From contig NZ_CP098740.1 in the NCBI RefSeq assembly GCF_026167665.1, forward strand, positions 4,340,001-4,404,000: a DNA stretch of 64,000 nucleotides, written 5' to 3'. Below the pieces are notes generated by a model. The model was not told where the DNA came from. It saw nothing but the letters and a program-made list of their open reading frames with translations, and did not search any database. Position 1 is the stretch's first letter. The number at the start of each line of letters is the position of its first letter. The position numbers and the translations under genes were made by a program. Shown one piece after another: positions 1 to 64,000 of the stretch. The stretch comes from Streptomyces drozdowiczii (GTDB lineage: Bacteria > Actinomycetota > Actinomycetes > Streptomycetales > Streptomycetaceae).

Positions 1-787
1 CGCCGCCCTGCTCGCGCCCGACCCGGCGCCCACCGCCGTACCCGAGATCCCCGGCGCGGCCGACCCGACGCAGGTGCTGCCGAGCAACGCCGGCTCGTAC
101 GACCCGAACGGGGCCACCAGCGTCCTGCCGCACAGCGGCGGCCCCGGGGCCGGTCAGGCCGACCCGACCGCCGTCCTGCCGCCCGTGCCGCCGCGCCCCG
201 CCGGCGACCCGCGCCCCGAGGACCCGCACCCCTGGCAGTCCCAGCTCCGGGCCGCCCGCGACCGCAACGAGCAGACCCAGGTCCAGTACCTCGACCCGAG
301 CGAGGACCCGCTGCGCCGCCGCCCGCAGCGCCGGCAGCAGCAGCCCCCGCAGCAGCCGCGCGACCGGCAGCAGGGCTACCAGCAGCCCCAGAGGCAGCAG
401 CCCCAGCAGTACGGGCAGCAGCAGCGGCCCCAGCAGTACCAGCCGCAACCGCAGCAGCAGTACCAGCCGCCGCAGCGCCAGCAGTACCAGCCCCAGCCCC
501 AGCAGCAGGCGTACGCGCCGCCGCAGCAGCCCCAGCAGCCGCAGCGCGCGCCCCGCGAGCCGAGGCAGCGCAGCGCCAACCCGATGAAGATCCCCGGGCT
601 CGGCTGCCTCAAGGGCTGCCTGTTCACGCTGGTGCTGCTCTTCGTGGCGAGCTGGCTGATCTGGGAACTGACCCCGCTCAAGGACTGGATCGGACAGGGC
701 CAGAGCTACTGGCACGCGATCACCGACGCCGTCACCACGGTGAAGGACTGGATCTCCGACCTGGGCGGCAGCGGCAGCGGCGGCTGA
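1..787 (+). CDS. C-terminal part of a membrane Ser/Thr protein kinase, probably PkaA-like (5' end outside window)
   Basis: The frame is open from base 2 to the TGA at 785-787, so only the last 261 or so residues are visible. They form a Pro/Gln-rich linker with tandem QYQPQPQQQ-like units (about 400-540), a basic patch, one hydrophobic helix (GCLFTLVLLFVASWLIW, about 616-666) and a short Gly/Ser-rich tail. No catalytic domain is visible. The kinase assignment is inference from the pkaB-prfB genes that follow, because in Streptomyces pkaA and pkaB are adjacent and PkaA has a Pro/Gln-rich C-terminal half. If so, the kinase domain is cytoplasmic and the tail lies outside the membrane. Alternative: another Pro-rich membrane protein. 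Confidence 0.65.
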   Translation, partial: AALLAPDPAPTAVPEIPGAADPTQVLPSNAGSYDPNGATSVLPHSGGPGAGQADPTAVLPPVPPRPAGDPRPEDPHPWQSQLRAARDRNEQTQVQYLDPSEDPLRRRPQRRQQQPPQQPRDRQQGYQQPQRQQPQQYGQQQRPQQYQPQPQQQYQPPQRQQYQPQPQQQAYAPPQQPQQPQRAPREPRQRSANPMKIPGLGCLKGCLFTLVLLFVASWLIWELTPLKDWIGQGQSYWHAITDAVTTVKDWISDLGGSGSGG

Positions 788-964
788 CCGCGCCGGGAGG
801 CGTACAACTCTGTAGCTATATCGACTTCCGCGGACCAATTCCGAGGCGATTCGCCCGCAGAAGCGAAGGTTGGCGCCAACCACGGCACGCGGGCCCCCGA
901 TCGCCGCGTAACTTTGTCGACCGGGGGTTGTTGGGGTCCATCGCCAGCCGCTGAGGGAGCAGTC

Positions 965-2206
965 TTGGCACGGAAAATCGGCAGCCGGTACACCGCCCAC
1001 CAGATACTGGGGCGCGGCAGCGCCGGCACGGTGTGGCTCGGGGACGGCCCCGAGGGCCCCGTGGCCATCAAGCTGCTCCGCGAGGACCTGGCGTCCGACC
1101 AGGAGCTGGTCGGCCGGTTCGTCCAGGAGCGCACCGCGCTCCTCGGCCTCGACCATCCGCACGTCGTCGCGGTCCGCGACCTCGTGGTGGACGGCAACGA
1201 CCTCGCCCTCGTCATGGACCTGGTCCGGGGCACCGACCTGCGCACCCGGCTCGACCGCGAACGCCGGCTGGCCCCCGAGGCCGCCGTCGCCGTCGTCGCG
1301 GACGTCGCCGACGGCCTGGCCGCCGCGCACGCCGCCGGGATCGTCCACCGCGACGTCAAGCCCGAGAACATCCTGCTGGACATGGAGGGGCCGCTCGGTC
1401 CCGGCAACGCGCACCCCGCGCTGCTCACCGACTTCGGCGTCGCCAAGCTCATCGACACCCCGCGCCGGACCCGCACCACCAAGATCATCGGCACTCCGGA
1501 CTACCTGGCCCCCGAGATCGTCGAGGGGCTGCCGCCGCGCGCCGCCGTCGACATCTATGCCCTGGCCACGGTGTTGTACGAGCTCCTCGCGGGCTTCACG
1601 CCGTTCGGCGGCGGCCACCCCGGCGCCGTCCTGCGCCGCCATGTCACGGAGACCGTCGTCCCGCTCCCCGGCATCCCCGACGAGCTGTGGCAGCTGCTCG
1701 TCCAGTGCCTGGCCAAGGCCCCGGCCTCCCGGCTGCGCGCCTCGGAGCTGGCCGCCCGGCTGCGCGAGCAGCTGCCGCACCTGGCCGGCATCCCGCCCCT
1801 GGAGGTGGACGAGCCGGACGAGGAGCCGGAGGCCCCGCAGGGCTACGACGAGCAGCAGTACACCCCGGCCGGAGACGAGCCCCGCAGGCGCGGCGCGGTC
1901 CCGCTGGTGCCCGGATCCACCCCGGACTCCAACCGCGACACCCACACGAGCATGCGCGTCCCGGCCCCCGACGAGCTGTCCGGCGGCCCCCGGGGCACCG
2001 CCCGCGCCCCGCGCGCGCCCGGTCGGCCCCGCCCCGGCTCGGCCCGCAACAAGTCGGCGGCCGTCCGCAAGCGCCGCCTGACCCTGGGGGCCGCGGCGCT
2101 CGTCCTGGTGGCCGGGATCGGCGCGGCCGGCTGGCTCGCGCTGGGCGGCGACGACGGGGACCCGGGCCCCCAGGACACCAGGAACTCGGCGCCCGCACAG
2201 CCCTAG
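965..2206 (+). CDS. pkaB: Membrane-anchored Ser/Thr protein kinase PkaB
   Basis: A 413-residue Hanks-type kinase. Visible motifs are the glycine loop GRGSAGTVW (from residue 16), the VAIK lysine, the HRDVKPEN catalytic loop (about residue 128), DFG (about 155) and APE. A Pro- and charge-rich linker follows, then one membrane helix (about residues 374-394) and a short Asp/Pro-rich outer tail. I chose TTG 965 because GAGGGA at 953-958 sits 6 bases upstream and the kinase fold begins at once (MARKIGSRYTAHQILGRG). An upstream TTG at 914 would add 17 unlikely residues. There are no PASTA repeats, so it does not look like a PknB-type muropeptide sensor. It autophosphorylates in the family; its substrates cannot be deduced here. 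Confidence 0.9.
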   Translation: MARKIGSRYTAHQILGRGSAGTVWLGDGPEGPVAIKLLREDLASDQELVGRFVQERTALLGLDHPHVVAVRDLVVDGNDLALVMDLVRGTDLRTRLDRERRLAPEAAVAVVADVADGLAAAHAAGIVHRDVKPENILLDMEGPLGPGNAHPALLTDFGVAKLIDTPRRTRTTKIIGTPDYLAPEIVEGLPPRAAVDIYALATVLYELLAGFTPFGGGHPGAVLRRHVTETVVPLPGIPDELWQLLVQCLAKAPASRLRASELAARLREQLPHLAGIPPLEVDEPDEEPEAPQGYDEQQYTPAGDEPRRRGAVPLVPGSTPDSNRDTHTSMRVPAPDELSGGPRGTARAPRAPGRPRPGSARNKSAAVRKRRLTLGAAALVLVAGIGAAGWLALGGDDGDPGPQDTRNSAPAQP

Positions 2207-2264
2207 CGAGCGGTGATCCGGCAGCCCGAGGAACGTACGCGCCGACAGCCGTTACGCTGGACCC

Positions 2265-3370
2265 GTGGCAGTCGTCGATATTTCCGAAGAGCTGAAGTCC
2301 CTCTCCTCGACCATGGGGTCGATCGAGGCCGTCCTGGACCTGGATGCGCTGAGGGGGACATCGCCGTGCTCGAGGAGCAGGCGGCCGCCCCGTCCCTGTG
2401 GGACGACCCCGAGGCGGCGCAGAAGATCACCAGCAAGCTTTCCCACCTCCAGGCCGAGGTCCGCAAGGCCGAGGGCCTGCGCGGCCGGATCGACGACCTC
2501 GAAGTCCTCTTCGAGCTCGCCGAGGCCGAGGGCGACGCCGACGCGCTCGCCGAGGCGGAGGCCGAGCTGGAGTCCGTCCGCAAGGCGCTGGACGAGATGG
2601 AGGTCCGTACCCTCCTCTCCGGCGAGTACGACGCCCGGGAGGCGCTGGTCACCATCCGCGCCGAGGCCGGCGGCGTCGACGCGGCCGACTTCGCCGAGCG
2701 GCTCCAGCGGATGTACCTGCGCTGGGCCGAGCGGCACGGCTACAAGACCGAGGTCTACGAGACCGCTTACGCCGAAGAGGCCGGCATCAAGTCGACCACC
2801 TTCGCCGTCGAGGTGCCGTACGCCTACGGGACGCTCTCCGTCGAGCAGGGCACCCACCGGCTGGTGCGCGTCTCGCCCTTCGACAACCAGGGCCGCCGCC
2901 AGACCTCCTTCGCGGGCGTCGAGGTGCTGCCCGTGGTCGAGCAGACGGACCACGTCGAGATCGACGAGTCCGACCTGCGCGTCGACGTGTACCGCTCCTC
3001 CGGCCCCGGCGGCCAGGGCGTCAACACCACGGACTCCGCGGTGCGCCTGACCCACCTGCCGACCGGCATCGTCGTCTCCTGCCAGAACGAGCGCTCGCAG
3101 ATCCAGAACAAGGCGTCCGCGATGAACGTCCTCCAGGCGAAGCTCCTTGAGCGCCGCCGCCAGGAGGAGCAGGCCAAGATGAACGCCCTCAAGGGCGACG
3201 GCGGCAACTCCTGGGGCAACCAGATGCGCTCCTACGTCCTGCACCCGTACCAGATGGTCAAGGACCTGCGGACGGAGTTCGAGATGGGCAACCCGGACGC
3301 GGTCTTCAACGGCGAGATCGACGGCTTCATCGAGGCCGGTATCCGCTGGCGCAAGCAGAACGAGAAGTAG
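2265..3370 (+). CDS. prfB: Peptide chain release factor 2 (apparent one-base frameshift near residue 31)
   Basis: RF2 releases peptides at UGA and UAA. The N-terminus starts at GTG 2265 ([13 protein letters not shown]) and runs to about 2357. The rest, from [15 protein letters not shown] to IRWRKQNEK, lies one frame away. The GGQ loop ([10 protein letters not shown], about 2998-3027) and full RF2 length are present. Adding one G to the GGGGG at 2353-2357 joins the two parts as [10 protein letters not shown]. This is not the RF2 autoregulatory slip: that needs an in-frame UGA and a +1 shift, whereas here the first frame stays open for 261 codons and the shift needed is -1. As the gene is essential, a sequence error is the likely cause. 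Confidence 0.93.
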
Positions 3371-3496
3371 TCCGATAATCGCCGCAACTCCCCCTGGAAC
3401 AAGGCGCGTCGGCCCGGAACGGGCTTGACGTTCTCCGTGCGCCCGGCGAGGGTGCTCGGGCAGCCCGACGAGAACGGCTCCAGGGGGTAGCGGTAC

Positions 3497-4120
3497 ATGA
3501 CGAAGAAGACGCGCTTACGCGTCGCGCGGACGGCGGCGGGCGCGGTGATCGCCGTCGGCGCGTCGCTGACCGCCGCGGGGGCGGCCCAGGCCGCCGACAT
3601 CGGCGCCGATGTCGCGGGTGTGGAGATCGGCGTACGGCCCACCGCCGAGCCGGGGCACGAGGACCCGGGCGGCGACGGCGACCCGTGCAGCCCGCTCGAC
3701 CCGCGCTGCGAGCCGCCGGAGCCGTCGGCCACCCCGCCGCACCCCTCGGTCCCGCCGACCGGCCCCGCGCGTCCGAGCGAGCCGCCCACGACCCCGGAGG
3801 CCCCGCCCTCGCCGCCCGCGAAGCCCTCGGCCACGCCGACGAAGGCCCCGACGAGGTCCGCGGACCCGGGCGACAGCGGGGACAGCGGCAGTGGCGTCGG
3901 GCAGATCGGGGTCTCCGGCGGCAGCGGGGGCACCACCGACCGCACCGACACCGACTCGGTCGGCAATCAGCCCGTCGAACAGGGCAGGGGCAAGGACGAA
4001 CTCGCCGAGACCGGCGCGGGCGGGACCGCGTTCCTGCTGGTCGGCGCGGCGACGATGGTCGCCGGCGGCATCGGCTTCCGCGTCCTGCCGCGCCTCACGC
4101 GCAAGCGCACGGCCGTCTAG
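3497..4120 (+). CDS. Secreted Pro-rich surface protein with LAETG sortase signal
   Basis: A 207-residue exported protein. It has an N-terminal signal peptide (MTKKTRLRVARTAAG, hydrophobic core, AAQAAD cleavage region) and a low-complexity middle rich in Pro, Ser, Thr and Gly. The C-terminus is a classical sorting signal: LAETG, a hydrophobic helix (TAFLLVGAATMVAGGIGF) and a basic tail ending RKRTAV. LAxTG is the motif used by class E sortases of Streptomyces, so the protein is probably linked to peptidoglycan. The start follows an AGGGGG site (3482-3487). No catalytic domain is visible; a stalk or spacer role is inference. Confidence 0.85.
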   Translation: MTKKTRLRVARTAAGAVIAVGASLTAAGAAQAADIGADVAGVEIGVRPTAEPGHEDPGGDGDPCSPLDPRCEPPEPSATPPHPSVPPTGPARPSEPPTTPEAPPSPPAKPSATPTKAPTRSADPGDSGDSGSGVGQIGVSGGSGGTTDRTDTDSVGNQPVEQGRGKDELAETGAGGTAFLLVGAATMVAGGIGFRVLPRLTRKRTAV

Positions 4121-4126
4121 CGGGCG

Positions 4127-4324
4127 CTACACGGTCTGGTGGGCCAGGAGGGCCAGGGCGGTCAGGAGCACCACGAGGAGCACGGCCAGCGTCGCCGGGC
4201 TGATCCCGGCGAAGGGCCCCTGCCCCTGCTCCCGCATCCGCTCGCGGCTCGCCCGGCACACGGGGCAGCGACCCTCGGTGACGGGCGCCGCGCAGTTCGC
4301 GCACACCAGTCGGTCGTAGGTCAT
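4127..4324 (-). CDS. Small zinc-ribbon membrane protein
   Basis: A 65-residue protein on the minus strand. Two CxxC pairs (CANC and CPVC) form a likely zinc ribbon at the N-terminus, and one membrane helix ([16 protein letters not shown]) sits near the C-terminus. The start at 4324 is decided by a strong GGAGGAGGA at 4331-4339; the longer frame to 4408 lacks a ribosome site. It ends 7 bases from the convergent LAETG gene. I do not recognise a named family, and its function is unknown. Confidence 0.75.
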
Positions 4325-4591
4325 GCGCTTTCCTCCTCCCGCGCGGCGGAGCCGCACAAGCCATCTCTCCGCACAACGCTCACGGAAACGCGACCGTTCC
4401 CCTACCACTGTGCCAGCTCGCGGCCGGATCGGCCCGCCCCGCCGTCACACCCGGGGCCCTTCCCCGCCGCGCCGCCCCGGAATCGGGGCCGTTTCACCGT
4501 AAATCACCCATCCCGGTATGCGTGCCTGCACGGCTCAGCCCGGTTCGCGTATGGTCACGCTCACCTACTCCCGGCCGACCGTGGTGCACCC

Positions 4592-5281
4592 GTGATCCGA
4601 TTCGACAACGTCTCCAAGACCTACCCGAAGCAGAGCCGTCCCGCTCTCCGGGATGTGTCGCTCGACATCGAGAAGGGCGAGTTCGTCTTCCTGGTCGGCT
4701 CGTCCGGCTCCGGCAAGTCCACCTTCATGCGGCTCATCCTGCGCGAGGAGCGCGCCAGCACGGGCGCCGTCCACGTCCTGGGCAAGGACCTCGCGCGCAT
4801 GTCCAACTGGAAGGTGCCGCACATGCGCCGCCAGCTGGGCACCGTCTTCCAGGACTTCCGCCTCCTGCCCAACAAGACCGTCGCGCAGAACGTGGCGTTC
4901 GCGCAGGAAGTGATCGGCAAGCCGCGCGGCGAGATCCGCAAGGCGGTGCCGCAGGTCCTCGACCTCGTCGGTCTCGGCGGCAAGGAGGACCGGATGCCCG
5001 GCGAGCTGTCCGGTGGTGAGCAGCAGCGCGTGGCGATCGCGCGGGCCTTCGTCAACCGGCCCATGCTGCTGATCGCGGACGAGCCGACCGGCAACCTCGA
5101 CCCGCAGACCTCCGTCGGCATCATGAAGCTGCTGGACCGGATCAACCGGACCGGCACCACCGTGATCATGGCGACCCACGACCAGAACATCGTCGACCAG
5201 ATGCGCAAACGCGTCATCGAGCTCGAGAAGGGCCGTCTCGTGCGCGACCAGGCGCGCGGCGTCTACGGCTACCAGCACTGA
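4592..5281 (+). CDS. ftsE: Cell division ATP-binding protein FtsE
   Basis: A 229-residue ABC ATPase with Walker A (GSSGSGKST), signature LSGGEQQR, Walker B with D-loop ([12 protein letters not shown]) and the switch histidine (MATHD). FtsE pairs with FtsX and couples ATP hydrolysis to activation of peptidoglycan hydrolases at the septum. The start is GTG 4592 ([12 protein letters not shown]). The ftsX start is 24 bases downstream, so the two form one operon. The 183 bases upstream hold a TATGGT -10-like hexamer near 4550. Confidence 0.96.
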
Positions 5282-5304
5282 GCACCCAGCACTGAAAGGA
5301 CGCC

Positions 5305-6222
5305 ATGCGCGCCCAGTTCGTCCTGTCGGAGATCGGCGTCGGCCTCCGTCGCAACCTCACGATGACCTTCGCCGTCGTCGTCTCCGTCGCCCTCTCGCTC
5401 GCCCTGTTCGGCGGCGCGCTGCTCATGCGCGAGCAGGTCAGCACGATGAAGGACTACTGGTACGACAAGGTCAACGTCTCCATCTACCTCTGCGGCAAGG
5501 GCGACGCGGAGACGGTGGTCCAGTGCGCCAAGGGTGCGGTCACCAAGCAGCAGAAGGACGAGATCGAGAGCGATCTCAACAAGATGGACGTCGTGGAGAA
5601 GGTGATCTACGAGTCCAGCGACGAGGCGTACAAGCACTACCAGGACGAGTTCGGCGACTCCCCGATGGCCGGCAACATCACGCCGGACCAGATGCCGGAG
5701 TCCTTCCGGGTCAAGCTGAAGGACCCCACCAAGTACAAGGTCGTCGCGACCGCCTTCGCCGGGCGGGACGGGGTCCAGTCGGTCCAGGACCAGAGAAGCA
5801 TTCTGGACAACCTCTTCGGACTGATGAACGGCATGAACGTCGCCGCGCTGTTCGTGATGGCGCTGATGCTCGTCATCGCGCTGATGCTGATCGTCAACAC
5901 GGTGCGCGTCTCCGCGTTCAGCCGGCGCCGGGAGACCGGCATCATGCGGCTCGTCGGCGCCTCCGGCTTCTACATCCAGGCCCCGTTCATCATGGAGGCC
6001 GCCTTCGCCGGTCTGATCGGCGGTGTGCTGGCCTGCGTCATGCTGCTGGCCGGGCGCTACTTCCTGATCGACGGCGGTCTCGCGCTCAAGGACAAGCTGA
6101 ATCTGATCGACTTCATCGGCTGGGACGCGGTCCTCACCAAGCTGCCGCTGGTGCTCGCGATCGGCCTGCTGATGCCCGCTGTTGCCGCTCTCTTCGCCCT
6201 GCGCAAGTACCTGAAGGTGTGA
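5305..6222 (+). CDS. ftsX: Cell division protein FtsX
   Basis: A 305-residue permease-like partner of FtsE. One membrane helix at about residues 15-37 is followed by a large extracytoplasmic domain (about 40-170, with CGKGDAETVVQC), then three C-terminal helices. The cytoplasmic stretch VSAFSRRRETGIMRLVGAS is the FtsX/MacB coupling motif. GAAAGGA stands just before ATG 5305. In actinobacteria FtsX does not move a solute but transmits a signal to cell-wall hydrolases. The next gene encodes an exported protease, possibly in the same transcript. Confidence 0.96.
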   Translation: MRAQFVLSEIGVGLRRNLTMTFAVVVSVALSLALFGGALLMREQVSTMKDYWYDKVNVSIYLCGKGDAETVVQCAKGAVTKQQKDEIESDLNKMDVVEKVIYESSDEAYKHYQDEFGDSPMAGNITPDQMPESFRVKLKDPTKYKVVATAFAGRDGVQSVQDQRSILDNLFGLMNGMNVAALFVMALMLVIALMLIVNTVRVSAFSRRRETGIMRLVGASGFYIQAPFIMEAAFAGLIGGVLACVMLLAGRYFLIDGGLALKDKLNLIDFIGWDAVLTKLPLVLAIGLLMPAVAALFALRKYLKV

Positions 6223-6290
6223 TGTGTGCCCCGTGAGGTGCACACCCAACGTCCCCTGCGCCTGTGGGCCGTTGTCCTAGAATCGGCGCC

Positions 6291-7477
6291 ATGTCGGACC
6301 CCGAATGTCGCGTCGGGCCCCGCGGTCTGCGCCGCGGGGCGGCCCTGACGCTGGTCTTCGCCGGCGTCCTCGCCACCGGGGCCGCGACCGGCGCGCTGCC
6401 CCGCGGCCAGGCGCAGGAACCCCCGGTGCATCCCCGGTCCGTCGCCGCCACCGCCGACCGCGACGAGGTCGCGGAGGCCGCGGCCGACGCGGTCGCCGAC
6501 GGCAAGTCCGGTACGGAGGCGGCCGAGGAGGTCGTCAGCCGCAGCGGCGACCGCTGGGGCGCGGTCTACGACGAGCGCGAGTACGAGGAGTTCGAGGACG
6601 CCCTCGGCGGCACGTACACCGGGGTCGGCCTCGCCGCCCGCCGCTCCGCCGACGGCCAGGTCGCCGTCGCCCGCATCCAGCCCGGCAGCCCCGCCGACCG
6701 CGCGGGCATCCGCTCCGGCGACCTGCTCCGCACCGTGGACGGCCGCCGGGTCGACCGGCTGCCCGTCTCCGACGTGGTGTCCCTGCTGCGCGGCGACCGC
6801 ACCGGTGCGAAGGCCGGGAGCACGGTCAGCCTCGGCGTCCGCCGGGGCGCCGCCACCCGGACCGAGACGCTGCGCCGGGCCCGGCTCACCGTCGAGTCGG
6901 TGACCGTGCGGCGGATCGGGGCGGAGCGCTCGGGCCCGTCCGGGGCGGTGCGCATCGCGGTCGCCTCGTTCACCAAGGGCTCCGGGGCGGCCGTACGCGA
7001 CGCGGTCCGGGACGCGCCGGCGGGCGCCGGGGTGCTGCTGGACCTGCGGGGCAATCCGGGCGGCCTGGTCACCGAGGCGGTCACCGCCGCCTCCGCCTTC
7101 CTGGACGGCGGCTTGGTCGCCACGTACGACGTGCACGGAGAGCAGCACGCCCTGTACGCGAAGTCGGGCGGGGACACCGAGCGCCCCGTCGTCGTGCTGG
7201 TCGACGGGGGGACGATGAGCGCGGCCGAGCTGGTGACGGGGGCGCTCCAGGACCGGGGCCGGGCGGTGACGGTCGGCTCGCGGACCTTCGGCAAGGGCTC
7301 GGTGCAGATGCCGAGCAAGCTGGCGGGCGGCTCGGTGGCCGAGCTGACCGTGGGCCACTACCGGACACCGGCGGGCCACGGGGTCGACGGCAAGGGCATC
7401 ACACCGGACCTCGCGGTGAGCGCGCGGGCCCAGGAACGGGCCGAGACGGTATTGAGTGGCCTCGGGGCGGGTCGTAG
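6291..7477 (+). CDS. Exported C-terminal-processing (S41) peptidase with PDZ domain; end inferred after a one-base shift
   Basis: A signal peptide (GAALTLVFAGVLATGAATG) is followed by a short helical region, a PDZ domain (GVGLAARRSADGQVAVARI, about 6610-6760) and an S41 catalytic domain. The latter has GGTMSAAELV (nucleophile Ser) and GKGSVQ (general-base Lys). It is a typical CtpA-like serine protease of the cell envelope. As sequenced, the frame runs on to 7844 inside smpB, which is implausible. One extra G in GGGG 7464-7467 gives LSGLGGGS and the TAG at 7475-7477, 18 bases before smpB. ATG 6291 is preferred over GTG 6264. Confidence 0.85.
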
Positions 7478-7495
7478 TGCGAAAATGGCCGCACT

Positions 7496-7984
7496 ATGGC
7501 TAAGGAAAAGGACACCGGGCGCAAGCTCATCGCGCAGAACAAGAAGGCGCGCCACGACTACACCATCCTCGACACCTACGAGTGCGGGCTCGTGCTCATG
7601 GGGACCGAGGTCAAATCGCTCCGTATGGGCCGGGCGTCCCTGGTCGACGGCTTCGTCCAGATCGACGGCGGCGAGGCGTGGCTGCACAACATCCACGTCC
7701 CGGAGTACGTCCAGGGCACCTGGACCAACCACTCCGCCAAGCGCAAGCGCAAGCTGCTCATGCACCGGGCCGAGATCGACAAGCTGGAGTCGAAGTCGCA
7801 GGAGACCGGCCACACCATCGTGCCGCTCTCGCTGTACTTCCTGAACGGCCGGGTCAAGGCCGAGATCGCGCTCGCGAAGGGCAAGAAGGAGTACGACAAG
7901 CGGCAGACGCTGCGCGAGAAGCAGGACACCAGGGAGACGAACCGCGCCATCGCGGCGGCCCGGCGCCGTCAGCGGAGCGCCTGA
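7496..7984 (+). CDS. smpB: SsrA-binding protein SmpB
   Basis: A 162-residue tmRNA partner that brings alanyl-tmRNA to stalled ribosomes. The OB-fold core ([33 protein letters not shown]) and the basic C-terminal tail ([13 protein letters not shown]...ARRRQR), which mimics an mRNA/anticodon in the decoding centre, are intact. Its RNA partner ssrA begins 122 bases downstream on the same strand, the usual actinobacterial arrangement. Confidence 0.97.
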
Positions 7985-8106
7985 TCCGGACCCGGCGCCC
8001 GCCGCCGGCCCCTCCGGCAGGAATACGCTGGCATCGTCGTGCGTTGGTCACGTACGATGGCAACGCACCCCACGGAGGGTGTGGCACCACCTTGAAAAAT
8101 CAACAT

Positions 8107-8491
8107 GGGGATGATCGGTTTCGACAGCGGATGTCGAAGCAGGGGAAGCGAGTCGAGGAAGCGGCAATGATCTCGTAAACCATATGTCGCAACCAATAAT
8201 CGCCAATTCCAAGCGCGATTCCTCCGCCTTCGCCCTCGCTGCCTAATTAGCAGCTAAGCGAAGACTCTGCGGAGTGTCAGCCCGGGGGTGATCCCGACCC
8301 GGATCCTGGCATCATCAAGGGATCTAAACTTCTGAGTCCGGTCACGGGTCTCAGAAGGAAATCAAACAGTGACTGGGCCTGTCGGAGGCTTGTCCGCGTG
8401 ACCTCCGAGGCCGAGAAAAGCGTAGCGGACTGCACTCGGAGAAGCCCTGGTTCCGCACCGTTGGACGCGGGTTCGATTCCCGCCATCTCCA
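8107..8491 (+). ncRNA. ssrA: tmRNA (ssrA)
   Basis: The 5' acceptor arm GGGGATG (8107-8113) pairs with CATCTCC (8484-8490) around a T arm (GGGTTCGATTCCC, 8469-8481), giving a tRNA-like end with A8491 as discriminator. The template then reads CAA, so the CCA end must be added after transcription. The resume reading frame runs from GCC 8202 to TAA 8244-8246 and encodes the tag ANSKRDSSAFALAA, whose ALAA end is the usual ClpXP degron. tmRNA rescues stalled ribosomes. A -10-like TACGAT lies at 8053-8058. Confidence 0.95.
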
Positions 8492-8508
8492 CAAATTCCC
8501 ATGTGGGC

Positions 8509-8542
8509 GAGGACCCCGCTGCCACCCGGCAGCGGGGTCCTC
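8509..8542 (+). terminator. Intrinsic-type terminator of ssrA
   Basis: A perfect 15-bp stem (8509-8523 with 8528-8542) and an ACCC loop begin 18 bases after the tmRNA end and are followed by GTCGTTTC. The short T run is typical of Streptomyces terminators. Confidence 0.85.
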
Positions 8543-8684
8543 GTCGTTTCCGCGTCCGGGTGTGCCGGGAGGCCGGGCGTGCGCTACATTCATGGACCGG
8601 GTGCACTGTGGTAGGGGGAGCACGGACGAGGTGGGGGCCCGTCCGGCGACACACGACAGGTCAGTTGCGCGCACCCGTTCCTGA

Positions 8685-9101
8685 GTGGGGGAAGTGCGTA
8701 CACCAGTGGAAACTTGGCGTGAAGGTGCCCATGCGGGGCACACACACGAGCCGAATGAAGTCACCATCCAGCTGGACGGAATCGGACGGCAGCTCTCCGA
8801 GCTGCTACCGGAACCATCCGCTCCGGACGATTCCGACGGCCCCGTCTTCGTGGACGAGAGCGGCCGGCGCGGCAAGACGCTGCGCCGCCTCGGCTGGGTC
8901 CTGGCCGCGGTCTTCGTCTGCTACGCGACGACCCTGGTCGTCGCCGTGCTGGGCGGCAACTCCAGTGCCCCCGTACTCCCGCTGACCGGTCAGGAACAGC
9001 AGGTCACGGACACCACCGGGAACGGATCGACGGCTCCGGACGCCGGGCTTCCCGCCGCCGGGTCCCCGGCCCCCGCGCAAGAACGAGAAGGCGCCAACTA
9101 G
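8685..9101 (+). CDS. matA: MatA-like small membrane protein of the PNAG locus
   Basis: A protein of up to 138 residues with a cytoplasmic acidic N-terminus (QLDGIGRQLSELLPEP), a basic patch (RRGKTLRRLG), one membrane helix (WVLAAVFVCYATTLVVAVL) and a Ser/Pro/Gly-rich outer tail. It ends directly at the likely matB start. In Streptomyces the matAB pair is needed for mycelial aggregation and production of poly-beta-1,6-N-acetylglucosamine, and position and topology fit MatA. The start is uncertain: GTG 8685, 8694 and 8706 are all in frame behind a GGGGGAA tract. A -10-like TACATT lies near 8585. The name rests mainly on context. Confidence 0.7.
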   Translation: MGEVRTPVETWREGAHAGHTHEPNEVTIQLDGIGRQLSELLPEPSAPDDSDGPVFVDESGRRGKTLRRLGWVLAAVFVCYATTLVVAVLGGNSSAPVLPLTGQEQQVTDTTGNGSTAPDAGLPAAGSPAPAQEREGAN

Positions 9102-11299
9102 ATGACCACCCCTGCCCCCGGGGCAGGCGCAACTCCCACAGGAAGAAGCAGACCCGCCGGCGCAGGCTTCCCATGCGCTACATGCTGCCGCTCCTGTTTC
9201 TCGTTGCCCTGCTCGCCATGCTGATGCTGCGTGGCTACGTGCACAGCGAAATCCTGGCCGACTTCCGCGTCCGGCCCCCCGTCGCGACCGACCGGGTGCC
9301 CGAGCAGGTGCTGGAGGGCGGGCCGGTCATCGACGCCCGCTCCACCACCGAGCCCGCGAAGACCCTGCGCATCCCGGACCACCGGATCGTGCTGACCTTC
9401 GACGACGGCCCGGACCCGGAGTGGACGCCGAAGGTGCTGGACGAGCTGAAGGAGTACGACGCCCACGGCGTCTTCTTCGTCACCGGCACCATGGCCTCGC
9501 GCTACCCGGAGCTGGTCGAGCGCATGGTCAGGGAGGGGCACGAGGTCGGGCTGCACACCTTCAACCACCCCGACCTCTCCTACCAGTCCACCAGCCGCAT
9601 CGACTGGGAGCTCTCCCAGAACCAGCTGGTGCTGGCCGGTGCGGCGGGCATCCGCACCTCGCTCTTCCGGCCGCCCTACTCCTCGTTCGCCGACGCCATG
9701 GACAACAAGTCCTGGCCGGTCACGCAGTACATCGGCAGCCGCGGCTACCTCACCGTCGTCAACAACACGGACAGCGAGGACTGGAAGCGGCCCGGCGTCA
9801 GGGCGATCATCGACCGGGCCACGCCCAAGCACGGCAAGGGCGCGATCATCCTGATGCACGACTCCGGGGGGAACCGGTCCCAGACCGTCACCGCCCTGGG
9901 GAAGTTCCTGCCGAAGATGCAGAAGCAGGGATACACGTTCGACAACCTCACCGACGCGCTCGGCGCACCCAGCGCGCACACCCCGGTCACCGGTTTCGAC
10001 CTGTGGAAGGGCAAGGCGTTCGTCTGGGCCGTGGGCGTCTCGGAGCACATCACCGATGTGATGGTGGCCGGGCTCGCCGTCATCGGGGTGCTGGTCTTCG
10101 CCCGCTTCGGGCTGATGCTCGTACTCTCCTTCGTCCACGCCCGCCGGGTCCGCGGACGCGGCTTCCGCTGGGGCGAACCCGTCACCCGCACGGTGACCGT
10201 CCTGGTGCCCGCGTACAACGAGAAGAAGTGCATCGCGAACACGGTGCGCTCGCTCCTGGCAAGTGACTATCCGGTCGAAGTCATCGTGATCGACGACGGC
10301 TCCACGGACGGCACCGCGGACATCGTCCAGCGGATGCGGCTGCCCAACGTCCGGGTGGTCCGCCAGCGCAACGCGGGCAAGCCCGCCGCCCTGAACAACG
10401 GCATCGCGCACGCTCGCAACGACATCATCGTGATGATGGACGGCGACACGGTCTTCGAGCCGACCACCGTCCGCGAGCTGGTGCAGCCCTTCGGCGACCC
10501 GCGCGTCGGGGCCGTCGCCGGCAACGCCAAGGTCGGCAACCGCGACTCGCTGATCGGCGCCTGGCAGCACATCGAATACGTGATGGGCTTCAACCTCGAC
10601 CGCCGCATGTACGACGTGCTGCGCTGCATGCCCACCATCCCCGGCGCGGTCGGGGCCTTCCGGCGCGAGGCGCTGGAGCGGGTCGGCGGCATCAGCGAGG
10701 ACACCCTCGCCGAGGACACCGACGTCACGATGGCCATGCACCGGGACGGCTGGCGCGTCGTCTACGCGGAGAACGCCCGCGCCTGGACCGAGGCGCCCGA
10801 GACCGTGCAGCAGCTCTGGTCCCAGCGCTACCGCTGGTCGTACGGCACCATGCAGGCGATCTGGAAGCACCGCAGGGCGGTCATCGAGCGCGGGCCCTCG
10901 GGCCGGTTCGGCCGCGTCGGACTCCCGTTCGTCTCGCTGTTCATGGTCGTCGCCCCGCTGCTCGCCCCGCTCATCGACGTCTTCCTGCTGTACGGGCTCG
11001 TGTTCGGGCCCACCGAGAAGACCGTCGGCGCGTGGCTCGGCGTCCTCGCGGTGCAGCTGGTCTGTGCCGCGTACGCCTTCCGACTCGACCGGGAGCGCAT
11101 GACCCATCTGCTCTCGCTGCCCCTCCAGCAGGTCCTGTACCGGCAGCTCATGTACGTGGTGCTGCTCCAGTCCTGGATCACCGCTCTCACCGGCGGCCGG
11201 CTGCGCTGGCAGAAGCTGCGCCGTACCGGGGTCGTCGAGGCGCCCGGCGCGATGCCGCCCCAGCGGGCGCGCACCCAGGACCGGAGGCCCGTCGCATGA
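9102..11299 (+). CDS. matB: MatB-like bifunctional polysaccharide deacetylase / family 2 glycosyltransferase
   Basis: A two-domain membrane enzyme for a PNAG-like glycan. After an N-terminal helix (RYMLPLLFLVALLAMLML) comes an extracellular NodB deacetylase with TFDDGPD, HTFNHPD, RPPYSS and LMHDS. A helix near 10050-10130 leads to a cytoplasmic GT2 domain with VLVPAYNE, DDGSTDGT, MDGDT, EDTDV and QRYRW, then C-terminal helices. ATG 9173 is the first start in the main frame, but ATG 9102 (MTTPAPGAGA), abutting the matA stop, joins it if one A is added at 9131-9132; this yields the basic NSHRKKQTRRRRLP before the helix. I prefer 9102. The fusion of synthase and deacetylase is diagnostic of MatB. 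Confidence 0.88.
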
Positions 11300-12540
11300 C
11301 GCATCCCCAGCAGTCGTACGGAGAGCCGCACGCGGACGAGCGGACCATGGCGCTGCGGGTGGTGCTGCCCGCCCCCGTGCCCCCGCCCGAGCCGGCCGCC
11401 ACCGCCGCGCCCGCCCCGGCCAAGGCCGGCCGGGACCGCTATCTCGACCTGCTGCGGGCCGTCGCGCTCGTCCGGGTCGTCGTCTTCCACCTCTTCGGCT
11501 GGGCGTGGCTGACCGTCGTGTTCCCGTCCATGGGCGTCATGTTCGCCCTGGCCGGATCGCTGATGGCCCGCTCGCTGGCCCGGCCCGCGTGGAGCGTGAT
11601 CCGGGGCCGCGTCCGCAGGCTGCTGCCGCCCATGTGGGCGTTTGCCGCCGTCGTCGTGCCCATGGTCTTCGCGCTCGGCTGGAAGCCGGTGCGCGAGGAG
11701 GGCATCTGGTGGTTCCTCAAGCTGGGCTGCTACATCCTGCCGATCGGCACCCCGCCCTTCCCCTGGGAGAACGGCTCCGAGGGCGGCTGGCTGGAAACCT
11801 CCTGGGCCGAGCAGGGCATCGGGCCGCTCTGGTACATCCGCGCCTATCTGTGGTTCGTGCTGGCCTCCCCGCTGCTGCTCAAGGCGTTCCGGAAGCTGCC
11901 CTGGGTGACGCTGCTCGCCCCGGTCGGGCTCACCGCCGTCATCGGCACCGGCCTGGTCACCGTGCCCGGCGCGACCGGTGAGGCCCTGGTGGACTTCGCG
12001 GTGTTCGGCTCCTGCTGGGTCCTCGGCTTCGCCCACCACGACGGGCTGCTGAAGACCGTCCCGCGCTACCTCGCGGTGTCGCTGGCCGCGATGCTCATGG
12101 GCTTCGCGCTGTGGTGGGGCGCCCACCACCTCACCGAGGAGGGCTGGAACCTGGACGAGATCCCGCTCGCCCAGGCCACCTGGTCGCTCGGTTTCTGCAT
12201 GATCCTGCTCCAGTACGCCCCCTCCTGGCGGGAGCTGCCGGGCCGGCTGGCCGGGTGGGACAGCCTGGTCACCCTCGCCAATAACCGGGCGGTGACCATC
12301 TACCTGTGGCACAACATGCTGCTGATGGCCACCTTCCCGATCATCGACCTGCTCTGGGACGTGCCCTGGGTCGGCGACCACCTCGGCACGTACATCGACC
12401 GCGCGGACAACGCCCTGGCGCTGATCATCGTCTGGCCGCTGATCGGGCTGGCGATCCTCGCCGTCGGCTGGGTCGAGGACCTCGCCGCCAAGCGCCGCCC
12501 GAGGCTCTGGCCCAACGGCGCCGCCCGCGCCCGTACATGA
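11296..12540 (+). CDS. Acyltransferase-3 family membrane protein, IcaC/OafA-like
   Basis: A 414-residue multi-helix protein whose ATG overlaps the matB stop (ATGA at 11296-11299), so it is translationally coupled to matB. The family signature is visible: RDRYLDLLRAVALVRVVVFH at the first helix, about ten helices, and an RRLLPPMW turn. Family members transfer acetyl or succinyl groups to cell-surface glycans; IcaC of the staphylococcal PNAG operon belongs here. The inferred role is O-modification or export of the MatAB polymer. The N-terminal 55 residues are Pro/Ala-rich and probably cytoplasmic. Confidence 0.87.
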   Translation: MTHPQQSYGEPHADERTMALRVVLPAPVPPPEPAATAAPAPAKAGRDRYLDLLRAVALVRVVVFHLFGWAWLTVVFPSMGVMFALAGSLMARSLARPAWSVIRGRVRRLLPPMWAFAAVVVPMVFALGWKPVREEGIWWFLKLGCYILPIGTPPFPWENGSEGGWLETSWAEQGIGPLWYIRAYLWFVLASPLLLKAFRKLPWVTLLAPVGLTAVIGTGLVTVPGATGEALVDFAVFGSCWVLGFAHHDGLLKTVPRYLAVSLAAMLMGFALWWGAHHLTEEGWNLDEIPLAQATWSLGFCMILLQYAPSWRELPGRLAGWDSLVTLANNRAVTIYLWHNMLLMATFPIIDLLWDVPWVGDHLGTYIDRADNALALIIVWPLIGLAILAVGWVEDLAAKRRPRLWPNGAARART

Positions 12541-12604
12541 CCGCGCGCGCTCACCGGGCGGCCCCCGCCCCGGTGAGAGCAAGGTTGCCCACAGGTCACC
12601 TCGC

Positions 12605-12620
12605 GGCACGGCGCCGAAAC
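12605..12620 (+). promoter_or_regulatory. Possible GlnR half-box upstream of narK
   Basis: GGCAC (12605-12609), six bases, then GAAAC (12616-12620) resembles half of a GlnR operator (gTnAc-n6-GaAAc), 52 bases before the narK start. It has one mismatch and lacks a clear second half. GlnR control of nitrate genes is established in Streptomyces, but this site is only a candidate. Confidence 0.3.
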
Positions 12621-12671
12621 GCGCGCTTCCTAGGTTCGGGACAACACCCCGACCACCCGTGGAGGCGCGTG

Positions 12672-14003
12672 ATGGCAGGCCGTTGGATCGAGCAGTGGGA
12701 CCCGGAGGACGAGACCTTCTGGCGGGAGACCGGCGAGCGCACCGCCCGCCGCAACCTCTGGTTCTCCGTCCTCTCCGAGCACATCGGCTTCTCCGTCTGG
12801 ACCCTGTGGTCCGTGATGGTGCTCTTCATGGGGCCCGAATACGGGGTCGACCCGGCCGGGAAGTTCTTCCTGATCTCCACCGCCACCCTGGTCGGCGCCG
12901 TCGCCCGGGTCCCGTACACCTTCGCGGTGGCCCGCTTCGGTGGCCGGAACTGGACGGTGTTCAGCGCGCTCACCCTGCTCGTGCCGACGATCGCCGCCCT
13001 CGTCGTGATGGAGCCGGGCACCTCGTACGGCACCTTCCTCGCGGTGTCCGCGCTGACCGGCATCGGCGGCGGGAACTTCGCCTCGTCCATGACGAACATC
13101 AACGCCTTCTTCCCGCTCCGCAAGAAGGGCTGGGCGCTCGGGCTCAACGCGGGCGGCGGCAACATCGGCGTGCCCGTCGTGCAGCTCGCCGGGCTCCTGG
13201 TCATCGGGACGGCCGGGGCCACCCACCCCCGGATCGTGCTCGCCGCGTACATCCCGCTGATCCTCCTCGCCGCCGGGTGCGCCGCCCGCTACATGGACAA
13301 CCTGGCGCCCGTGCGCAACGACACCGGGGCGGCGAAGGAGGCGGTGCGCGACCGGCACACCTGGATCATGGCCGTCCTCTACATCGGCACCTTCGGCTCC
13401 TTCATCGGCTACAGCTTCGCCTTCGGGCTCGTCCTCCAGACCCAGTTCGGACGGACCCCGCTCCAGGCCGCCTCGCTCACCTTCATCGGCCCGCTCCTCG
13501 GCTCGCTGATCCGCCCGGCCGGGGGATGGCTCGCCGACCGGTACGGCGGGGCCCGCATCACCCTCGTCAACTTCGCCGCCATGGCCGCCGCGACCGGCGT
13601 CGTCGTATACGCCTCCCGGATCGCCTCGCTCACCGTGTTCCTCGTCGGCTTCACCGCCCTGTTCGCGCTGTCCGGACTCGGCAACGGGTCGACGTACAAG
13701 ATGATCCCGGGCATCTTCCACGCCCGGGCCATCGCCCAGGGGCTGCGCGGCGAGGAGGCGGCGGCCCGGGGGCGGCGGATCTCCGGCGCCGCGATGGGGC
13801 TGATCGGCGCGGTCGGCGCGCTCGGCGGGCTCGCCATCAACCTCGCCTTCCGGCAGTCCTTCCAGACCTCCGGCGCGGGCACGGCGGCCTTCTGGTCCTT
13901 CCTCGCCTTCTACGCGGTGTGCTCGGCGCTCACCTGGTCGGTATACCTTCGCCGCGCCGCGGCCGTACCGGCGAAGCCCGTGCTCGGCCATGCCGGGGTG
14001 TGA
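12672..14003 (+). CDS. narK: Nitrate/nitrite transporter NarK (MFS, NNP family)
   Basis: A 443-residue permease with 12 predicted helices. The two nitrate-signature segments of the NNP family are recognisable: GIGGGNFASSMTNINAFFP and GLGNGSTYKMIP. GGAGG at 12661-12665 places the start at ATG 12672 (MAGRWIEQWDPEDETFWRE); the N-terminal WxPEDxxFW element is shared with actinobacterial NarK proteins. It moves nitrate in or nitrite out across the cytoplasmic membrane. The next gene encodes an NnaR-like nitrate regulator. Confidence 0.93.
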   Translation: MAGRWIEQWDPEDETFWRETGERTARRNLWFSVLSEHIGFSVWTLWSVMVLFMGPEYGVDPAGKFFLISTATLVGAVARVPYTFAVARFGGRNWTVFSALTLLVPTIAALVVMEPGTSYGTFLAVSALTGIGGGNFASSMTNINAFFPLRKKGWALGLNAGGGNIGVPVVQLAGLLVIGTAGATHPRIVLAAYIPLILLAAGCAARYMDNLAPVRNDTGAAKEAVRDRHTWIMAVLYIGTFGSFIGYSFAFGLVLQTQFGRTPLQAASLTFIGPLLGSLIRPAGGWLADRYGGARITLVNFAAMAAATGVVVYASRIASLTVFLVGFTALFALSGLGNGSTYKMIPGIFHARAIAQGLRGEEAAARGRRISGAAMGLIGAVGALGGLAINLAFRQSFQTSGAGTAAFWSFLAFYAVCSALTWSVYLRRAAAVPAKPVLGHAGV

Positions 14004-14132
14004 TGATGGACGGGCGGTGCCGGGCGACGTAACGAGCGGGAAATACAGCTGAACCGGGCCTGTCACGCGGCGTTGGCAGGCTCGGTCCTCCGCACCATCG
14101 AGCAGCAGCGGGACGAGAGCCGGGTAGACCTC

Positions 14133-15302
14133 ATGCACGACGGACAACACGACGACGGACAGCGGGGCGACGCACCGCACGGGCCCCTCGCGGGCTTCAC
14201 GGTCGGGGTCACCGCCGCCCGCCGGGCGGAGGAGCTGGGCACCCTGCTGCGGCGCCGGGGCGCCACCGTGGTGCACGCGCCGGCCCTGCGGATCGTGCCG
14301 CTCGCCGACGACGGCGAACTGCTCGCCGCCACCCGGCAACTGGTCGCCGACAAGCCCGACGTGGTCGTCGCCACCACCGCCATCGGCTTCCGCGGCTGGA
14401 TCGAGGCGGCCGACGGCTGGGGCATCGGCGACCGCCTCCTGGAGACCCTGCGCAGGGGCGAACTCCTGGCGCGCGGACCCAAGGTGAAGGGCGCGGTCCG
14501 CGCCGCCGGGCTGACCGAGGCGTGGTCCCCGGCCTCCGAATCCATGGCCGAGGTCCTGGAACGGCTCCTGGAGGAGGGCGTACGGGGCCGCCGCGTCGCG
14601 CTCCAACTGCACGGCGAACCCCTCCCCGGCTTCGTGGAGGCGCTGCGCGAGGCCGGCGCCGAGGTGGTCGGCGTCCCCGTCTACCGCTGGATGCCGCCGG
14701 AGGACATCGCGCCCCTGGACCGGCTCCTCGACCTCACCGCCGCCCGCGCCCTGGACGCGCTCACCTTCACCAGCGCCCCGGCGGCGGCCTCGCTGCTCGG
14801 CCGCGCCGAGGAACGCGGACTGCTCACCGAGGTCGTCACGGCGCTGCGCGGCGACATCGTGCCGGCCTGCGTCGGACCGGTCACCGCCGTGCCGTTGCAG
14901 GCGCGCGGGATCGACACCGTGCAGCCGGAGCGCTTCCGGCTCGGCCCGCTCGTCCAGCTGATCTGCCGCGAACTGCCCGCCCGCGCCCGGACGCTGCCCA
15001 TCGCCGGACACCGCGTCGAGATCCGGGGCCACGCCGTCCTGGTGGACGAGGAGCTGCGCGCGGTCCCGCCCGCCGGGATGGCCCTGCTGCACACCCTGGC
15101 CCGGCGCCCCGGCTGGGTGGTCTCCCGCGCCGACCTGCTGCGCGCCCTGCCCGGCAGCGGCACCGACGAGCACGCGGTCGAGACCGCCATGGCCCGGCTC
15201 CGCACCGCGCTCGGGGTGCCCCGGCTGATCCAGACGGTCGTCAAGCGCGGCTACCGGCTGGCGCTCGACCCGGCGGCGGATGCCAAGTACGCGGGGGCCT
15301 GA
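14133..15302 (+). CDS. nnaR: NnaR-like regulator: HemD-type uroporphyrinogen-III synthase domain fused to an OmpR-type DNA-binding domain
   Basis: A 389-residue protein. Residues 10-270 or so are a HemD fold (GFTVGVTAARRAEELGTLL, FTSAPAAASLL, CVGPVTA). The last 90 residues are a winged helix (PPAGMALLHTLARRPGWVVS, TAMARLRTALG, VKRGYRLA) of the response-regulator type, but no receiver domain is present. This architecture and the narK neighbour match NnaR, an activator of nitrate/nitrite assimilation that acts with GlnR. It may sense a tetrapyrrole rather than catalyse uroporphyrinogen synthesis; that is inference. ATG 14133 is preferred to TTG 14073. Confidence 0.87.
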   Translation: MHDGQHDDGQRGDAPHGPLAGFTVGVTAARRAEELGTLLRRRGATVVHAPALRIVPLADDGELLAATRQLVADKPDVVVATTAIGFRGWIEAADGWGIGDRLLETLRRGELLARGPKVKGAVRAAGLTEAWSPASESMAEVLERLLEEGVRGRRVALQLHGEPLPGFVEALREAGAEVVGVPVYRWMPPEDIAPLDRLLDLTAARALDALTFTSAPAAASLLGRAEERGLLTEVVTALRGDIVPACVGPVTAVPLQARGIDTVQPERFRLGPLVQLICRELPARARTLPIAGHRVEIRGHAVLVDEELRAVPPAGMALLHTLARRPGWVVSRADLLRALPGSGTDEHAVETAMARLRTALGVPRLIQTVVKRGYRLALDPAADAKYAGA

Positions 15303-15324
15303 CCGGCCCTATAGCGTGCCGGGC

Positions 15325-15894
15325 ATGATCGACGATGCCCATCCGCTCCACGCCGGGATACGGCTGCGCCCCGTCCGGCTCTCCGACGCCGCCTCCCGGG
15401 CCGAGGCGCTGACCCGCAGCCGGGCGTACATGCGGCCCTGGGAGCCCGTGCGCCCCGAGTCCTTCTACACCGAGGAGGGCCAGCGCGAGCGGCTGGCCGG
15501 GCTGCTCGCGGAGCGGGAAGCGGGGCGCGTGATGCCTTGGGTGCTGAGCGACGCCGAGGACCGGGTGGTCGGCGGGTTCAACCTCAACGCCATCGTGCTC
15601 GGCTCGTTCCACAGCGCCGTCCTCGGCTACTGGGTGGACGTGGAGTGCGCGGGCCGGGGCCTGGCGACGGCCGCCGTGCGCCGGATCTGCGAGCTGGCCC
15701 GCGACGAACTGCGGCTGCACCGGATCGAGGCGGGCACGGTCCTGCACAACACCGCGTCCCAACGAGTCCTCGCCAAGTGCGGATTCGAGGAGTTCGCGGT
15801 CGCCCCGCGCTATATGCACATCGACGGGGAATGGCGCGACCACCGCCTCTTCCAGCGCATCCTGCACGACGGCCCGGCGACCGGCATCGTCTAG
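15325..15894 (+). CDS. GNAT N-acetyltransferase, RimJ/RimL-like
   Basis: A 189-residue acetyltransferase with the acetyl-CoA loop in YWVDVECAGRGLATAAVRRI and the C-terminal RimJ pattern HRIEAGTVLHNTASQRVLAK followed by GFEE. Such enzymes acetylate ribosomal protein N-termini or small amines; the substrate here is unknown. ATG 15325 starts the conserved domain 22 bases after nnaR. It ends tail-to-tail with a second GNAT gene, sharing the bases of a CTAG. Confidence 0.88.
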   Translation: MIDDAHPLHAGIRLRPVRLSDAASRAEALTRSRAYMRPWEPVRPESFYTEEGQRERLAGLLAEREAGRVMPWVLSDAEDRVVGGFNLNAIVLGSFHSAVLGYWVDVECAGRGLATAAVRRICELARDELRLHRIEAGTVLHNTASQRVLAKCGFEEFAVAPRYMHIDGEWRDHRLFQRILHDGPATGIV

Positions 15895-16430
15895 AGCCCG
15901 CGCGTGTGCAGGTGCCCCTCGCCCGGCCACGGCGGGGACGGCGGCAGCACCGCGGTGAGCGGGTACCCGGCCTTCGCCGCGACCCGGCACGAGGCCGCGT
16001 TGTCCACCTGGTGCAGCAGTTCCAGGCGTACGAGACCGGCCCCGGCGAACGTCTCGGACGCCCAGGCGGAGAGCGCTTCGAGGGCGCGCGGGGCGATGCC
16101 CCGGCCCCGGGCGGGCGCGACCGTCCAGTAGCCCACCTCCGCCGAGGGCGCGCCGGGCTCCGGGAAGGACAGGGCGACGTTGCCCACGGGGCCCGCCCCC
16201 AGCTCCGTGTCCACCACCGCGAAGCTGTGCCGCAGCCCGGTCGCCCGGCCCTCCTCCTGGGCCCGCAGCCAGTGCGCGGCCGCCTCCTCGTCCGCCACCG
16301 GCGCCCGCGATCCGGCCTGCACGGCGGGGTCGCGGTAGGCGTCGAGGAGCACCCCGAGATCGCCCGGCCGCCAGGGCCGCAGTACCAGGGAACCGGACGA
16401 CAGACGGGCATCGCGCGCGTGGGCGTTCAC
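15891..16430 (-). CDS. GNAT N-acetyltransferase
   Basis: A 179-residue acetyltransferase on the minus strand with the acetyl-CoA motif (VAPARGRGIAPRALEALSAW) and the late LELLHQVDNAASCRVAAKAGY segment. GTG 16430 opens the domain (MNAHARDARLSSGSLVLRPW). The frame stays open far upstream through helD, but that is a high-GC shadow. Its TAG occupies 15891-15893, overlapping the TAG of the convergent GNAT gene. Substrate unknown. Confidence 0.85.
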   Translation of the reverse strand: MNAHARDARLSSGSLVLRPWRPGDLGVLLDAYRDPAVQAGSRAPVADEEAAAHWLRAQEEGRATGLRHSFAVVDTELGAGPVGNVALSFPEPGAPSAEVGYWTVAPARGRGIAPRALEALSAWASETFAGAGLVRLELLHQVDNAASCRVAAKAGYPLTAVLPPSPPWPGEGHLHTRGL

Positions 16431-16535
16431 CCGCTCATCGTACGAGGGGGGTTCCCACGGCCCCCGGCAGGTGCGCGAAGGGTCCCCGTCGCATAAGGTT
16501 GACGGCTGCCCAATGCACGTCAGAAGGGGGCCTCG

Positions 16536-18917
<2,382 letters not shown>

Positions 18918-18963
18918 TTCCGGTCAACCCGCGCTGCGGGAATCACTTTTCCAGGTGGTTTGT

Positions 18964-18969
18964 TAGCCT
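18964..18969 (+). promoter_or_regulatory. Predicted -10 element of the small RNA
   Basis: TAGCCT resembles the HrdB -10 consensus and lies 7 bases before the first base of the closing stem at 18976. The -35 region is poor (near GAATCA, about 18940), so the promoter is a prediction. Confidence 0.4.
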
Positions 18970-18975
18970 GGATGT

Positions 18976-19112
18976 GACACCGGCTCGATCCAAGCCCCCG
19001 GGCCCAACCTTAGTCGCTTCGAGCGACCACTTGCCGCGAGGCGAGCATGGCGGGCCGGTGTCGTCAACGTAAGAAGAGGTCCGCGTCACCTTCCGGTGGC
19101 GCGGGCCTCTTC
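18976..19112 (+). ncRNA. Predicted structured small RNA between helD and the malic enzyme gene
   Basis: A perfect 9-bp closing stem (GACACCGGC 18976-18984 with GCCGGTGTC 19054-19062) encloses two local hairpins: GTCGCT/AGCGAC (19013-19018, 19022-19027) with a TCG loop, and CTTGCC/GGCGAG (19030-19035, 19040-19045) with a GCGA tetraloop. A strong terminator hairpin follows at 19073-19112. A -10-like hexamer lies just upstream. No convincing ORF occupies the region. I do not recognise it as tmRNA, SRP RNA, RNase P RNA or 6C RNA. It is probably an independent transcript of about 135 bases; function unknown. Confidence 0.6.
19073..19112 (+). terminator. Terminator hairpin after the predicted small RNA
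   Basis: An 18-bp stem (19073-19090 with 19095-19112), all Watson-Crick except two G-U pairs, closes a TTCC tetraloop. No long T run follows. It separates the RNA from the malic enzyme gene. Confidence 0.75.
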
Positions 19113-19310
19113 GCGTTCCGGGGACGTTCCCGGGGAGGGGTTCCGCTGCGCCGCACTCTCTCGTATGGTGGAAAACAGTTTCCGCGCTGCGACAGTCATT
19201 AACGGCTACTCGTCGGTAGGTGCGAATATCGGAAGGCGTGTCCGCTGCCGGGCCTGCTCGGGCTTCGGACGCGCATAGCAATGAAGCTAAGGAAAGCGAA
19301 GGACTCGGCC

Positions 19311-20744
19311 ATGGCAACGGCGCCCAGCGTCTCGTACTCGATGACGGTCAGGCTGGAGGTGCCCGCGAGCGGCACCGCGGTCTCCCAGCTCACCACGGCC
19401 GTGGAGTCCTCCGGCGGTTCGGTCACCGGCCTCGACGTGACCGCTTCCGGCCACGAGAAGCTGCGGATCGACGTCACGATCGCCGCCTCCTCCACCGCGC
19501 ACGCCGACGAGATCGTCGAGGGGCTGCGCGGTATCGAGGGCGTCATCCTCGGCAAGGTCTCCGACCGTACGTTCCTCATGCACCTCGGCGGCAAGATCGA
19601 GATGGCGTCCAAGCACCCCATCCGCAACCGCGACGACCTCTCGATGATCTACACCCCGGGCGTGGCCCGGGTCTGCATGGCGATCGCCGAGAACCCCGAG
19701 GACGCCCGCCGCCTCACCATCAAGCGCAACTCCGTCGCAGTCGTGACGGACGGCTCCGCGGTGCTCGGCCTCGGCAACATCGGCCCGAAGGCCGCGCTGC
19801 CCGTCATGGAGGGCAAGGCCGCTCTCTTCAAGCGCTTCGCCGGCATCGACGCGTGGCCGATCTGCCTGGACACCCAGGACACCGACGCCATCGTCGAGAT
19901 CGTCAAGGCCATCGCGCCCGGCTTCGCGGGGATCAACCTGGAGGACATCTCCGCGCCGCGCTGCTTCGAGATCGAGGCCCGGCTGCGCGAGGCCCTGGAC
20001 ATCCCGGTCTTCCACGACGACCAGCACGGCACCGCGATCGTCGTCCTGGCCTCGCTGACCAACGCGCTGCGCGTGGTGGGCAAGGCCATCGGGGACGTGC
20101 GGGTCGTCATGTCCGGCGCCGGGGCGGCCGGTACGGCCATCCTGAAGCTCCTCATCGCCGCGGGCGTCAAGCACGCCGTCGTCGCCGACATCCACGGCGT
20201 CGTGCACTCCGGCCGCGAGGACCTGCGCTCCGCCGACCCGGACTCGCCGCTGTGCTGGATCGCCGACAACACCAACCCGGAGAACATCACCGGCACCCTC
20301 AAGGAGGCCGTGGTCGGCGCCGACGTCTTCATCGGCGTCTCCGCCCCCAACGTGCTCGACGGGGACGACGTGGCGGCCATGGCGGACGGCGCGATCGTGT
20401 TCGCGCTCGCGAATCCGGACCCCGAGGTGGACCCGGCGATCGCCCGCCGCACCGCCGCCGTGGTGGCCACCGGGCGCTCCGACTTCCCGAACCAGATCAA
20501 CAACGTGCTGGTCTTCCCCGGCGTCTTCCGCGGCCTGCTCGACGCCCAGTCGCGCACCGTCAACACGGACATGATGCTCGCCGCCGCGCGCGCCCTGGCC
20601 GACGTGGTCGCCGAGGACGAGGTGAACGCGAACTACATCATCCCGTCGGTCTTCAACGACAAGGTCGCCGGAGCGGTCGCCGGGGCCGTCCGGGACGCCG
20701 CCCGGGCCGCCGGAGCCACTGTGACGGCGCCCACGTCCGTCTGA
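19311..20744 (+). CDS. Malic enzyme with N-terminal ACT domain, probably NAD-dependent
   Basis: A 477-residue enzyme that decarboxylates malate to pyruvate. Residues 5-85 form an ACT domain (SYSMTVRLEVPASGTAVSQL), likely an allosteric amino-acid sensor. The catalytic part has YTPGVARVC, NLEDISAPRCFEIE, FHDDQHGTA and the Rossmann loop MSGAGAAGTAI. The S. coelicolor protein of this layout and position (SCO2951, from memory) uses NAD. AAGGA at 19299-19303 favours ATG 19311 over ATG 19281. The gene stands alone. Confidence 0.93.
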   Translation: MATAPSVSYSMTVRLEVPASGTAVSQLTTAVESSGGSVTGLDVTASGHEKLRIDVTIAASSTAHADEIVEGLRGIEGVILGKVSDRTFLMHLGGKIEMASKHPIRNRDDLSMIYTPGVARVCMAIAENPEDARRLTIKRNSVAVVTDGSAVLGLGNIGPKAALPVMEGKAALFKRFAGIDAWPICLDTQDTDAIVEIVKAIAPGFAGINLEDISAPRCFEIEARLREALDIPVFHDDQHGTAIVVLASLTNALRVVGKAIGDVRVVMSGAGAAGTAILKLLIAAGVKHAVVADIHGVVHSGREDLRSADPDSPLCWIADNTNPENITGTLKEAVVGADVFIGVSAPNVLDGDDVAAMADGAIVFALANPDPEVDPAIARRTAAVVATGRSDFPNQINNVLVFPGVFRGLLDAQSRTVNTDMMLAAARALADVVAEDEVNANYIIPSVFNDKVAGAVAGAVRDAARAAGATVTAPTSV

Positions 20745-21095
20745 CACGGCGCGTCGCGGGTCGCGGCGCCCCAAACGCCCCTTTAGGGTGGGCGGGCGAC
20801 GCGTCCCGCAGAGCCCCGCGATGCTGCGGAAGGCTCTGGGGGAGTCGACGGGACGTCACCACGACGAGGCAGTGGTGCTGTTCGCGCGGCTCCCGGAGGG
20901 TGCCGGATTGGCTTTCCCGCCGCAGGTGGGGGCAGGATGCTTCCTCAAGGACTACGTCCAGGGGAGACCCCACAGGGCGCGAGGTCTACCGGACCCTCTC
21001 AAGGGCGGACCCGGGTACGGGGACTGTCCGAGGGCCCTGGCAGCATCGGCTTCGATCTCACGCCTCACAGGCAAGAAGAACACGGGAGTAACAAC
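20745..21095. other. Intergenic region between the malic enzyme gene and hup
   Basis: This 351-base gap has no convincing gene. The inverted CGCCCCTTTAGGGTGGGCG near 20776 may end the malic enzyme transcript. The rest is probably the promoter and leader of hup, but I could not fix a promoter by eye. Confidence 0.5.
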
Positions 21096-21377
21096 ATGAA
21101 CCGCAGTGAGCTGGTGGCCGCCCTGGCCGACCGTGCCGAGGTGACCCGCAAGGACGCCGACGCCGTGCTGGCCGCTCTCGCCGAGACCGTCGGTGAGGTC
21201 GTCGCCAAGGGCGACGAGAAGGTCACCATCCCCGGTTTCCTGACCTTCGAGCGCACCCACCGTGCCGCTCGCACCGCTCGTAACCCGCAGACCGGCGACC
21301 CGATCAACATCCCGGCCGGCTACAGCGTGAAGGTCTCCGCGGGCTCCAAGCTCAAGGAAGCCGCCAAGGGCAAGTAA
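21096..21377 (+). CDS. hupA: HU-family nucleoid protein HupA
   Basis: A 93-residue histone-like protein of standard HU length without the long Lys-rich tail of actinobacterial HupS. It starts MNRSELVAALADRA and has the DNA-binding arm around the RTARNPQTGDPINIPAG proline. It bends and compacts DNA. GGGAG lies 7 bases before ATG 21096. A strong two-way terminator follows. Confidence 0.95.
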   Translation: MNRSELVAALADRAEVTRKDADAVLAALAETVGEVVAKGDEKVTIPGFLTFERTHRAARTARNPQTGDPINIPAGYSVKVSAGSKLKEAAKGK

Positions 21378-21393
21378 GACCCCTGGGCACGAC

Positions 21394-21429
21394 GGAGGGC
21401 GGCCACCCCACCCGGGGTGGCCGCCCTCC
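21394..21429. terminator. Bidirectional terminator between hupA and murA
   Basis: A perfect 16-bp stem (21394-21409 with 21414-21429) with an ACCC loop lies between the convergent stops of hupA and murA. Confidence 0.85.
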
Positions 21430-21470
21430 GGCATTCGGCCCGTCAGCGGCCGCACAGGCCGTCCAGGCGG

Positions 21471-22811
21471 TCAGACCAGCGAGCCGCCCGGCAGCTCCAC
21501 CTTCGCGCCCAGCTTCTCCAGCTTGTCCATGAAGTTCTCGTAGCCCCGGTTGATCAGGTCGATGCCGTGCACCCGGGAGGTGCCCTGGGCCGCGAGGGCG
21601 GCGATCAGGTACGAGAAGCCGCCGCGCAGGTCCGGGATGACCAGGTCCGCGCCCTGGAGCTTCGTGGGGCCCGACACGACCGCGGAGTGCAGGAAGTTGC
21701 GCTGGCCGAAGCGGCAGTCCGAGCCGCCCAGGCACTCGCGGTAGAGCTGGATGTGCGCGCCCATCTGGTTCAGCGCGGAGGTGAAGCCGAGCCGGGACTC
21801 GTACACCGTCTCGTGGACGATGGAGAGGCCCGCGGCCTGCGTCAGCGCGACCACCAGGGGCTGCTGCCAGTCCGTCTGGAAGCCGGGGTGCACGTCCGTC
21901 TCCAGCGCGATCGCGTTGAGCGCGCCGCCCGGGTGCCAGAAGCGGATGCCCTCGTCGTCGATCTCGAAGGCGCCGCCCACCTTGCGGTAGGTGTTCAGGA
22001 ACGTCATCATCGAGCGCTGCTGGGCGCCCCGGACGTAGATGTTGCCCTCGGTCGCCAGTGCGGCGGACGCCCAGGAGGCGGCCTCCAGGCGGTCCGGGAT
22101 GGCGCGGTGGGTGTAGCCGTCGAGGCGGTCCACACCGGTGATCCGGATGGTCCGGTCGGTGTCCATCGAGATGATCGCGCCCATTTTCTGCAGGACGCAG
22201 ATCAGGTCCTCGATCTCCGGCTCCACGGCCGCGTTGGACAGCTCCGTGACGCCCTCGGCGAGCACCGCGGTCAGCAGCACCTGCTCGGTGGAGCCCACCG
22301 AGGGGTACGGCAGCCGGATCTTGGTGCCGCGCAGCCGCTGCGGGGCCTCCAGGTACTGCCCGTCCGCCCGCTTCTCGATCGTCGCGCCGAACTGGCGCAG
22401 CACGTCGAAGTGGAAGTCGATCGGCCGGCCGCCGATGTCGCAGCCGCCGAGCCCCGGGATGAACGCGTGGCCCAGGCGGTGCAGCAGCGGACCGCAGAAC
22501 AGGATCGGGATGCGCGAGGAGCCCGCGTGGGCGTCGATGTCGGCGACGTTGGCGCTCTCGACGTGCGTGGGGTCCAGGACCAGCTCGCCCGGCTCCTCAC
22601 CGGGGCGGACCGTCACGCCGTGCAGCTGGAGCAGCCCGCGCACCACGCGTACGTCGCGGATGTCGGGCACGTTGCGCAGCCGGCTGGGCCCGCTGCCGAG
22701 CAGCGCGGCGACCATCGCCTTCGGCACCAGGTTCTTGGCGCCTCGGACGCGGATCTCGCCCTCCAGCGGGGTTCCGCCGTGGACAAGCAGGACATCGTCT
22801 GTGCCGGTCAT
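21471..22811 (-). CDS. murA: UDP-N-acetylglucosamine 1-carboxyvinyltransferase MurA
   Basis: A 446-residue enzyme for the first committed step of peptidoglycan synthesis, adding enolpyruvate to UDP-GlcNAc in the cytoplasm. The KN pair (RGAKNLVPKAMVAALL) and the active-site loop GLGGCDIGGRPIDFHF are present. The loop keeps the cysteine that fosfomycin alkylates, replaced by Asp in mycobacteria. ATG 22811 starts the conserved MTGTDDVLLVHGG; the frame upstream adds an unlikely leader. The 275-base divergent gap to yqgE holds a CCCGTTCC/GGAACGGG hairpin near 22874-22894. Confidence 0.96.
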   Translation of the reverse strand: MTGTDDVLLVHGGTPLEGEIRVRGAKNLVPKAMVAALLGSGPSRLRNVPDIRDVRVVRGLLQLHGVTVRPGEEPGELVLDPTHVESANVADIDAHAGSSRIPILFCGPLLHRLGHAFIPGLGGCDIGGRPIDFHFDVLRQFGATIEKRADGQYLEAPQRLRGTKIRLPYPSVGSTEQVLLTAVLAEGVTELSNAAVEPEIEDLICVLQKMGAIISMDTDRTIRITGVDRLDGYTHRAIPDRLEAASWASAALATEGNIYVRGAQQRSMMTFLNTYRKVGGAFEIDDEGIRFWHPGGALNAIALETDVHPGFQTDWQQPLVVALTQAAGLSIVHETVYESRLGFTSALNQMGAHIQLYRECLGGSDCRFGQRNFLHSAVVSGPTKLQGADLVIPDLRGGFSYLIAALAAQGTSRVHGIDLINRGYENFMDKLEKLGAKVELPGGSLV

Positions 22812-23086
22812 GAATCTCGCGTTCCGGAGTGGTCGGGCAGGGGGCCAAACGAAAGAGTAATGGGCCCGCACCCCCGTTCCGTAGGGGAACGGGTGGTGTA
22901 CGAACGTCATGAATCCGCCACAACACGCTCTGCTGCACGGGACTTGCGGAGGGTCACCGTCCGGATCGCCGGTCCGGCCGTGCGCTCCTCGTGCACCCGT
23001 GCGCCCTGAGCTGCGCTCGGGCACCGAGCGCGACGACCGCGTCACTTGGCCCCCGCCGCGGCCCGGGATGCGGGATCATTTCTGCC

Positions 23087-23646
23087 ATGACCGAGGTGTC
23101 CTCGCTCACAGGGCGGCTGCTCGTGGCCGCGCCCGCCCTGGCGGACCCGAACTTCGACCGCGCGGTGGTGCTGCTCCTCGACCACGACGAGGAGGGCTCC
23201 CTCGGCGTGGTCCTCAACCGGCCGACCCCGGTGGGCGTCGTGGACATCCTGGCGGCCTGGGCCGGACTGACCGGTGAGCCGGAGGTCGTCTTCCAGGGCG
23301 GACCGGTCTCGCTGGACTCCGCCCTCGGGGTCGCCGTGATCCCGGGCGGCGAGGGCCCCTCGGCTGGCGCCGGGTGTACGGGGCGATCGGCCTGGTGGAC
23401 CTGGAGGCGCCGCCCGAGCTGCTGGCGGCGGCCGTGGGCTCGCTGCGGATCTTCGCGGGGTACGCGGGCTGGGGGCCGGGACAGCTGGAGCGCGAGCTGT
23501 CCGAGGGCGCCTGGTACGTGGTGGAATCGGAGCCCGGTGACGTGTCCTCGCCACGCCCGGAGGGCCTGTGGCGTGCGGTCCTGCGCCGGCAGCGCAGCGA
23601 ACTGGCCATGATCGCCACGTATCCGGACGACCCTTCGCTGAACTGA
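23087..23646 (+). CDS. YqgE/AlgH family protein (apparent one-base frameshift)
   Basis: An approximately 186-residue protein of the UPF0301 family, function unknown. The N-terminal half starts at ATG 23087 (MTEVSSLTGRLLVAAP) and includes FQGGPVSLDSALGV. The C-terminal half (YGAIGLVDLEAPPELLAAAV to YPDDPSLN) lies in another frame. One extra C in CCCC 23356-23359 restores GEGPLGWRRVYGAIG, a normal family join. Both halves are well conserved, so a sequence error is more likely than a pseudogene. Confidence 0.88.
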
Positions 23647-23675
23647 TGTCCCGTTCTTCAGTACGCTTGGCGGTT

Positions 23676-23963
23676 ATGAGCACTCTTGAGCCCGAGCGCG
23701 GGGCAGGTACCGGAACCCTCGTGGAGCCGACGCCGCAGGTGTCGAACGGCGACGGCGACCACGAGCGCTACGCCCATTACGTCCAGAAGGACAAGATCAT
23801 GGCGAGCGCCCTGGAGGGCACCCCCGTGGTCGCACTGTGCGGCAAGGTCTGGGTACCGGGGCGCGACCCCAAGAAGTACCCGGTCTGCCCGATGTGCAAG
23901 GAGATCTACGAGTCCATGGGCGCCGGCGGCGACAAGGGCAAGGGCGGCAAGGACAAGAAGTAG
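23676..23963 (+). CDS. DUF3039 small protein
   Basis: A 95-residue actinobacterial protein with the core HERYAHYVQKDKIMASALEG, then ALCGKVWVP and PVCPMCKE, whose three cysteines may bind zinc. The C-terminus is Gly/Lys-rich. It starts 30 bases after yqgE, so co-transcription is possible. Its function is unknown. Confidence 0.9.
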   Translation: MSTLEPERGAGTGTLVEPTPQVSNGDGDHERYAHYVQKDKIMASALEGTPVVALCGKVWVPGRDPKKYPVCPMCKEIYESMGAGGDKGKGGKDKK

Positions 23964-23998
23964 CGGCCACCGGTACGGCCCGCAGCTGAAGGTCCGGG

Positions 23999-24036
23999 AG
24001 ACCCCCGGGGCGCGCACCCGCGTGCCCCGGGGGTCT
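23999..24036 (+). terminator. Terminator after the DUF3039 gene
   Basis: A 17-bp stem (23999-24015 with 24020-24036, one G-U pair) is followed directly by T bases (TCTTTCG), an intrinsic-type signal. Confidence 0.85.
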
Positions 24037-24075
24037 TTCGCGTGCCGTTGCACGGGCTGCTCCGCCAGGTCACGG

Positions 24076-24102
24076 AGTGGTGCAGACGTGGTGCAGACCA
24101 CT
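24076..24102 (+). promoter_or_regulatory. DasR-type operator (dre) in an 11-bp tandem repeat
   Basis: CGTGGTGCAGACCACT (24087-24102) matches the dre consensus ACTGGTCTAGACCACT at 12 of 16 positions. The unit GTGGTGCAGAC occurs twice in tandem (24077-24087, 24088-24098), one helical turn apart. The site abuts the predicted -35, so a bound GntR-family repressor would block RNA polymerase. DasR releases DNA on binding glucosamine-6-phosphate, and the operon ends with a hexosaminidase gene. Confidence 0.72.
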
Positions 24103-24130
24103 TGTCGCCGCCCCCAACCCCACCTACTCT
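24102..24130 (+). promoter_or_regulatory. Predicted promoter of the amino-sugar ABC transporter operon
   Basis: TTGTCG (24102-24107), a 17-bp spacer and TACTCT (24125-24130) form a good HrdB-type promoter. Transcription would begin near 24137, giving a leader of about 60 bases. The dre site ends at the first -35 base. Confidence 0.55.
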
Positions 24131-24197
24131 CCTGCCTGTTGTGCAGAACGAAACGTACGTTGCGTATGCTGCAACGCTGACCGGTAGGGGTTCCCGG

Positions 24198-25502
24198 ATG
24201 AAGTTCTCTGCCCGAATCGCCGCCCCGGCCGCGGCGCTCGTCCTGGCGGGCCTCACCGCCACCGCCTGCGCGCCGCAGACCTCCGACACCGGAGCCGAGG
24301 GCGACGAGAAGACCGGCACGCTGCGGGTCTGGCTGTTCCAGGAGGTCGGCAACAAGCCGAAGGAGAAGGTGGTCGACACCGCGGTCGCCGCCTTCAGGAA
24401 GGCCCACGAGGGCGCGAAGGTCGAGATCGAGTACATCCCGGTCGAGACCCGCGCCCAGCGCGTCAAGGCCGCCTTCAACGACCCGAAGAGCGCCCCCGAC
24501 CTCATCGAGTACGGCAACACCGACACCGCCGGTTACGTGAAGGACGGCGGGCTCGCCGACATCACCTCCGAGTTCGGTGCCTGGGCCGACGCCGAGGACA
24601 CCGACCCGGCCGCCAAGCAGTCCGTCACGGTCGACGGCAAGGTCTACGGGGCCCCGCTCTTCGTCGGCGTACGCGCGCTCTACTACCGCACCGACGTCTT
24701 CGCGGACCTGGGCATCCAGCCGCCCAAGTCCCAGGCCGAACTGATCTCCACCGCGAAGAAGATCCACCAGAAGAAGCCGGACCTCTACGGGCTCGCCGTC
24801 GGCGGCGCCTACACCTACGGCGCGATGCCGTTCATCTGGGCCAACGGCGGCGAACTGGCCGACCGGGACGGCTCCTCGTACACGTCGGCCATCAACAGCG
24901 CGAAGGCCCGCAAGGGCATCGAGGCGTACACCTCGCTCTTCGGCGCCGACAACTGCCCGCCCGCCAAGTGCGCGGCCATGGGCGGCAACGCGACCGTCAC
25001 CGCCTTCGCCTCCGGCAAGGCCGCCATGGCCATCGGCGGCGACTTCAGCCACACGGCCGTCGAGGCCGGAAGCGTCAAGGGCAAGTACGCCGTCGTCCCG
25101 CTGCCCGGCGTCGCAGAGGGCTCCATAGCCCCCGCCTTCGCGGGCGGCAACAACATCGGCGTGCTGAAGAGCAGCGGCCACCGCACCCTCGCCGTAGACC
25201 TGATGAAGGAGCTGACCGGCAAGGCGTCCCAGGCCCGCATGTTCGACGCGATGGGCTTCCTGCCGACCTACACCGACGTCCGCGCCGCCGCCGCGAAGCG
25301 CGAGCCGTTCGTCGAGCCCTTCGTCAAGACGCTCGGCGCCGGAGCCAAGTTCGTGCCCGCCTCCCCGGCCTGGGGGCAGATCGACTCCTCGCTGATCCTG
25401 CCCACCATGTTCCAGGAGATCGTCAGCGGCCGTAAGGACGTGGCGAAGGCGGCCGACGACGCCGCGAAGAAGATGGACGCGGCGTTCGCCGACGCGGGCT
25501 GA
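24198..25502 (+). CDS. Sugar ABC transporter substrate-binding lipoprotein (amino-sugar type)
   Basis: A 434-residue extracellular solute-binding protein (family 1, MalE-like). The signal peptide ends in a lipobox (LTATAC, Cys lipidated), followed by a mature domain with RVWLFQEVGN, APDLIEYGN and PLFVGVRALYYRTDVF. It captures an oligosaccharide and delivers it to the two permeases next to it. The dre operator and downstream GH20 gene suggest N-acetylglucosamine oligomers or other hexosaminides. ATG 24198 is the only start giving a proper signal peptide. No ATPase gene is present; a shared MsiK-type ATPase is expected. Confidence 0.9.
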   Translation: MKFSARIAAPAAALVLAGLTATACAPQTSDTGAEGDEKTGTLRVWLFQEVGNKPKEKVVDTAVAAFRKAHEGAKVEIEYIPVETRAQRVKAAFNDPKSAPDLIEYGNTDTAGYVKDGGLADITSEFGAWADAEDTDPAAKQSVTVDGKVYGAPLFVGVRALYYRTDVFADLGIQPPKSQAELISTAKKIHQKKPDLYGLAVGGAYTYGAMPFIWANGGELADRDGSSYTSAINSAKARKGIEAYTSLFGADNCPPAKCAAMGGNATVTAFASGKAAMAIGGDFSHTAVEAGSVKGKYAVVPLPGVAEGSIAPAFAGGNNIGVLKSSGHRTLAVDLMKELTGKASQARMFDAMGFLPTYTDVRAAAAKREPFVEPFVKTLGAGAKFVPASPAWGQIDSSLILPTMFQEIVSGRKDVAKAADDAAKKMDAAFADAG

Positions 25503-25504
25503 CC

Positions 25505-26458
25505 ATGACCGCGAACAGCACGGCGTACAAGACACGCCCCGCCCCCGCATCCGCCCCGCGCCGCCGGTCCGCGTCCCCGGCACGGCGGCCGGGCTGGACG
25601 CCCTGGCTCTATCTGCTGCCCGCGCTCGTCCTGCTCGGCGGGCTGCTGGTCTACCCGATCTACCAGCTCGGCCTGATCTCCTTCCTGGAGTACACCCAGG
25701 CGCAGGTCAGCGGCGGCGAACCGGCCACCTTCCAGGGGTTCGGCAACTACACCGCCCTCTTCGGGGACGGCCAGTTCTGGCAGGTCCTCCTCGCCACCGT
25801 GGTCTTCGCCGCCGCCTGCGTCCTGGCCACCCTGCTGGTCGGCTGCGCGCTGGCCGTCCTGCTGACCCGGATACGGGCCGTGCCCCGGCTCGCCCTCATG
25901 CTCGCCGCGCTCGGCGCCTGGGCGACGCCCGCGATCACCGGGTCGACCGTCTGGGTCTTCCTCTTCGACGCCGACTTCGGCCCGGTCAACCGGGTCCTGG
26001 GGCTCGGTGACCACTCGTGGACGTGCGGGCGCTACAGCGCCTTCACGCTGGTGCTCCTCGAAGTCCTCTGGTGCTCGTTCCCGTTCGTGATGGTCACGGT
26101 GTACGCGGGCATCCGGGCGATCCCCACCGAGGTGCTCGAAGCAGCCGCGCTGGACGGGGCCTCGCAGTGGCGGACCTGGCGTTCCGTCACCGCGCCGATG
26201 CTGCGGCCGATCCTGACCGTCGTCACCATCCAGTCGGTCATCTGGGACTTCAAGGTGTTCACCCAGATCTACGTCATGACCAACGGCGGCGGGATCGCCG
26301 GACAGAACCTGGTGCTCAACGTGTACGCGTACCAGAAGGCGTTCGCCTCCTCGCAGTACAGCCTCGGCTCCGCGATCGGCGTCGTGATGCTGCTGATCCT
26401 GCTCGCCGTGACGCTGGTCCACCTGCGCCTCGTACGCCGTCAGGGGGAGGAACTGTGA
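25505..26458 (+). CDS. Sugar ABC transporter permease, MalF-type
   Basis: A 317-residue membrane protein with a basic N-terminus and six helices. The EAA coupling loop is EVLEAAALDGASQWRTW. ATG 25505 follows the binding-protein stop by 2 bases. Its stop overlaps the next permease start (GTGA, 26455-26458), so the two subunits are translationally coupled. Confidence 0.93.
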   Translation: MTANSTAYKTRPAPASAPRRRSASPARRPGWTPWLYLLPALVLLGGLLVYPIYQLGLISFLEYTQAQVSGGEPATFQGFGNYTALFGDGQFWQVLLATVVFAAACVLATLLVGCALAVLLTRIRAVPRLALMLAALGAWATPAITGSTVWVFLFDADFGPVNRVLGLGDHSWTCGRYSAFTLVLLEVLWCSFPFVMVTVYAGIRAIPTEVLEAAALDGASQWRTWRSVTAPMLRPILTVVTIQSVIWDFKVFTQIYVMTNGGGIAGQNLVLNVYAYQKAFASSQYSLGSAIGVVMLLILLAVTLVHLRLVRRQGEEL

Positions 26459-27303
26459 GGCTGTCCGCCCGCTCGCTCGTCCACCGGCCCGGCCGGTTCG
26501 CCGCCGAGGCTGCCGCGCTGCTCATCGCCGCCGCCGTCGCCTTCCCGCTGTACTGGATGGTGCTCTCCGCCCTCAAACCGGCGGGCGAGGTCCAGTCGAC
26601 GCACCCCAGGCCCTGGACCCTGTCACCGTCCCTGGACTCCTTCCGGCGGGTCTTCCAGCAGCAGGACTTCGGGCGCTACTTCCTCAACAGCCTGCTCGTG
26701 GCCGGGACGGTCGTGGTCGCCTCCGCGCTCATCGCGTTCCTGGCGGCCACGGCGGTCACCCGGTTCCGGTTCCGCTTCCGGACCACGCTGCTGATCATGT
26801 TCCTGGTCGCGCAGATGGTGCCGGTCGAGGCGCTGACGATCCCGCTGTTCTTCCTGATGCGGGACTTCGGCCAGCTGAACACGCTGGGCTCGCTGATCCT
26901 GCCGCACCTGGCGTTCTCGCTGCCGTTCGCGATCTGGATGCTGCGGGGCTTCGTACGGGCCGTGCCGGACGCGCTTGAGGAGGCCGCGTACATCGACGGG
27001 GCGAGCCGCACCCGCTTCCTGTGGCAGATCCTCTTCCCGCTGGTCTTCCCCGGCCTGGTGGCGACGAGCGTCTTCTCGTTCATCTCCACCTGGAACGACT
27101 TCCTCTTCGCGAAGTCGTTCATCATCAGCGACACCTCCCAGTCGACGCTCCCGATGGCGCTGCTGGTCTTCTTCAAACCCGACGAGAACGACTGGGGCGG
27201 GATCATGGCAGCCTCGACGGTGATGACCGTGCCCGTGCTGGTCTTCTTCGTACTCGTACAGCGACGCCTGGTCTCCGGACTCGGCGGAGCGGTTAAGGAC
27301 TGA
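26455..27303 (+). CDS. Sugar ABC transporter permease, MalG-type
   Basis: A 282-residue inner-membrane partner of the preceding permease with six helices and the EAA loop DALEEAAYIDGASRTRF. GTG 26455 overlaps the upstream TGA, and AGGGGGAGG at 26442-26450 is the ribosome site. The hexosaminidase gene starts 4 bases after its stop. Confidence 0.93.
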   Translation: MRLSARSLVHRPGRFAAEAAALLIAAAVAFPLYWMVLSALKPAGEVQSTHPRPWTLSPSLDSFRRVFQQQDFGRYFLNSLLVAGTVVVASALIAFLAATAVTRFRFRFRTTLLIMFLVAQMVPVEALTIPLFFLMRDFGQLNTLGSLILPHLAFSLPFAIWMLRGFVRAVPDALEEAAYIDGASRTRFLWQILFPLVFPGLVATSVFSFISTWNDFLFAKSFIISDTSQSTLPMALLVFFKPDENDWGGIMAASTVMTVPVLVFFVLVQRRLVSGLGGAVKD

Positions 27304-27307
27304 CGTC

Positions 27308-28938
27308 ATGAACATGGATCTGATCCCGGCCCCCGCGCGCGCCGGTGACCAGGGGCGCTGCGGATTCCTGCTGGACGAGTCCACCACCGTCGCGGCGGCT
27401 CCCGGCACCGAGACCACCGAACGCTGGCTGCGCGCCACCCTCGGCGCGGCCTTCGGCGTGCCGCTCGCACCGGGCGCCGAGGGCGCGCGGCGGTCCATCC
27501 GGCTGCGCATCGACGAGACCCTGCCCGCCGAGGGCTACCGGCTCACCACCCTGCCCGACGAGAGCGTCGCCATCACCGGCGGCAGCCCCGCCGGGGTGTT
27601 CTGGGGCGCCCAGACCCTGCGTCAGCTGCTGGGCCCGCGGGCCTTCCGGAAGGCGCCGACGGACGGCGGCACGGCAGCCTTCGGGTTCACCGACATCGAG
27701 GACGCGCCCCGCTTCGGCTGGCGCGGCCTGATGCTCGACGTGGCACGGCACTTCATGCCCAAGGACGACGTCCTGCGCTACCTCGACCTGCTCGCCGCGC
27801 ACAAGCTGAACGTCTTCCACTTCCACCTCAGCGACGACCAGGGCTGGCGCGTCGAGATCAAGCGGTACCCGCGCCTCACCGAGATCGGCGCCTGGCGCCC
27901 CCGTACCAAGTACGGACACCGGGCCTCCGAGCTGTGGGACGAGACCCCGCACGGCGGTTACTACACCCAGGACGACATCCGCGAGATCGTCGCCTACGCC
28001 GCCGCCCGGCACATCCGGGTCGTCCCCGAGATCGACATCCCCGGCCACTCGCAGGCCGCGATCAGCGCCTACCCGGAGCTGGGCAACACCGACGTCATCG
28101 ACACCTCGGCGCTCGGCGTCTGGGACAACTGGGGCGTCACACCGAACGTCCTGGCCCCCACCGACCACGTCCTGCGGTTCTACGAGGGCGTCTTCGAGGA
28201 ACTCCTCGACCTCTTCCCGCCGGAGACCTCGCCGTTCGTCCACGTCGGCGGCGACGAGTGCCCCAAGGACCAGTGGAAGCAGTCGCCCGCCGCGCAGGCC
28301 CGCATCAAGGAACTCGGGCTTGCCGACGAGGACGAGCTCCAGTCCTGGTTCATCCGCCACTTCGACACCTGGCTCACCGCGCGAGGCCGCCGCCTCATCG
28401 GCTGGGACGAGATCCTGGAGGGCGGCCTCGCCCCCGGCGCCGCCGTCTCCTCCTGGCGGGGTTACGCGGGCGGCATCGCGGCCGCCGAGGCCGGGCACGA
28501 CGTGGTCATGTGCCCGGAGCAGCAGGTTTATCTGGACCACCGTCAGGACGGCGGCCCCGACGAGCCGATGCCCATCGGGTACGTCCGCACCCTGGAGGAC
28601 GTCTACCGCTTCGAACCCGTTCCGCCGTCCCTGGGCGAGGAGGCGGCACGGCACGTCCTCGGCACCCAGGCCAACGCCTGGTCCGAGGTCATGCAGAACC
28701 GGGCCCGCGTGGACTACCAGGTCTTCCCCCGCCTCGCCGCCTTCGCCGAGGTCGCCTGGTCCGCCCTGCCCGCCCCGGACGAACGGGACTTCGCCGGTTT
28801 CGAGCGCCGCATGACCGCCCACTACGCCCGACTCGACGCCCTCGGCGTCGGCTACCGGCCGCCGTCCGGACCGCTGCCCTGGCAGCAGCGCCCCGGCGTC
28901 CTCGGACGCCCGATCGAGGGGGCACCCCGAACGTGTGA
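27308..28938 (+). CDS. Beta-N-acetylhexosaminidase, GH20 (one-base shift at the very end)
   Basis: An approximately 543-residue glycosidase releasing terminal GlcNAc/GalNAc. An N-terminal GH20b domain precedes the catalytic barrel with FHFHLSDDQGWR, PEIDIPGHS and the catalytic pair HVGGDE. No signal peptide is visible, so it probably works in the cytoplasm on sugars imported by the three upstream gene products. As sequenced the frame reads on to 29104 through a terminator. One extra C in CCCC 28925-28928 gives the natural end GAPPNV and TGA at 28936-28938. Confidence 0.92.
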
Positions 28939-28960
28939 GCCCGGCCCCAACCCGCTCTCC

Positions 28961-28991
28961 CGCCACCACGGCCCCTGCGACCGTGGTGGCG
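28961..28991 (+). terminator. Terminator of the transporter-hexosaminidase operon
   Basis: A perfect 11-bp stem (28961-28971 with 28981-28991) and a 9-base loop lie 22 bases after the corrected hexosaminidase stop. GCGGCGTTTCCC follows. Its place supports ending that gene at 28938. The rest of the gap to 29244 shows no gene; TTGACG at 29105 could be a -35 element. Confidence 0.8.
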
Positions 28992-29244
28992 GCGGCGTTT
29001 CCCGACTGCCTTTCCTGGCAAGGGAGAAAGCCGTACGAAGACGCGTAGGACCGGCAAAGGGCGCTCACCGCCGAACCGGCGCGAAAACGGGACCATTACC
29101 CTGAACGTTGACGGATACACCCTTCGCGGACCTGCGCGTCGGGCCGGTCCGAAGATGTGCCAGAGTTGCCACGTCCGGGCTTCGAGCACGTACCGTACGG
29201 CGAAACAGGCGGGAGCGCCGGGACACCGGGAAGGGGCAGCTGGG

Positions 29245-30137
29245 TTGACCACGCACGCACCGCAGGCGACGCAGTCCGTGACGCTGCCTGCCTCGCTGGA
29301 CGAGGCGGTGGCGGCACTCGGCGCCATGCCGGCCGCCGTCCCCGTGGCAGGCGGCACGGACCTGATGGCGGCCGTCAACAAGGGGCTCCTGCGCCCCTCC
29401 GGTCTGGTCGGACTCGGCCGGATCAGCGAGCTGCGCGGCTGGCACTACCAGGACGGGCACGCCCTCCTGGGCGCCGGCCTGACCCACGCCCGCATGGGGC
29501 GGCCCGACTTCGCCGCCCTCATCCCCGCGCTCGCCGCCTCCGCCCGCGCCGCGGGCCCCCGCAGATCCGCAACGCCGGCACGCTCGGCGGCAACATCGCG
29601 ACCGCCGCCCGACCGGGGACGCGCTGCCCGTGCTCGCCGCCCTGGAGGCCGAGCTGGTCATCGCCGGACCCGGCGGCGCCCGCCGCGAGATCCCCGTCTC
29701 CCATCTGCTGGTCGGCCGCGAGATGCTGGAGCCCGCCGAGTTGATCGGCTTCGTCCGGGTGCCCCTGCTGCACGCCCCGCAGGTGTTCCTCAAGGCCACC
29801 GGCCGCACCGGCCCGGGCCGCGCCACCGCCTCCGTCGCGATCGTCCTCGACCCGGCCAGGCGCGGGGTGCGCTGCGCGGTCGGCGCCATCGCCCCGATGC
29901 CGCTGCGCCCGCTGGAGGCGGAGCGCTGGATCGCCTCGCTCATCGACTGGGACGGGGCGCGCGGCCTGGCCCCCGACGCGCTGGCCGCCTTCGGCGAGTA
30001 CGTCGCGGCCGCCTGCATCCCGGACCAGGAACCACCCGCCGACGGGGAGAGGCGCCACCGCTGCCCCCGCCGTACTGCACCTGCGGCGCACCGTCGCCGC
30101 GCTCGCCCGACGCGCGCTGGGAAGGGCACTGTCGTGA
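29245..30137 (+). CDS. Molybdenum hydroxylase FAD-binding subunit (four apparent one-base deletions)
   Basis: The medium subunit (CoxM/XdhB type) of a molybdenum hydroxylase, about 298 residues after correction; it passes electrons from the Fe-S clusters to FAD. The FAD motifs AGGTDLMAAV and IRNAGTLGGNIATA are present, and the CO-dehydrogenase C-terminal domain continues to ALGRALS. TTG 29245 starts it behind AAGGGG at 29231-29236. Four frame changes, all in the sense of a missing base, occur at CCCCC 29556-29560, CCC 29608-29610, GAGAGG near 30049 and CCCCC 30064-30068. Corrected, the TGA at 30135-30137 overlaps the next GTG. Either the local sequence is poor or the gene is decaying. Confidence 0.85.
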
Positions 30138-31627
30138 GCAAGGAGAACCCCGCCGAGCAGCAGCAGCACGGCGGCTGGCAGCCGACCCCGCAGAGCGACT
30201 ACGACGGCGACGCGACGGCCTTCGTCCAGCTGCCGCCGGAGGACCTGGCGGACATCCCGCTGGCCGCGCCCGGCCACGGCTACACCCCGCCGATGATCCT
30301 GCCGCTGACCCCCGCCGCCGACCGCGACCCGGCGGCCACCGGCAACTGGACCGTCCAGACCCCGGAGCAGCAGCCCGGGCAGCCCGCGCCGGACGCGGTG
30401 CACTGGCCCGACCCGAACCAGCAGTCCGGCTACGGCTATCCGCACCCCGAGGACCAGCAGCACACCGGCTCGTACCAGGAGCCGTACGGTACGGACCACG
30501 CCGCCACGGGCCAGTGGTCGGTGGACACCTCCTCCTGGCCGGCCCCGTCCGCCCCGCTCTCCGACGACTCCGGCGAGCTGTACACCCCGCCCCCCGTCGC
30601 CGACTGGTACGCGGACCGCCCGGCCACGCTGCCCGGGGGCGCCCCGGCGCCCTGGGCGGTGCCGGACGCGGCCGAGGCCGCGGAGCCGGTGGCGGGTGAC
30701 CCCGCCGATGCCCCCGTCGATGCCCCGGCCGACGCGCGGACGGACGTCCAGGCCGACGCCCAGGCCGCGGGCCCCGCCGACGCCCCGGCCGACGCGCGGG
30801 CGGACGTCCAGGTCGGCGTCCCCGCCGAGAGCGCTCCCGAGGCGCCGGATGCGGCTGACATCGAGCAGTCCGCGCCGGGCCCGGAGGCCGACGCGCCCGG
30901 CACCGAGCCCGCCGCCGAGCCCGCCGCCGAGGCTGTGCCGGAGCCGGAAACGCCCGAGGCGGAGGATGCCGCCCAGCCCGCGGAGGTGCCCGAGGACCCG
31001 GCCCCGGAGGGGCCCCCGCTGCCCAGCGAGCACCCCGCCGCCTCGTACGTCCTGCACGTCAACGGCGTCGACCGGCCCGTCACGGACGCCTGGATCGGCG
31101 AGTCCCTGCTCTACGTGCTGCGCGAGCGCCTCGGCCTCGCCGGCGCCAAGGACGGCTGCTCGCAGGGCGAGTGCGGGGCGTGCAACGTCCAGGTGGACGG
31201 GCGGCTCGTCGCCTCCTGCCTGGTGCCCGCCGCCACGACCGCCGGCAGCGAGGTCCGTACGGTCGAGGGCCTGGCCGTCGACGGCGAACCCTCCGACGTG
31301 CAGCGGGCGCTGGCGGACTGCGGCGCCGTCCAGTGCGGCTTCTGCATCCCCGGCATGGCGATGACCGTCCACGACCTCCTGGAGGGCAACCACCGCCCCA
31401 GCGAGCTGGAGACCCGCCGGGCGCTGTGCGGCAACCTCTGCCGCTGCTCCGGCTACCGGGGCGTCCTGGACGCCGTCAACGAGGTCATCGCGGGCCGCGA
31501 GGCCGCCGCCGAAGCCGCCGCCGAGGAGACCGGGGGCGGCGAGCCGGAGGAGCCCCGCATCCCGCACCAGGCGGCGCCGGGCGCCGGTAGTGTGCAGGCC
31601 CACCAGCAGGACGGAGGCATGGCGTGA
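30134..31627 (+). CDS. Molybdenum hydroxylase 2Fe-2S subunit with a 300-residue low-complexity N-terminal extension
   Basis: A 497-residue protein. The last 190 residues are a normal small subunit: a plant-type ferredoxin (CSQGECGACNVQVDG) and a helical 2Fe-2S domain (QCGFCIPGM, CGNLCRC). The first 300 residues are unusual, rich in Gln/Pro/Tyr at first and then in Ala/Asp/Pro repeats such as DAPADART and DAPADARA. Family members are commonly about 160-200 residues. GTG 30134 overlaps the FAD gene stop and the TGA overlaps the Mo-subunit GTG, so all three subunits are coupled. The extension could tether or crowd the enzyme; its role is unknown. Confidence 0.88.
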   Translation: MSKENPAEQQQHGGWQPTPQSDYDGDATAFVQLPPEDLADIPLAAPGHGYTPPMILPLTPAADRDPAATGNWTVQTPEQQPGQPAPDAVHWPDPNQQSGYGYPHPEDQQHTGSYQEPYGTDHAATGQWSVDTSSWPAPSAPLSDDSGELYTPPPVADWYADRPATLPGGAPAPWAVPDAAEAAEPVAGDPADAPVDAPADARTDVQADAQAAGPADAPADARADVQVGVPAESAPEAPDAADIEQSAPGPEADAPGTEPAAEPAAEAVPEPETPEAEDAAQPAEVPEDPAPEGPPLPSEHPAASYVLHVNGVDRPVTDAWIGESLLYVLRERLGLAGAKDGCSQGECGACNVQVDGRLVASCLVPAATTAGSEVRTVEGLAVDGEPSDVQRALADCGAVQCGFCIPGMAMTVHDLLEGNHRPSELETRRALCGNLCRCSGYRGVLDAVNEVIAGREAAAEAAAEETGGGEPEEPRIPHQAAPGAGSVQAHQQDGGMA

Positions 31628-33959
31628 GCAACGACGCGGCCGGCGCCACCCCCACGACGATCAGCATCCCGTCGCCGGCCGGCCCGGGCGGACCCGAGGC
31701 CGAGCAGCCGCGGCTCGGCATCGGCGCCTCGCTGCCGCCGGCCGACGCCCGCGCCAAGACCGAGGGCACCTTCCCGTACGCCGCCGACCTGTGGGCCGAG
31801 GGCCTGCTCTGGGCGGCCGTCCTGCGCTCCCCGCACGCGCACGCCCGCATCGTCTCCATCGACACCTCGGCCGCCGCCGAGATGCCCGGGGTGCGCGCGG
31901 TCGTCACCCACGAGGACGTCCCGGGCGAGGCCCTGTACGGCCGCAAGGTCGTGGACCGCCCCGTCTTCGCCGCCGACCTGGTCCGCCACCACGGCGAGCC
32001 GATCGCCGCCGTCGCCGCCGACCACCCCGACACCGCCCGGCTCGCCGCCGCCGCGATCGCCGTCGAGTACGAGGTGCTGGACCCGGTCACCGACCCGGAG
32101 AAGGCGTTCGAGGCCGAGCCCCTGCACCCCGACGGCAACCTCATCCGCCACATCCCGCTGCGCTACGGCGACCCTGAGGCGGTCGGCGAGGTCGTCGTGG
32201 ACGGGCTGTACCGCATCGGCCGCCAGGACCCCGCCCCGATCGGCGCGGAGGCCGGGCTCGCCGTGCCCCGCCCGGACGGCGGCGTCGAGCTGTACACCGC
32301 GTCCACGGACCCGCACACCGACCGCGACCTGGCCGCCGCCTGCTTCGGCCTCGAACCGGAGCGGGTCAAAATCGTCGTCACCGGAGTCCCCGGCGCGACC
32401 GGCGACCGCGAGGACCCCGCCTTCCAGCTGCCGCTGGGCCTGCTCGCCCTGCGCACCGGCTGCCCGGTCAAGCTGGCCGCCACCCGCGAGGAGTCGTTCC
32501 TCGGCCACGCCCACCGCCACCCGACCCTGCTGCGCTACCGCCACCACGCGGACGCGGAGGGCCGCCTGGTCAAGGTGGAGGCCCAGATCCTGCTGGACGC
32601 GGGCGCCTACGCGGACGCCTCGTCGGAGTCGCTGGCCGCCGCGGTCGCCTTCGCCTGCGGCCCGTACGTCGTGCCGCACGCCTTCATCGAGGGCTGGGCC
32701 GTCCGTACGAACAACCCGCCCTCCGGCCATGTCCGGGGCGAGGGCGCGATGCAGGTCTGCGCCGCCTACGAGGGCCAGATGGACAAGCTGGCCGCGAAGC
32801 TGGGGATCGACCCGGCCGAGCTGCGCATGCGCAACGTGCTGGCCACCGGCGACATCCTGCCGACCGGGCAGACCGTGACCTGCCCCGCGCCCGTCGCCGA
32901 ACTGCTCACCGCCGTCCGCGACCACCCGCTGCCCGCCCTGCCCAAGGACGCCCCGGAGGACGACTGGCTGCTGCCGGGCGGCCCGAGGGCGCGGGCGAAC
33001 CGGGCGCGGTGCGGCGGGGCGTGGGGTACGCGCTGGGCATGGTCCACATGCTGGGCGCGGAGGGCGCCGACGAGGTGTCCACCGCCACGGTCCGGGTCCA
33101 CGACTCGGTCGCCACCGTCATCTGCGCCGCCGTCGAGACGGGCCAGGGCTTCTCCACGCTGGCCCGCCAGGTCGTCCAGGAGACCCTGGGCGTCGAGGAG
33201 GTGCACGTCGCCTCGGTCGACACCGACCAGCCCCCGGCGGGCGCCGCCACGCACGGCCGCCACACCTGGGTCTCCGCCGGAGCGGTCGAACGCGCCGCGA
33301 AGATGGTCCGCACCCAGCTCCTCCAGCCCCTGGCGCACAAGTTCGGGATGTCCACGGAGCTGCTCCAGATCACGGACGGCAAGATCACCTCGTACGACGG
33401 GGTGCTCTCCACGACCGTGTCGGAGGCGCTGGACGGCAAGGAGCTGTGGGCCACCGCGCAGTGCCGCCCGCACCCCACCGAGCCGCTGGACGAGTCCGGG
33501 CAGGGCGACGCCTTCGTGGGCATGGCCTTCTGCGCGGTCCGCGCGGTGGTGGACGTCGACGTCGAGCTGGGCTCGGTCCGGGTGGTCGAGATGGCCGTCG
33601 CCCAGGACGTCGGCCGCGTCCTCAACCCGTCCCAGCTGGCGACCCGCATCGAGGCGGGCGTCACCCAGGGCATCGGTGCCGCCCTCACCGAGAACCTCCG
33701 CACCGCCCGCGGTCTGGTCCGTCACCCGGACCTCACCGGCTACGCCCTGCCGACCTCGCTGGACGCGCCGGAGATCCGCATCGTGAAACTGGTCGAGGAG
33801 CGCGACGTGGTCGCCCCGTTCGGCGCGAAGCCCGCGTCGGCGGTCCCGGTCGTGACCTCCCCGGCCGCGGTGGCCGCGGCGGTCCGCGCGGCGACCGGCC
33901 GCCCGGTCAACCGCCTCCCGATCCGCCCCCAGGCGGCGGTGGCGGCCCCGAAGGGCTGA
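31624..33959 (+). CDS. Molybdenum hydroxylase catalytic (molybdopterin) subunit, xanthine dehydrogenase family (one apparent frameshift)
   Basis: The approximately 778-residue large subunit (CoxL/XdhA type) that oxidises its substrate at Mo. An N-terminal a/b hammerhead (GTFPYAADLWAEGLLWAAVL) precedes Mo-cofactor segments such as VRGEGAMQ and GQGFSTLARQV, and the late GQGDAFVGMAF and AQDVGRVLNPSQ. The frame changes at CCC 32982-32984, where one added C restores LLPGGPEGAGEPGAVRRGVG. GTG 31624 overlaps the previous stop. The substrate (purine, aldehyde or other heterocycle) cannot be read from the sequence. Confidence 0.87.
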
Positions 33960-33977
33960 GGCGCCCCGCACACGGAA

Positions 33978-34009
33978 ACCGCCCGCCCCCCGGAGCGGGG
34001 GCGGGCGGT
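33978..34009. terminator. Bidirectional terminator between the Mo-hydroxylase operon and tRNA-Cys
   Basis: A perfect 13-bp stem (33978-33990 with 33997-34009) and a CGGAGC loop sit 18 bases after the operon and 5 bases past the 3' end of the opposing tRNA gene. Confidence 0.85.
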
Positions 34010-34013
34010 GAGG

Positions 34014-34088
34014 TGGAGACCGTGACCGGATTCGAACCGGTGTAACTCGAGTTGCAGTCGAGCCCCTGAGCCTCTCGGGCACACGGTC
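34014..34088 (-). tRNA. tRNA-Cys (GCA)
   Basis: A full cloverleaf on the minus strand: acceptor GACCGTG/CACGGTC, D arm, anticodon stem CTCGA/TCGAG with loop CTGCAAC (anticodon GCA, plus-strand 34053-34055), T arm ACCGG/CCGGT with TTCGAAT, discriminator U73 (typical for Cys) and an encoded CCA at 34014-34016. Confidence 0.97.
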
Positions 34089-34272
34089 CTGCGTGGTGTC
34101 GCTGAACCGACCGTAGGGCCGGGCGTGCGGGGTGCTCAAGGGTTCCGGCGGGCGTGCAACGCGACTGCCATACGCCGTTCACGATCGAGGCGGCGGACCT
34201 AGGCCCAACGGCCGAGCGCGGGGGCGACCACCGACAGGGTTCATCAGCGGTTTCGCCCCTTACTCTTGGCTC

Positions 34273-35736
34273 ATGACCGCCCTGGAACCGCGTGACGCCG
34301 ATGTCCCGCGCCTCATCGAAGACATCGACGCCCCCGCCCCGGCGGGGCCCGTGCTGCCGGACGGCATCCTCGGGCGGACGTACCGGGCGCTCAGCATCGG
34401 CATCGTCTCCGTGGTGTTCCTGATCGCGTTCGAGGCCACCGCGGTGGGCACCGCGATGCCGGTCGCCGCGCGGGAGCTGCACGGCATCCCGATGTACGCG
34501 TACGCGTTCTCGGCGTACTTCACCACCAGCCTCTTCGCCATGGTGCTGTCCGGGCAGTGGGCCGACCGGCGCGGCCCGCTCGCCCCGCTGGCCACCGGGA
34601 TCAGCGCGTTCGCCGCGGGGCTGCTGCTGTCCGGGACCGCGGGCTCGATGTGGATGTTCGTCGCGGGCCGCGCCGTCCAGGGCCTCGGCGGCGGGCTGGT
34701 GATCGTCGCGCTGTACGTGGTGATCAGCCGGGCCTATCCGGAGCACCTGCGGCCGGCGATCCTGGCCGCGTTCGCCGCGAGCTGGGTCATCCCCTCGGTC
34801 GTCGGGCCGCTGGCCGCCGGAAGCGTCACCGAGCACCTGGGCTGGCGCTGGGTCTTCGTCGGCATCCCGGTCCTCATCGTCTTCCCCCTCGCCCTCGCGC
34901 TGCCCGAGATCCGGCGCATGGCGTCCGGACCGGCGGACCCGGAGGCGCCGGTGGAGGCGTACGACCGCCGGCGCATCGCGCTCGCACTGGGCATCTCGCT
35001 GGGCGCCGGGCTGCTCCAGTACGCCGGACAGGAGCGGAACTGGCTCTCGCTGCTGCCGGCCGCCGCCGGGGCCGCCCTGCTCGTCCCCGCGATCCGGGGC
35101 CTCCTGCCCCACGGCACCTGGCGCGCGGCGCGCGGACTGCCCGCCGTGGTGCTGCTGCGCGGGGTCGCGGCCGGGTCCTTCATCGCCGCCGAATCGTTCG
35201 TCCCGCTGATGCTGGTCACCCAGCGCGGCATGTCCCCGACCCTGGCGGGCCTCTCCCTGGCGGCGGGCGGCGGCACCTGGGCGCTGGGCTCGTACGTGCA
35301 GTCCCGGCCCCGCCTGGAACCGCACCGCGAGCCCCTGATGGTCGGCGCCATGGTCCTGGTCGCCCTCTCCATCGCGGCGGCCCCGGCCGTGCTGATCACC
35401 TCCGTGCCGGTCTGGACCGTCGCGGTCGCCTGGGCCTTCGGCTGCTTCGGCATGGGCGTGGTGATCGCCTCCACCAGCGTGCTGCTCCTGAAGCTGTCCG
35501 CCCCCGAGGAGGCCGGCGCCAACTCGGCCGCCCTCCAGATCTCCGACGGCCTCTCCAACGTCCTCCTGCTGGCCGCGGGCGGCGCCGCCTTCGCGGCCCT
35601 CGGCGGCGGCACCATGGACGCCACGGAATCCGCCGCCACCACCTCCCACCCGGCCGCCTTCGCGGTCGTCTTCTTCCCGATGGCGGCGGTCGCCCTGGCG
35701 GGGGCGTGGGTGGCGGCGCGGGTACGGGAACGGTGA
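34273..35736 (+). CDS. MFS multidrug-type efflux transporter
   Basis: A 487-residue permease with about 14 helices. It has the MFS motif A loop GQWADRRGPLAPL and motif C-like SWVIPSVVGPLAAG, typical of drug/proton antiporters. ATG 34273 starts at MTALEPRDADVP; a TACTCT hexamer at 34261-34266 is so close that the transcript may be leaderless. No regulator gene is adjacent. The substrate is unknown. Confidence 0.9.
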   Translation: MTALEPRDADVPRLIEDIDAPAPAGPVLPDGILGRTYRALSIGIVSVVFLIAFEATAVGTAMPVAARELHGIPMYAYAFSAYFTTSLFAMVLSGQWADRRGPLAPLATGISAFAAGLLLSGTAGSMWMFVAGRAVQGLGGGLVIVALYVVISRAYPEHLRPAILAAFAASWVIPSVVGPLAAGSVTEHLGWRWVFVGIPVLIVFPLALALPEIRRMASGPADPEAPVEAYDRRRIALALGISLGAGLLQYAGQERNWLSLLPAAAGAALLVPAIRGLLPHGTWRAARGLPAVVLLRGVAAGSFIAAESFVPLMLVTQRGMSPTLAGLSLAAGGGTWALGSYVQSRPRLEPHREPLMVGAMVLVALSIAAAPAVLITSVPVWTVAVAWAFGCFGMGVVIASTSVLLLKLSAPEEAGANSAALQISDGLSNVLLLAAGGAAFAALGGGTMDATESAATTSHPAAFAVVFFPMAAVALAGAWVAARVRER

Positions 35737-35915
35737 CCGGGCGCCGAACGGCAGCCGCCGTGTGAGAGCCGTCGCACTTACGTGCGCGGTGGTGCGGTAA
35801 GCGGCGGTGCGGGGCAGCCTCCCCGGTAGGGTGGCCCGGTTGTCGTATCGCGTGCGGAGCCGGTCCGGCCCGCGCGGGCAGCGCCCACGTACCCGAGAGA
35901 CCCGAACCGGAGACC

Positions 35916-37697
35916 GTGACTACTACCGCCTCCCACCACCTCTCACCCGCCTTCCCCGGCCGCGCCCCCTGGGGCACGGCCGGAAAGCTGCGAGCCTGGC
36001 AGCAGGGGGCCATGGAGAAGTACATCCAGGAGCAGCCGCGCGACTTCCTCGCCGTCGCAACGCCCGGCGCCGGGAAGACCACCTTCGCGCTGACCCTCGC
36101 CTCCTGGCTGCTGCACCACCACGTCGTGCAGCAGGTCACCGTCGTCGCGCCCACCGAGCACCTGAAGAAGCAGTGGGCCGAGGCGGCCGCCCGGATAGGG
36201 ATCAAGCTGGACCCCGACTACAGCGCCGGTCCGCTGAGCAAGGAGTACCACGGGGTCGCCGTCACCTACGCGGGCGTCGGCGTCCGCCCGATGCTGCACC
36301 GCAACCGGTGCGAGCAGCGCAAGACCCTGGTCATCCTGGACGAGATCCACCACGCCGGTGACTCCAAGTCCTGGGGCGAGGCGTGCCAGGAGGCGTTCGA
36401 TCCGGCGACCCGGCGCCTCGCCCTCACCGGCACCCCCTTCCGGTCGGACACCAACCCGATCCCCTTCGTCGTGTACGAGGAGGGCAACGACGGCATCCGG
36501 CGCTCCTCCGCCGACTACACCTACGGCTACGGGAACGCCTTGGCCGACGGCGTCGTGCGCCCGGTGATATTCCTCAGCTACAGCGGCAACATGCGCTGGC
36601 GCACCAAGGCGGGCGACGAGATCGCGGCCCGGCTCGGCGAGCCGATGACCAAGGACGCCATCGGGCAGGCGTGGCGCACCGCCCTGTCGCCCACCGGCGA
36701 CTGGATCCCCAACGTGCTGAGCGCCGCCGACAAGCGCCTCACCGAGGTCCGCAAGGGCATCCCGGACGCGGGCGGCCTCGTCATCGCCACGGACCAGGAG
36801 TCGGCCCGCGCCTACGCCAAGATCCTGAAGAAGGTGACCGGCGAGTCGGCGACCGTCGTCCTCTCCGACGAGAAGGCCGCGTCGAAGAAGATCGACAAGT
36901 TCAGCCAGGACGACTCGCGCTGGATGGTCGCCGTCCGCATGGTGTCCGAGGGCGTCGACGTGCCGCGCCTCGCCGTCGGGGTGTACGCGACCACCATCTC
37001 GACCCCCCTCTTCTTCGCCCAGGCCGTCGGCCGCTTCGTGCGCTCCCGCAGGCGCGGCGAGACCGCGTCCGTCTTCGTGCCCACCATCCCGATGCTCCTG
37101 GAGTTCGCCAACGAGATGGAGGTCGAGCGGGACCACGTCCTCGACAAGCCCAAGAAGGGCAGCGACGAGGAGAACCCGTTCGCCGAGGAGGACAAGCTCC
37201 TCGCCGACGCCGAGAAGCTGGAGGACGAGGAGACCGAGGAGCAACTCCCCTTCGAGGCCCTGGAGTCCGACGCGGTCTTCGACCGGGTGCTCTACGACGG
37301 CGCCGAGTTCGGCATGCAGGCGCACCCCGGCAGCGAGGAGGAGCAGGACTACCTCGGCATCCCCGGGCTCCTCGAACCGGACCAGGTCCAGCTGCTGCTC
37401 CAGAAGCGGCAGACCCGGCAGATCGCGCACAGCCGCCAGAAGCCGGCGTCCGAGGCCGACCTGCTGGAGAAGCCCGCCCAGGACCGCCCGGTCGTCACCC
37501 ACAAGCAACTCCTCGGACTGCGCAAGCAGTTGAACACCATGGTCTCCGCCTACACCCACCAGAGCGGCAAGCCGCACGGCGTGATCCACACCGAGCTGCG
37601 CCGGGTCTGCGGCGGACCGCCGAGCGCGGAGGCCACCGCGGGGCAGATCGAGCAGCGGATCAAGAAGGTCCAGGAGTGGGCCACCCGGATGCGCTGA
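35916..37697 (+). CDS. SF2 DEAD/DEAH-box-type helicase
   Basis: A 593-residue ATPase with motif I TPGAGKTTFALTLAS, motif Ia VVAPTEHLKKQW, motif II LDEIHH, motif III LTGTPFRSD, and C-terminal motifs VRMVSEGVDVPRL and QAVGRFVRSRR. This resembles RecG/XPB-like or phage-type SF2 helicases. An acidic stretch (residues 410-460) separates the helicase core from a C-terminal domain of unknown role. GTG 35916 follows CCGGAGACC. Helicase activity is certain as a family trait; the cellular task is not. Confidence 0.88.
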   Translation: MTTTASHHLSPAFPGRAPWGTAGKLRAWQQGAMEKYIQEQPRDFLAVATPGAGKTTFALTLASWLLHHHVVQQVTVVAPTEHLKKQWAEAAARIGIKLDPDYSAGPLSKEYHGVAVTYAGVGVRPMLHRNRCEQRKTLVILDEIHHAGDSKSWGEACQEAFDPATRRLALTGTPFRSDTNPIPFVVYEEGNDGIRRSSADYTYGYGNALADGVVRPVIFLSYSGNMRWRTKAGDEIAARLGEPMTKDAIGQAWRTALSPTGDWIPNVLSAADKRLTEVRKGIPDAGGLVIATDQESARAYAKILKKVTGESATVVLSDEKAASKKIDKFSQDDSRWMVAVRMVSEGVDVPRLAVGVYATTISTPLFFAQAVGRFVRSRRRGETASVFVPTIPMLLEFANEMEVERDHVLDKPKKGSDEENPFAEEDKLLADAEKLEDEETEEQLPFEALESDAVFDRVLYDGAEFGMQAHPGSEEEQDYLGIPGLLEPDQVQLLLQKRQTRQIAHSRQKPASEADLLEKPAQDRPVVTHKQLLGLRKQLNTMVSAYTHQSGKPHGVIHTELRRVCGGPPSAEATAGQIEQRIKKVQEWATRMR

Positions 37698-37713
37698 CCC
37701 GTACGGCACCACA

Positions 37714-37747
37714 GGCCCCGGAACCCGCGCGCAAGGGTCCCGGGGCC
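37714..37747 (+). terminator. Terminator of the SF2 helicase gene
   Basis: A 13-bp stem with one mismatch (37714-37726 with 37735-37747) is followed by TTGTC, 16 bases after the stop. Confidence 0.75.
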
Positions 37748-38126
37748 TTGTCGATCAATGAACCGGCCGAAAAAATTTTCACGGTGAGTTAACCGTGGTT
37801 CACATCCGGTCTACGGAGCGTCGCGGGAGAGTCGGCCGACCTGGACGCGCGTAGATGCGCGATGAACGCTCCGCGCGCCGCTGACCGGCACTTATGCTCG
37901 TGCCGCGCAACCGGGTTTTCGCGGGCGACCGGATTCTGGACGAGGTCTTCCGCTGAGCGGACTCCCTCGCTACTGTCCAAAAAATGTGAACGCCCCGTGG
38001 CAATGTGGCCGCGGAGCGCAGCCGGTGCCTTGGCCAGGCCGGCGGCCTCTCCGTGCGTCGCCCCGGGACCGGTGGCGCACATCCCACGGGACAGCCGCGG
38101 CCGCTCACCACGGAGGAGAGGGCGTC
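37748..38126. other. Long regulatory region upstream of the IclR gene
   Basis: No gene is convincing in this gap. It holds an inverted repeat CACGGT-n6-ACCGTG (37780-37797) next to AAAAAATTTT, a possible IclR-family operator. A weak promoter-like pair follows: TTCCGC (37948-37953), 17 bases, TACTGT (37971-37976). An in-frame upstream extension of the IclR protein from 37986 is unlikely because GGAGGAGAG lies before GTG 38127. Confidence 0.4.
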
Positions 38127-38768
38127 GTGACCGCGGAGACCTCCCAGACGCTCGACAGAGGACTGCGTGTCCTCAAACTGCTCGCCGACACCGACCACGG
38201 ACTGACGGTCACCGAGTTGTCCAACAAACTCGGCGTCAACCGCACCGTGGTCTATCGTCTGCTCGCCACGCTGGAGCAACACGCCCTGATACGCCGCGAC
38301 TTGGGCGGCCGGGCACGGGTCGGCCTCGGCGTGCTGCGCCTGGGCCGCCAGGTCCACCCCCTGGTCCGCGAGGCAGCCCTTCCGGCGCTGCGCTCGCTGG
38401 CCGAGGACATCGGGGCCACCGCCCACCTCACCCTGGTCGACGGCTCCGACGCGCTGGCGGTCGCCGTGGTCGAACCGACCTGGACCGACTACCACGTCGC
38501 CTACCGGGCGGGCTTCCGCCACCCGCTGGACCGGGGCGCCGCCGGCCGGGCGATCCTCGCCGCCCGCCAGAAGCCGGTGGGCGAGACCGCCTTCACCCTC
38601 ACCCACGGCGAACTCGAAGCGGGCGCGAGCGGGGCGGCGGCGGCGCTCATGGGCGTGACCGGGGTGGAGGGCAGCGTCGGCGTCGTCATGCTGGCGGACT
38701 CCGTCCCCGAGCGGGTGGGGCCTCGCGTGGTGGACGCGGCCCGGGAGGTAGCGGACGCGTTGCGCTGA
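38127..38768 (+). CDS. IclR-family transcriptional regulator
   Basis: A 213-residue regulator. The N-terminal winged helix (TLDRGLRVLKLLADTDHGLT, NKLGVNRTVVYRLLATLEQH) is followed by the IclR effector domain, rather short for the family (usually about 250). GGAGGAGAG at 38112-38120 sets GTG 38127 as the start. IclR proteins often control nearby catabolic genes; the adjacent exported protease gene gives no clear ligand. Confidence 0.9.
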   Translation: MTAETSQTLDRGLRVLKLLADTDHGLTVTELSNKLGVNRTVVYRLLATLEQHALIRRDLGGRARVGLGVLRLGRQVHPLVREAALPALRSLAEDIGATAHLTLVDGSDALAVAVVEPTWTDYHVAYRAGFRHPLDRGAAGRAILAARQKPVGETAFTLTHGELEAGASGAAAALMGVTGVEGSVGVVMLADSVPERVGPRVVDAAREVADALR

Positions 38769-38820
38769 CGGCCCCGGCTCGCCCCGGGGCGGTGGCCGGG
38801 CCGCACGTTAGATTGGACCG

Positions 38821-39594
38821 GTGTCCAGAAAACGCCTCGCCCTCGCCGCCCTCCCCGTAGTCGCCCTCCTCGGCACAGCCGCCTTCGCGCCGCTGCCGTT
38901 CACGCTGGCGCAGCCCGGGACGACCGCGGACGTGCTCGGGGAGGACCACGGCACCCCCGTGATCAGCATCGAGGGCACGCCCACCCGTACCACCAAGGGC
39001 GAGCTGCGGATGACGACGATCGTGGCGACGGGCCCGAAGGCGGACGTCGGCATCAAGGACGTCGTGGACAGCTGGTTCCGTACGGACCGGGCCGTGCTGC
39101 CCCGTGACTCCGTCTACCCGACCGGCGGCTCCGAGAAGGAGATCGAGAAGCACAACCTGGACGACATGGCGGAGTCCCAGGACGCCGCCGTCGACGCCGC
39201 GCTGAACTACCTGGACCGCAAGCCCGGCTCGGTCGACGTCACCCTGCATCTGGCGGACGTCGGCGGCCCCAGCGCCGGGCTGTTCTTCGCGCTCGGCATC
39301 GTGGACAAGCTGGACGGCGACGGCTCGGGCGGCGACCTCACCGGCGGCCGCACCGTCGCGGGCACCGGCACGATCGCGGCGGACGGCGAGGTCGGCGCGG
39401 TCGGCGGGGTCTCGCTCAAGACGCAGGCGGCCCGGCGGGACGGGGCGACCGTCTTCCTCGTACCGAAGGCGGAGTGCTCGGAGGCGAAGTCCGAGCTGCC
39501 GAAGGGCCTGCGGCTGATCCCGGTCACGACGCTGAAGGACGCGGTGAACTCGCTGCGGGCCCTGGACCACGGCGGCAAAATCCCCAGCTGCTGA
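38821..39594 (+). CDS. Exported Lon-like (S16) serine protease without ATPase domain
   Basis: A 257-residue protein. An N-terminal signal/anchor (LALAALPVVALLGTAAFAP) is followed by a PDZ-like region and a C-terminal Lon proteolytic domain with the Ser/Lys dyad: GGPSAGLFFALGI (Ser) and GVSLKTQAARRDGA (Lys). It lacks the AAA module of Lon, so it must act without ATP outside the membrane, as in actinobacterial YlbL-type proteases. GTG 38821 lies 6 bases after TTAGAT (38809-38814), suggesting a leaderless transcript. Confidence 0.88.
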   Translation: MSRKRLALAALPVVALLGTAAFAPLPFTLAQPGTTADVLGEDHGTPVISIEGTPTRTTKGELRMTTIVATGPKADVGIKDVVDSWFRTDRAVLPRDSVYPTGGSEKEIEKHNLDDMAESQDAAVDAALNYLDRKPGSVDVTLHLADVGGPSAGLFFALGIVDKLDGDGSGGDLTGGRTVAGTGTIAADGEVGAVGGVSLKTQAARRDGATVFLVPKAECSEAKSELPKGLRLIPVTTLKDAVNSLRALDHGGKIPSC

Positions 39595-39607
39595 CCGGCC
39601 GGGACCG

Positions 39608-40585
39608 TCAGCCCTCCTTGATGAACCCCTCCTCGATCAGCCAGTCCTTCGCCACCTCGTGCGGGTCCTGCCCGTCCACGTCCACCCGGGCGTTCAGGTC
39701 CTGGGCGACCTCCGTGTTCAGCCGCTTGCTGAGCGGGTCCAGCAGGCCCGCGATCTCCGGGTACTTCTCCAGCGTCGGCGTGTGCACCACGGGCGCCGCG
39801 TTGTAGTTGGGGAAGAAGTGCTTGTTGTCCTCCAGCACCTCCAGGTTCATCGCCTTGATGCGGCCGTCCGTGGTGAAGACCTCGCCGAGCAGGCAGGAGT
39901 CGGACTTGGAGACCTGGGTGTAGATGATGCCCGCGTCCATCTTCTTGATGTTGGACGCCGGCAGGGACATCCCGTACGCCTTCTCCATGCCGGGCAGCCC
40001 GTCGTCGCGCGAGGCGAACTCGTTCTCGACGCACACCGTCACCGCCGACGGGTTCCTCTTCGCCAGGGCCGCCACGTCGGAGAGCGTCTTCAGGTGGTAC
40101 CTGGCGTTGTTCTTGCGGCTGATGGCCAGCGCGTACGTGTTGTTGAGGGTGGACGGCCTCAGCCAGGTCACCCCGTTCTTCAGGTCCGCGTCGCGCACCG
40201 CCCGCCACTGCTCCATCGGGTCGGTGATCGGCTTCGCGTGCCCGAGGTACGTGATCCAGCCGGTGCCCGTGTACTCGTACTCGGCGTCCGCGTCGCCCTG
40301 GATGACCGCCTCGCGGGCGCTGATCGAGCTGGGCAGGTTCGTCCGGTCCAGGACCTCCGCCCCGGCCGCCTTGAAGATCAGCCCGATCATCTGGCCCAGG
40401 ATGATGTTCTCGCTGAAGTTCTTCGAGGTGACGGTCAGCGACGCGCCGTCCAGCGGCTGCCCCTGCCCGACCGACCCGGGCACCACGTCGTCCACCATCG
40501 GGGACCCGCTCTTCAGCCCGCACCCGGCCAGCACCAGGGACAGCGCGGCGCCCGCCGCGAGGGCCCCACGCATCCGCGTCCTCAT
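39608..40585 (-). CDS. Glycine betaine/choline-type ABC transporter substrate-binding lipoprotein
   Basis: A 325-residue OpuCC/ProX-like protein with a lipobox (SLVLAGC) and the ligand fold (VTSKNFSENIILGQMIG, AEYEYTGTGW, NNTYALAI). It is last in a four-gene minus-strand operon (permease, ATPase, permease, binding protein). Its ATG overlaps the upstream permease stop (40582-40585). It binds a quaternary amine outside the membrane; osmoprotection is the usual role, with exact ligand unknown. Confidence 0.92.
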   Translation of the reverse strand: MRTRMRGALAAGAALSLVLAGCGLKSGSPMVDDVVPGSVGQGQPLDGASLTVTSKNFSENIILGQMIGLIFKAAGAEVLDRTNLPSSISAREAVIQGDADAEYEYTGTGWITYLGHAKPITDPMEQWRAVRDADLKNGVTWLRPSTLNNTYALAISRKNNARYHLKTLSDVAALAKRNPSAVTVCVENEFASRDDGLPGMEKAYGMSLPASNIKKMDAGIIYTQVSKSDSCLLGEVFTTDGRIKAMNLEVLEDNKHFFPNYNAAPVVHTPTLEKYPEIAGLLDPLSKRLNTEVAQDLNARVDVDGQDPHEVAKDWLIEEGFIKEG

Positions 40586-41436
40586 CGCCCCACCTCCAGG
40601 CCGCGCGGGGTCAGCGCCACCTCGGCCAGCGAGGCCAGCCAGTCCACCAGGAGCGCGAGCACCACCGTCAGCACCGAGCCCAGCACCAGGACCGGCATGC
40701 GCTGGGTCTGGATGCCCGAGGTGATCAGGTCACCGAGCCCGCCGCCGCCCCCGAAGGTCGCCAGGGTCGCCGTGCCCACGTTCAGCACGAGCGCGGTCCG
40801 GACCCCGGCCAGGATCAGCGGCACGGCGAGCGGCAGTTCGACCTTGGTCAGGGTGCCGATGGCCGACATCCCGATGCCGCGCGCGGCCTCCACCATGTTC
40901 GGCTCGATCGCCTTGAGACCGGCGACCGTGTTGGAGAGCACCGGCAGCACCGCGTAGATCACCATGCCGGTGATCGCGGTCGAAGGACCGATGCCGAGCC
41001 AGATCACCAGCAGCGCCAGCAGACCGATCGCCGGGGTCGCCTGCCCGATGTTGGCGATCGCCGTCACCACGGGGGCCGCCCTGGTCAGGCCCCGCCGGGT
41101 CAGCGCGATGCCCAGCGGAATGGCGATGATCAGCACCCAGAAGGTGGAGATCGCGGTCAGCTTCACATGCTGCCACCAGCGCACCTCGACCGTGTCACCG
41201 GCGATCGAGTTCTCCGCGATCGAGTCCAGGTGGACGTTCTCGATCCAGACGTACGTGAGGACCAGCACGACCGCGAGGACCGCCGGGAGCACCACCAGCT
41301 TCCGCCAGGTGATCCGGCGCGCCGGCTTCTTCGCCTGCGGGGCGGGCCGCTGCTCCTCCTCCGCCTCCTCGTCGCGGAAGGCGTGCCCCTTCACCTCGTG
41401 CTCGCCCGGCGGCCGTGCGGGGGAGTCGGGGGTCAT
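40582..41436 (-). CDS. Glycine betaine/choline-type ABC transporter permease
   Basis: A 284-residue OpuCB/ProW-type permease. A 60-residue charged cytoplasmic N-terminus precedes six helices, and the coupling loop is KAIEPNMVEAARGIGMS. ATG 41436 overlaps the ATPase stop (ATGA), and its own stop overlaps the binding-protein start, so translation is coupled on both sides. Confidence 0.92.
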   Translation of the reverse strand: MTPDSPARPPGEHEVKGHAFRDEEAEEEQRPAPQAKKPARRITWRKLVVLPAVLAVVLVLTYVWIENVHLDSIAENSIAGDTVEVRWWQHVKLTAISTFWVLIIAIPLGIALTRRGLTRAAPVVTAIANIGQATPAIGLLALLVIWLGIGPSTAITGMVIYAVLPVLSNTVAGLKAIEPNMVEAARGIGMSAIGTLTKVELPLAVPLILAGVRTALVLNVGTATLATFGGGGGLGDLITSGIQTQRMPVLVLGSVLTVVLALLVDWLASLAEVALTPRGLEVGR

Positions 41437-42689
41437 GCGCCCGCACCGCCCTCCAGCTCCTCGGCGGTCTGGTGGACCCGCAGCTCCTCCAGGTCGTGCT
41501 GGTGCTCGATGGCGGCCAGCCGGTCCGCCTCCAGGAGTTCGTGCACCGAGTTCATCAGGGTGTGCATGTCCACGACCCCGGTGAACTCGCCGCGCCGCCC
41601 GGTCACCGCGACCCGCCCGCCGCTGTCGGTGAGCACCGCCTCCAGCGCGTCGTGCAGGGTCGCGTCCCGGGTCACCGTGTCGTGGATCAGCTGCCCGGCG
41701 CGGGCCAGGGAGCCCCGGGCCCGCATCAGGTCGCCGCGCCGCAGCCACTTGTAGGGGCGGCCCCGGCGGTCCAGCATCAGCAACTCGTTGTGCGAGCCGC
41801 TGCGCAGCTTGTTGAAGATCGACTGGAGCGGGTCGTCCACGGTCACGGTCGGGAAGTCGGCGATCTCCACCTCGCGCACCCGGGTCAGGTTGAGCCGCTT
41901 CAGGGCCGCGCCCGCGCCGACGAACCCGGAGACGAAGTCGTCGGTCGGGTTGGTGAGGATGGCCTCCGGGGTGTCGAACTGCGCGATGTGCGAGCGCTCG
42001 CGCAGCACGGCGATCCGGTCGCCCAGCTTGATCGCCTCGTCGAAGTCGTGGGTGACGAAGACGATCGTCTTGTGCAGCTCGTGCTGGAGCCGGATCAGCT
42101 CGTCCTGGAGGTGGTCGCGGGTGATCGGGTCGACCGCGCCGAACGGCTCGTCCATCAGCAGCACCGGCGGGTCGGCGGCCAGCGCCCGGGCCACGCCCAC
42201 GCGTTGCTGCTGCCCGCCGGAGAGGGCTCGCGGATAGCGGCCGTGGAACTCGCGCGGGTCGAGCCCGACCAGGTCGAGCATCTCCTCCACCCGGTCCTTC
42301 ACCCGGGACTTGGACCAGCCCACCATCTTCGGGACCAGCGCGATGTTCTCGGCGACCGTCATGTGCGGGAAGAGCCCGGAGGACTGGATCGCGTACCCGA
42401 TCTTGCGGCGCAGCTTCACCGGGTCGATGTCGGTGACGTCCTCGTCGTCGATCCGGATCCGGCCCGAGGTGGGCTCGATCAGCCGGTTGATCATCTTCAG
42501 CGTGGTGGACTTCCCGCAGCCGGACGGGCCCACGAAGATCACGGTCTCGCCGGCCTTGATCTCCATGGAGACGTTCTCCACGGCGGGGTTCGGGTTGCCC
42601 GGGTAGCGCTTGGACAGGTTCTCCAGCTGGATGGCGGCGCCGGAGGTGGCCTTCGGCTCCGGCACGGTCTCGGTCGCGGTCTCAGACAC
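41433..42689 (-). CDS. Glycine betaine/choline-type ABC transporter ATPase with CBS domains
   Basis: A 418-residue ATPase of the OpuCA/ProV type: Walker A VGPSGCGKSTTLKM, signature ALSGGQQQRVGVARAL, Walker B LLMDEPFGAVD. The C-terminal 150 residues hold a CBS pair (FPTVTVDDPLQSIFNKL, GRVAVTGRRGEFTGVVDMH), which in this family gates transport by ionic strength or nucleotide. GTG 42689 follows GAGGGGG and overlaps the upstream permease end by 8 bases. Confidence 0.94.
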   Translation of the reverse strand: MSETATETVPEPKATSGAAIQLENLSKRYPGNPNPAVENVSMEIKAGETVIFVGPSGCGKSTTLKMINRLIEPTSGRIRIDDEDVTDIDPVKLRRKIGYAIQSSGLFPHMTVAENIALVPKMVGWSKSRVKDRVEEMLDLVGLDPREFHGRYPRALSGGQQQRVGVARALAADPPVLLMDEPFGAVDPITRDHLQDELIRLQHELHKTIVFVTHDFDEAIKLGDRIAVLRERSHIAQFDTPEAILTNPTDDFVSGFVGAGAALKRLNLTRVREVEIADFPTVTVDDPLQSIFNKLRSGSHNELLMLDRRGRPYKWLRRGDLMRARGSLARAGQLIHDTVTRDATLHDALEAVLTDSGGRVAVTGRRGEFTGVVDMHTLMNSVHELLEADRLAAIEHQHDLEELRVHQTAEELEGGAGA

Positions 42690-43329
42690 GGATCCCCCTC
42701 GGGATGGTGAGCCGGCCCAGCAGGACGTACGCGGCATCGAAGAGCAGGGCGAGGACGACGATGCCGAGCGTGCCGGCGAGCACCTGGTTGATCGCGTTGG
42801 CGCTGCCCAGCGAGGCGATGCCCCGGAAGATCTCGTTGCCGAGGCCGGGCCCGGAGGCGTACGCGGCGATGGCGGCGATCCCCATCAGCATCTGCGTGGA
42901 GACCCGGATGCCGGTCAGGATCGGCGGCCAGGCCAGCGGCAGCTCCACCTTGAACAGCCGCGCGGTCCGCGACATCCCGATGCCCTTCGCCGCGTCCACC
43001 AGGGCCGGGTCGACGCCGCGCAGGCCCACGATCGCGTTGCGGACGACGGGGAGCAGCCCGTACAGCGTCAGCGTGATCACCGTCGGGGCGACGCCGAGGC
43101 CGACCAGCGGGATCAGCAGACCGATGGCGGCCAGGGACGGGATGGTGAGGACGGTCGCCGTCGAGGTGATCGCCACCGAGGAGCCCCAGCCGCTGCGATA
43201 GCTGACGACCCCGATCAGGACGCCGAGCACGGTGGCGATGACCATGCACTGGAAGACCGCGCTGACGTGCTGGAAGGCGTCGGTGAGCAACTGCTGATGA
43301 CGGTTGGCCACGTACTCCCAGAAGCTCAC
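42682..43329 (-). CDS. Glycine betaine/choline-type ABC transporter permease (first gene of operon)
   Basis: A 215-residue OpuCD-type permease with six helices (MSFWEYVANRHQQLLTDAFQ start) and the coupling loop RGVDPALVDAAKGIGMS. GAGGAGGAC lies before GTG 43329. It begins 14 bases after the lrp-type gene on the same strand, so the regulator and transporter may share a transcript. Confidence 0.93.
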   Translation of the reverse strand: MSFWEYVANRHQQLLTDAFQHVSAVFQCMVIATVLGVLIGVVSYRSGWGSSVAITSTATVLTIPSLAAIGLLIPLVGLGVAPTVITLTLYGLLPVVRNAIVGLRGVDPALVDAAKGIGMSRTARLFKVELPLAWPPILTGIRVSTQMLMGIAAIAAYASGPGLGNEIFRGIASLGSANAINQVLAGTLGIVVLALLFDAAYVLLGRLTIPRGIRV

Positions 43330-43343
43330 CCGTCCTCCTCGGC

Positions 43344-43817
43344 TCAGTCGGTGTCGCGCGCCGCCTGTTCGACGAGCGGGATGACGCGCAGCGGTACGGG
43401 GTTCTCCATGACGATGGCCGTGGAGGCCCGGACGATGCCATCAAAACCGACAACCCGGTCGATCACCCGCTGGAGATCCGCGTTGGACCGGGCCACGAGC
43501 CGGCACAGCATGTCCCCGTGCCCGGTGGTGGTGTGCAGCTCCAGGACCTCCGGTACGCCGCTCAAGTGCGCCCGTACGTCGGCGCCTTGGCCCTGTTTGA
43601 TCTCCAGCGTCGCGAACGCGGTGACCGGGTAGCCGAGGGCCGCCGGATCGACGTCCGGGCCGAGACCGCGGATGACGCCATTCGATTGAAGGCGGTCAAG
43701 ACGCGCCTGCACCGTCCCGCGTGCCACGCCCAGCCTGCGCGACGCCTCCAGGACCCCGATCCTGGGTTCACGCGCCAGCAGCACGATGAGCCGCCCGTCC
43801 AGTCGGTCGATCGCCAT
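43344..43817 (-). CDS. Lrp/AsnC-family regulator, likely controlling hpd
   Basis: A 157-residue Lrp protein with an N-terminal helix-turn-helix (RIGVLEASRRLGVARGTVQA) and a C-terminal RAM ligand domain (HTTTGHGDMLCRLVARSN). It is transcribed away from hpd across a 129-base gap with repeated sites. In this arrangement an amino acid such as tyrosine or phenylalanine would be a plausible effector, by inference. ATG 43817 starts MAIDRLDG. Confidence 0.9.
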   Translation of the reverse strand: MAIDRLDGRLIVLLAREPRIGVLEASRRLGVARGTVQARLDRLQSNGVIRGLGPDVDPAALGYPVTAFATLEIKQGQGADVRAHLSGVPEVLELHTTTGHGDMLCRLVARSNADLQRVIDRVVGFDGIVRASTAIVMENPVPLRVIPLVEQAARDTD

Positions 43818-43847
43818 GCCCGGCCTCCGTCGGTGTGATGGGCACCA

Positions 43848-43887
43848 TGTACAGATAGTCCGGCCATCATGGCCAACCGCTGTACAG
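43848..43887. promoter_or_regulatory. Repeated palindromic sites in the lrp-hpd divergent promoter region
   Basis: TGTACAG occurs at 43848-43854 and 43881-43887, 33 bases (three helical turns) apart, and each contains the palindrome TGTACA. Between them lies the perfect palindrome GGCCATCATGGCC (43862-43874). The phase suits an oligomeric Lrp-type protein wrapping DNA. A role in hpd control is inferred. Confidence 0.55.
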
Positions 43888-43892
43888 GTTGA

Positions 43893-45092
<1,200 letters not shown>

Positions 45093-45108
45093 CGCCCCGG
45101 GCGTGACC

Positions 45109-45138
45109 GAGGGGCGGGCCGCTCACGGCCCGCCCCTC
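45109..45138. terminator. Bidirectional terminator between hpd and the TPR gene
   Basis: A perfect 13-bp stem (45109-45121 with 45126-45138) with a CTCA loop lies between the convergent stops at 45092 and 45149. Confidence 0.85.
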
Positions 45139-45148
45139 CCTCTGTACG

Positions 45149-46825
<1,677 letters not shown>

Positions 46826-46922
46826 GCCGCTCACTGTGCGTCAGTATGAAGATCACACCGAGCCTTGGGATCGCCACCGCAGACGGGTTCACACCAATGG
46901 GCCCGGGTGTCACGCTTGGATC

Positions 46923-48290
46923 ATGGACGATCTCCTCGAACAGCTGCGGGCGGGTCTTCCCGCCGAGGCCGTGCTCACCGATCCGGACGTCACCGCCTCC
47001 TACGCCCACGACATGGCGAGCTTCTGCGAGGCCGGCGCCCCCGCCGTCGTCGTGCTCCCGCGCACCGTGGAACAGGTCCAGCACGTCATGCGCACCGCCA
47101 CCGCGCTGCGCGTCCCGGTCGTCCCGCAGGGTGCCCGCACGGGCCTGTCCGGCGCCGCCAACGCCACGGACGGCTGCATCGTGCTCTCCCTGGTGAAGAT
47201 GGACCGCATCCTGGAGATCAGCCCCGTCGACCGGGTCGCCGTCGTCGAGCCCGGCGTGGTCAACGCCGTGCTGTCCCGCGCGGTGGACGAGCACGGCCTG
47301 TACTACCCGCCGGACCCGTCCAGCTGGGAGATGTGCACCATCGGCGGCAACATCGGCACCGCGTCCGGCGGCCTGTGCTGCGTGAAGTACGGGGTCACCG
47401 CCGAATACGTCCTCGGTCTCGACGTCGTCCTCGCGGACGGGCGCCTTCTCACCACCGGCCGCCGCACCGCCAAGGGCGTCGCCGGATACGACCTCACCCG
47501 CCTCTTCACCGGCTCCGAGGGCAGCCTCGGCATCGTCGTGAAGGCCGTCCTCGCGCTGAAGCCCCGGCCGCCCCGGCAGCTCGTCCTGGCCGCCGAGTTC
47601 GCCGACGCGGCGAGCGCCTGCGACGCCGTCTGCCGGATCATGGAGAGCGGCCACACCCCGTCACTCCTCGAACTGATGGACCGTACGACCGTCCAGGCGG
47701 TCAACCGGATGGCGAACATGGGCCTGCCCGAGACCACCGAGGCCCTGCTGCTCGCCGCCTTCGACACCCCGGACCCTGCCGCCGACCTCGCCGCCGTCGG
47801 CGCCCTGTGCACCGCCGCCGGTGCCACGGACGTCGTCCCGGCGGAGGACGCGGCCGAGTCCGAGATGCTCCTCCAGGCCCGGCGGATGTCGCTGACCGCG
47901 CTGGAGACCGTCAAGCCGGCGACGATGATCGACGACGTGTGCGTACCGCGTTCGAAGCTCGGCGCGATGCTCGCGGGCACGGCGGAGATCGCCGGGAAGT
48001 ACGACCTCACCATCGGGGTCTGCGCCCACGCGGGCGACGGCAACACCCACCCCGTCGTCTGCTTCGACCCGGCCGACGCCGACGAGTCCCGGCGGGCCCG
48101 GGAGTCCTTCGACGCGATCATGGAGCTCGGCCTGGCGCTCGGCGGCACGATCACCGGCGAGCACGGGGTGGGCGTCCTGAAGAAGGAGTGGCTGGCCCGC
48201 GAACTCGGCGAGACCGGCGTGGAGCTGCACCGGGGCATCAAGCAGGCGTTCGACCCGCTGGGCCTGCTCAACCCGGGCAAGGTGTTCTGA
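46923..48290 (+). CDS. FAD-linked oxidase, GlcD/lactate dehydrogenase type
   Basis: A 455-residue flavoenzyme. The FAD-binding PCMH domain shows VVPQGARTGLSGAANA, PPDPSSWEMCTIGGNIGTAS and GSEGSLGI; the C-terminal catalytic cap ends in THPVVCFDPAD, GEHGVGVLKKEWL and DPLGLLNPGK. It oxidises a 2-hydroxy acid such as glycolate or D-lactate and probably passes electrons to the respiratory chain. No GlcE/GlcF partners are nearby, so it may act alone. ATG 46923 fits the conserved N-terminus MDDLLEQLRAGL. Confidence 0.92.
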   Translation: MDDLLEQLRAGLPAEAVLTDPDVTASYAHDMASFCEAGAPAVVVLPRTVEQVQHVMRTATALRVPVVPQGARTGLSGAANATDGCIVLSLVKMDRILEISPVDRVAVVEPGVVNAVLSRAVDEHGLYYPPDPSSWEMCTIGGNIGTASGGLCCVKYGVTAEYVLGLDVVLADGRLLTTGRRTAKGVAGYDLTRLFTGSEGSLGIVVKAVLALKPRPPRQLVLAAEFADAASACDAVCRIMESGHTPSLLELMDRTTVQAVNRMANMGLPETTEALLLAAFDTPDPAADLAAVGALCTAAGATDVVPAEDAAESEMLLQARRMSLTALETVKPATMIDDVCVPRSKLGAMLAGTAEIAGKYDLTIGVCAHAGDGNTHPVVCFDPADADESRRARESFDAIMELGLALGGTITGEHGVGVLKKEWLARELGETGVELHRGIKQAFDPLGLLNPGKVF

Positions 48291-48316
48291 CCGGCCCCGG
48301 AACAGGCCCGCGCTCC

Positions 48317-48793
48317 TCAACTCTCCCCGTCCTGCGACTCGTCCGACGGCCACGGGTCGCTCATCCACAGGTCGTCGGCCGGGAGCGGCGCGAGGAGTTC
48401 GGCCAGCCCCTCGTCGATGCCGAGCCGCCCGGTCTCCGTACCCGGCGGCACCACGCGCAGCGTCCGCTCCACCCACGTCGCGACGGCCGCGGACGGCACC
48501 TCCAGGAGGGCGTTGCCGTCCGGCGAGGTCAGCGCCACGCAGATGACGTGGTTCCCGTCCACCTTGGTGGGCCAGATCCGCACGTCCCCCTGCCCGCACG
48601 GCCGGAACACCCCCTCCACCAGCAGGTCCCGGGCGAACGTCCAGTACACCGGCGAGTCCGAGGTGATGTGGAAGGTGATGTGCACCGCGTACGGGTCCTC
48701 CGTGCGGTACGTCAGCCTGGCCGGTACGGGGATGCTGCGCTCGGGCGACAGGACCAGCTTGAGCTCCAGCTCGCGTTCCACGACGGTGTGCAT
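48317..48793 (-). CDS. ssgG: SsgA-like sporulation protein, probably SsgG
   Basis: A 158-residue SALP family protein with the family core LTYRTEDPYAVHITFHI, WTFARDLLVEG and GNALLEVPSAAVATWVERT. SALPs are restricted to sporulating actinomycetes and guide septum placement and wall assembly. The name SsgG rests on position next to the GlcD-type oxidase gene, as in S. coelicolor. GGAAGGAC upstream supports ATG 48793; the longer frame to 48865 has no ribosome site. Confidence 0.88.
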   Translation of the reverse strand: MHTVVERELELKLVLSPERSIPVPARLTYRTEDPYAVHITFHITSDSPVYWTFARDLLVEGVFRPCGQGDVRIWPTKVDGNHVICVALTSPDGNALLEVPSAAVATWVERTLRVVPPGTETGRLGIDEGLAELLAPLPADDLWMSDPWPSDESQDGES

Positions 48794-49015
48794 GACGGCG
48801 TCCTTCCGTTCTCCGGGGCCGGTCCCACGACCGGCCCGCACGGGTGAGAGCGCCTTGCACGCCATCCATTACGCGACTTCCCGAAAAAAGTTCGCCCGAC
48901 CGGAAACGCGTGACCGGAAAGTGGCCCAAACGTCAGGACCGGCCCGGGAGTACGTGCCCTTCTGGTAGATGTGGACCCCTGTATTGAGGCCGCGAAGAGA
49001 TACGGGACCACGGTG

Positions 49016-50038
49016 ATGAGCGCCCCAACCCCGGCACCCGGTGACGAGAGCCCTGGCGAGGGGTACTACCCCGACCCGTCCATCCCCGGTTACGTCCGCT
49101 ACTGGAACGGCGCCTCCTGGGTGCCCGGCACCAGCCGCCCGGCCCCCGCACAGGCGGAGCCTGCGGTGGTCGAGGAGACCGGGCCGGTGTTCCTGGACGA
49201 GGAGGGCCAGGAGGACGGCCGCCCCGAGCCCGCCATCGCCTGGCAGGCCGACGCCTCCCACCAGTCCGGCTTCGCCGGTGACCGGGACCGCGTGTCGTGG
49301 CCGGAGGCCCCGGACGCCCCGGCCCCCGAGGAGGCGAGGCCCCCCGCGCAGAGGGTTCCGTCCTCAAGCGCCGGACGGGCTGGGTTGCCCGAGCCTGCCC
49401 GGACGCAGCAGCCCGTTCAAGCCCGTCCGGCGCTTGAGGACGGAACCGGTACGCCGGACCCGGCTGAAGGCACGTTGACCCTGCGCACGCGCCCCGCGCC
49501 GGTCACCCCCTGGACGCCCCCCGCCAATGACCCCTTCGGGGATCTCGCGCGGACCCAGGGCCGCCCCGCCCCGCTCGGCAAGCGGTTCCTCGCCCGGCTC
49601 ATCGACACCGTCGTGCTCGGTGCGCTCACCGCCGCGGCCGCCGTGCCGCTCGCCGGCCGCGCCGTGGACCACATCGACGGGAAGATCGACGCGGCCAGGC
49701 AGACCGGCGAGACGGTCACCGTCTGGCTGCTGGACTCCACCACGGCCGCGCTGGGCGGCGCGCTGCTGGGCGTGTTCCTGCTGCTGGGCGTCCTGCTCGA
49801 CGCGGTGCCGACCGCCAAGTGGGGCCGTACGCTCGGCAAGAAGCTGTGCGGCATCGACGTACGGGACATCGAGTCCCACGAGACCCCCGGCTTCGGCGCC
49901 GCCCTGCGCCGGTGGTTGGTGTACGGCGTGCCGGGCCTCCTGGTCGTCGGGATCGCCGGCGTGCTGTGGTGCCTGGTGGACCGGCCCTGGCGCCAGTGCT
50001 GGCACGACAAGGCGGCCCGGACCTTCGTCGCGGGCTGA
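49016..50038 (+). CDS. RDD-family membrane protein with DUF2510-like N-terminus and an inserted palindromic element
   Basis: A 340-residue protein. The N-terminal motif YYPDPSIPGYVRYWNGASW is DUF2510-like. A 130-residue acidic/Pro linker leads to a C-terminal RDD domain with helices (FLARLIDTVVLGALTAAAAV, GGALLGVFLLLGVLLDAV) and the signature GRTLGKKLCGIDVRD. RDD proteins are poorly understood and some move Na+. In the linker a 94-bp palindromic repeat is translated in frame (49354-49447). ATG 49016 follows GTG 49013; either could start. A second RDD gene follows. Confidence 0.87.
   Translation: MSAPTPAPGDESPGEGYYPDPSIPGYVRYWNGASWVPGTSRPAPAQAEPAVVEETGPVFLDEEGQEDGRPEPAIAWQADASHQSGFAGDRDRVSWPEAPDAPAPEEARPPAQRVPSSSAGRAGLPEPARTQQPVQARPALEDGTGTPDPAEGTLTLRTRPAPVTPWTPPANDPFGDLARTQGRPAPLGKRFLARLIDTVVLGALTAAAAVPLAGRAVDHIDGKIDAARQTGETVTVWLLDSTTAALGGALLGVFLLLGVLLDAVPTAKWGRTLGKKLCGIDVRDIESHETPGFGAALRRWLVYGVPGLLVVGIAGVLWCLVDRPWRQCWHDKAARTFVAG
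49354..49447. repeat. Perfect 28-bp inverted repeat inside an RDD coding sequence
   Basis: Arms 49354-49381 and 49420-49447 are exact reverse complements around a 38-base loop. The arm core, GTCCTCAAGCGCCGGACGGG and its complement, resembles a palindrome I recall as common between Streptomyces genes. Here it lies in a translated linker (PSSSAGRAG ... RPALEDG) and keeps the frame. Confidence 0.88.
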
Positions 50039-50114
50039 CACCATCCGCCGAACGGCGTCCCCCGAACGCACCTGAGCCGTTGCGGGGCCCCGGGCCCCGC
50101 GATGCACTGCCCCC

Positions 50115-50780
50115 ATGAGCAACGATCAGCCGCCGCCCGGTCAGCCGCCCGAGGACGACCCGTTCAGGAAGCAGCCGCCCGGGGACCAGCCGCCGCCGTC
50201 GTCCGGCTCGCCCTACGGCAGCGCACCGCCGCCGCCACCGCCGTACGACCCGGGACCCTACGGGGGAGGCGGTCCGTACGGCGGTGCGGACCCGCTGGCG
50301 GGGATGCCGCCGCTCGCCGAGCCCGGCAAGCGCATCCTGGCCCGGCTGATCGACTTCCTGATCATCTCGATCCCGCTGTACCTGATCTCGCTGCCCTGGG
50401 GCGGCGCGGTCGAGGTGTCGGACAGCAACGGCAACGACGACGTCAGCGACGTCTTCGCCCAGACCTACAGCGGCCATCAGCTGCTCTGGTCGCTGATCGG
50501 GCTCGTCTGCTACGTCGCGTACGACACGTACTTCACGCACAAGGACGGCCGCACGCTCGGCAAGCGGCTGCTGAAGATGCGGGTCGCGATGCTCAACGAC
50601 GGCAGGGTGCCGGACACCGGCGCCGCCTTCCTGCGGGCCGTGGTGCTGTGGCTGCCGGCGCTGCTGTGCTGCCCCTGCCTGTGGTGGCTGATCAACATCG
50701 TGCTGATGTTCACGGACAAGCCCTACCGCCAGGGGCTCCAGGACAAGGCGGCCAAGACGGTGGTGGTCACCGTCAACTGA
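50115..50780 (+). CDS. RDD-family membrane protein
   Basis: A 221-residue protein: a Pro/Gly/Tyr-rich cytoplasmic N-terminus (residues 1-70) and an RDD domain with GKRILARLIDFLIISIPLYL and GRTLGKRLLKMRVAMLNDG. Helices lie at about 75-95, 115-135 and 180-205. It is a paralogue of the upstream RDD gene, 77 bases away. Its 3' end overlaps the convergent gene by 8 bases. Function unknown. Confidence 0.87.
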   Translation: MSNDQPPPGQPPEDDPFRKQPPGDQPPPSSGSPYGSAPPPPPPYDPGPYGGGGPYGGADPLAGMPPLAEPGKRILARLIDFLIISIPLYLISLPWGGAVEVSDSNGNDDVSDVFAQTYSGHQLLWSLIGLVCYVAYDTYFTHKDGRTLGKRLLKMRVAMLNDGRVPDTGAAFLRAVVLWLPALLCCPCLWWLINIVLMFTDKPYRQGLQDKAAKTVVVTVN

Positions 50781-51060
50781 GGTGCGAGGCGGAGACGCGG
50801 GCGCGGTCCTCCTCGCGGGCGGCGGGTGCGGTGCCACGGTGTGCGGACACCGGGGCGGCCGTGCCCGCCGCCTTCGCCGCGTACCGGCGCGCCTTCGCGG
50901 GTACGGTGACGGACACCGCGAGCCCCAGGGCGAGTGCGACCGTACCGACGGCGGCGATTCCGATGCCCGAACTGGTGCGGAACAGCAGCAACATGGCCAG
51001 GGTCGAGAGGACGACGGTGACCGAACCGTAGGCGAGCTGTGCGGCAGTAGGACGCGGCAT
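50773..51060 (-). CDS. Small hypothetical membrane protein
   Basis: A 95-residue protein with two helices (AYGSVTVVLSTLAMLLLF and IGIAAVGTVALALGLAVSV) and a basic cytoplasmic tail. ATG 51060 is preferred to the longer GTG-type frame to 51105, having GAGGACGG upstream. It is convergent with the second RDD gene. I do not recognise a family. Confidence 0.7.
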   Translation of the reverse strand: MPRPTAAQLAYGSVTVVLSTLAMLLLFRTSSGIGIAAVGTVALALGLAVSVTVPAKARRYAAKAAGTAAPVSAHRGTAPAAREEDRARVSASHLS

Positions 51061-51429
51061 GGCGTTTTCCGTCCTCGGGACGTCGGATGGGCGGTCTCTC
51101 GACACGGTCGCGCTGTCAAGCGACCCTATGACGGTGGATGCCCTGGAGGAACGGGTGGTAAGCGTAACCTAACCCACAGTACCGGTGCATGGGGGGCGCA
51201 CGGAGTCATCTCCCGCGCCCTTGGGGAGGGTTGACGCGCCGGTGAACCGCGAACGCCTCGTCCGCATAGCGGAACGGTGCTCCTGCATAGTGCACTTGCT
51301 CCGTTCAAGTCAAGGTCTGTCTTTTCTTCCGTAACTCCGGTCGAATGTCGTCACTTGTGACGCGTTTCCGCGCGCGGCCTCTCCACACTCCCGGGCCGTC
51401 GCCGCGGGCGCCGGGGAGGACTGCATCAA
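51061..51429. other. Intergenic region before the M6 protease gene
   Basis: No gene is supported in this 369-base gap between divergent genes. It is relatively AT-rich for this genome near 51290-51350 (GTCTTTTCTTCCGTAACTCC), where the protease promoter probably lies. GGGGAGGAC at 51412-51420 is the ribosome site. Confidence 0.5.
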
Positions 51430-53825
51430 GTGATCATTAAGAGACGGGCGCTTAGGACCGGAGCGGTTGTCGTGGCCATGGCCGCGACCGCCGCGACCGC
51501 ATCCGCCTTCGCCACCGCTCAGGCAGATGACCAGGCGTCAGGCGCCGCTGCCTCCGTCGACCGCCGGGACCCGGGGTCGGCCAAGGGCAACGACCACGAC
51601 CTGGAGGGCCCGTTCAGCAAGCAGCAGGCCGCTCAGCGCCAGGCTGCCCTGGAACAGGTCATATCCGGCGACAAGAAGGTGTCGTCGCGCGGAGGCTCCA
51701 AGGTCGTCAAGCTCGACAGCAACAAGTACGTCGAGCTCGGCCGTGAGAAGACCGACAAGATCTTCACCGTGCTGGTGGAGTTCGGCGACAAGGTCGACGA
51801 CACGACCATGTACGACCCCGACGGCGCGGGCCCCAAGCCCCCGTCAAGAAGTACGGCGGCACGCCGGGCCCGCTGCACAACAAGATAGCCAAGCCGGACC
51901 CGAAGAAGGACAACAGCACCGCCTGGCAGGCCGATTACAACCAGGCCCACTTCCAGGAGCTGTACTTCGGCACGGGTGCGGGCAAGCACTCCCTGAAGAC
52001 GTACTACGAGAAGACCTCGTCCGGCCGCTACTCGGTCGACGGCGAGGTCTCCGACTGGGTCAAGGTCCCGTACAACGAGGCGCGCTACGGCTCGAACTAC
52101 TGCGGTTCGACCAACTGCGCCAACGCCTGGGACATGATCAAGGACGGCGTCAACGCCTGGGCCGCGGACCAGAAGGCCAAGGGCCGTACGCCGGAGCAGA
52201 TCAAGGCGGACCTGGCGCAGTACGACCAGTGGGACCGCTACGACTACGACAACGACGGCAACTTCAACGAGCCCGACGGCTACATCGATCACTTCCAGAT
52301 CGTGCACGCGGGTGAGGACGAGTCCGCCGGCGGCGGCGTCGAGGGCACCAACGCCATCTGGGCGCACCGCTGGTACGCGTACGGCACCAACGCCGGCGCC
52401 ACCGGCCCGGCGGACAACAAGGCCGGCGGCACCGAGATCGGCGACTCCGGCATCTGGGTCGGCGACTACACCGCGCAGCCCGAGAACGGCGGCCTGGGCG
52501 TCTTCGCCCACGAGTACGGCCACGACCTCGGCCTCCCGGACCTGTACGACACGACCAACACCGCCGAGAACTCGGTCGGCTTCTGGTCGCTGATGTCGGC
52601 GGGCTCCTGGCTCGGCACCGGCAAGGACAGCATCGGGGACATGCCCGGTGACATGACCGCCTGGGACAAGCTCCAGCTGGGCTGGCTGAACTACGCCGAG
52701 GCCAAGGCCGCGACGAAGTCCACCCACAAGCTGGGCGTGTCCGAGTACAACACCAAGGACAAGCAGGCGCTCGTCGTCGAGCTGCCGAAGAAGGCCGTCA
52801 CCACCGCCGTCACGACGCCCGCCGAGGGCGCCAAGCAGTGGTGGAGCGACATGGGCGACAACCTCAGCAACACGCTGTCGCGTCCCGTCGACCTCACCGG
52901 CAAGTCCAAGGCGTCCCTGGACCTCCAGGGCTGGTGGGACATCGAGAAGGACTACGACTACCTCTACACCGAGGTGTCCACCAACGGCGGCACCAGCTGG
53001 ACCGCGATCGACGGCACCGCCGACGGTCAGCCGATCCCGCGCGACGCCAGTGACAAGCCGGCCCTGACCGACGTCTCCGGCAAGTACCAGAAGCTGTCGT
53101 ACCCGCTGGACGCCTACGCGGGCCAGAAGATCGACATCCGCTTCCGTTACGCCACCGACGGCGGCGCGGGCGGCGTGGGCTTCGCGGCCGACACCATCTC
53201 GGTGACCGCCGACGGCACCGCGCTCTTCACGGACAACGCCGAGGGCGACGACAACGGCTGGACCAGCAAGGGCTTCTCGCGGGTCGGCAAGTCGTTCGAG
53301 AAGGACTACCCGCAGTACTACCTCGCGGAGAACCGTCAGTACGTCAGCTACGACGAGACGCTGAAGACGGGCCCGTACAACTTCGGGTTCTCCACCACCC
53401 GTCCGGACTGGGTCGAGCACTTCCCGTACCAGAACGGTCTGCTGGTCTGGCTCTGGGACACCTCCCAGAAGGACAACAACGTCTCGCAGCACCCGGGCCA
53501 GGGCCTGATCCTGCCGGTGGACGCGCACGCCAAGCCTCTGAAGTGGGCGAACGGCTCGATCATCCGCAACAAGATCCAGCCCTTCGACGCGCCGTTCAGC
53601 TGGTACCCGACGGACGGCTTCACGCTGCACCTGGCCGACCAGGCCGTGAAGATCAAGCCGCAGCTCGGCATCCCGGCCTTCGACGACCACAAGGGCACCT
53701 ACTGGTACAAGGAGAACCCGACCGGAAGCGTCAAGGTTCCTGACACCAACACCAAGATCACGATCGTCAGCGAGCCGCTCAGCGGCGACACGATGACCGT
53801 CCAGGTCGGTGCCTCGAAGAAGTAA
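51430..53825 (+). CDS. Secreted immune-inhibitor-A-type M6 metalloprotease (one apparent frameshift)
   Basis: An approximately 798-residue exported zinc protease after correction. The signal peptide (GAVVVAMAATAATASAFATA) is followed by a prodomain and the catalytic domain with HEYGHDLGLPD (HExxHxxGxxD, 52507-52540), the Met-turn region SLMSAGSW and a C-terminal beta-rich domain (FRYATDGGAGGVGFAAD). M6 enzymes degrade extracellular proteins. The frame changes at CCCCC 51838-51842; one added C gives GPKPPVKKYGGTPGPLHNK, the normal family sequence. GTG 51430 follows GGGGAGGAC. Confidence 0.9.
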
Positions 53826-53851
53826 AACTGCATCACCGCAGGTCAGAGCAT

Positions 53852-53887
53852 GATCGGCCGTCGCCCTCTAGCGGGCGGCGGCCGATC
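53852..53887 (+). terminator. Terminator of the M6 protease gene
   Basis: A 15-bp stem (53852-53866 with 53873-53887, one G-U pair) with loop TCTAGC is followed by GTGTTT. Confidence 0.8.
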
Positions 53888-53949
53888 GTGTTTAGGTGCC
53901 TCTGTTCACTTTCTTATTGACACGATGTCTCACGGGGGAGCTCGTACGC

Positions 53950-54282
53950 ATGGCAGGCGGAGGATTCAGTAAATTGCCGAACGGCAGTGTGGTCGTCGCG
54001 ATCACCCTGCCGGCCCCGGCGGAGGGCCCCGGTCCGGGCGCCCCCGTCCGGGTCCTGGTGCACGCGGCGAACCGCGCCCGCGCCCTGACCCGGCTGCGCA
54101 ACCTGGGCCTGCGCGCCGTCTACCTCCGGGGCAACGCCGAGCCGCCCACCCCGGACGAGATCACCGCCGTCCTGCACCACCCGGACGGCGTCCTGTGGCG
54201 CGCGAGACCCGGCTGCGCGCAGGAACTCTGGCACCCGATCCGCGCCCTGCTGAGGCCCGCCGTCCCGGCCGCCCGGGGCTGA
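53950..54282 (+). CDS. Conserved hypothetical protein
   Basis: A 110-residue soluble protein without signal peptide or membrane helix. GGGGGAG at 53934-53940 sets ATG 53950 (MAGGGFSKLPNGSVVVAITL). The sequence alternates strand-like (VRVLVHAAN) and helix-like (RARALTRLRNLGLRAVYL) parts and ends basic. It is convergent with pncA, with 16 bases between. I do not recognise the family. Confidence 0.75.
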   Translation: MAGGGFSKLPNGSVVVAITLPAPAEGPGPGAPVRVLVHAANRARALTRLRNLGLRAVYLRGNAEPPTPDEITAVLHHPDGVLWRARPGCAQELWHPIRALLRPAVPAARG

Positions 54283-54298
54283 CCCCGGCCCCGGGCGC

Positions 54299-54883
54299 TC
54301 AGACGACCGGCTTGCCGGTCAGCGTCACGCCCGCGGCGCGCAGCTCGGTCAGCGCCCGCTCCGTCGTCGCCTCGGCGACGCCCGCGGTCAGGTCCAGCAG
54401 CACCTGCGTGGCGAAGCCCTCGCGGGCGGCGTCCAGCGCGGTCGCCCGCACGCAGTGGTCGGTCGCGATGCCGACCACGTCGACCTCGCGGACGTCCCGC
54501 TCGCGCAGCCACTCGGCGAGCCCGGTGCCGTTCTCGTCAAGACCCTCGAAGCCGCTGTACGCCGCCGCGTGGGCACCCTTGTCGAACACGGTGTCGATGG
54601 CCCCGGAAGCGACCGCGGGGGCGAAATTGGGATGGAAGCCCACACCCTCGGTCCCGGCCACGCAGTGCGGCGGCCAGGAGTGCTCGAAGTCGGGGGTCGC
54701 GGAGAAGTGGTCCCCGGGATCGATGTGGTGGTCCCGGGTGGCCACCACGTAACGGTAGGCGGGCCGGCTCTCGCCGATCAGGTCGGTGATGGCGGCGGCG
54801 ACGTCGGCACCCCCCGCCACGGCGAGGCTCCCGCCCTCGCAGAAGTCGTTCTGAACGTCCACGACGATCAAGGCGCGGTGCAT
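54299..54883 (-). CDS. pncA: Nicotinamidase
   Basis: A 194-residue isochorismatase-fold hydrolase that turns nicotinamide into nicotinate. The catalytic triad is visible: Asp in VVDVQNDFCEGG, Lys in FDKGAHAAAY and Cys in GIATDHCVRATALDA. The metal-site DHHIDPGDHF is present. It follows pncB (91 bases away) on the same strand, so two consecutive NAD salvage steps are encoded together. Confidence 0.95.
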   Translation of the reverse strand: MHRALIVVDVQNDFCEGGSLAVAGGADVAAAITDLIGESRPAYRYVVATRDHHIDPGDHFSATPDFEHSWPPHCVAGTEGVGFHPNFAPAVASGAIDTVFDKGAHAAAYSGFEGLDENGTGLAEWLRERDVREVDVVGIATDHCVRATALDAAREGFATQVLLDLTAGVAEATTERALTELRAAGVTLTGKPVV

Positions 54884-54974
54884 GGTGGCTGTCCTTCGGG
54901 GAGTGGGGGAGCGGTACGGGGATGGCTTCGAGCCTAGAGTCTCCTCGGAGGCAATCAAGCCCGTCAGGGCCCCG

Positions 54975-56303
54975 TCACACGTACTCCGTGGGGATGACCG
55001 CCTCGCCGCGCGACAGCTGCATCGCCGACAAGGGCAGCCCCGCCCGCGCGGCGACATGCCGCGCCCGCGCCGCGTCCAGCGGCTCCCGCGCGACCACCTC
55101 GCCGCCCCGGACCAGCTCCACCAGCAGCTGCCGGCCGGCCAGCTCCTCGGGGACCGGGCCCGTGCCGATCACCTCCGCCTCGGCCACGCCCTCCTCGTCC
55201 AGCCGGCGCGCCGCCCACTTGCGGCCGCCCTTCGAGGACTTCGCGCCCATCGACTTCTTCGCGACCGGCCGCAGCTCGTCGGCCGGGTCGCCGGACCCCG
55301 CGCGGGCGACGAGCTTGTAGACCATCGAGCACGTCGGGTGCCCGCTGCCCGTGACGAGCTGCGTGCCCACCCCGTACGCGTCCACCGGCGCGGCGGCCAG
55401 CGAGGCGATGGCGTACTCGTCCAGGTCCGAGGTCACCACGATCTTCGTCTCCGTGGCGCCCAGCTCGTCCAGCTGCTGGCGCACCCGGTGGGCGACGAGC
55501 AGCAGGTCGCCCGAGTCGATCCGCACCGCACCCAGCTCGGGACCGGCGATCTCGACGGCCATACGGACCGCCTCGGTCACGTCGTACGTGTCCACCAGCA
55601 GCGTCGTACCGCGCCCCAGCGAGTCCACCTGGGCCCGGAAGGCGTCCCGCTCGGTGTCGTGCAGCAGGGTGAAGGCGTGGGCGCTCGTGCCGACCGTCGG
55701 GATGTTGTAGCGGAAGCCGGCCGCCAGGTCCGAGGTGGTGTCGAAGCCGCCGATGTACGCGGCGCGGGCCGAGGCGACCGCCGACAGCTCGTGCGTGCGG
55801 CGCGCGCCCATCTCGATCAGCCCGCGCCCGCCCGCCGCCGCCGACATCCGGGAGGCCGCCGCGGCGATGGCCGAGTCGTGGTTGAGGATCGAGAGGATCA
55901 CCGTCTCCAGGAGCACGCACTCGGCGAAGGAGCCCTCCACCCGCAGGATCGGCGAGCCCGGGAAGTACACCTCGCCCTCCGGGTAGCCCCAGATGTCCCC
56001 GCCGAACCGGTAGTCCGCCAGGTAGTCCAGCGTCGGCCCGTCCACGATCGCCTGGTCGCGCAGGAAGCCGAGCATCTCGTCGTCGAAGTGGAAGTTCTCC
56101 ACCGCGTCCAGCACGCGTCCGGTGCCCGCGACGACGCCGTAGCGCCGCCCCTCCGGCAGCCGGCGGGTGAACGCCTCGAAGACCGAGCGCCGCCCGGCCG
56201 TCCCGGCCTTCAGCGCGGCCTGCACCATCGTCAGCTCGTACTGGTCGGTGAAGAGCGCTGTCGACGGCACGCCGACCCGTCGCCCGAGGTCCGCAGAGTT
56301 CAT
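54975..56303 (-). CDS. pncB: Nicotinate phosphoribosyltransferase
   Basis: A 442-residue enzyme that joins nicotinate to PRPP, the Preiss-Handler step of NAD salvage. Conserved parts are TDQYELTMVQAAL at the N-terminus, the active-site region MGARRTHELSAVASARAAYI, LVDTYDV, and RIDSGDL for the phosphate. It feeds on nicotinate from PncA, encoded downstream. It is divergent from clpS. Confidence 0.95.
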   Translation of the reverse strand: MNSADLGRRVGVPSTALFTDQYELTMVQAALKAGTAGRRSVFEAFTRRLPEGRRYGVVAGTGRVLDAVENFHFDDEMLGFLRDQAIVDGPTLDYLADYRFGGDIWGYPEGEVYFPGSPILRVEGSFAECVLLETVILSILNHDSAIAAAASRMSAAAGGRGLIEMGARRTHELSAVASARAAYIGGFDTTSDLAAGFRYNIPTVGTSAHAFTLLHDTERDAFRAQVDSLGRGTTLLVDTYDVTEAVRMAVEIAGPELGAVRIDSGDLLLVAHRVRQQLDELGATETKIVVTSDLDEYAIASLAAAPVDAYGVGTQLVTGSGHPTCSMVYKLVARAGSGDPADELRPVAKKSMGAKSSKGGRKWAARRLDEEGVAEAEVIGTGPVPEELAGRQLLVELVRGGEVVAREPLDAARARHVAARAGLPLSAMQLSRGEAVIPTEYV

Positions 56304-56393
56304 GCCGGGGATGCTACCCCTATTTCGTCAGAGTGACGAGATGGGGGTCCGGGGGTGGGGCCGTTTGTGCGAGGGACCCCTGCGAGTGGCAGC

Positions 56394-56708
56394 ATGGGAC
56401 AGGTGAGCGTCGCCCCTACAGAGATCGAACGTCCCGAATCGGCCGAGGACCACCTCGTCGTCCCCGAGCCCGACGTCCCCTGGGTGACGCTGGTCCACAA
56501 CGACCCGGTCAACCTCATGAGCTATGTGACCTATGTGTTCCAGGCGTACTTCGGCTACTCCAAGGACAAGGCGCACAAGCTGATGCTCGACGTCCACCAG
56601 AAGGGCCGCGCCGTCGTCTCCAGCGGCAGCCGCGAGGAGATGGAACGCGACGTCCAGGCCATGCACGGCTACGGGCTGTGGGCCACGCTCACCCAGGACC
56701 GCAACTAA
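56394..56708 (+). CDS. clpS: ATP-dependent Clp protease adaptor ClpS
   Basis: A 104-residue adaptor that hands N-degron proteins to ClpAP/ClpCP. The N-end pocket motif [18 protein letters not shown] and [12 protein letters not shown] are intact. The start is ATG 56394 or GTG 56403 ([12 protein letters not shown]); both give a normal length. The DUF2017 gene follows 42 bases later, an arrangement conserved in actinobacteria. Confidence 0.93.
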
Positions 56709-56750
56709 CACCGCACCCCCGCACCGCCCGACCATCATCGGAGAGAACCC

Positions 56751-57335
56751 ATGGCCGGCCACTTCGAGGCCACTCCCGGCGGCGGCGCGGCCGTCGCGCT
56801 CGACGAGGTGGAGATCGCGATCCTGCGCTCCCTCGCCGTCCAGCTGCTCGAACTCATCGGCCCCGGCGACGAGCCCGCCGAGGGCGAGGACCCGCTCGCC
56901 GCGCTCTTCGCCGAGGGCCCCAGCGAGCCGCCCACCGACCCGGCCCTGGCCCGCCTCTTCCCGGAGGCGTACGGCGACGGGGACGACGAACTGCGTGCCG
57001 CCTCCGCCGAGTTCCGCCGCTTCACCGAGAACGACCTGCGCACCCGCAAGCGCGAGGACGCGCTCGTCGTCGTCCGCACCCTGGACGCCCTGACCCCTGC
57101 GGGCGACGGGGCGGCCGTGCTCACCCTCACCGCCGACGAGTGCCGCAACTGGCTCGGCTCGCTCAACGACCTCCGGCTCACCATCGGCACCCGCCTCGAC
57201 GTCAGCGACGAGGACGAGGGCGAGGAGGGCTCGCTCTACCGGCTCCCGGACAGCGACCCCCGAAAGCCCATGGTCATGGCCTATCTCTGGCTCGGCGCCC
57301 TCCAGGAAACCCTGGTCGAGACCATGATGCCGTGA
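56751..57335 (+). CDS. DUF2017 protein
   Basis: A 194-residue acidic soluble protein, typical for the family, with ALDEVEIAILRSLAVQLLEL and the C-terminal MVMAYLWLGALQETLV. It accompanies clpS in many actinobacteria, suggesting a link to regulated proteolysis, but no activity is known to me. ATG 56751 follows GGAGAG. Confidence 0.9.
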   Translation: MAGHFEATPGGGAAVALDEVEIAILRSLAVQLLELIGPGDEPAEGEDPLAALFAEGPSEPPTDPALARLFPEAYGDGDDELRAASAEFRRFTENDLRTRKREDALVVVRTLDALTPAGDGAAVLTLTADECRNWLGSLNDLRLTIGTRLDVSDEDEGEEGSLYRLPDSDPRKPMVMAYLWLGALQETLVETMMP

Positions 57336-57515
57336 CGCCGAGTGCGCGCCCCGTCACGGTGTTCGCTCAACGGACACTCAAATCCGAATAACGATCGCGT
57401 CACCTGAACGGTCTTTTTTGCAGCGCTCGTTCCGCCTTGTCCGCTTTTACTTGTGGTGTGCGCCACATAACGTCCGCCGGACCGCCGTCACGCCCGTGAT
57501 AAATCTTCACGACCA

Positions 57516-57628
57516 CCCGGGAACGACACCCCTGTTCCCGGGTAGGCGCTATCAGCCGGTAACCACCGGCGGCACTCCATCCGTATCCGGGGGATCAGGA
57601 CCTGATCCGCGGCCGAAAGGCGCGGATC
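57516..57628 (+). promoter_or_regulatory. Structured leader upstream of the amino-acid permease, possible RNA switch
   Basis: Three hairpins precede the start: CCCGGGAAC/GTTCCCGGG (57516-57524, 57534-57542), GCCGGT/ACCGGC (57555-57560, 57565-57570), and a stem with GAAA tetraloop (GATCCGC + GCC paired with GGC + GCGGATC, 57604-57628). The third shares GATC with the perfect palindrome GATCAGGACCTGATC (57593-57607), so the two foldings compete just before the ribosome site at 57634. The palindrome could also be a protein operator. The rest of the 57336-57651 gap shows no gene. Confidence 0.45.
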
Positions 57629-57651
57629 GGCGTGGAGAAAGGCGCAACCAC

Positions 57652-59100
57652 ATGACATCGGCGCAGATCGACGACAAGGGGCCCGACGGCCCGCACGCCG
57701 CGGCCGCGGATGCCACGACTTCCGGCGAGGGCTACCAGAGAGCACTCGGCGCCCGCCAGATCCAGATGATCGCGATCGGCGGGGCCATCGGCACCGGGCT
57801 CTTCCTCGGCGCCGGAAAGGCCATCGCCAAGGCCGGACCCAGCCTCATCCTGGCCTACGCCATCGCGGGCCTGGTCATCTTCTTCATCATGCGCGCACTC
57901 GGCGAACTCCTCATGTACCGCCCGGTCTCGGGCTCGTTCTCGGAGTACGCACGCGAATTCATCGGCCCCTTCGCGGGCTTCGTCACCGGCTGGACGTACT
58001 GGCTCTTCTGGGTCGTCACCGGAATCACCGAAGTCACCGCCGCCGCCCAGTACATGACGTTCTGGTTCGACATTCCGCAATGGGTCTCGGCCCTGGTCTT
58101 CACTTTCATTCTGTACGGCGTGAACCTCATCTCCGTAAAGCTCTTCGGTGAGTTGGAGTTCTGGTTCTCGATGGTCAAGGTCACCGCCATCGTCGGCATG
58201 ATCCTCATCTGCGCCGGAATCCTCACCCTCGGCTTCTCCGACGCCGGGGACACCGCGAGCGTCACCCATCTGTGGTCCGACGGCGGCTTCTTCCCGCACG
58301 GCATCAAGGGCACCCTGATGACCTTGCAGATCGTGATGTTCGCCTTCCTCGCCGTCGAACTCGTCGGCGTCACCGCCGGTGAGTCCAAGGACCCCAAGAC
58401 CGTCCTGCCCAAGGCCATCAACACCGTGCCCTGGCGCATCGCCGTCTTCTACGTCGGCGCGCTGATCATGATCCTCTCGGTGGTGCCCTGGACCGAGTTC
58501 TCGCCCGGCGTCTCCCCGTTCGTGGAAGCCTTCAAGAAGATGGGCCTCGGCGTCGGCGCCGGCATCGTCAACTTCGTCGTCCTCACCGCCGCGCTCTCCT
58601 CCTGCAACTCCGGGATGTACTCCACCGGCCGCATGCTGCGCGACCTCGCGCTCAACGGCCAGGGCCCGAAGTTCTTCACCCGGCTCACCCGCAGCGGCAC
58701 CCCGCTCATCGGCACCACGTTCTCCGCCGCGCTGATGCTCGTCGGCGTGTGGGTCAACTACCAGTGGCCCGGCGACGCCTTCACCTACGTCGTCTCCTTC
58801 GCCACGATCTCCGGCATGTGGGCCTGGATCATGATCCTGATCAGCCAGATCCGCTACCGCCGCCTCGCCGAGCGCGGACTGCTCCCGCAGTCCTCCTTCC
58901 GCGCCCCCGGCGCCCCGTACACCAGCGGCTTCGCGCTCGCGTTCCTCGCCGTGGTCATCGTCATGATGGGCATCGACAAGGACACCAGGATCTCCCTCTA
59001 CTGCGCCCCGCTGTGGGCCCTGATCCTCGGCGTCTCCTACCTGGTCCTGAAGTCCAGGAACCCGGAGGGCAAGGCGTTCGCGGCGCGCGTCAAGCGCTGA
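57652..59100 (+). CDS. Amino-acid permease, APC superfamily (AnsP/GabP-like)
   Basis: A 482-residue transporter with 12 helices. The family motif GGAIGTGLFLGAGKAI opens the first helix, and FLAVELVGVTAGESKDPKTV is the typical helix 6-7 region. Substrates in this subfamily include asparagine, GABA, proline and D-alanine; the sequence alone does not choose. GGAGAAAGG at 57634-57642 sets ATG 57652. The long structured leader suggests regulation. Confidence 0.9.
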   Translation: MTSAQIDDKGPDGPHAAAADATTSGEGYQRALGARQIQMIAIGGAIGTGLFLGAGKAIAKAGPSLILAYAIAGLVIFFIMRALGELLMYRPVSGSFSEYAREFIGPFAGFVTGWTYWLFWVVTGITEVTAAAQYMTFWFDIPQWVSALVFTFILYGVNLISVKLFGELEFWFSMVKVTAIVGMILICAGILTLGFSDAGDTASVTHLWSDGGFFPHGIKGTLMTLQIVMFAFLAVELVGVTAGESKDPKTVLPKAINTVPWRIAVFYVGALIMILSVVPWTEFSPGVSPFVEAFKKMGLGVGAGIVNFVVLTAALSSCNSGMYSTGRMLRDLALNGQGPKFFTRLTRSGTPLIGTTFSAALMLVGVWVNYQWPGDAFTYVVSFATISGMWAWIMILISQIRYRRLAERGLLPQSSFRAPGAPYTSGFALAFLAVVIVMMGIDKDTRISLYCAPLWALILGVSYLVLKSRNPEGKAFAARVKR

Positions 59101-59191
59101 GGCGTCCGCCTCCCACCAGCGGCGTTTCACGATGCGGGCCCCCGCGTACCACTCCTCGGTACGCGGGGCCCGTCGTCCTATCCTGGGCGCC

Positions 59192-59623
59192 ATGCTGACC
59201 ATCACCCAGACGCTGTACGACCAGATCGTCGCGCACGCCCGCGCCGACCACCCCGACGAGGCGTGCGGCGTCGTCGCCGGACCCGCCGGCAGCGGCCGCC
59301 CCGAGCGCTTCATCCCCATGCTCAACGCCGCGCGCTCACCCACGTTCTACGAGTTCGACTCCGGCGACCTGCTCAAGCTGTACCGCGAGATGGACGACCG
59401 CGACGAGGAGCCGGTGATCGTCTACCACTCGCACACGGCGACCGAGGCGTACCCCTCACGCACCGACGTCACGTACGCCAACGAGCCCGGCGCCCACTAC
59501 GTGCTCGTCTCCACCGCGGACACCGACGAGGCGGGGCCCTTCCAGTTCCGCTCGTACCGGATCGTGGACGGCGAGATCACCGAGGAGGAGGTCCGGGTCG
59601 TGGAGGCGTACCCGGCCGCCTGA
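59192..59623 (+). CDS. mec: JAMM-family CysO-cysteine peptidase Mec
   Basis: A 143-residue Zn peptidase with the JAMM motif HSHTATEAYPSRTD and an upstream Glu (DEACGVVAG region). With cysO and cysM downstream it forms the sulfur-carrier route to cysteine known from Mycobacterium tuberculosis: CysM makes CysO-Cys and Mec cleaves cysteine off. ATG 59192 (MLTITQTLYDQIVAHA) is used; a longer frame from 59132 is unlikely. Confidence 0.92.
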   Translation: MLTITQTLYDQIVAHARADHPDEACGVVAGPAGSGRPERFIPMLNAARSPTFYEFDSGDLLKLYREMDDRDEEPVIVYHSHTATEAYPSRTDVTYANEPGAHYVLVSTADTDEAGPFQFRSYRIVDGEITEEEVRVVEAYPAA

Positions 59624-59746
59624 CCACCCCGGCAGCGGTGCGGCAGGGCCGTGCGGACCCCGGCCCTGTCCACCTGCCGAACGCCGACCATCCACCAAGT
59701 GAGATCACACTCCGAATCCCCGACCGGGAATCGATACGATGACCGC

Positions 59747-61227
<1,481 letters not shown>

Positions 61228-61546
61228 CTGCTTTGGGGGCGCTGCCCCGTACCCCCGCTGCTCAATCGCCGCAGGGGCTTGATTTTGCCCCCGTCGCCGC
61301 ACATCCGCGGCAACGGGGGCTTTGTCATTCGCGCCGCACTATCAAGCCCGGTCCGGGGCGGAGCCCCGGTTTCGGGAAGGGGCGGGGAGGGGAACGCCAC
61401 CCGAACCGGTGACAGCGCAGGTGAGTTCCCCCACAACGAGCCACCCCGAAGGAGCGACCCGCACTTTCGCGCCTTACGCTCAACAAACCGCACCGCGAGA
61501 ACCGCACGAACCCTCCCCGTTCCCACGTCTCGGAGGTTCACGCTCC
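61228..61546. repeat. Repeat-rich intergenic region after cysM
   Basis: Besides the terminator at 61287-61320, this region holds GGGGGCGCTGCCCCGTACCC (61235-61254), CTCAATCGCCGCAGGGGCTTGA (61261-61282) and the palindrome CCGGGGCGGAGCCCCGG near 61354. All resemble dispersed repeats I recall between Streptomyces genes. CGGAGG at 61531-61536 is the ribosome site of the MBL gene. No gene is seen. Confidence 0.6.
61287..61320 (+). terminator. Terminator of the cysO-cysM operon
   Basis: GCCCCCGT (61287-61294) pairs with ACGGGGGC (61313-61320), and an inner GCCGC/GCGGC pair extends the hairpin. TTTGTC follows directly. Confidence 0.8.
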
Positions 61547-62299
61547 ATGAAGCTCACCGTCGTCGGCTGCTCCGGCTCGTTCCCCTCCGCGGGATCGGCA
61601 TGCTCGAGCTACCTCGTAGAGGCCGACGGCTTCCGGCTGCTCCTCGACATGGGCAACGGCGCCCTCGGAGAGTTGCAGCGCCACGTCGGTCTCTACGACC
61701 TCGACGCCATCTTCCTCAGCCACCTGCACGCCGACCACTGCATCGACATGTGCGCGTACTTCGTCGTCCGGTACTACCCGCACGGCGGCGACCGCCCGGC
61801 CCGCATCCCGGTCTACGGCCCCGAGGGCACCGAGCAGCGGCTCACCACCGCGCACGCGGACACCCCGTCCGACAACGCGATGAGCGAGGTCTTCGACTTC
61901 CACACGCTGAAGCCGGGCTGGTTCGAGATCGGCCCCTTCTCGGTGCGTACGGAGAAGCTCCGGCACCCCGTGGACACGTACGGCATCCGCATCGAGCACG
62001 GCGGCTCCTCGCTCACGTACTCCGGTGACACCGGCATCTGCGAGGCCCTGGACGAGCTGGCCGAGGGCACGGACCTCTTCCTCTGCGAGGCGTCCTTCGT
62101 GCACGGCAAGGAGGACATCCCGGACCTCCACCTCAACGGCCGCGAGGCCGGCGAGCTGGCGGCCCGGGCGGGCGTCGGCCGCCTGGTGCTCACGCACATC
62201 CCGCCGTGGACCGACGCCGAGCGCAACCTCTCCGACGCCCGCGAGGTCTTCACCGGCCCGACGGAACTCGCGGCGCCGGGCGCGGTGTACGAAGTCTGA
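61547..62299 (+). CDS. MBL-fold metallo-hydrolase (RNase Z/phosphodiesterase-like)
   Basis: A 250-residue metallo-beta-lactamase fold protein with HLHADHCID as the metal motif, TYSGDTGICE and LVLTHIPPW as further metal ligands. The layout is that of RNase Z-like or cyclic-phosphodiesterase hydrolases, but it lacks the exosite arm of true RNase Z. CGGAGG at 61531-61536 supports ATG 61547. Substrate unknown. Confidence 0.88.
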   Translation: MKLTVVGCSGSFPSAGSACSSYLVEADGFRLLLDMGNGALGELQRHVGLYDLDAIFLSHLHADHCIDMCAYFVVRYYPHGGDRPARIPVYGPEGTEQRLTTAHADTPSDNAMSEVFDFHTLKPGWFEIGPFSVRTEKLRHPVDTYGIRIEHGGSSLTYSGDTGICEALDELAEGTDLFLCEASFVHGKEDIPDLHLNGREAGELAARAGVGRLVLTHIPPWTDAERNLSDAREVFTGPTELAAPGAVYEV

Positions 62300-62326
62300 G
62301 CGGCGCGCTCCTCGTACGCGTACGAC

Positions 62327-62362
62327 GAAGCCCTCACCTTCCGCCGGGAAGGTGAGGGCTTC
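62327..62362. terminator. Bidirectional terminator between the MBL gene and nagE2
   Basis: A perfect 14-bp stem (62327-62340 with 62349-62362) with an 8-base loop lies between convergent stops at 62299 and 62380. Confidence 0.88.
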
Positions 62363-62379
62363 GAGCTGTCGGGCCGGAC

Positions 62380-63639
62380 CTACTTGGTCAGGTCCTCGAT
62401 CTCCTCCTCGGGCTCACGGCCCGGGGTGGTGAGGTTGAACTTGGTGATCGCGAAGCGGAAGACCACGTAGTACAGAGCGGCGAAGACAAGACCGATCGGG
62501 ATGATCAGCCAGGGCTTCGTGTCGAGCTTCCAGTACAAGGCGTAGTCGATGAGACCGGCCGAGAAGTTGAAGCCCGCGTGGACGCCGAGCGCCCAGGTCA
62601 CAGCCAGCGACACGGCGGTGAGGACCGCGTGGATCACGTACAGCAGCGGCGCGATGAACATGAACGAGAACTCGATCGGCTCGGTCACACCGGTGACGAA
62701 CGAGGTCAGCGCGAGCGAGACCATCATGCCCATCACGGCCTTGCGGCGCTCGGGGCGAGCGGTGTGCGCGATGGCGATCGCGGCGGCCGGGAGGCCGAAC
62801 ATCATGATCGGGAAGAAGCCCGACATGAACATACCGGCAGACGGGTCACCCGCGAGGAAGCGGCCGTAGTCGCCGTGCGCGACCTCGCCGGCGGCGTCGG
62901 TGAAGTCACCGAGCTGGAACCAGGCGACGGTGTTCACGAACTGGTGCATGCCGATCGGGATCAGCCCACGGTTGATCAGGCCGAACAGCGCGGCGCCGCC
63001 GGAGCCGAGACCGGTCATCCACTCGCCGAAGTTGGATATGCCGTCACCGATCGGCTCCCAGACCAGGCCGAAGAAGACACCGACGATGACGCCGACGAAC
63101 GCCATGATGATCGGGACCAGGCGGCGGCCGTTGAAGAAGCCGAGCCAGTCGACCAGCTTCTTGCGGTGGTACCGCTGCCACAGGACCGCGGTGAGCAGAC
63201 CCATGATGATGCCGCCGAGGACACCGGGGTCGTTGAACGTCGCGGCGACGTCGACACCCTTGTTGGCCGTCGTGTTGACCACGGCGTCGGTGACGGGGAA
63301 CGCCTGGAGCACCTTGCTGTAGACCAGGAAGCCCACGAGAGCGGCGAGGGCGGTGGAGCCGTCCGCCTTCTTCGCGAAGCCGATGGCCACACCGACGCAG
63401 AACAGGATGGGCAGGGAGCCGGTGATCGCGCTGCCGGCGTTGCCGAAGACAGCTGCGACCTTGTCCCACCCGAGCCCGTCGGCGCCGAACACGTCCGGCT
63501 GGCCGAGGCGGACCATGAGGCCGGCGGCCGGGAGCACCGCGATCGGCAGCTGCAGGCTGCGACCCACCTTCTGCAGGCCCTGGAACAGGCCGGAGCCCCG
63601 CTTCTTCGCGGGGGCCGCCGTAGCGGTGGCCGTACTCAT
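62380..63639 (-). CDS. nagE2: PTS N-acetylglucosamine transporter subunit IIC (NagE2)
   Basis: A 419-residue EIIC membrane protein with about ten helices. It shows LQKVGRSLQLPIAVLPAAGL at the start, GMHQFVNTVAWFQLG and the substrate-site segment GVTEPIEFSFMFIAPLLYV. EIIB is not fused, as in Streptomyces where NagF supplies it. It imports and phosphorylates GlcNAc. GGAGGAAG precedes ATG 63639. Two dre operators upstream indicate DasR control, and a second EIIC gene lies upstream on the same strand. Confidence 0.93.
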   Translation of the reverse strand: MSTATATAAPAKKRGSGLFQGLQKVGRSLQLPIAVLPAAGLMVRLGQPDVFGADGLGWDKVAAVFGNAGSAITGSLPILFCVGVAIGFAKKADGSTALAALVGFLVYSKVLQAFPVTDAVVNTTANKGVDVAATFNDPGVLGGIIMGLLTAVLWQRYHRKKLVDWLGFFNGRRLVPIIMAFVGVIVGVFFGLVWEPIGDGISNFGEWMTGLGSGGAALFGLINRGLIPIGMHQFVNTVAWFQLGDFTDAAGEVAHGDYGRFLAGDPSAGMFMSGFFPIMMFGLPAAAIAIAHTARPERRKAVMGMMVSLALTSFVTGVTEPIEFSFMFIAPLLYVIHAVLTAVSLAVTWALGVHAGFNFSAGLIDYALYWKLDTKPWLIIPIGLVFAALYYVVFRFAITKFNLTTPGREPEEEIEDLTK

Positions 63640-63724
63640 CAACTTCCTCCAGTAAGCAAGGCGCCGCCGGGGACAGGGGGTTTTGGGTGGGCGACGACTC
63701 GAGAAACGCGTCGCGCGAGCTTCG

Positions 63725-63757
63725 CGTGGTCTGGACCACTGAGTGGTGTAGACCAGT
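63725..63757 (-). promoter_or_regulatory. Two adjacent DasR operators (dre) of nagE2
   Basis: CGTGGTCTGGACCACT (63725-63740) and AGTGGTGTAGACCAGT (63742-63757) both match the dre pattern ACTGGTCTAGACCACT and are separated by one base. A TACAAC hexamer (-10-like, minus strand) overlaps the distal end at about 63756-63761. Bound DasR would cover the promoter; glucosamine-6-phosphate would release it. Confidence 0.85.
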
Positions 63758-63840
63758 TGTAGCACGGTGAGGGTTAGATAAGGAACCTGCAATTTGCGAC
63801 TACTTCGCAGCAGCTACCGCATACGCACCGTGACATGCGA

Positions 63841-63870
63841 AAAGCCCCCGGACCGCATGGTCCGGGGGCC
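63841..63870 (-). terminator. Intrinsic terminator of the upstream EIIC gene
   Basis: A perfect 11-bp stem (63845-63855 with 63860-63870) is followed on the minus strand by TTTT (63841-63844), ending the gene whose stop is at 63903. Confidence 0.9.
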
Positions 63871-63902
63871 GCGCTCACAAGGTCAGTGACCTTGCATAAA
63901 GG

Positions 63903-64000
63903 CTACTTGGTGAGGTTCCTCTCGATGTCCTCCTCGACCTCCTCGGGCTCCCGGCCCGGGGTCGGAAGGTTGAACTTGGTGATCGCGAACCGGAAGATCA
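63903..64000 (-). CDS. C-terminal end of a second PTS EIIC, NagE1 position (partial)
   Basis: Only the last 32 codons are visible, translating as FRFAITKFNLPTPGREPEEV...LTK, nearly the same as the C-terminus of NagE2. It is a tandem paralogue; in S. coelicolor nagE1 and nagE2 are neighbours and NagE2 is the main GlcNAc permease. The rest lies beyond the window. Confidence 0.8.
   Translation of the reverse strand, partial: IFRFAITKFNLPTPGREPEEVEEDIERNLTK

Follow-up and report, generated by a model that had tools for sequence, protein, structure and literature searches.

One-base losses at G/C runs in a single-contig Streptomyces assembly, very probably consensus sequencing errors

A report on PacBio-only Streptomyces assemblies (PMC6923854) describes homopolymer indels with the same signature as the one considered here, and names G and C stretches as the source of error. 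The present assembly is from the same genus; its error rate looks higher (about a thousand losses genome-wide by rough extrapolation), and its platform we can only infer. Two accounts of long-read-only bacterial assemblies likewise describe homopolymer-length indels that fragment genes, and in the Kastor example given there the errors were mostly false deletions, with A/T runs giving the commonest errors (PMC8812927; PMC12007338). Here, in contrast, G/C runs were affected, and long A/T runs are few in this genome. A biological counterpart is the programmed +1 frameshift of release factor 2 (RF2, encoded by prfB), which our case resembles in that prfB changes frame within its first tenth; unlike that system, the site studied here has no in-frame stop, and the relatives have no frameshift.

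Frame changes in the window

We analysed a window of 64,000 nucleotides, to which all positions refer, from a 7.39-Mb single-contig Streptomyces assembly. The first-pass annotation had described at least eleven one-base losses in eight genes, all in one direction and nearly always at C or G runs. These 11 sites were examined by DNA alignment with relatives, and support is given below as the number of relatives one base longer over the number covering the site. One relative, CB01249 (95.4% identity), has a range spanning 6 of the 11 sites. Since several relatives look nearly identical to one another, the support counts are not all independent.

2353..2357, + strand: prfB, peptide chain release factor 2; codon 30 of 368; 5/5
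7464..7467, + strand: S41 family protease with PDZ domain (Pfam Peptidase_S41), about 4 codons short of the native stop; 5/5
9115..9119, + strand: matB-like gene with polysaccharide deacetylase and GT2 glycosyltransferase Pfam domains; codon 5; 3/3
23356..23359, + strand: yqgE/AlgH family gene; codon 123 of 218; 5/5
28925..28928, + strand: GH20 beta-hexosaminidase (Glyco_hydro_20), about 4 codons short of the native stop; 9/9
29556..29560, + strand: FAD subunit of a xanthine-dehydrogenase-type enzyme, first frame change; codon 173 of 366; 11/11
29608..29610, + strand: FAD subunit, second frame change; codon 190; 11/11
30044..30047, + strand: FAD subunit, third frame change; codon 336; 11/11
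30064..30068, + strand: FAD subunit, fourth frame change; codon 343; 11/11
32982..32984, + strand: molybdenum subunit (xanthine dehydrogenase, pucD-like); codon 454 of 778; 10/10
51838..51842 (51841 in the alignment), + strand: M6 (InhA-like) metalloprotease; about codon 137 of 798; 5/5
38061..38064, no strand: twelfth shortened C run, in non-coding DNA upstream of where a gene for an IclR-type regulator probably starts; 9/10

All eleven coding losses were recovered, every covering relative being longer (3/3 to 11/11), and each of them falls in or at a G/C run. Most of the positions originally given also held; the exception is the gene that we take to be matB, where the loss is at 9115, about 16 bases upstream of the 9131-9132 first proposed. 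The third frame change of the FAD subunit was placed at 30044, the earlier position being about 30049.

Profile matches were broken accordingly at several sites. In the window sequence the prfB profile TIGR00020 was matched solely from profile position 23 onward, the DUF179/AlgH halves of yqgE matched in two frames (profile positions 1-66 and 104-155), and the FAD_binding_5 match of the FAD subunit stopped at 98 of 170 profile positions. MoCoBD_1 and MoCoBD_2 of the molybdenum subunit fall in different frames, the pucD profile being matched over 9-433 of 763, and the two pieces of the M6 protease, searched separately, match different parts of Peptidase_M6. At 3 of the 11 sites little protein is altered, namely the S41 and GH20 genes (about 4 codons before the stop) and matB (codon 5).

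Run length and direction of the differences

The losses rose with the length of the G/C run in the relatives. Counting unique sites, one base was missing from 4 of 1333 runs of three, 2 of 324 runs of four, 5 of 64 runs of five and 5 of 11 runs of six (0.3%, 0.6%, 7.8% and 45%, respectively). This rise was absent from the two control genomes, in which the corresponding counts were 3/981, 0/234, 1/59 and 0/6 (G171) and 1/562, 0/132, 0/23 and 1/3 (G132, with the one loss in three at length six). None of the 13 A/T runs of at least four was changed. Whole-genome depletion of long runs gave a mixed result: per 100 kb, G/C runs of at least six numbered 20.3 in the window and about 21 in random stretches totalling 380 kb, compared with about 30 in the named relatives; the next 200 kb of the same genome, however, gave 36, so that long G/C runs are not uniformly rarer across the genome than in these relatives. 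Stretch L052 overlaps L060-L061, so 20 kb is counted twice across two sets; it was excluded from these density counts.

The direction of the differences was equally uneven, and the excess of losses in the window is not due to chance. Of 27 window sites that passed a multi-relative alignment filter, 22 lacked a base and 5 had an extra one, as against 8 and 6 in G171, 9 and 12 in G005, and 5 and 6 in G019 under the same filter. The five extra sites are 8256, which sits within the tmRNA gene, 8493, 8525, 8630 and 33974; in alignments with the relatives, the called protein genes of the window contained no majority-supported one-base excess. Comparison with single relatives added a few further extra bases within or close to called genes, of which only the one at 48796, close to a start, was isolated. 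For isolated one-base differences that fall well within the relatives' genes, the window showed 29 lacking and 0 extra, a figure pooled over six relatives in which the same sites are counted repeatedly; with other genomes as query the counts were 3 and 1 (CB01249), 1 and 0 (sp. 2131.1), 0 and 0 (col6) and 2 and 2 (G171). When all one-base differences were counted, non-coding ones included, the window was not separated from other pairs: CB01249 against the window gave 7 lacking and 2 extra, and in two other CB01249 pairs, where CB01249 was the shorter, the counts were 7/2 and 5/1. The differences in CB01249 pairs were mostly non-coding or near starts.

A simple count of frame changes by TBLASTN was noisy, with 21 in 154 tests for the window and 12/154 (G005), 10/159 (G019), 9/141 (G015) and 7/133 (G009) for the controls. 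Among the control changes, four are the window's prfB shift viewed from the opposite side, four reflect a loss within a kinase gene of G005 itself, and many of the rest are close to gene starts. When 264 kb were aligned with G005 by a frameshift-aware method and the result was filtered, 127 genes showed 18 lack-one and 2 lack-two events, together with 5 extra-one and 3 extra-two; the reverse direction (126 genes) showed 13 extra-one, 6 lack-one and 1 extra-two. On inspection, several of the 18 lack-one events fall upstream of genes. With close relatives, 159 gene alignments yielded 38 lack-one and 6 lack-two events, together with 6 extra-one and 2 extra-two; 8 of the 11 sites were placed with at least two references, and the three near gene ends were missed. 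With G171 as control target, 109 gene alignments yielded 14 extra-one and 2 extra-two events, together with 7 lack-one and 2 lack-two.

Occurrence across the assembly and preferred explanation

Outside the window, a frame-tracking HMM at its strict setting found 38 losses and 5 extra bases over 600 kb of this genome, compared with 4 and 1 in 697 kb of the named relatives; the control sets take in training material (G012 and half of G009). Of the 38 losses, 29 were near a G/C run of at least four, against 20-22% of random places, and sites were found in 14 of 20 random 20-kb stretches. Sensitivity on the known window sites was 5/11 at the loose setting and 3/11 at the strict one. The only extra base reported in the window at the strict setting, 29592, falls between two losses whose combined effect on the frame equals that of one extra base. 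Very roughly, losses would number of the order of a thousand genome-wide.

We consider it highly probable (about 97%) that these are consensus sequencing errors that leave G/C runs one base short across the chromosome, the organism's real genes being intact. Under-called homopolymers had been proposed in the first-pass annotation, and the confinement of the losses to runs, their length dependence, their blindness to coding and the matching excess in other parts of the assembly all support that proposal; that the assembly is unpolished seems likely. Base calling or consensus building of what is probably a long-read-only assembly would drop one base from G/C runs of 4-6, with a probability that climbs steeply with run length and takes no account of whether a run is in a gene, and true reads would be expected to carry the longer runs. 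Such drops would occur chromosome-wide and clump where read support is presumably thin. The losses do clump, with 5 of the 11 inside a stretch of 1,150 bp (run-length-weighted P = 0.0003), and this hints at thin or poor read support there; because uneven support is an added assumption, the clumping counts in part against an artefact. The uneven density of long G/C runs, the counts of all one-base differences and the partial dependence among relatives also weigh on that side. GC-driven dropout as the cause of clumping found no support, mean GC near the sites not being significantly above that of other runs (P 0.17-0.22).

The losses are almost certainly a biologically ordinary artefact, but gene annotation in this assembly is unreliable, of which its users should be warned. 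Extrapolation suggests that false frameshifts may be present in an appreciable fraction of its genes, and caution is therefore needed over gene ends, start sites and pseudogene calls. Other single-contig high-GC assemblies can be diagnosed quickly against a reference by tabulating losses by run length.

Alternative readings

The frameshifts might instead be truly carried by the strain, being either recent mutations or marks of pseudogenes, such as a mutator or a degraded laboratory stock might show. The bases are indeed absent from the deposited sequence, and the xanthine dehydrogenase subunits and the M6 protease are probably dispensable. However, prfB, an essential gene, is affected in the same manner, the losses track run length, and the excess recurs in 14 of the 20 random stretches. 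Eleven of the 12 shortened G/C runs of at least four are coding in a window that is 87% coding by HMM; this share matches blind placement, which counts against real mutation. Beyond the shifts, substitutions were 35 at third codon positions and 12 at others (before them, 36 and 31; 7 of 11 sites usable), and the FAD subunit segments lean likewise to third positions. Judged by these substitutions, the sequence past the shifts still evolves like intact coding sequence, with no decay. Pseudogene decay was rejected on this codon-position bias, although taken alone it is compatible with very recent loss. Overall, we regard real mutation as very improbable. Extremely improbable is a reading in which the DNA shifts are real but either programmed ribosomal frameshifting or slippage during transcription corrects them at G/C runs, with prfB akin to RF2 autoregulation: prfB is the classic programmed-frameshifting gene and its site is near codon 30, but the RF2 mechanism requires a stop at the shift site, whereas the window's first prfB frame stays open over 2265-3050 with no stop at the site and the relatives' prfB is a single open frame across it. 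RF2-type frameshifting in prfB was rejected on these grounds; against correction in general stand the eight unrelated genes affected and the run-length dependence. Least credible of all, and close to negligible, is that the short G/C runs are real and that a genome-wide frameshift load, prfB included, is tolerated through transcriptional or translational slippage at the runs.

It is highly improbable that part of the set, chiefly the sites close to gene ends (S41, GH20 and the start of matB), reflects natural variation in length which the proteins tolerate. Such sites alter just the last or first few codons, and natural one-base differences do exist between relatives, mostly outside genes or near starts; nevertheless, the longer run is kept by all covering relatives at S41 (5/5), GH20 (9/9) and matB (3/3), and the pattern at gene-end sites is the same as at mid-gene sites. 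The non-coding run at 38061 may be natural variation, since one relative, sp. 2131.1, shares the short run in alignment; as it lies upstream of the likely IclR-type start, the list of coding sites in the first-pass annotation stands.

Missing bases in eight genes

Eleven one-base deletions in eight genes had been proposed for this window. When it was aligned with up to 12 relatives all eleven were present, and every covering relative had the longer run at each site. In first alignments with four relatives the base was absent in 8 of 9 stretches, the matB stretch being ambiguous and the M6 protease left out of the set. The matB shift, placed earlier at 9131, is present but lies at 9115.

Sites at which the window is one base short: position, gene, covering relatives one base longer, and codon of the shift counted in the relatives' proteins
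2353, prfB (release factor 2): 5/5, codon 30/368
7464, S41 protease: 5/5, 4 codons before the protein end
9115, matB: 3/3, codon 5/732
23356, yqgE (YqgE/AlgH): 5/5, codon 123/218
28925, GH20 hexosaminidase: 9/9, 4 codons before the protein end
29556, FAD subunit, shift 1: 11/11, codon 173/366
29608, FAD subunit, shift 2: 11/11, codon 190/366
30044, FAD subunit, shift 3: 11/11, codon 336/366
30064, FAD subunit, shift 4: 11/11, codon 343/366
32982, Mo subunit: 10/10, codon 454/778
51841, M6 protease: 5/5, codon 137/798

The relative's called S41 frame (247 aa) is under the expected length, and only its end was used for the codon position. Pfam and NCBIfam supplied the names release factor 2, S41 protease, YqgE/AlgH, GH20 and, for the M6 protease, InhA-like; they describe the matB product as a polysaccharide deacetylase plus glycosyltransferase and place the FAD and molybdenum subunits in a xanthine-dehydrogenase-type enzyme. 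In yqgE, the Mo subunit and M6 the domains are divided between frames.

The window occupies positions 4,340,001-4,404,000 of its genome, a single contig of 7,386,614 bases (completeness 99.64). For one intact gene the 80 best named relatives were retained, and 75 of them carry the name Streptomyces. We found prfB matches at 87-93% in 23 of the 24 same-genus relatives searched, the exception, G017, giving weak, partial matches only. Pairwise comparison with Streptomyces sp. CB01249 (95.4% identity over 20,157 aligned columns; positions numbered by the base preceding the gap) showed the window one base shorter, with good flanks, at 28924, 29555, 29607, 30043, 30063, 32981 and 38060, all within G/C runs, and one base longer at 37775 and 43821, both outside called genes. 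A filter asking for agreement from two or more relatives, making up at least 60% of those covering, retained 27 window sites. Besides the coding sites these include 16 others (11 lacking a base, 38061 among them, and 5 with an extra one), situated in the spaces separating protein genes, close to called starts or, for 8256, within the tmRNA gene.

Run length, direction and placement

Counting each site once and requiring six identical bases on either side, we found the relatives' G/C runs of three, four, five and six one base short in the window in 4/1,333, 2/324, 5/64 and 5/11 cases. The corresponding counts were 3/981, 0/234, 1/59 and 0/6 in control genome G171, and 1/562, 0/132, 0/23 and 1/3 in G132. 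Isolated one-base differences well inside the relatives' genes, pooled over relatives, comprised 29 lacking and 0 extra in the window; other queries gave 3/1 (CB01249), 1/0 (sp. 2131.1), 0/0 (col6) and 2/2 (G171). Window counts were 24/13 outside genes and 12/1 near starts; without regard to genes, one-base totals were also skewed in other pairs, CB01249 being the shorter member. Eleven of the 12 shortened G/C runs of four or more are coding and the HMM coding share of the window is 87%, so the losses are blind to coding. From the run-length rates one would expect about 23 losses across the window, more than the 12 seen in comparable runs.

Five of the 11 sites are packed into a 1,150-bp part of the GH20-FAD region (28925-30068). 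The probability of this is P = 0.0004 when sites are drawn from runs of at least four bases, and 0.0003 when the draw is weighted by run length. Local GC was tested and does not account for this clumping, and further clumps of HMM matches occur in two other stretches analysed (5 in L050, 5 in L062). The clumped losses suggest patchy read support.

Decay of the sequence past the shifts was considered and rejected: at 7 of the 11 sites, substitutions beyond the shift numbered 35 at third positions and 12 at others (36 and 31 before it), and the third-position lean also appears in the FAD segments.

Spread over the genome

A three-periodic HMM allowing frame slips was run at strict and looser settings, recovering 3/11 and 5/11 of the known window sites. 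Strict lack/extra counts were 15/3 in the next 200 kb, 23/2 in 400 kb of random stretches of this genome, and 4/1 in 697 kb of named relatives; controls gave 3/3 in 280 kb (G005) and, in 80 kb each, 2/2 (G019), 1/0 (G015), 0/1 (G012), 1/0 (G009) and 0/0 (G171). Looser counts were 26/4, 44/4 and 22/3, with controls at 16/8, 5/4, 2/0, 4/2, 5/1 and 2/0 in the same order. Outside the window, 29 of 38 strict lack sites have a G/C run of at least four bases nearby (random places, 20-22%). Runs of six or more showed no depletion in the next 200 kb, a result that counts against under-calling. Scaling 11 per 64 kb gives roughly 1,270 losses genome-wide, and the HMM (random-stretch rate minus named-relatives rate, divided by recovery in the window) roughly 1,270 to 1,400, both estimates resting on small counts.

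The first-pass annotation had attributed the frame changes to under-called homopolymers, and length dependence, direction, wide occurrence, absence of decay and blindness to coding all bear this out. When PacBio-only assemblies of three Streptomyces genomes were compared with Illumina-corrected ones, 70, 295 and 335 differences emerged, and single-base insertions in homopolymers made up the great majority (PMC6923854). In bacterial assemblies built from long reads only, wrong homopolymer lengths are described as the commonest errors that remain (PMC8812927), and most indels in one example assembly as false deletions (PMC12007338). The window pattern behaves like, and fits, such an artefact, and the frame changes are almost certainly not a biological feature.

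Other length differences and repeats

The window also holds a tRNA-Cys gene and the tmRNA gene (8107-8492); at 8256, inside the latter, it is one base longer than 4/5 covering relatives, either a natural difference or an opposite error. In G005 (stretches L020-L023, joined coordinate about 2030) the Ser/Thr kinase gene upstream of prfB is apparently one base short, backed by 4/4 reference genomes and 2/2 covering relatives. Short length differences at 24120-24200 and 4399, common to some relatives, look like natural variation, not error. After the FAD domain, 30396-31022 aligns poorly between relatives (G005 and G019 alignments break off, then restart), with several length differences at 30709-30835 even against CB01249; it is perhaps a variable linker ahead of the iron-sulphur domain.

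An intergenic perfect 28-nt inverted repeat (arms 49354-49381 and 49420-49447, 38 nt between) contains a 22-base part that recurs 65 times in the genome when as many as 2 mismatches are allowed, 33 times in forward and 32 in reverse orientation, against 0 for the reversed control. The copies are often near one another, and pieces match many places in the relatives G132 and G171; the repeat belongs to a dispersed palindromic family.
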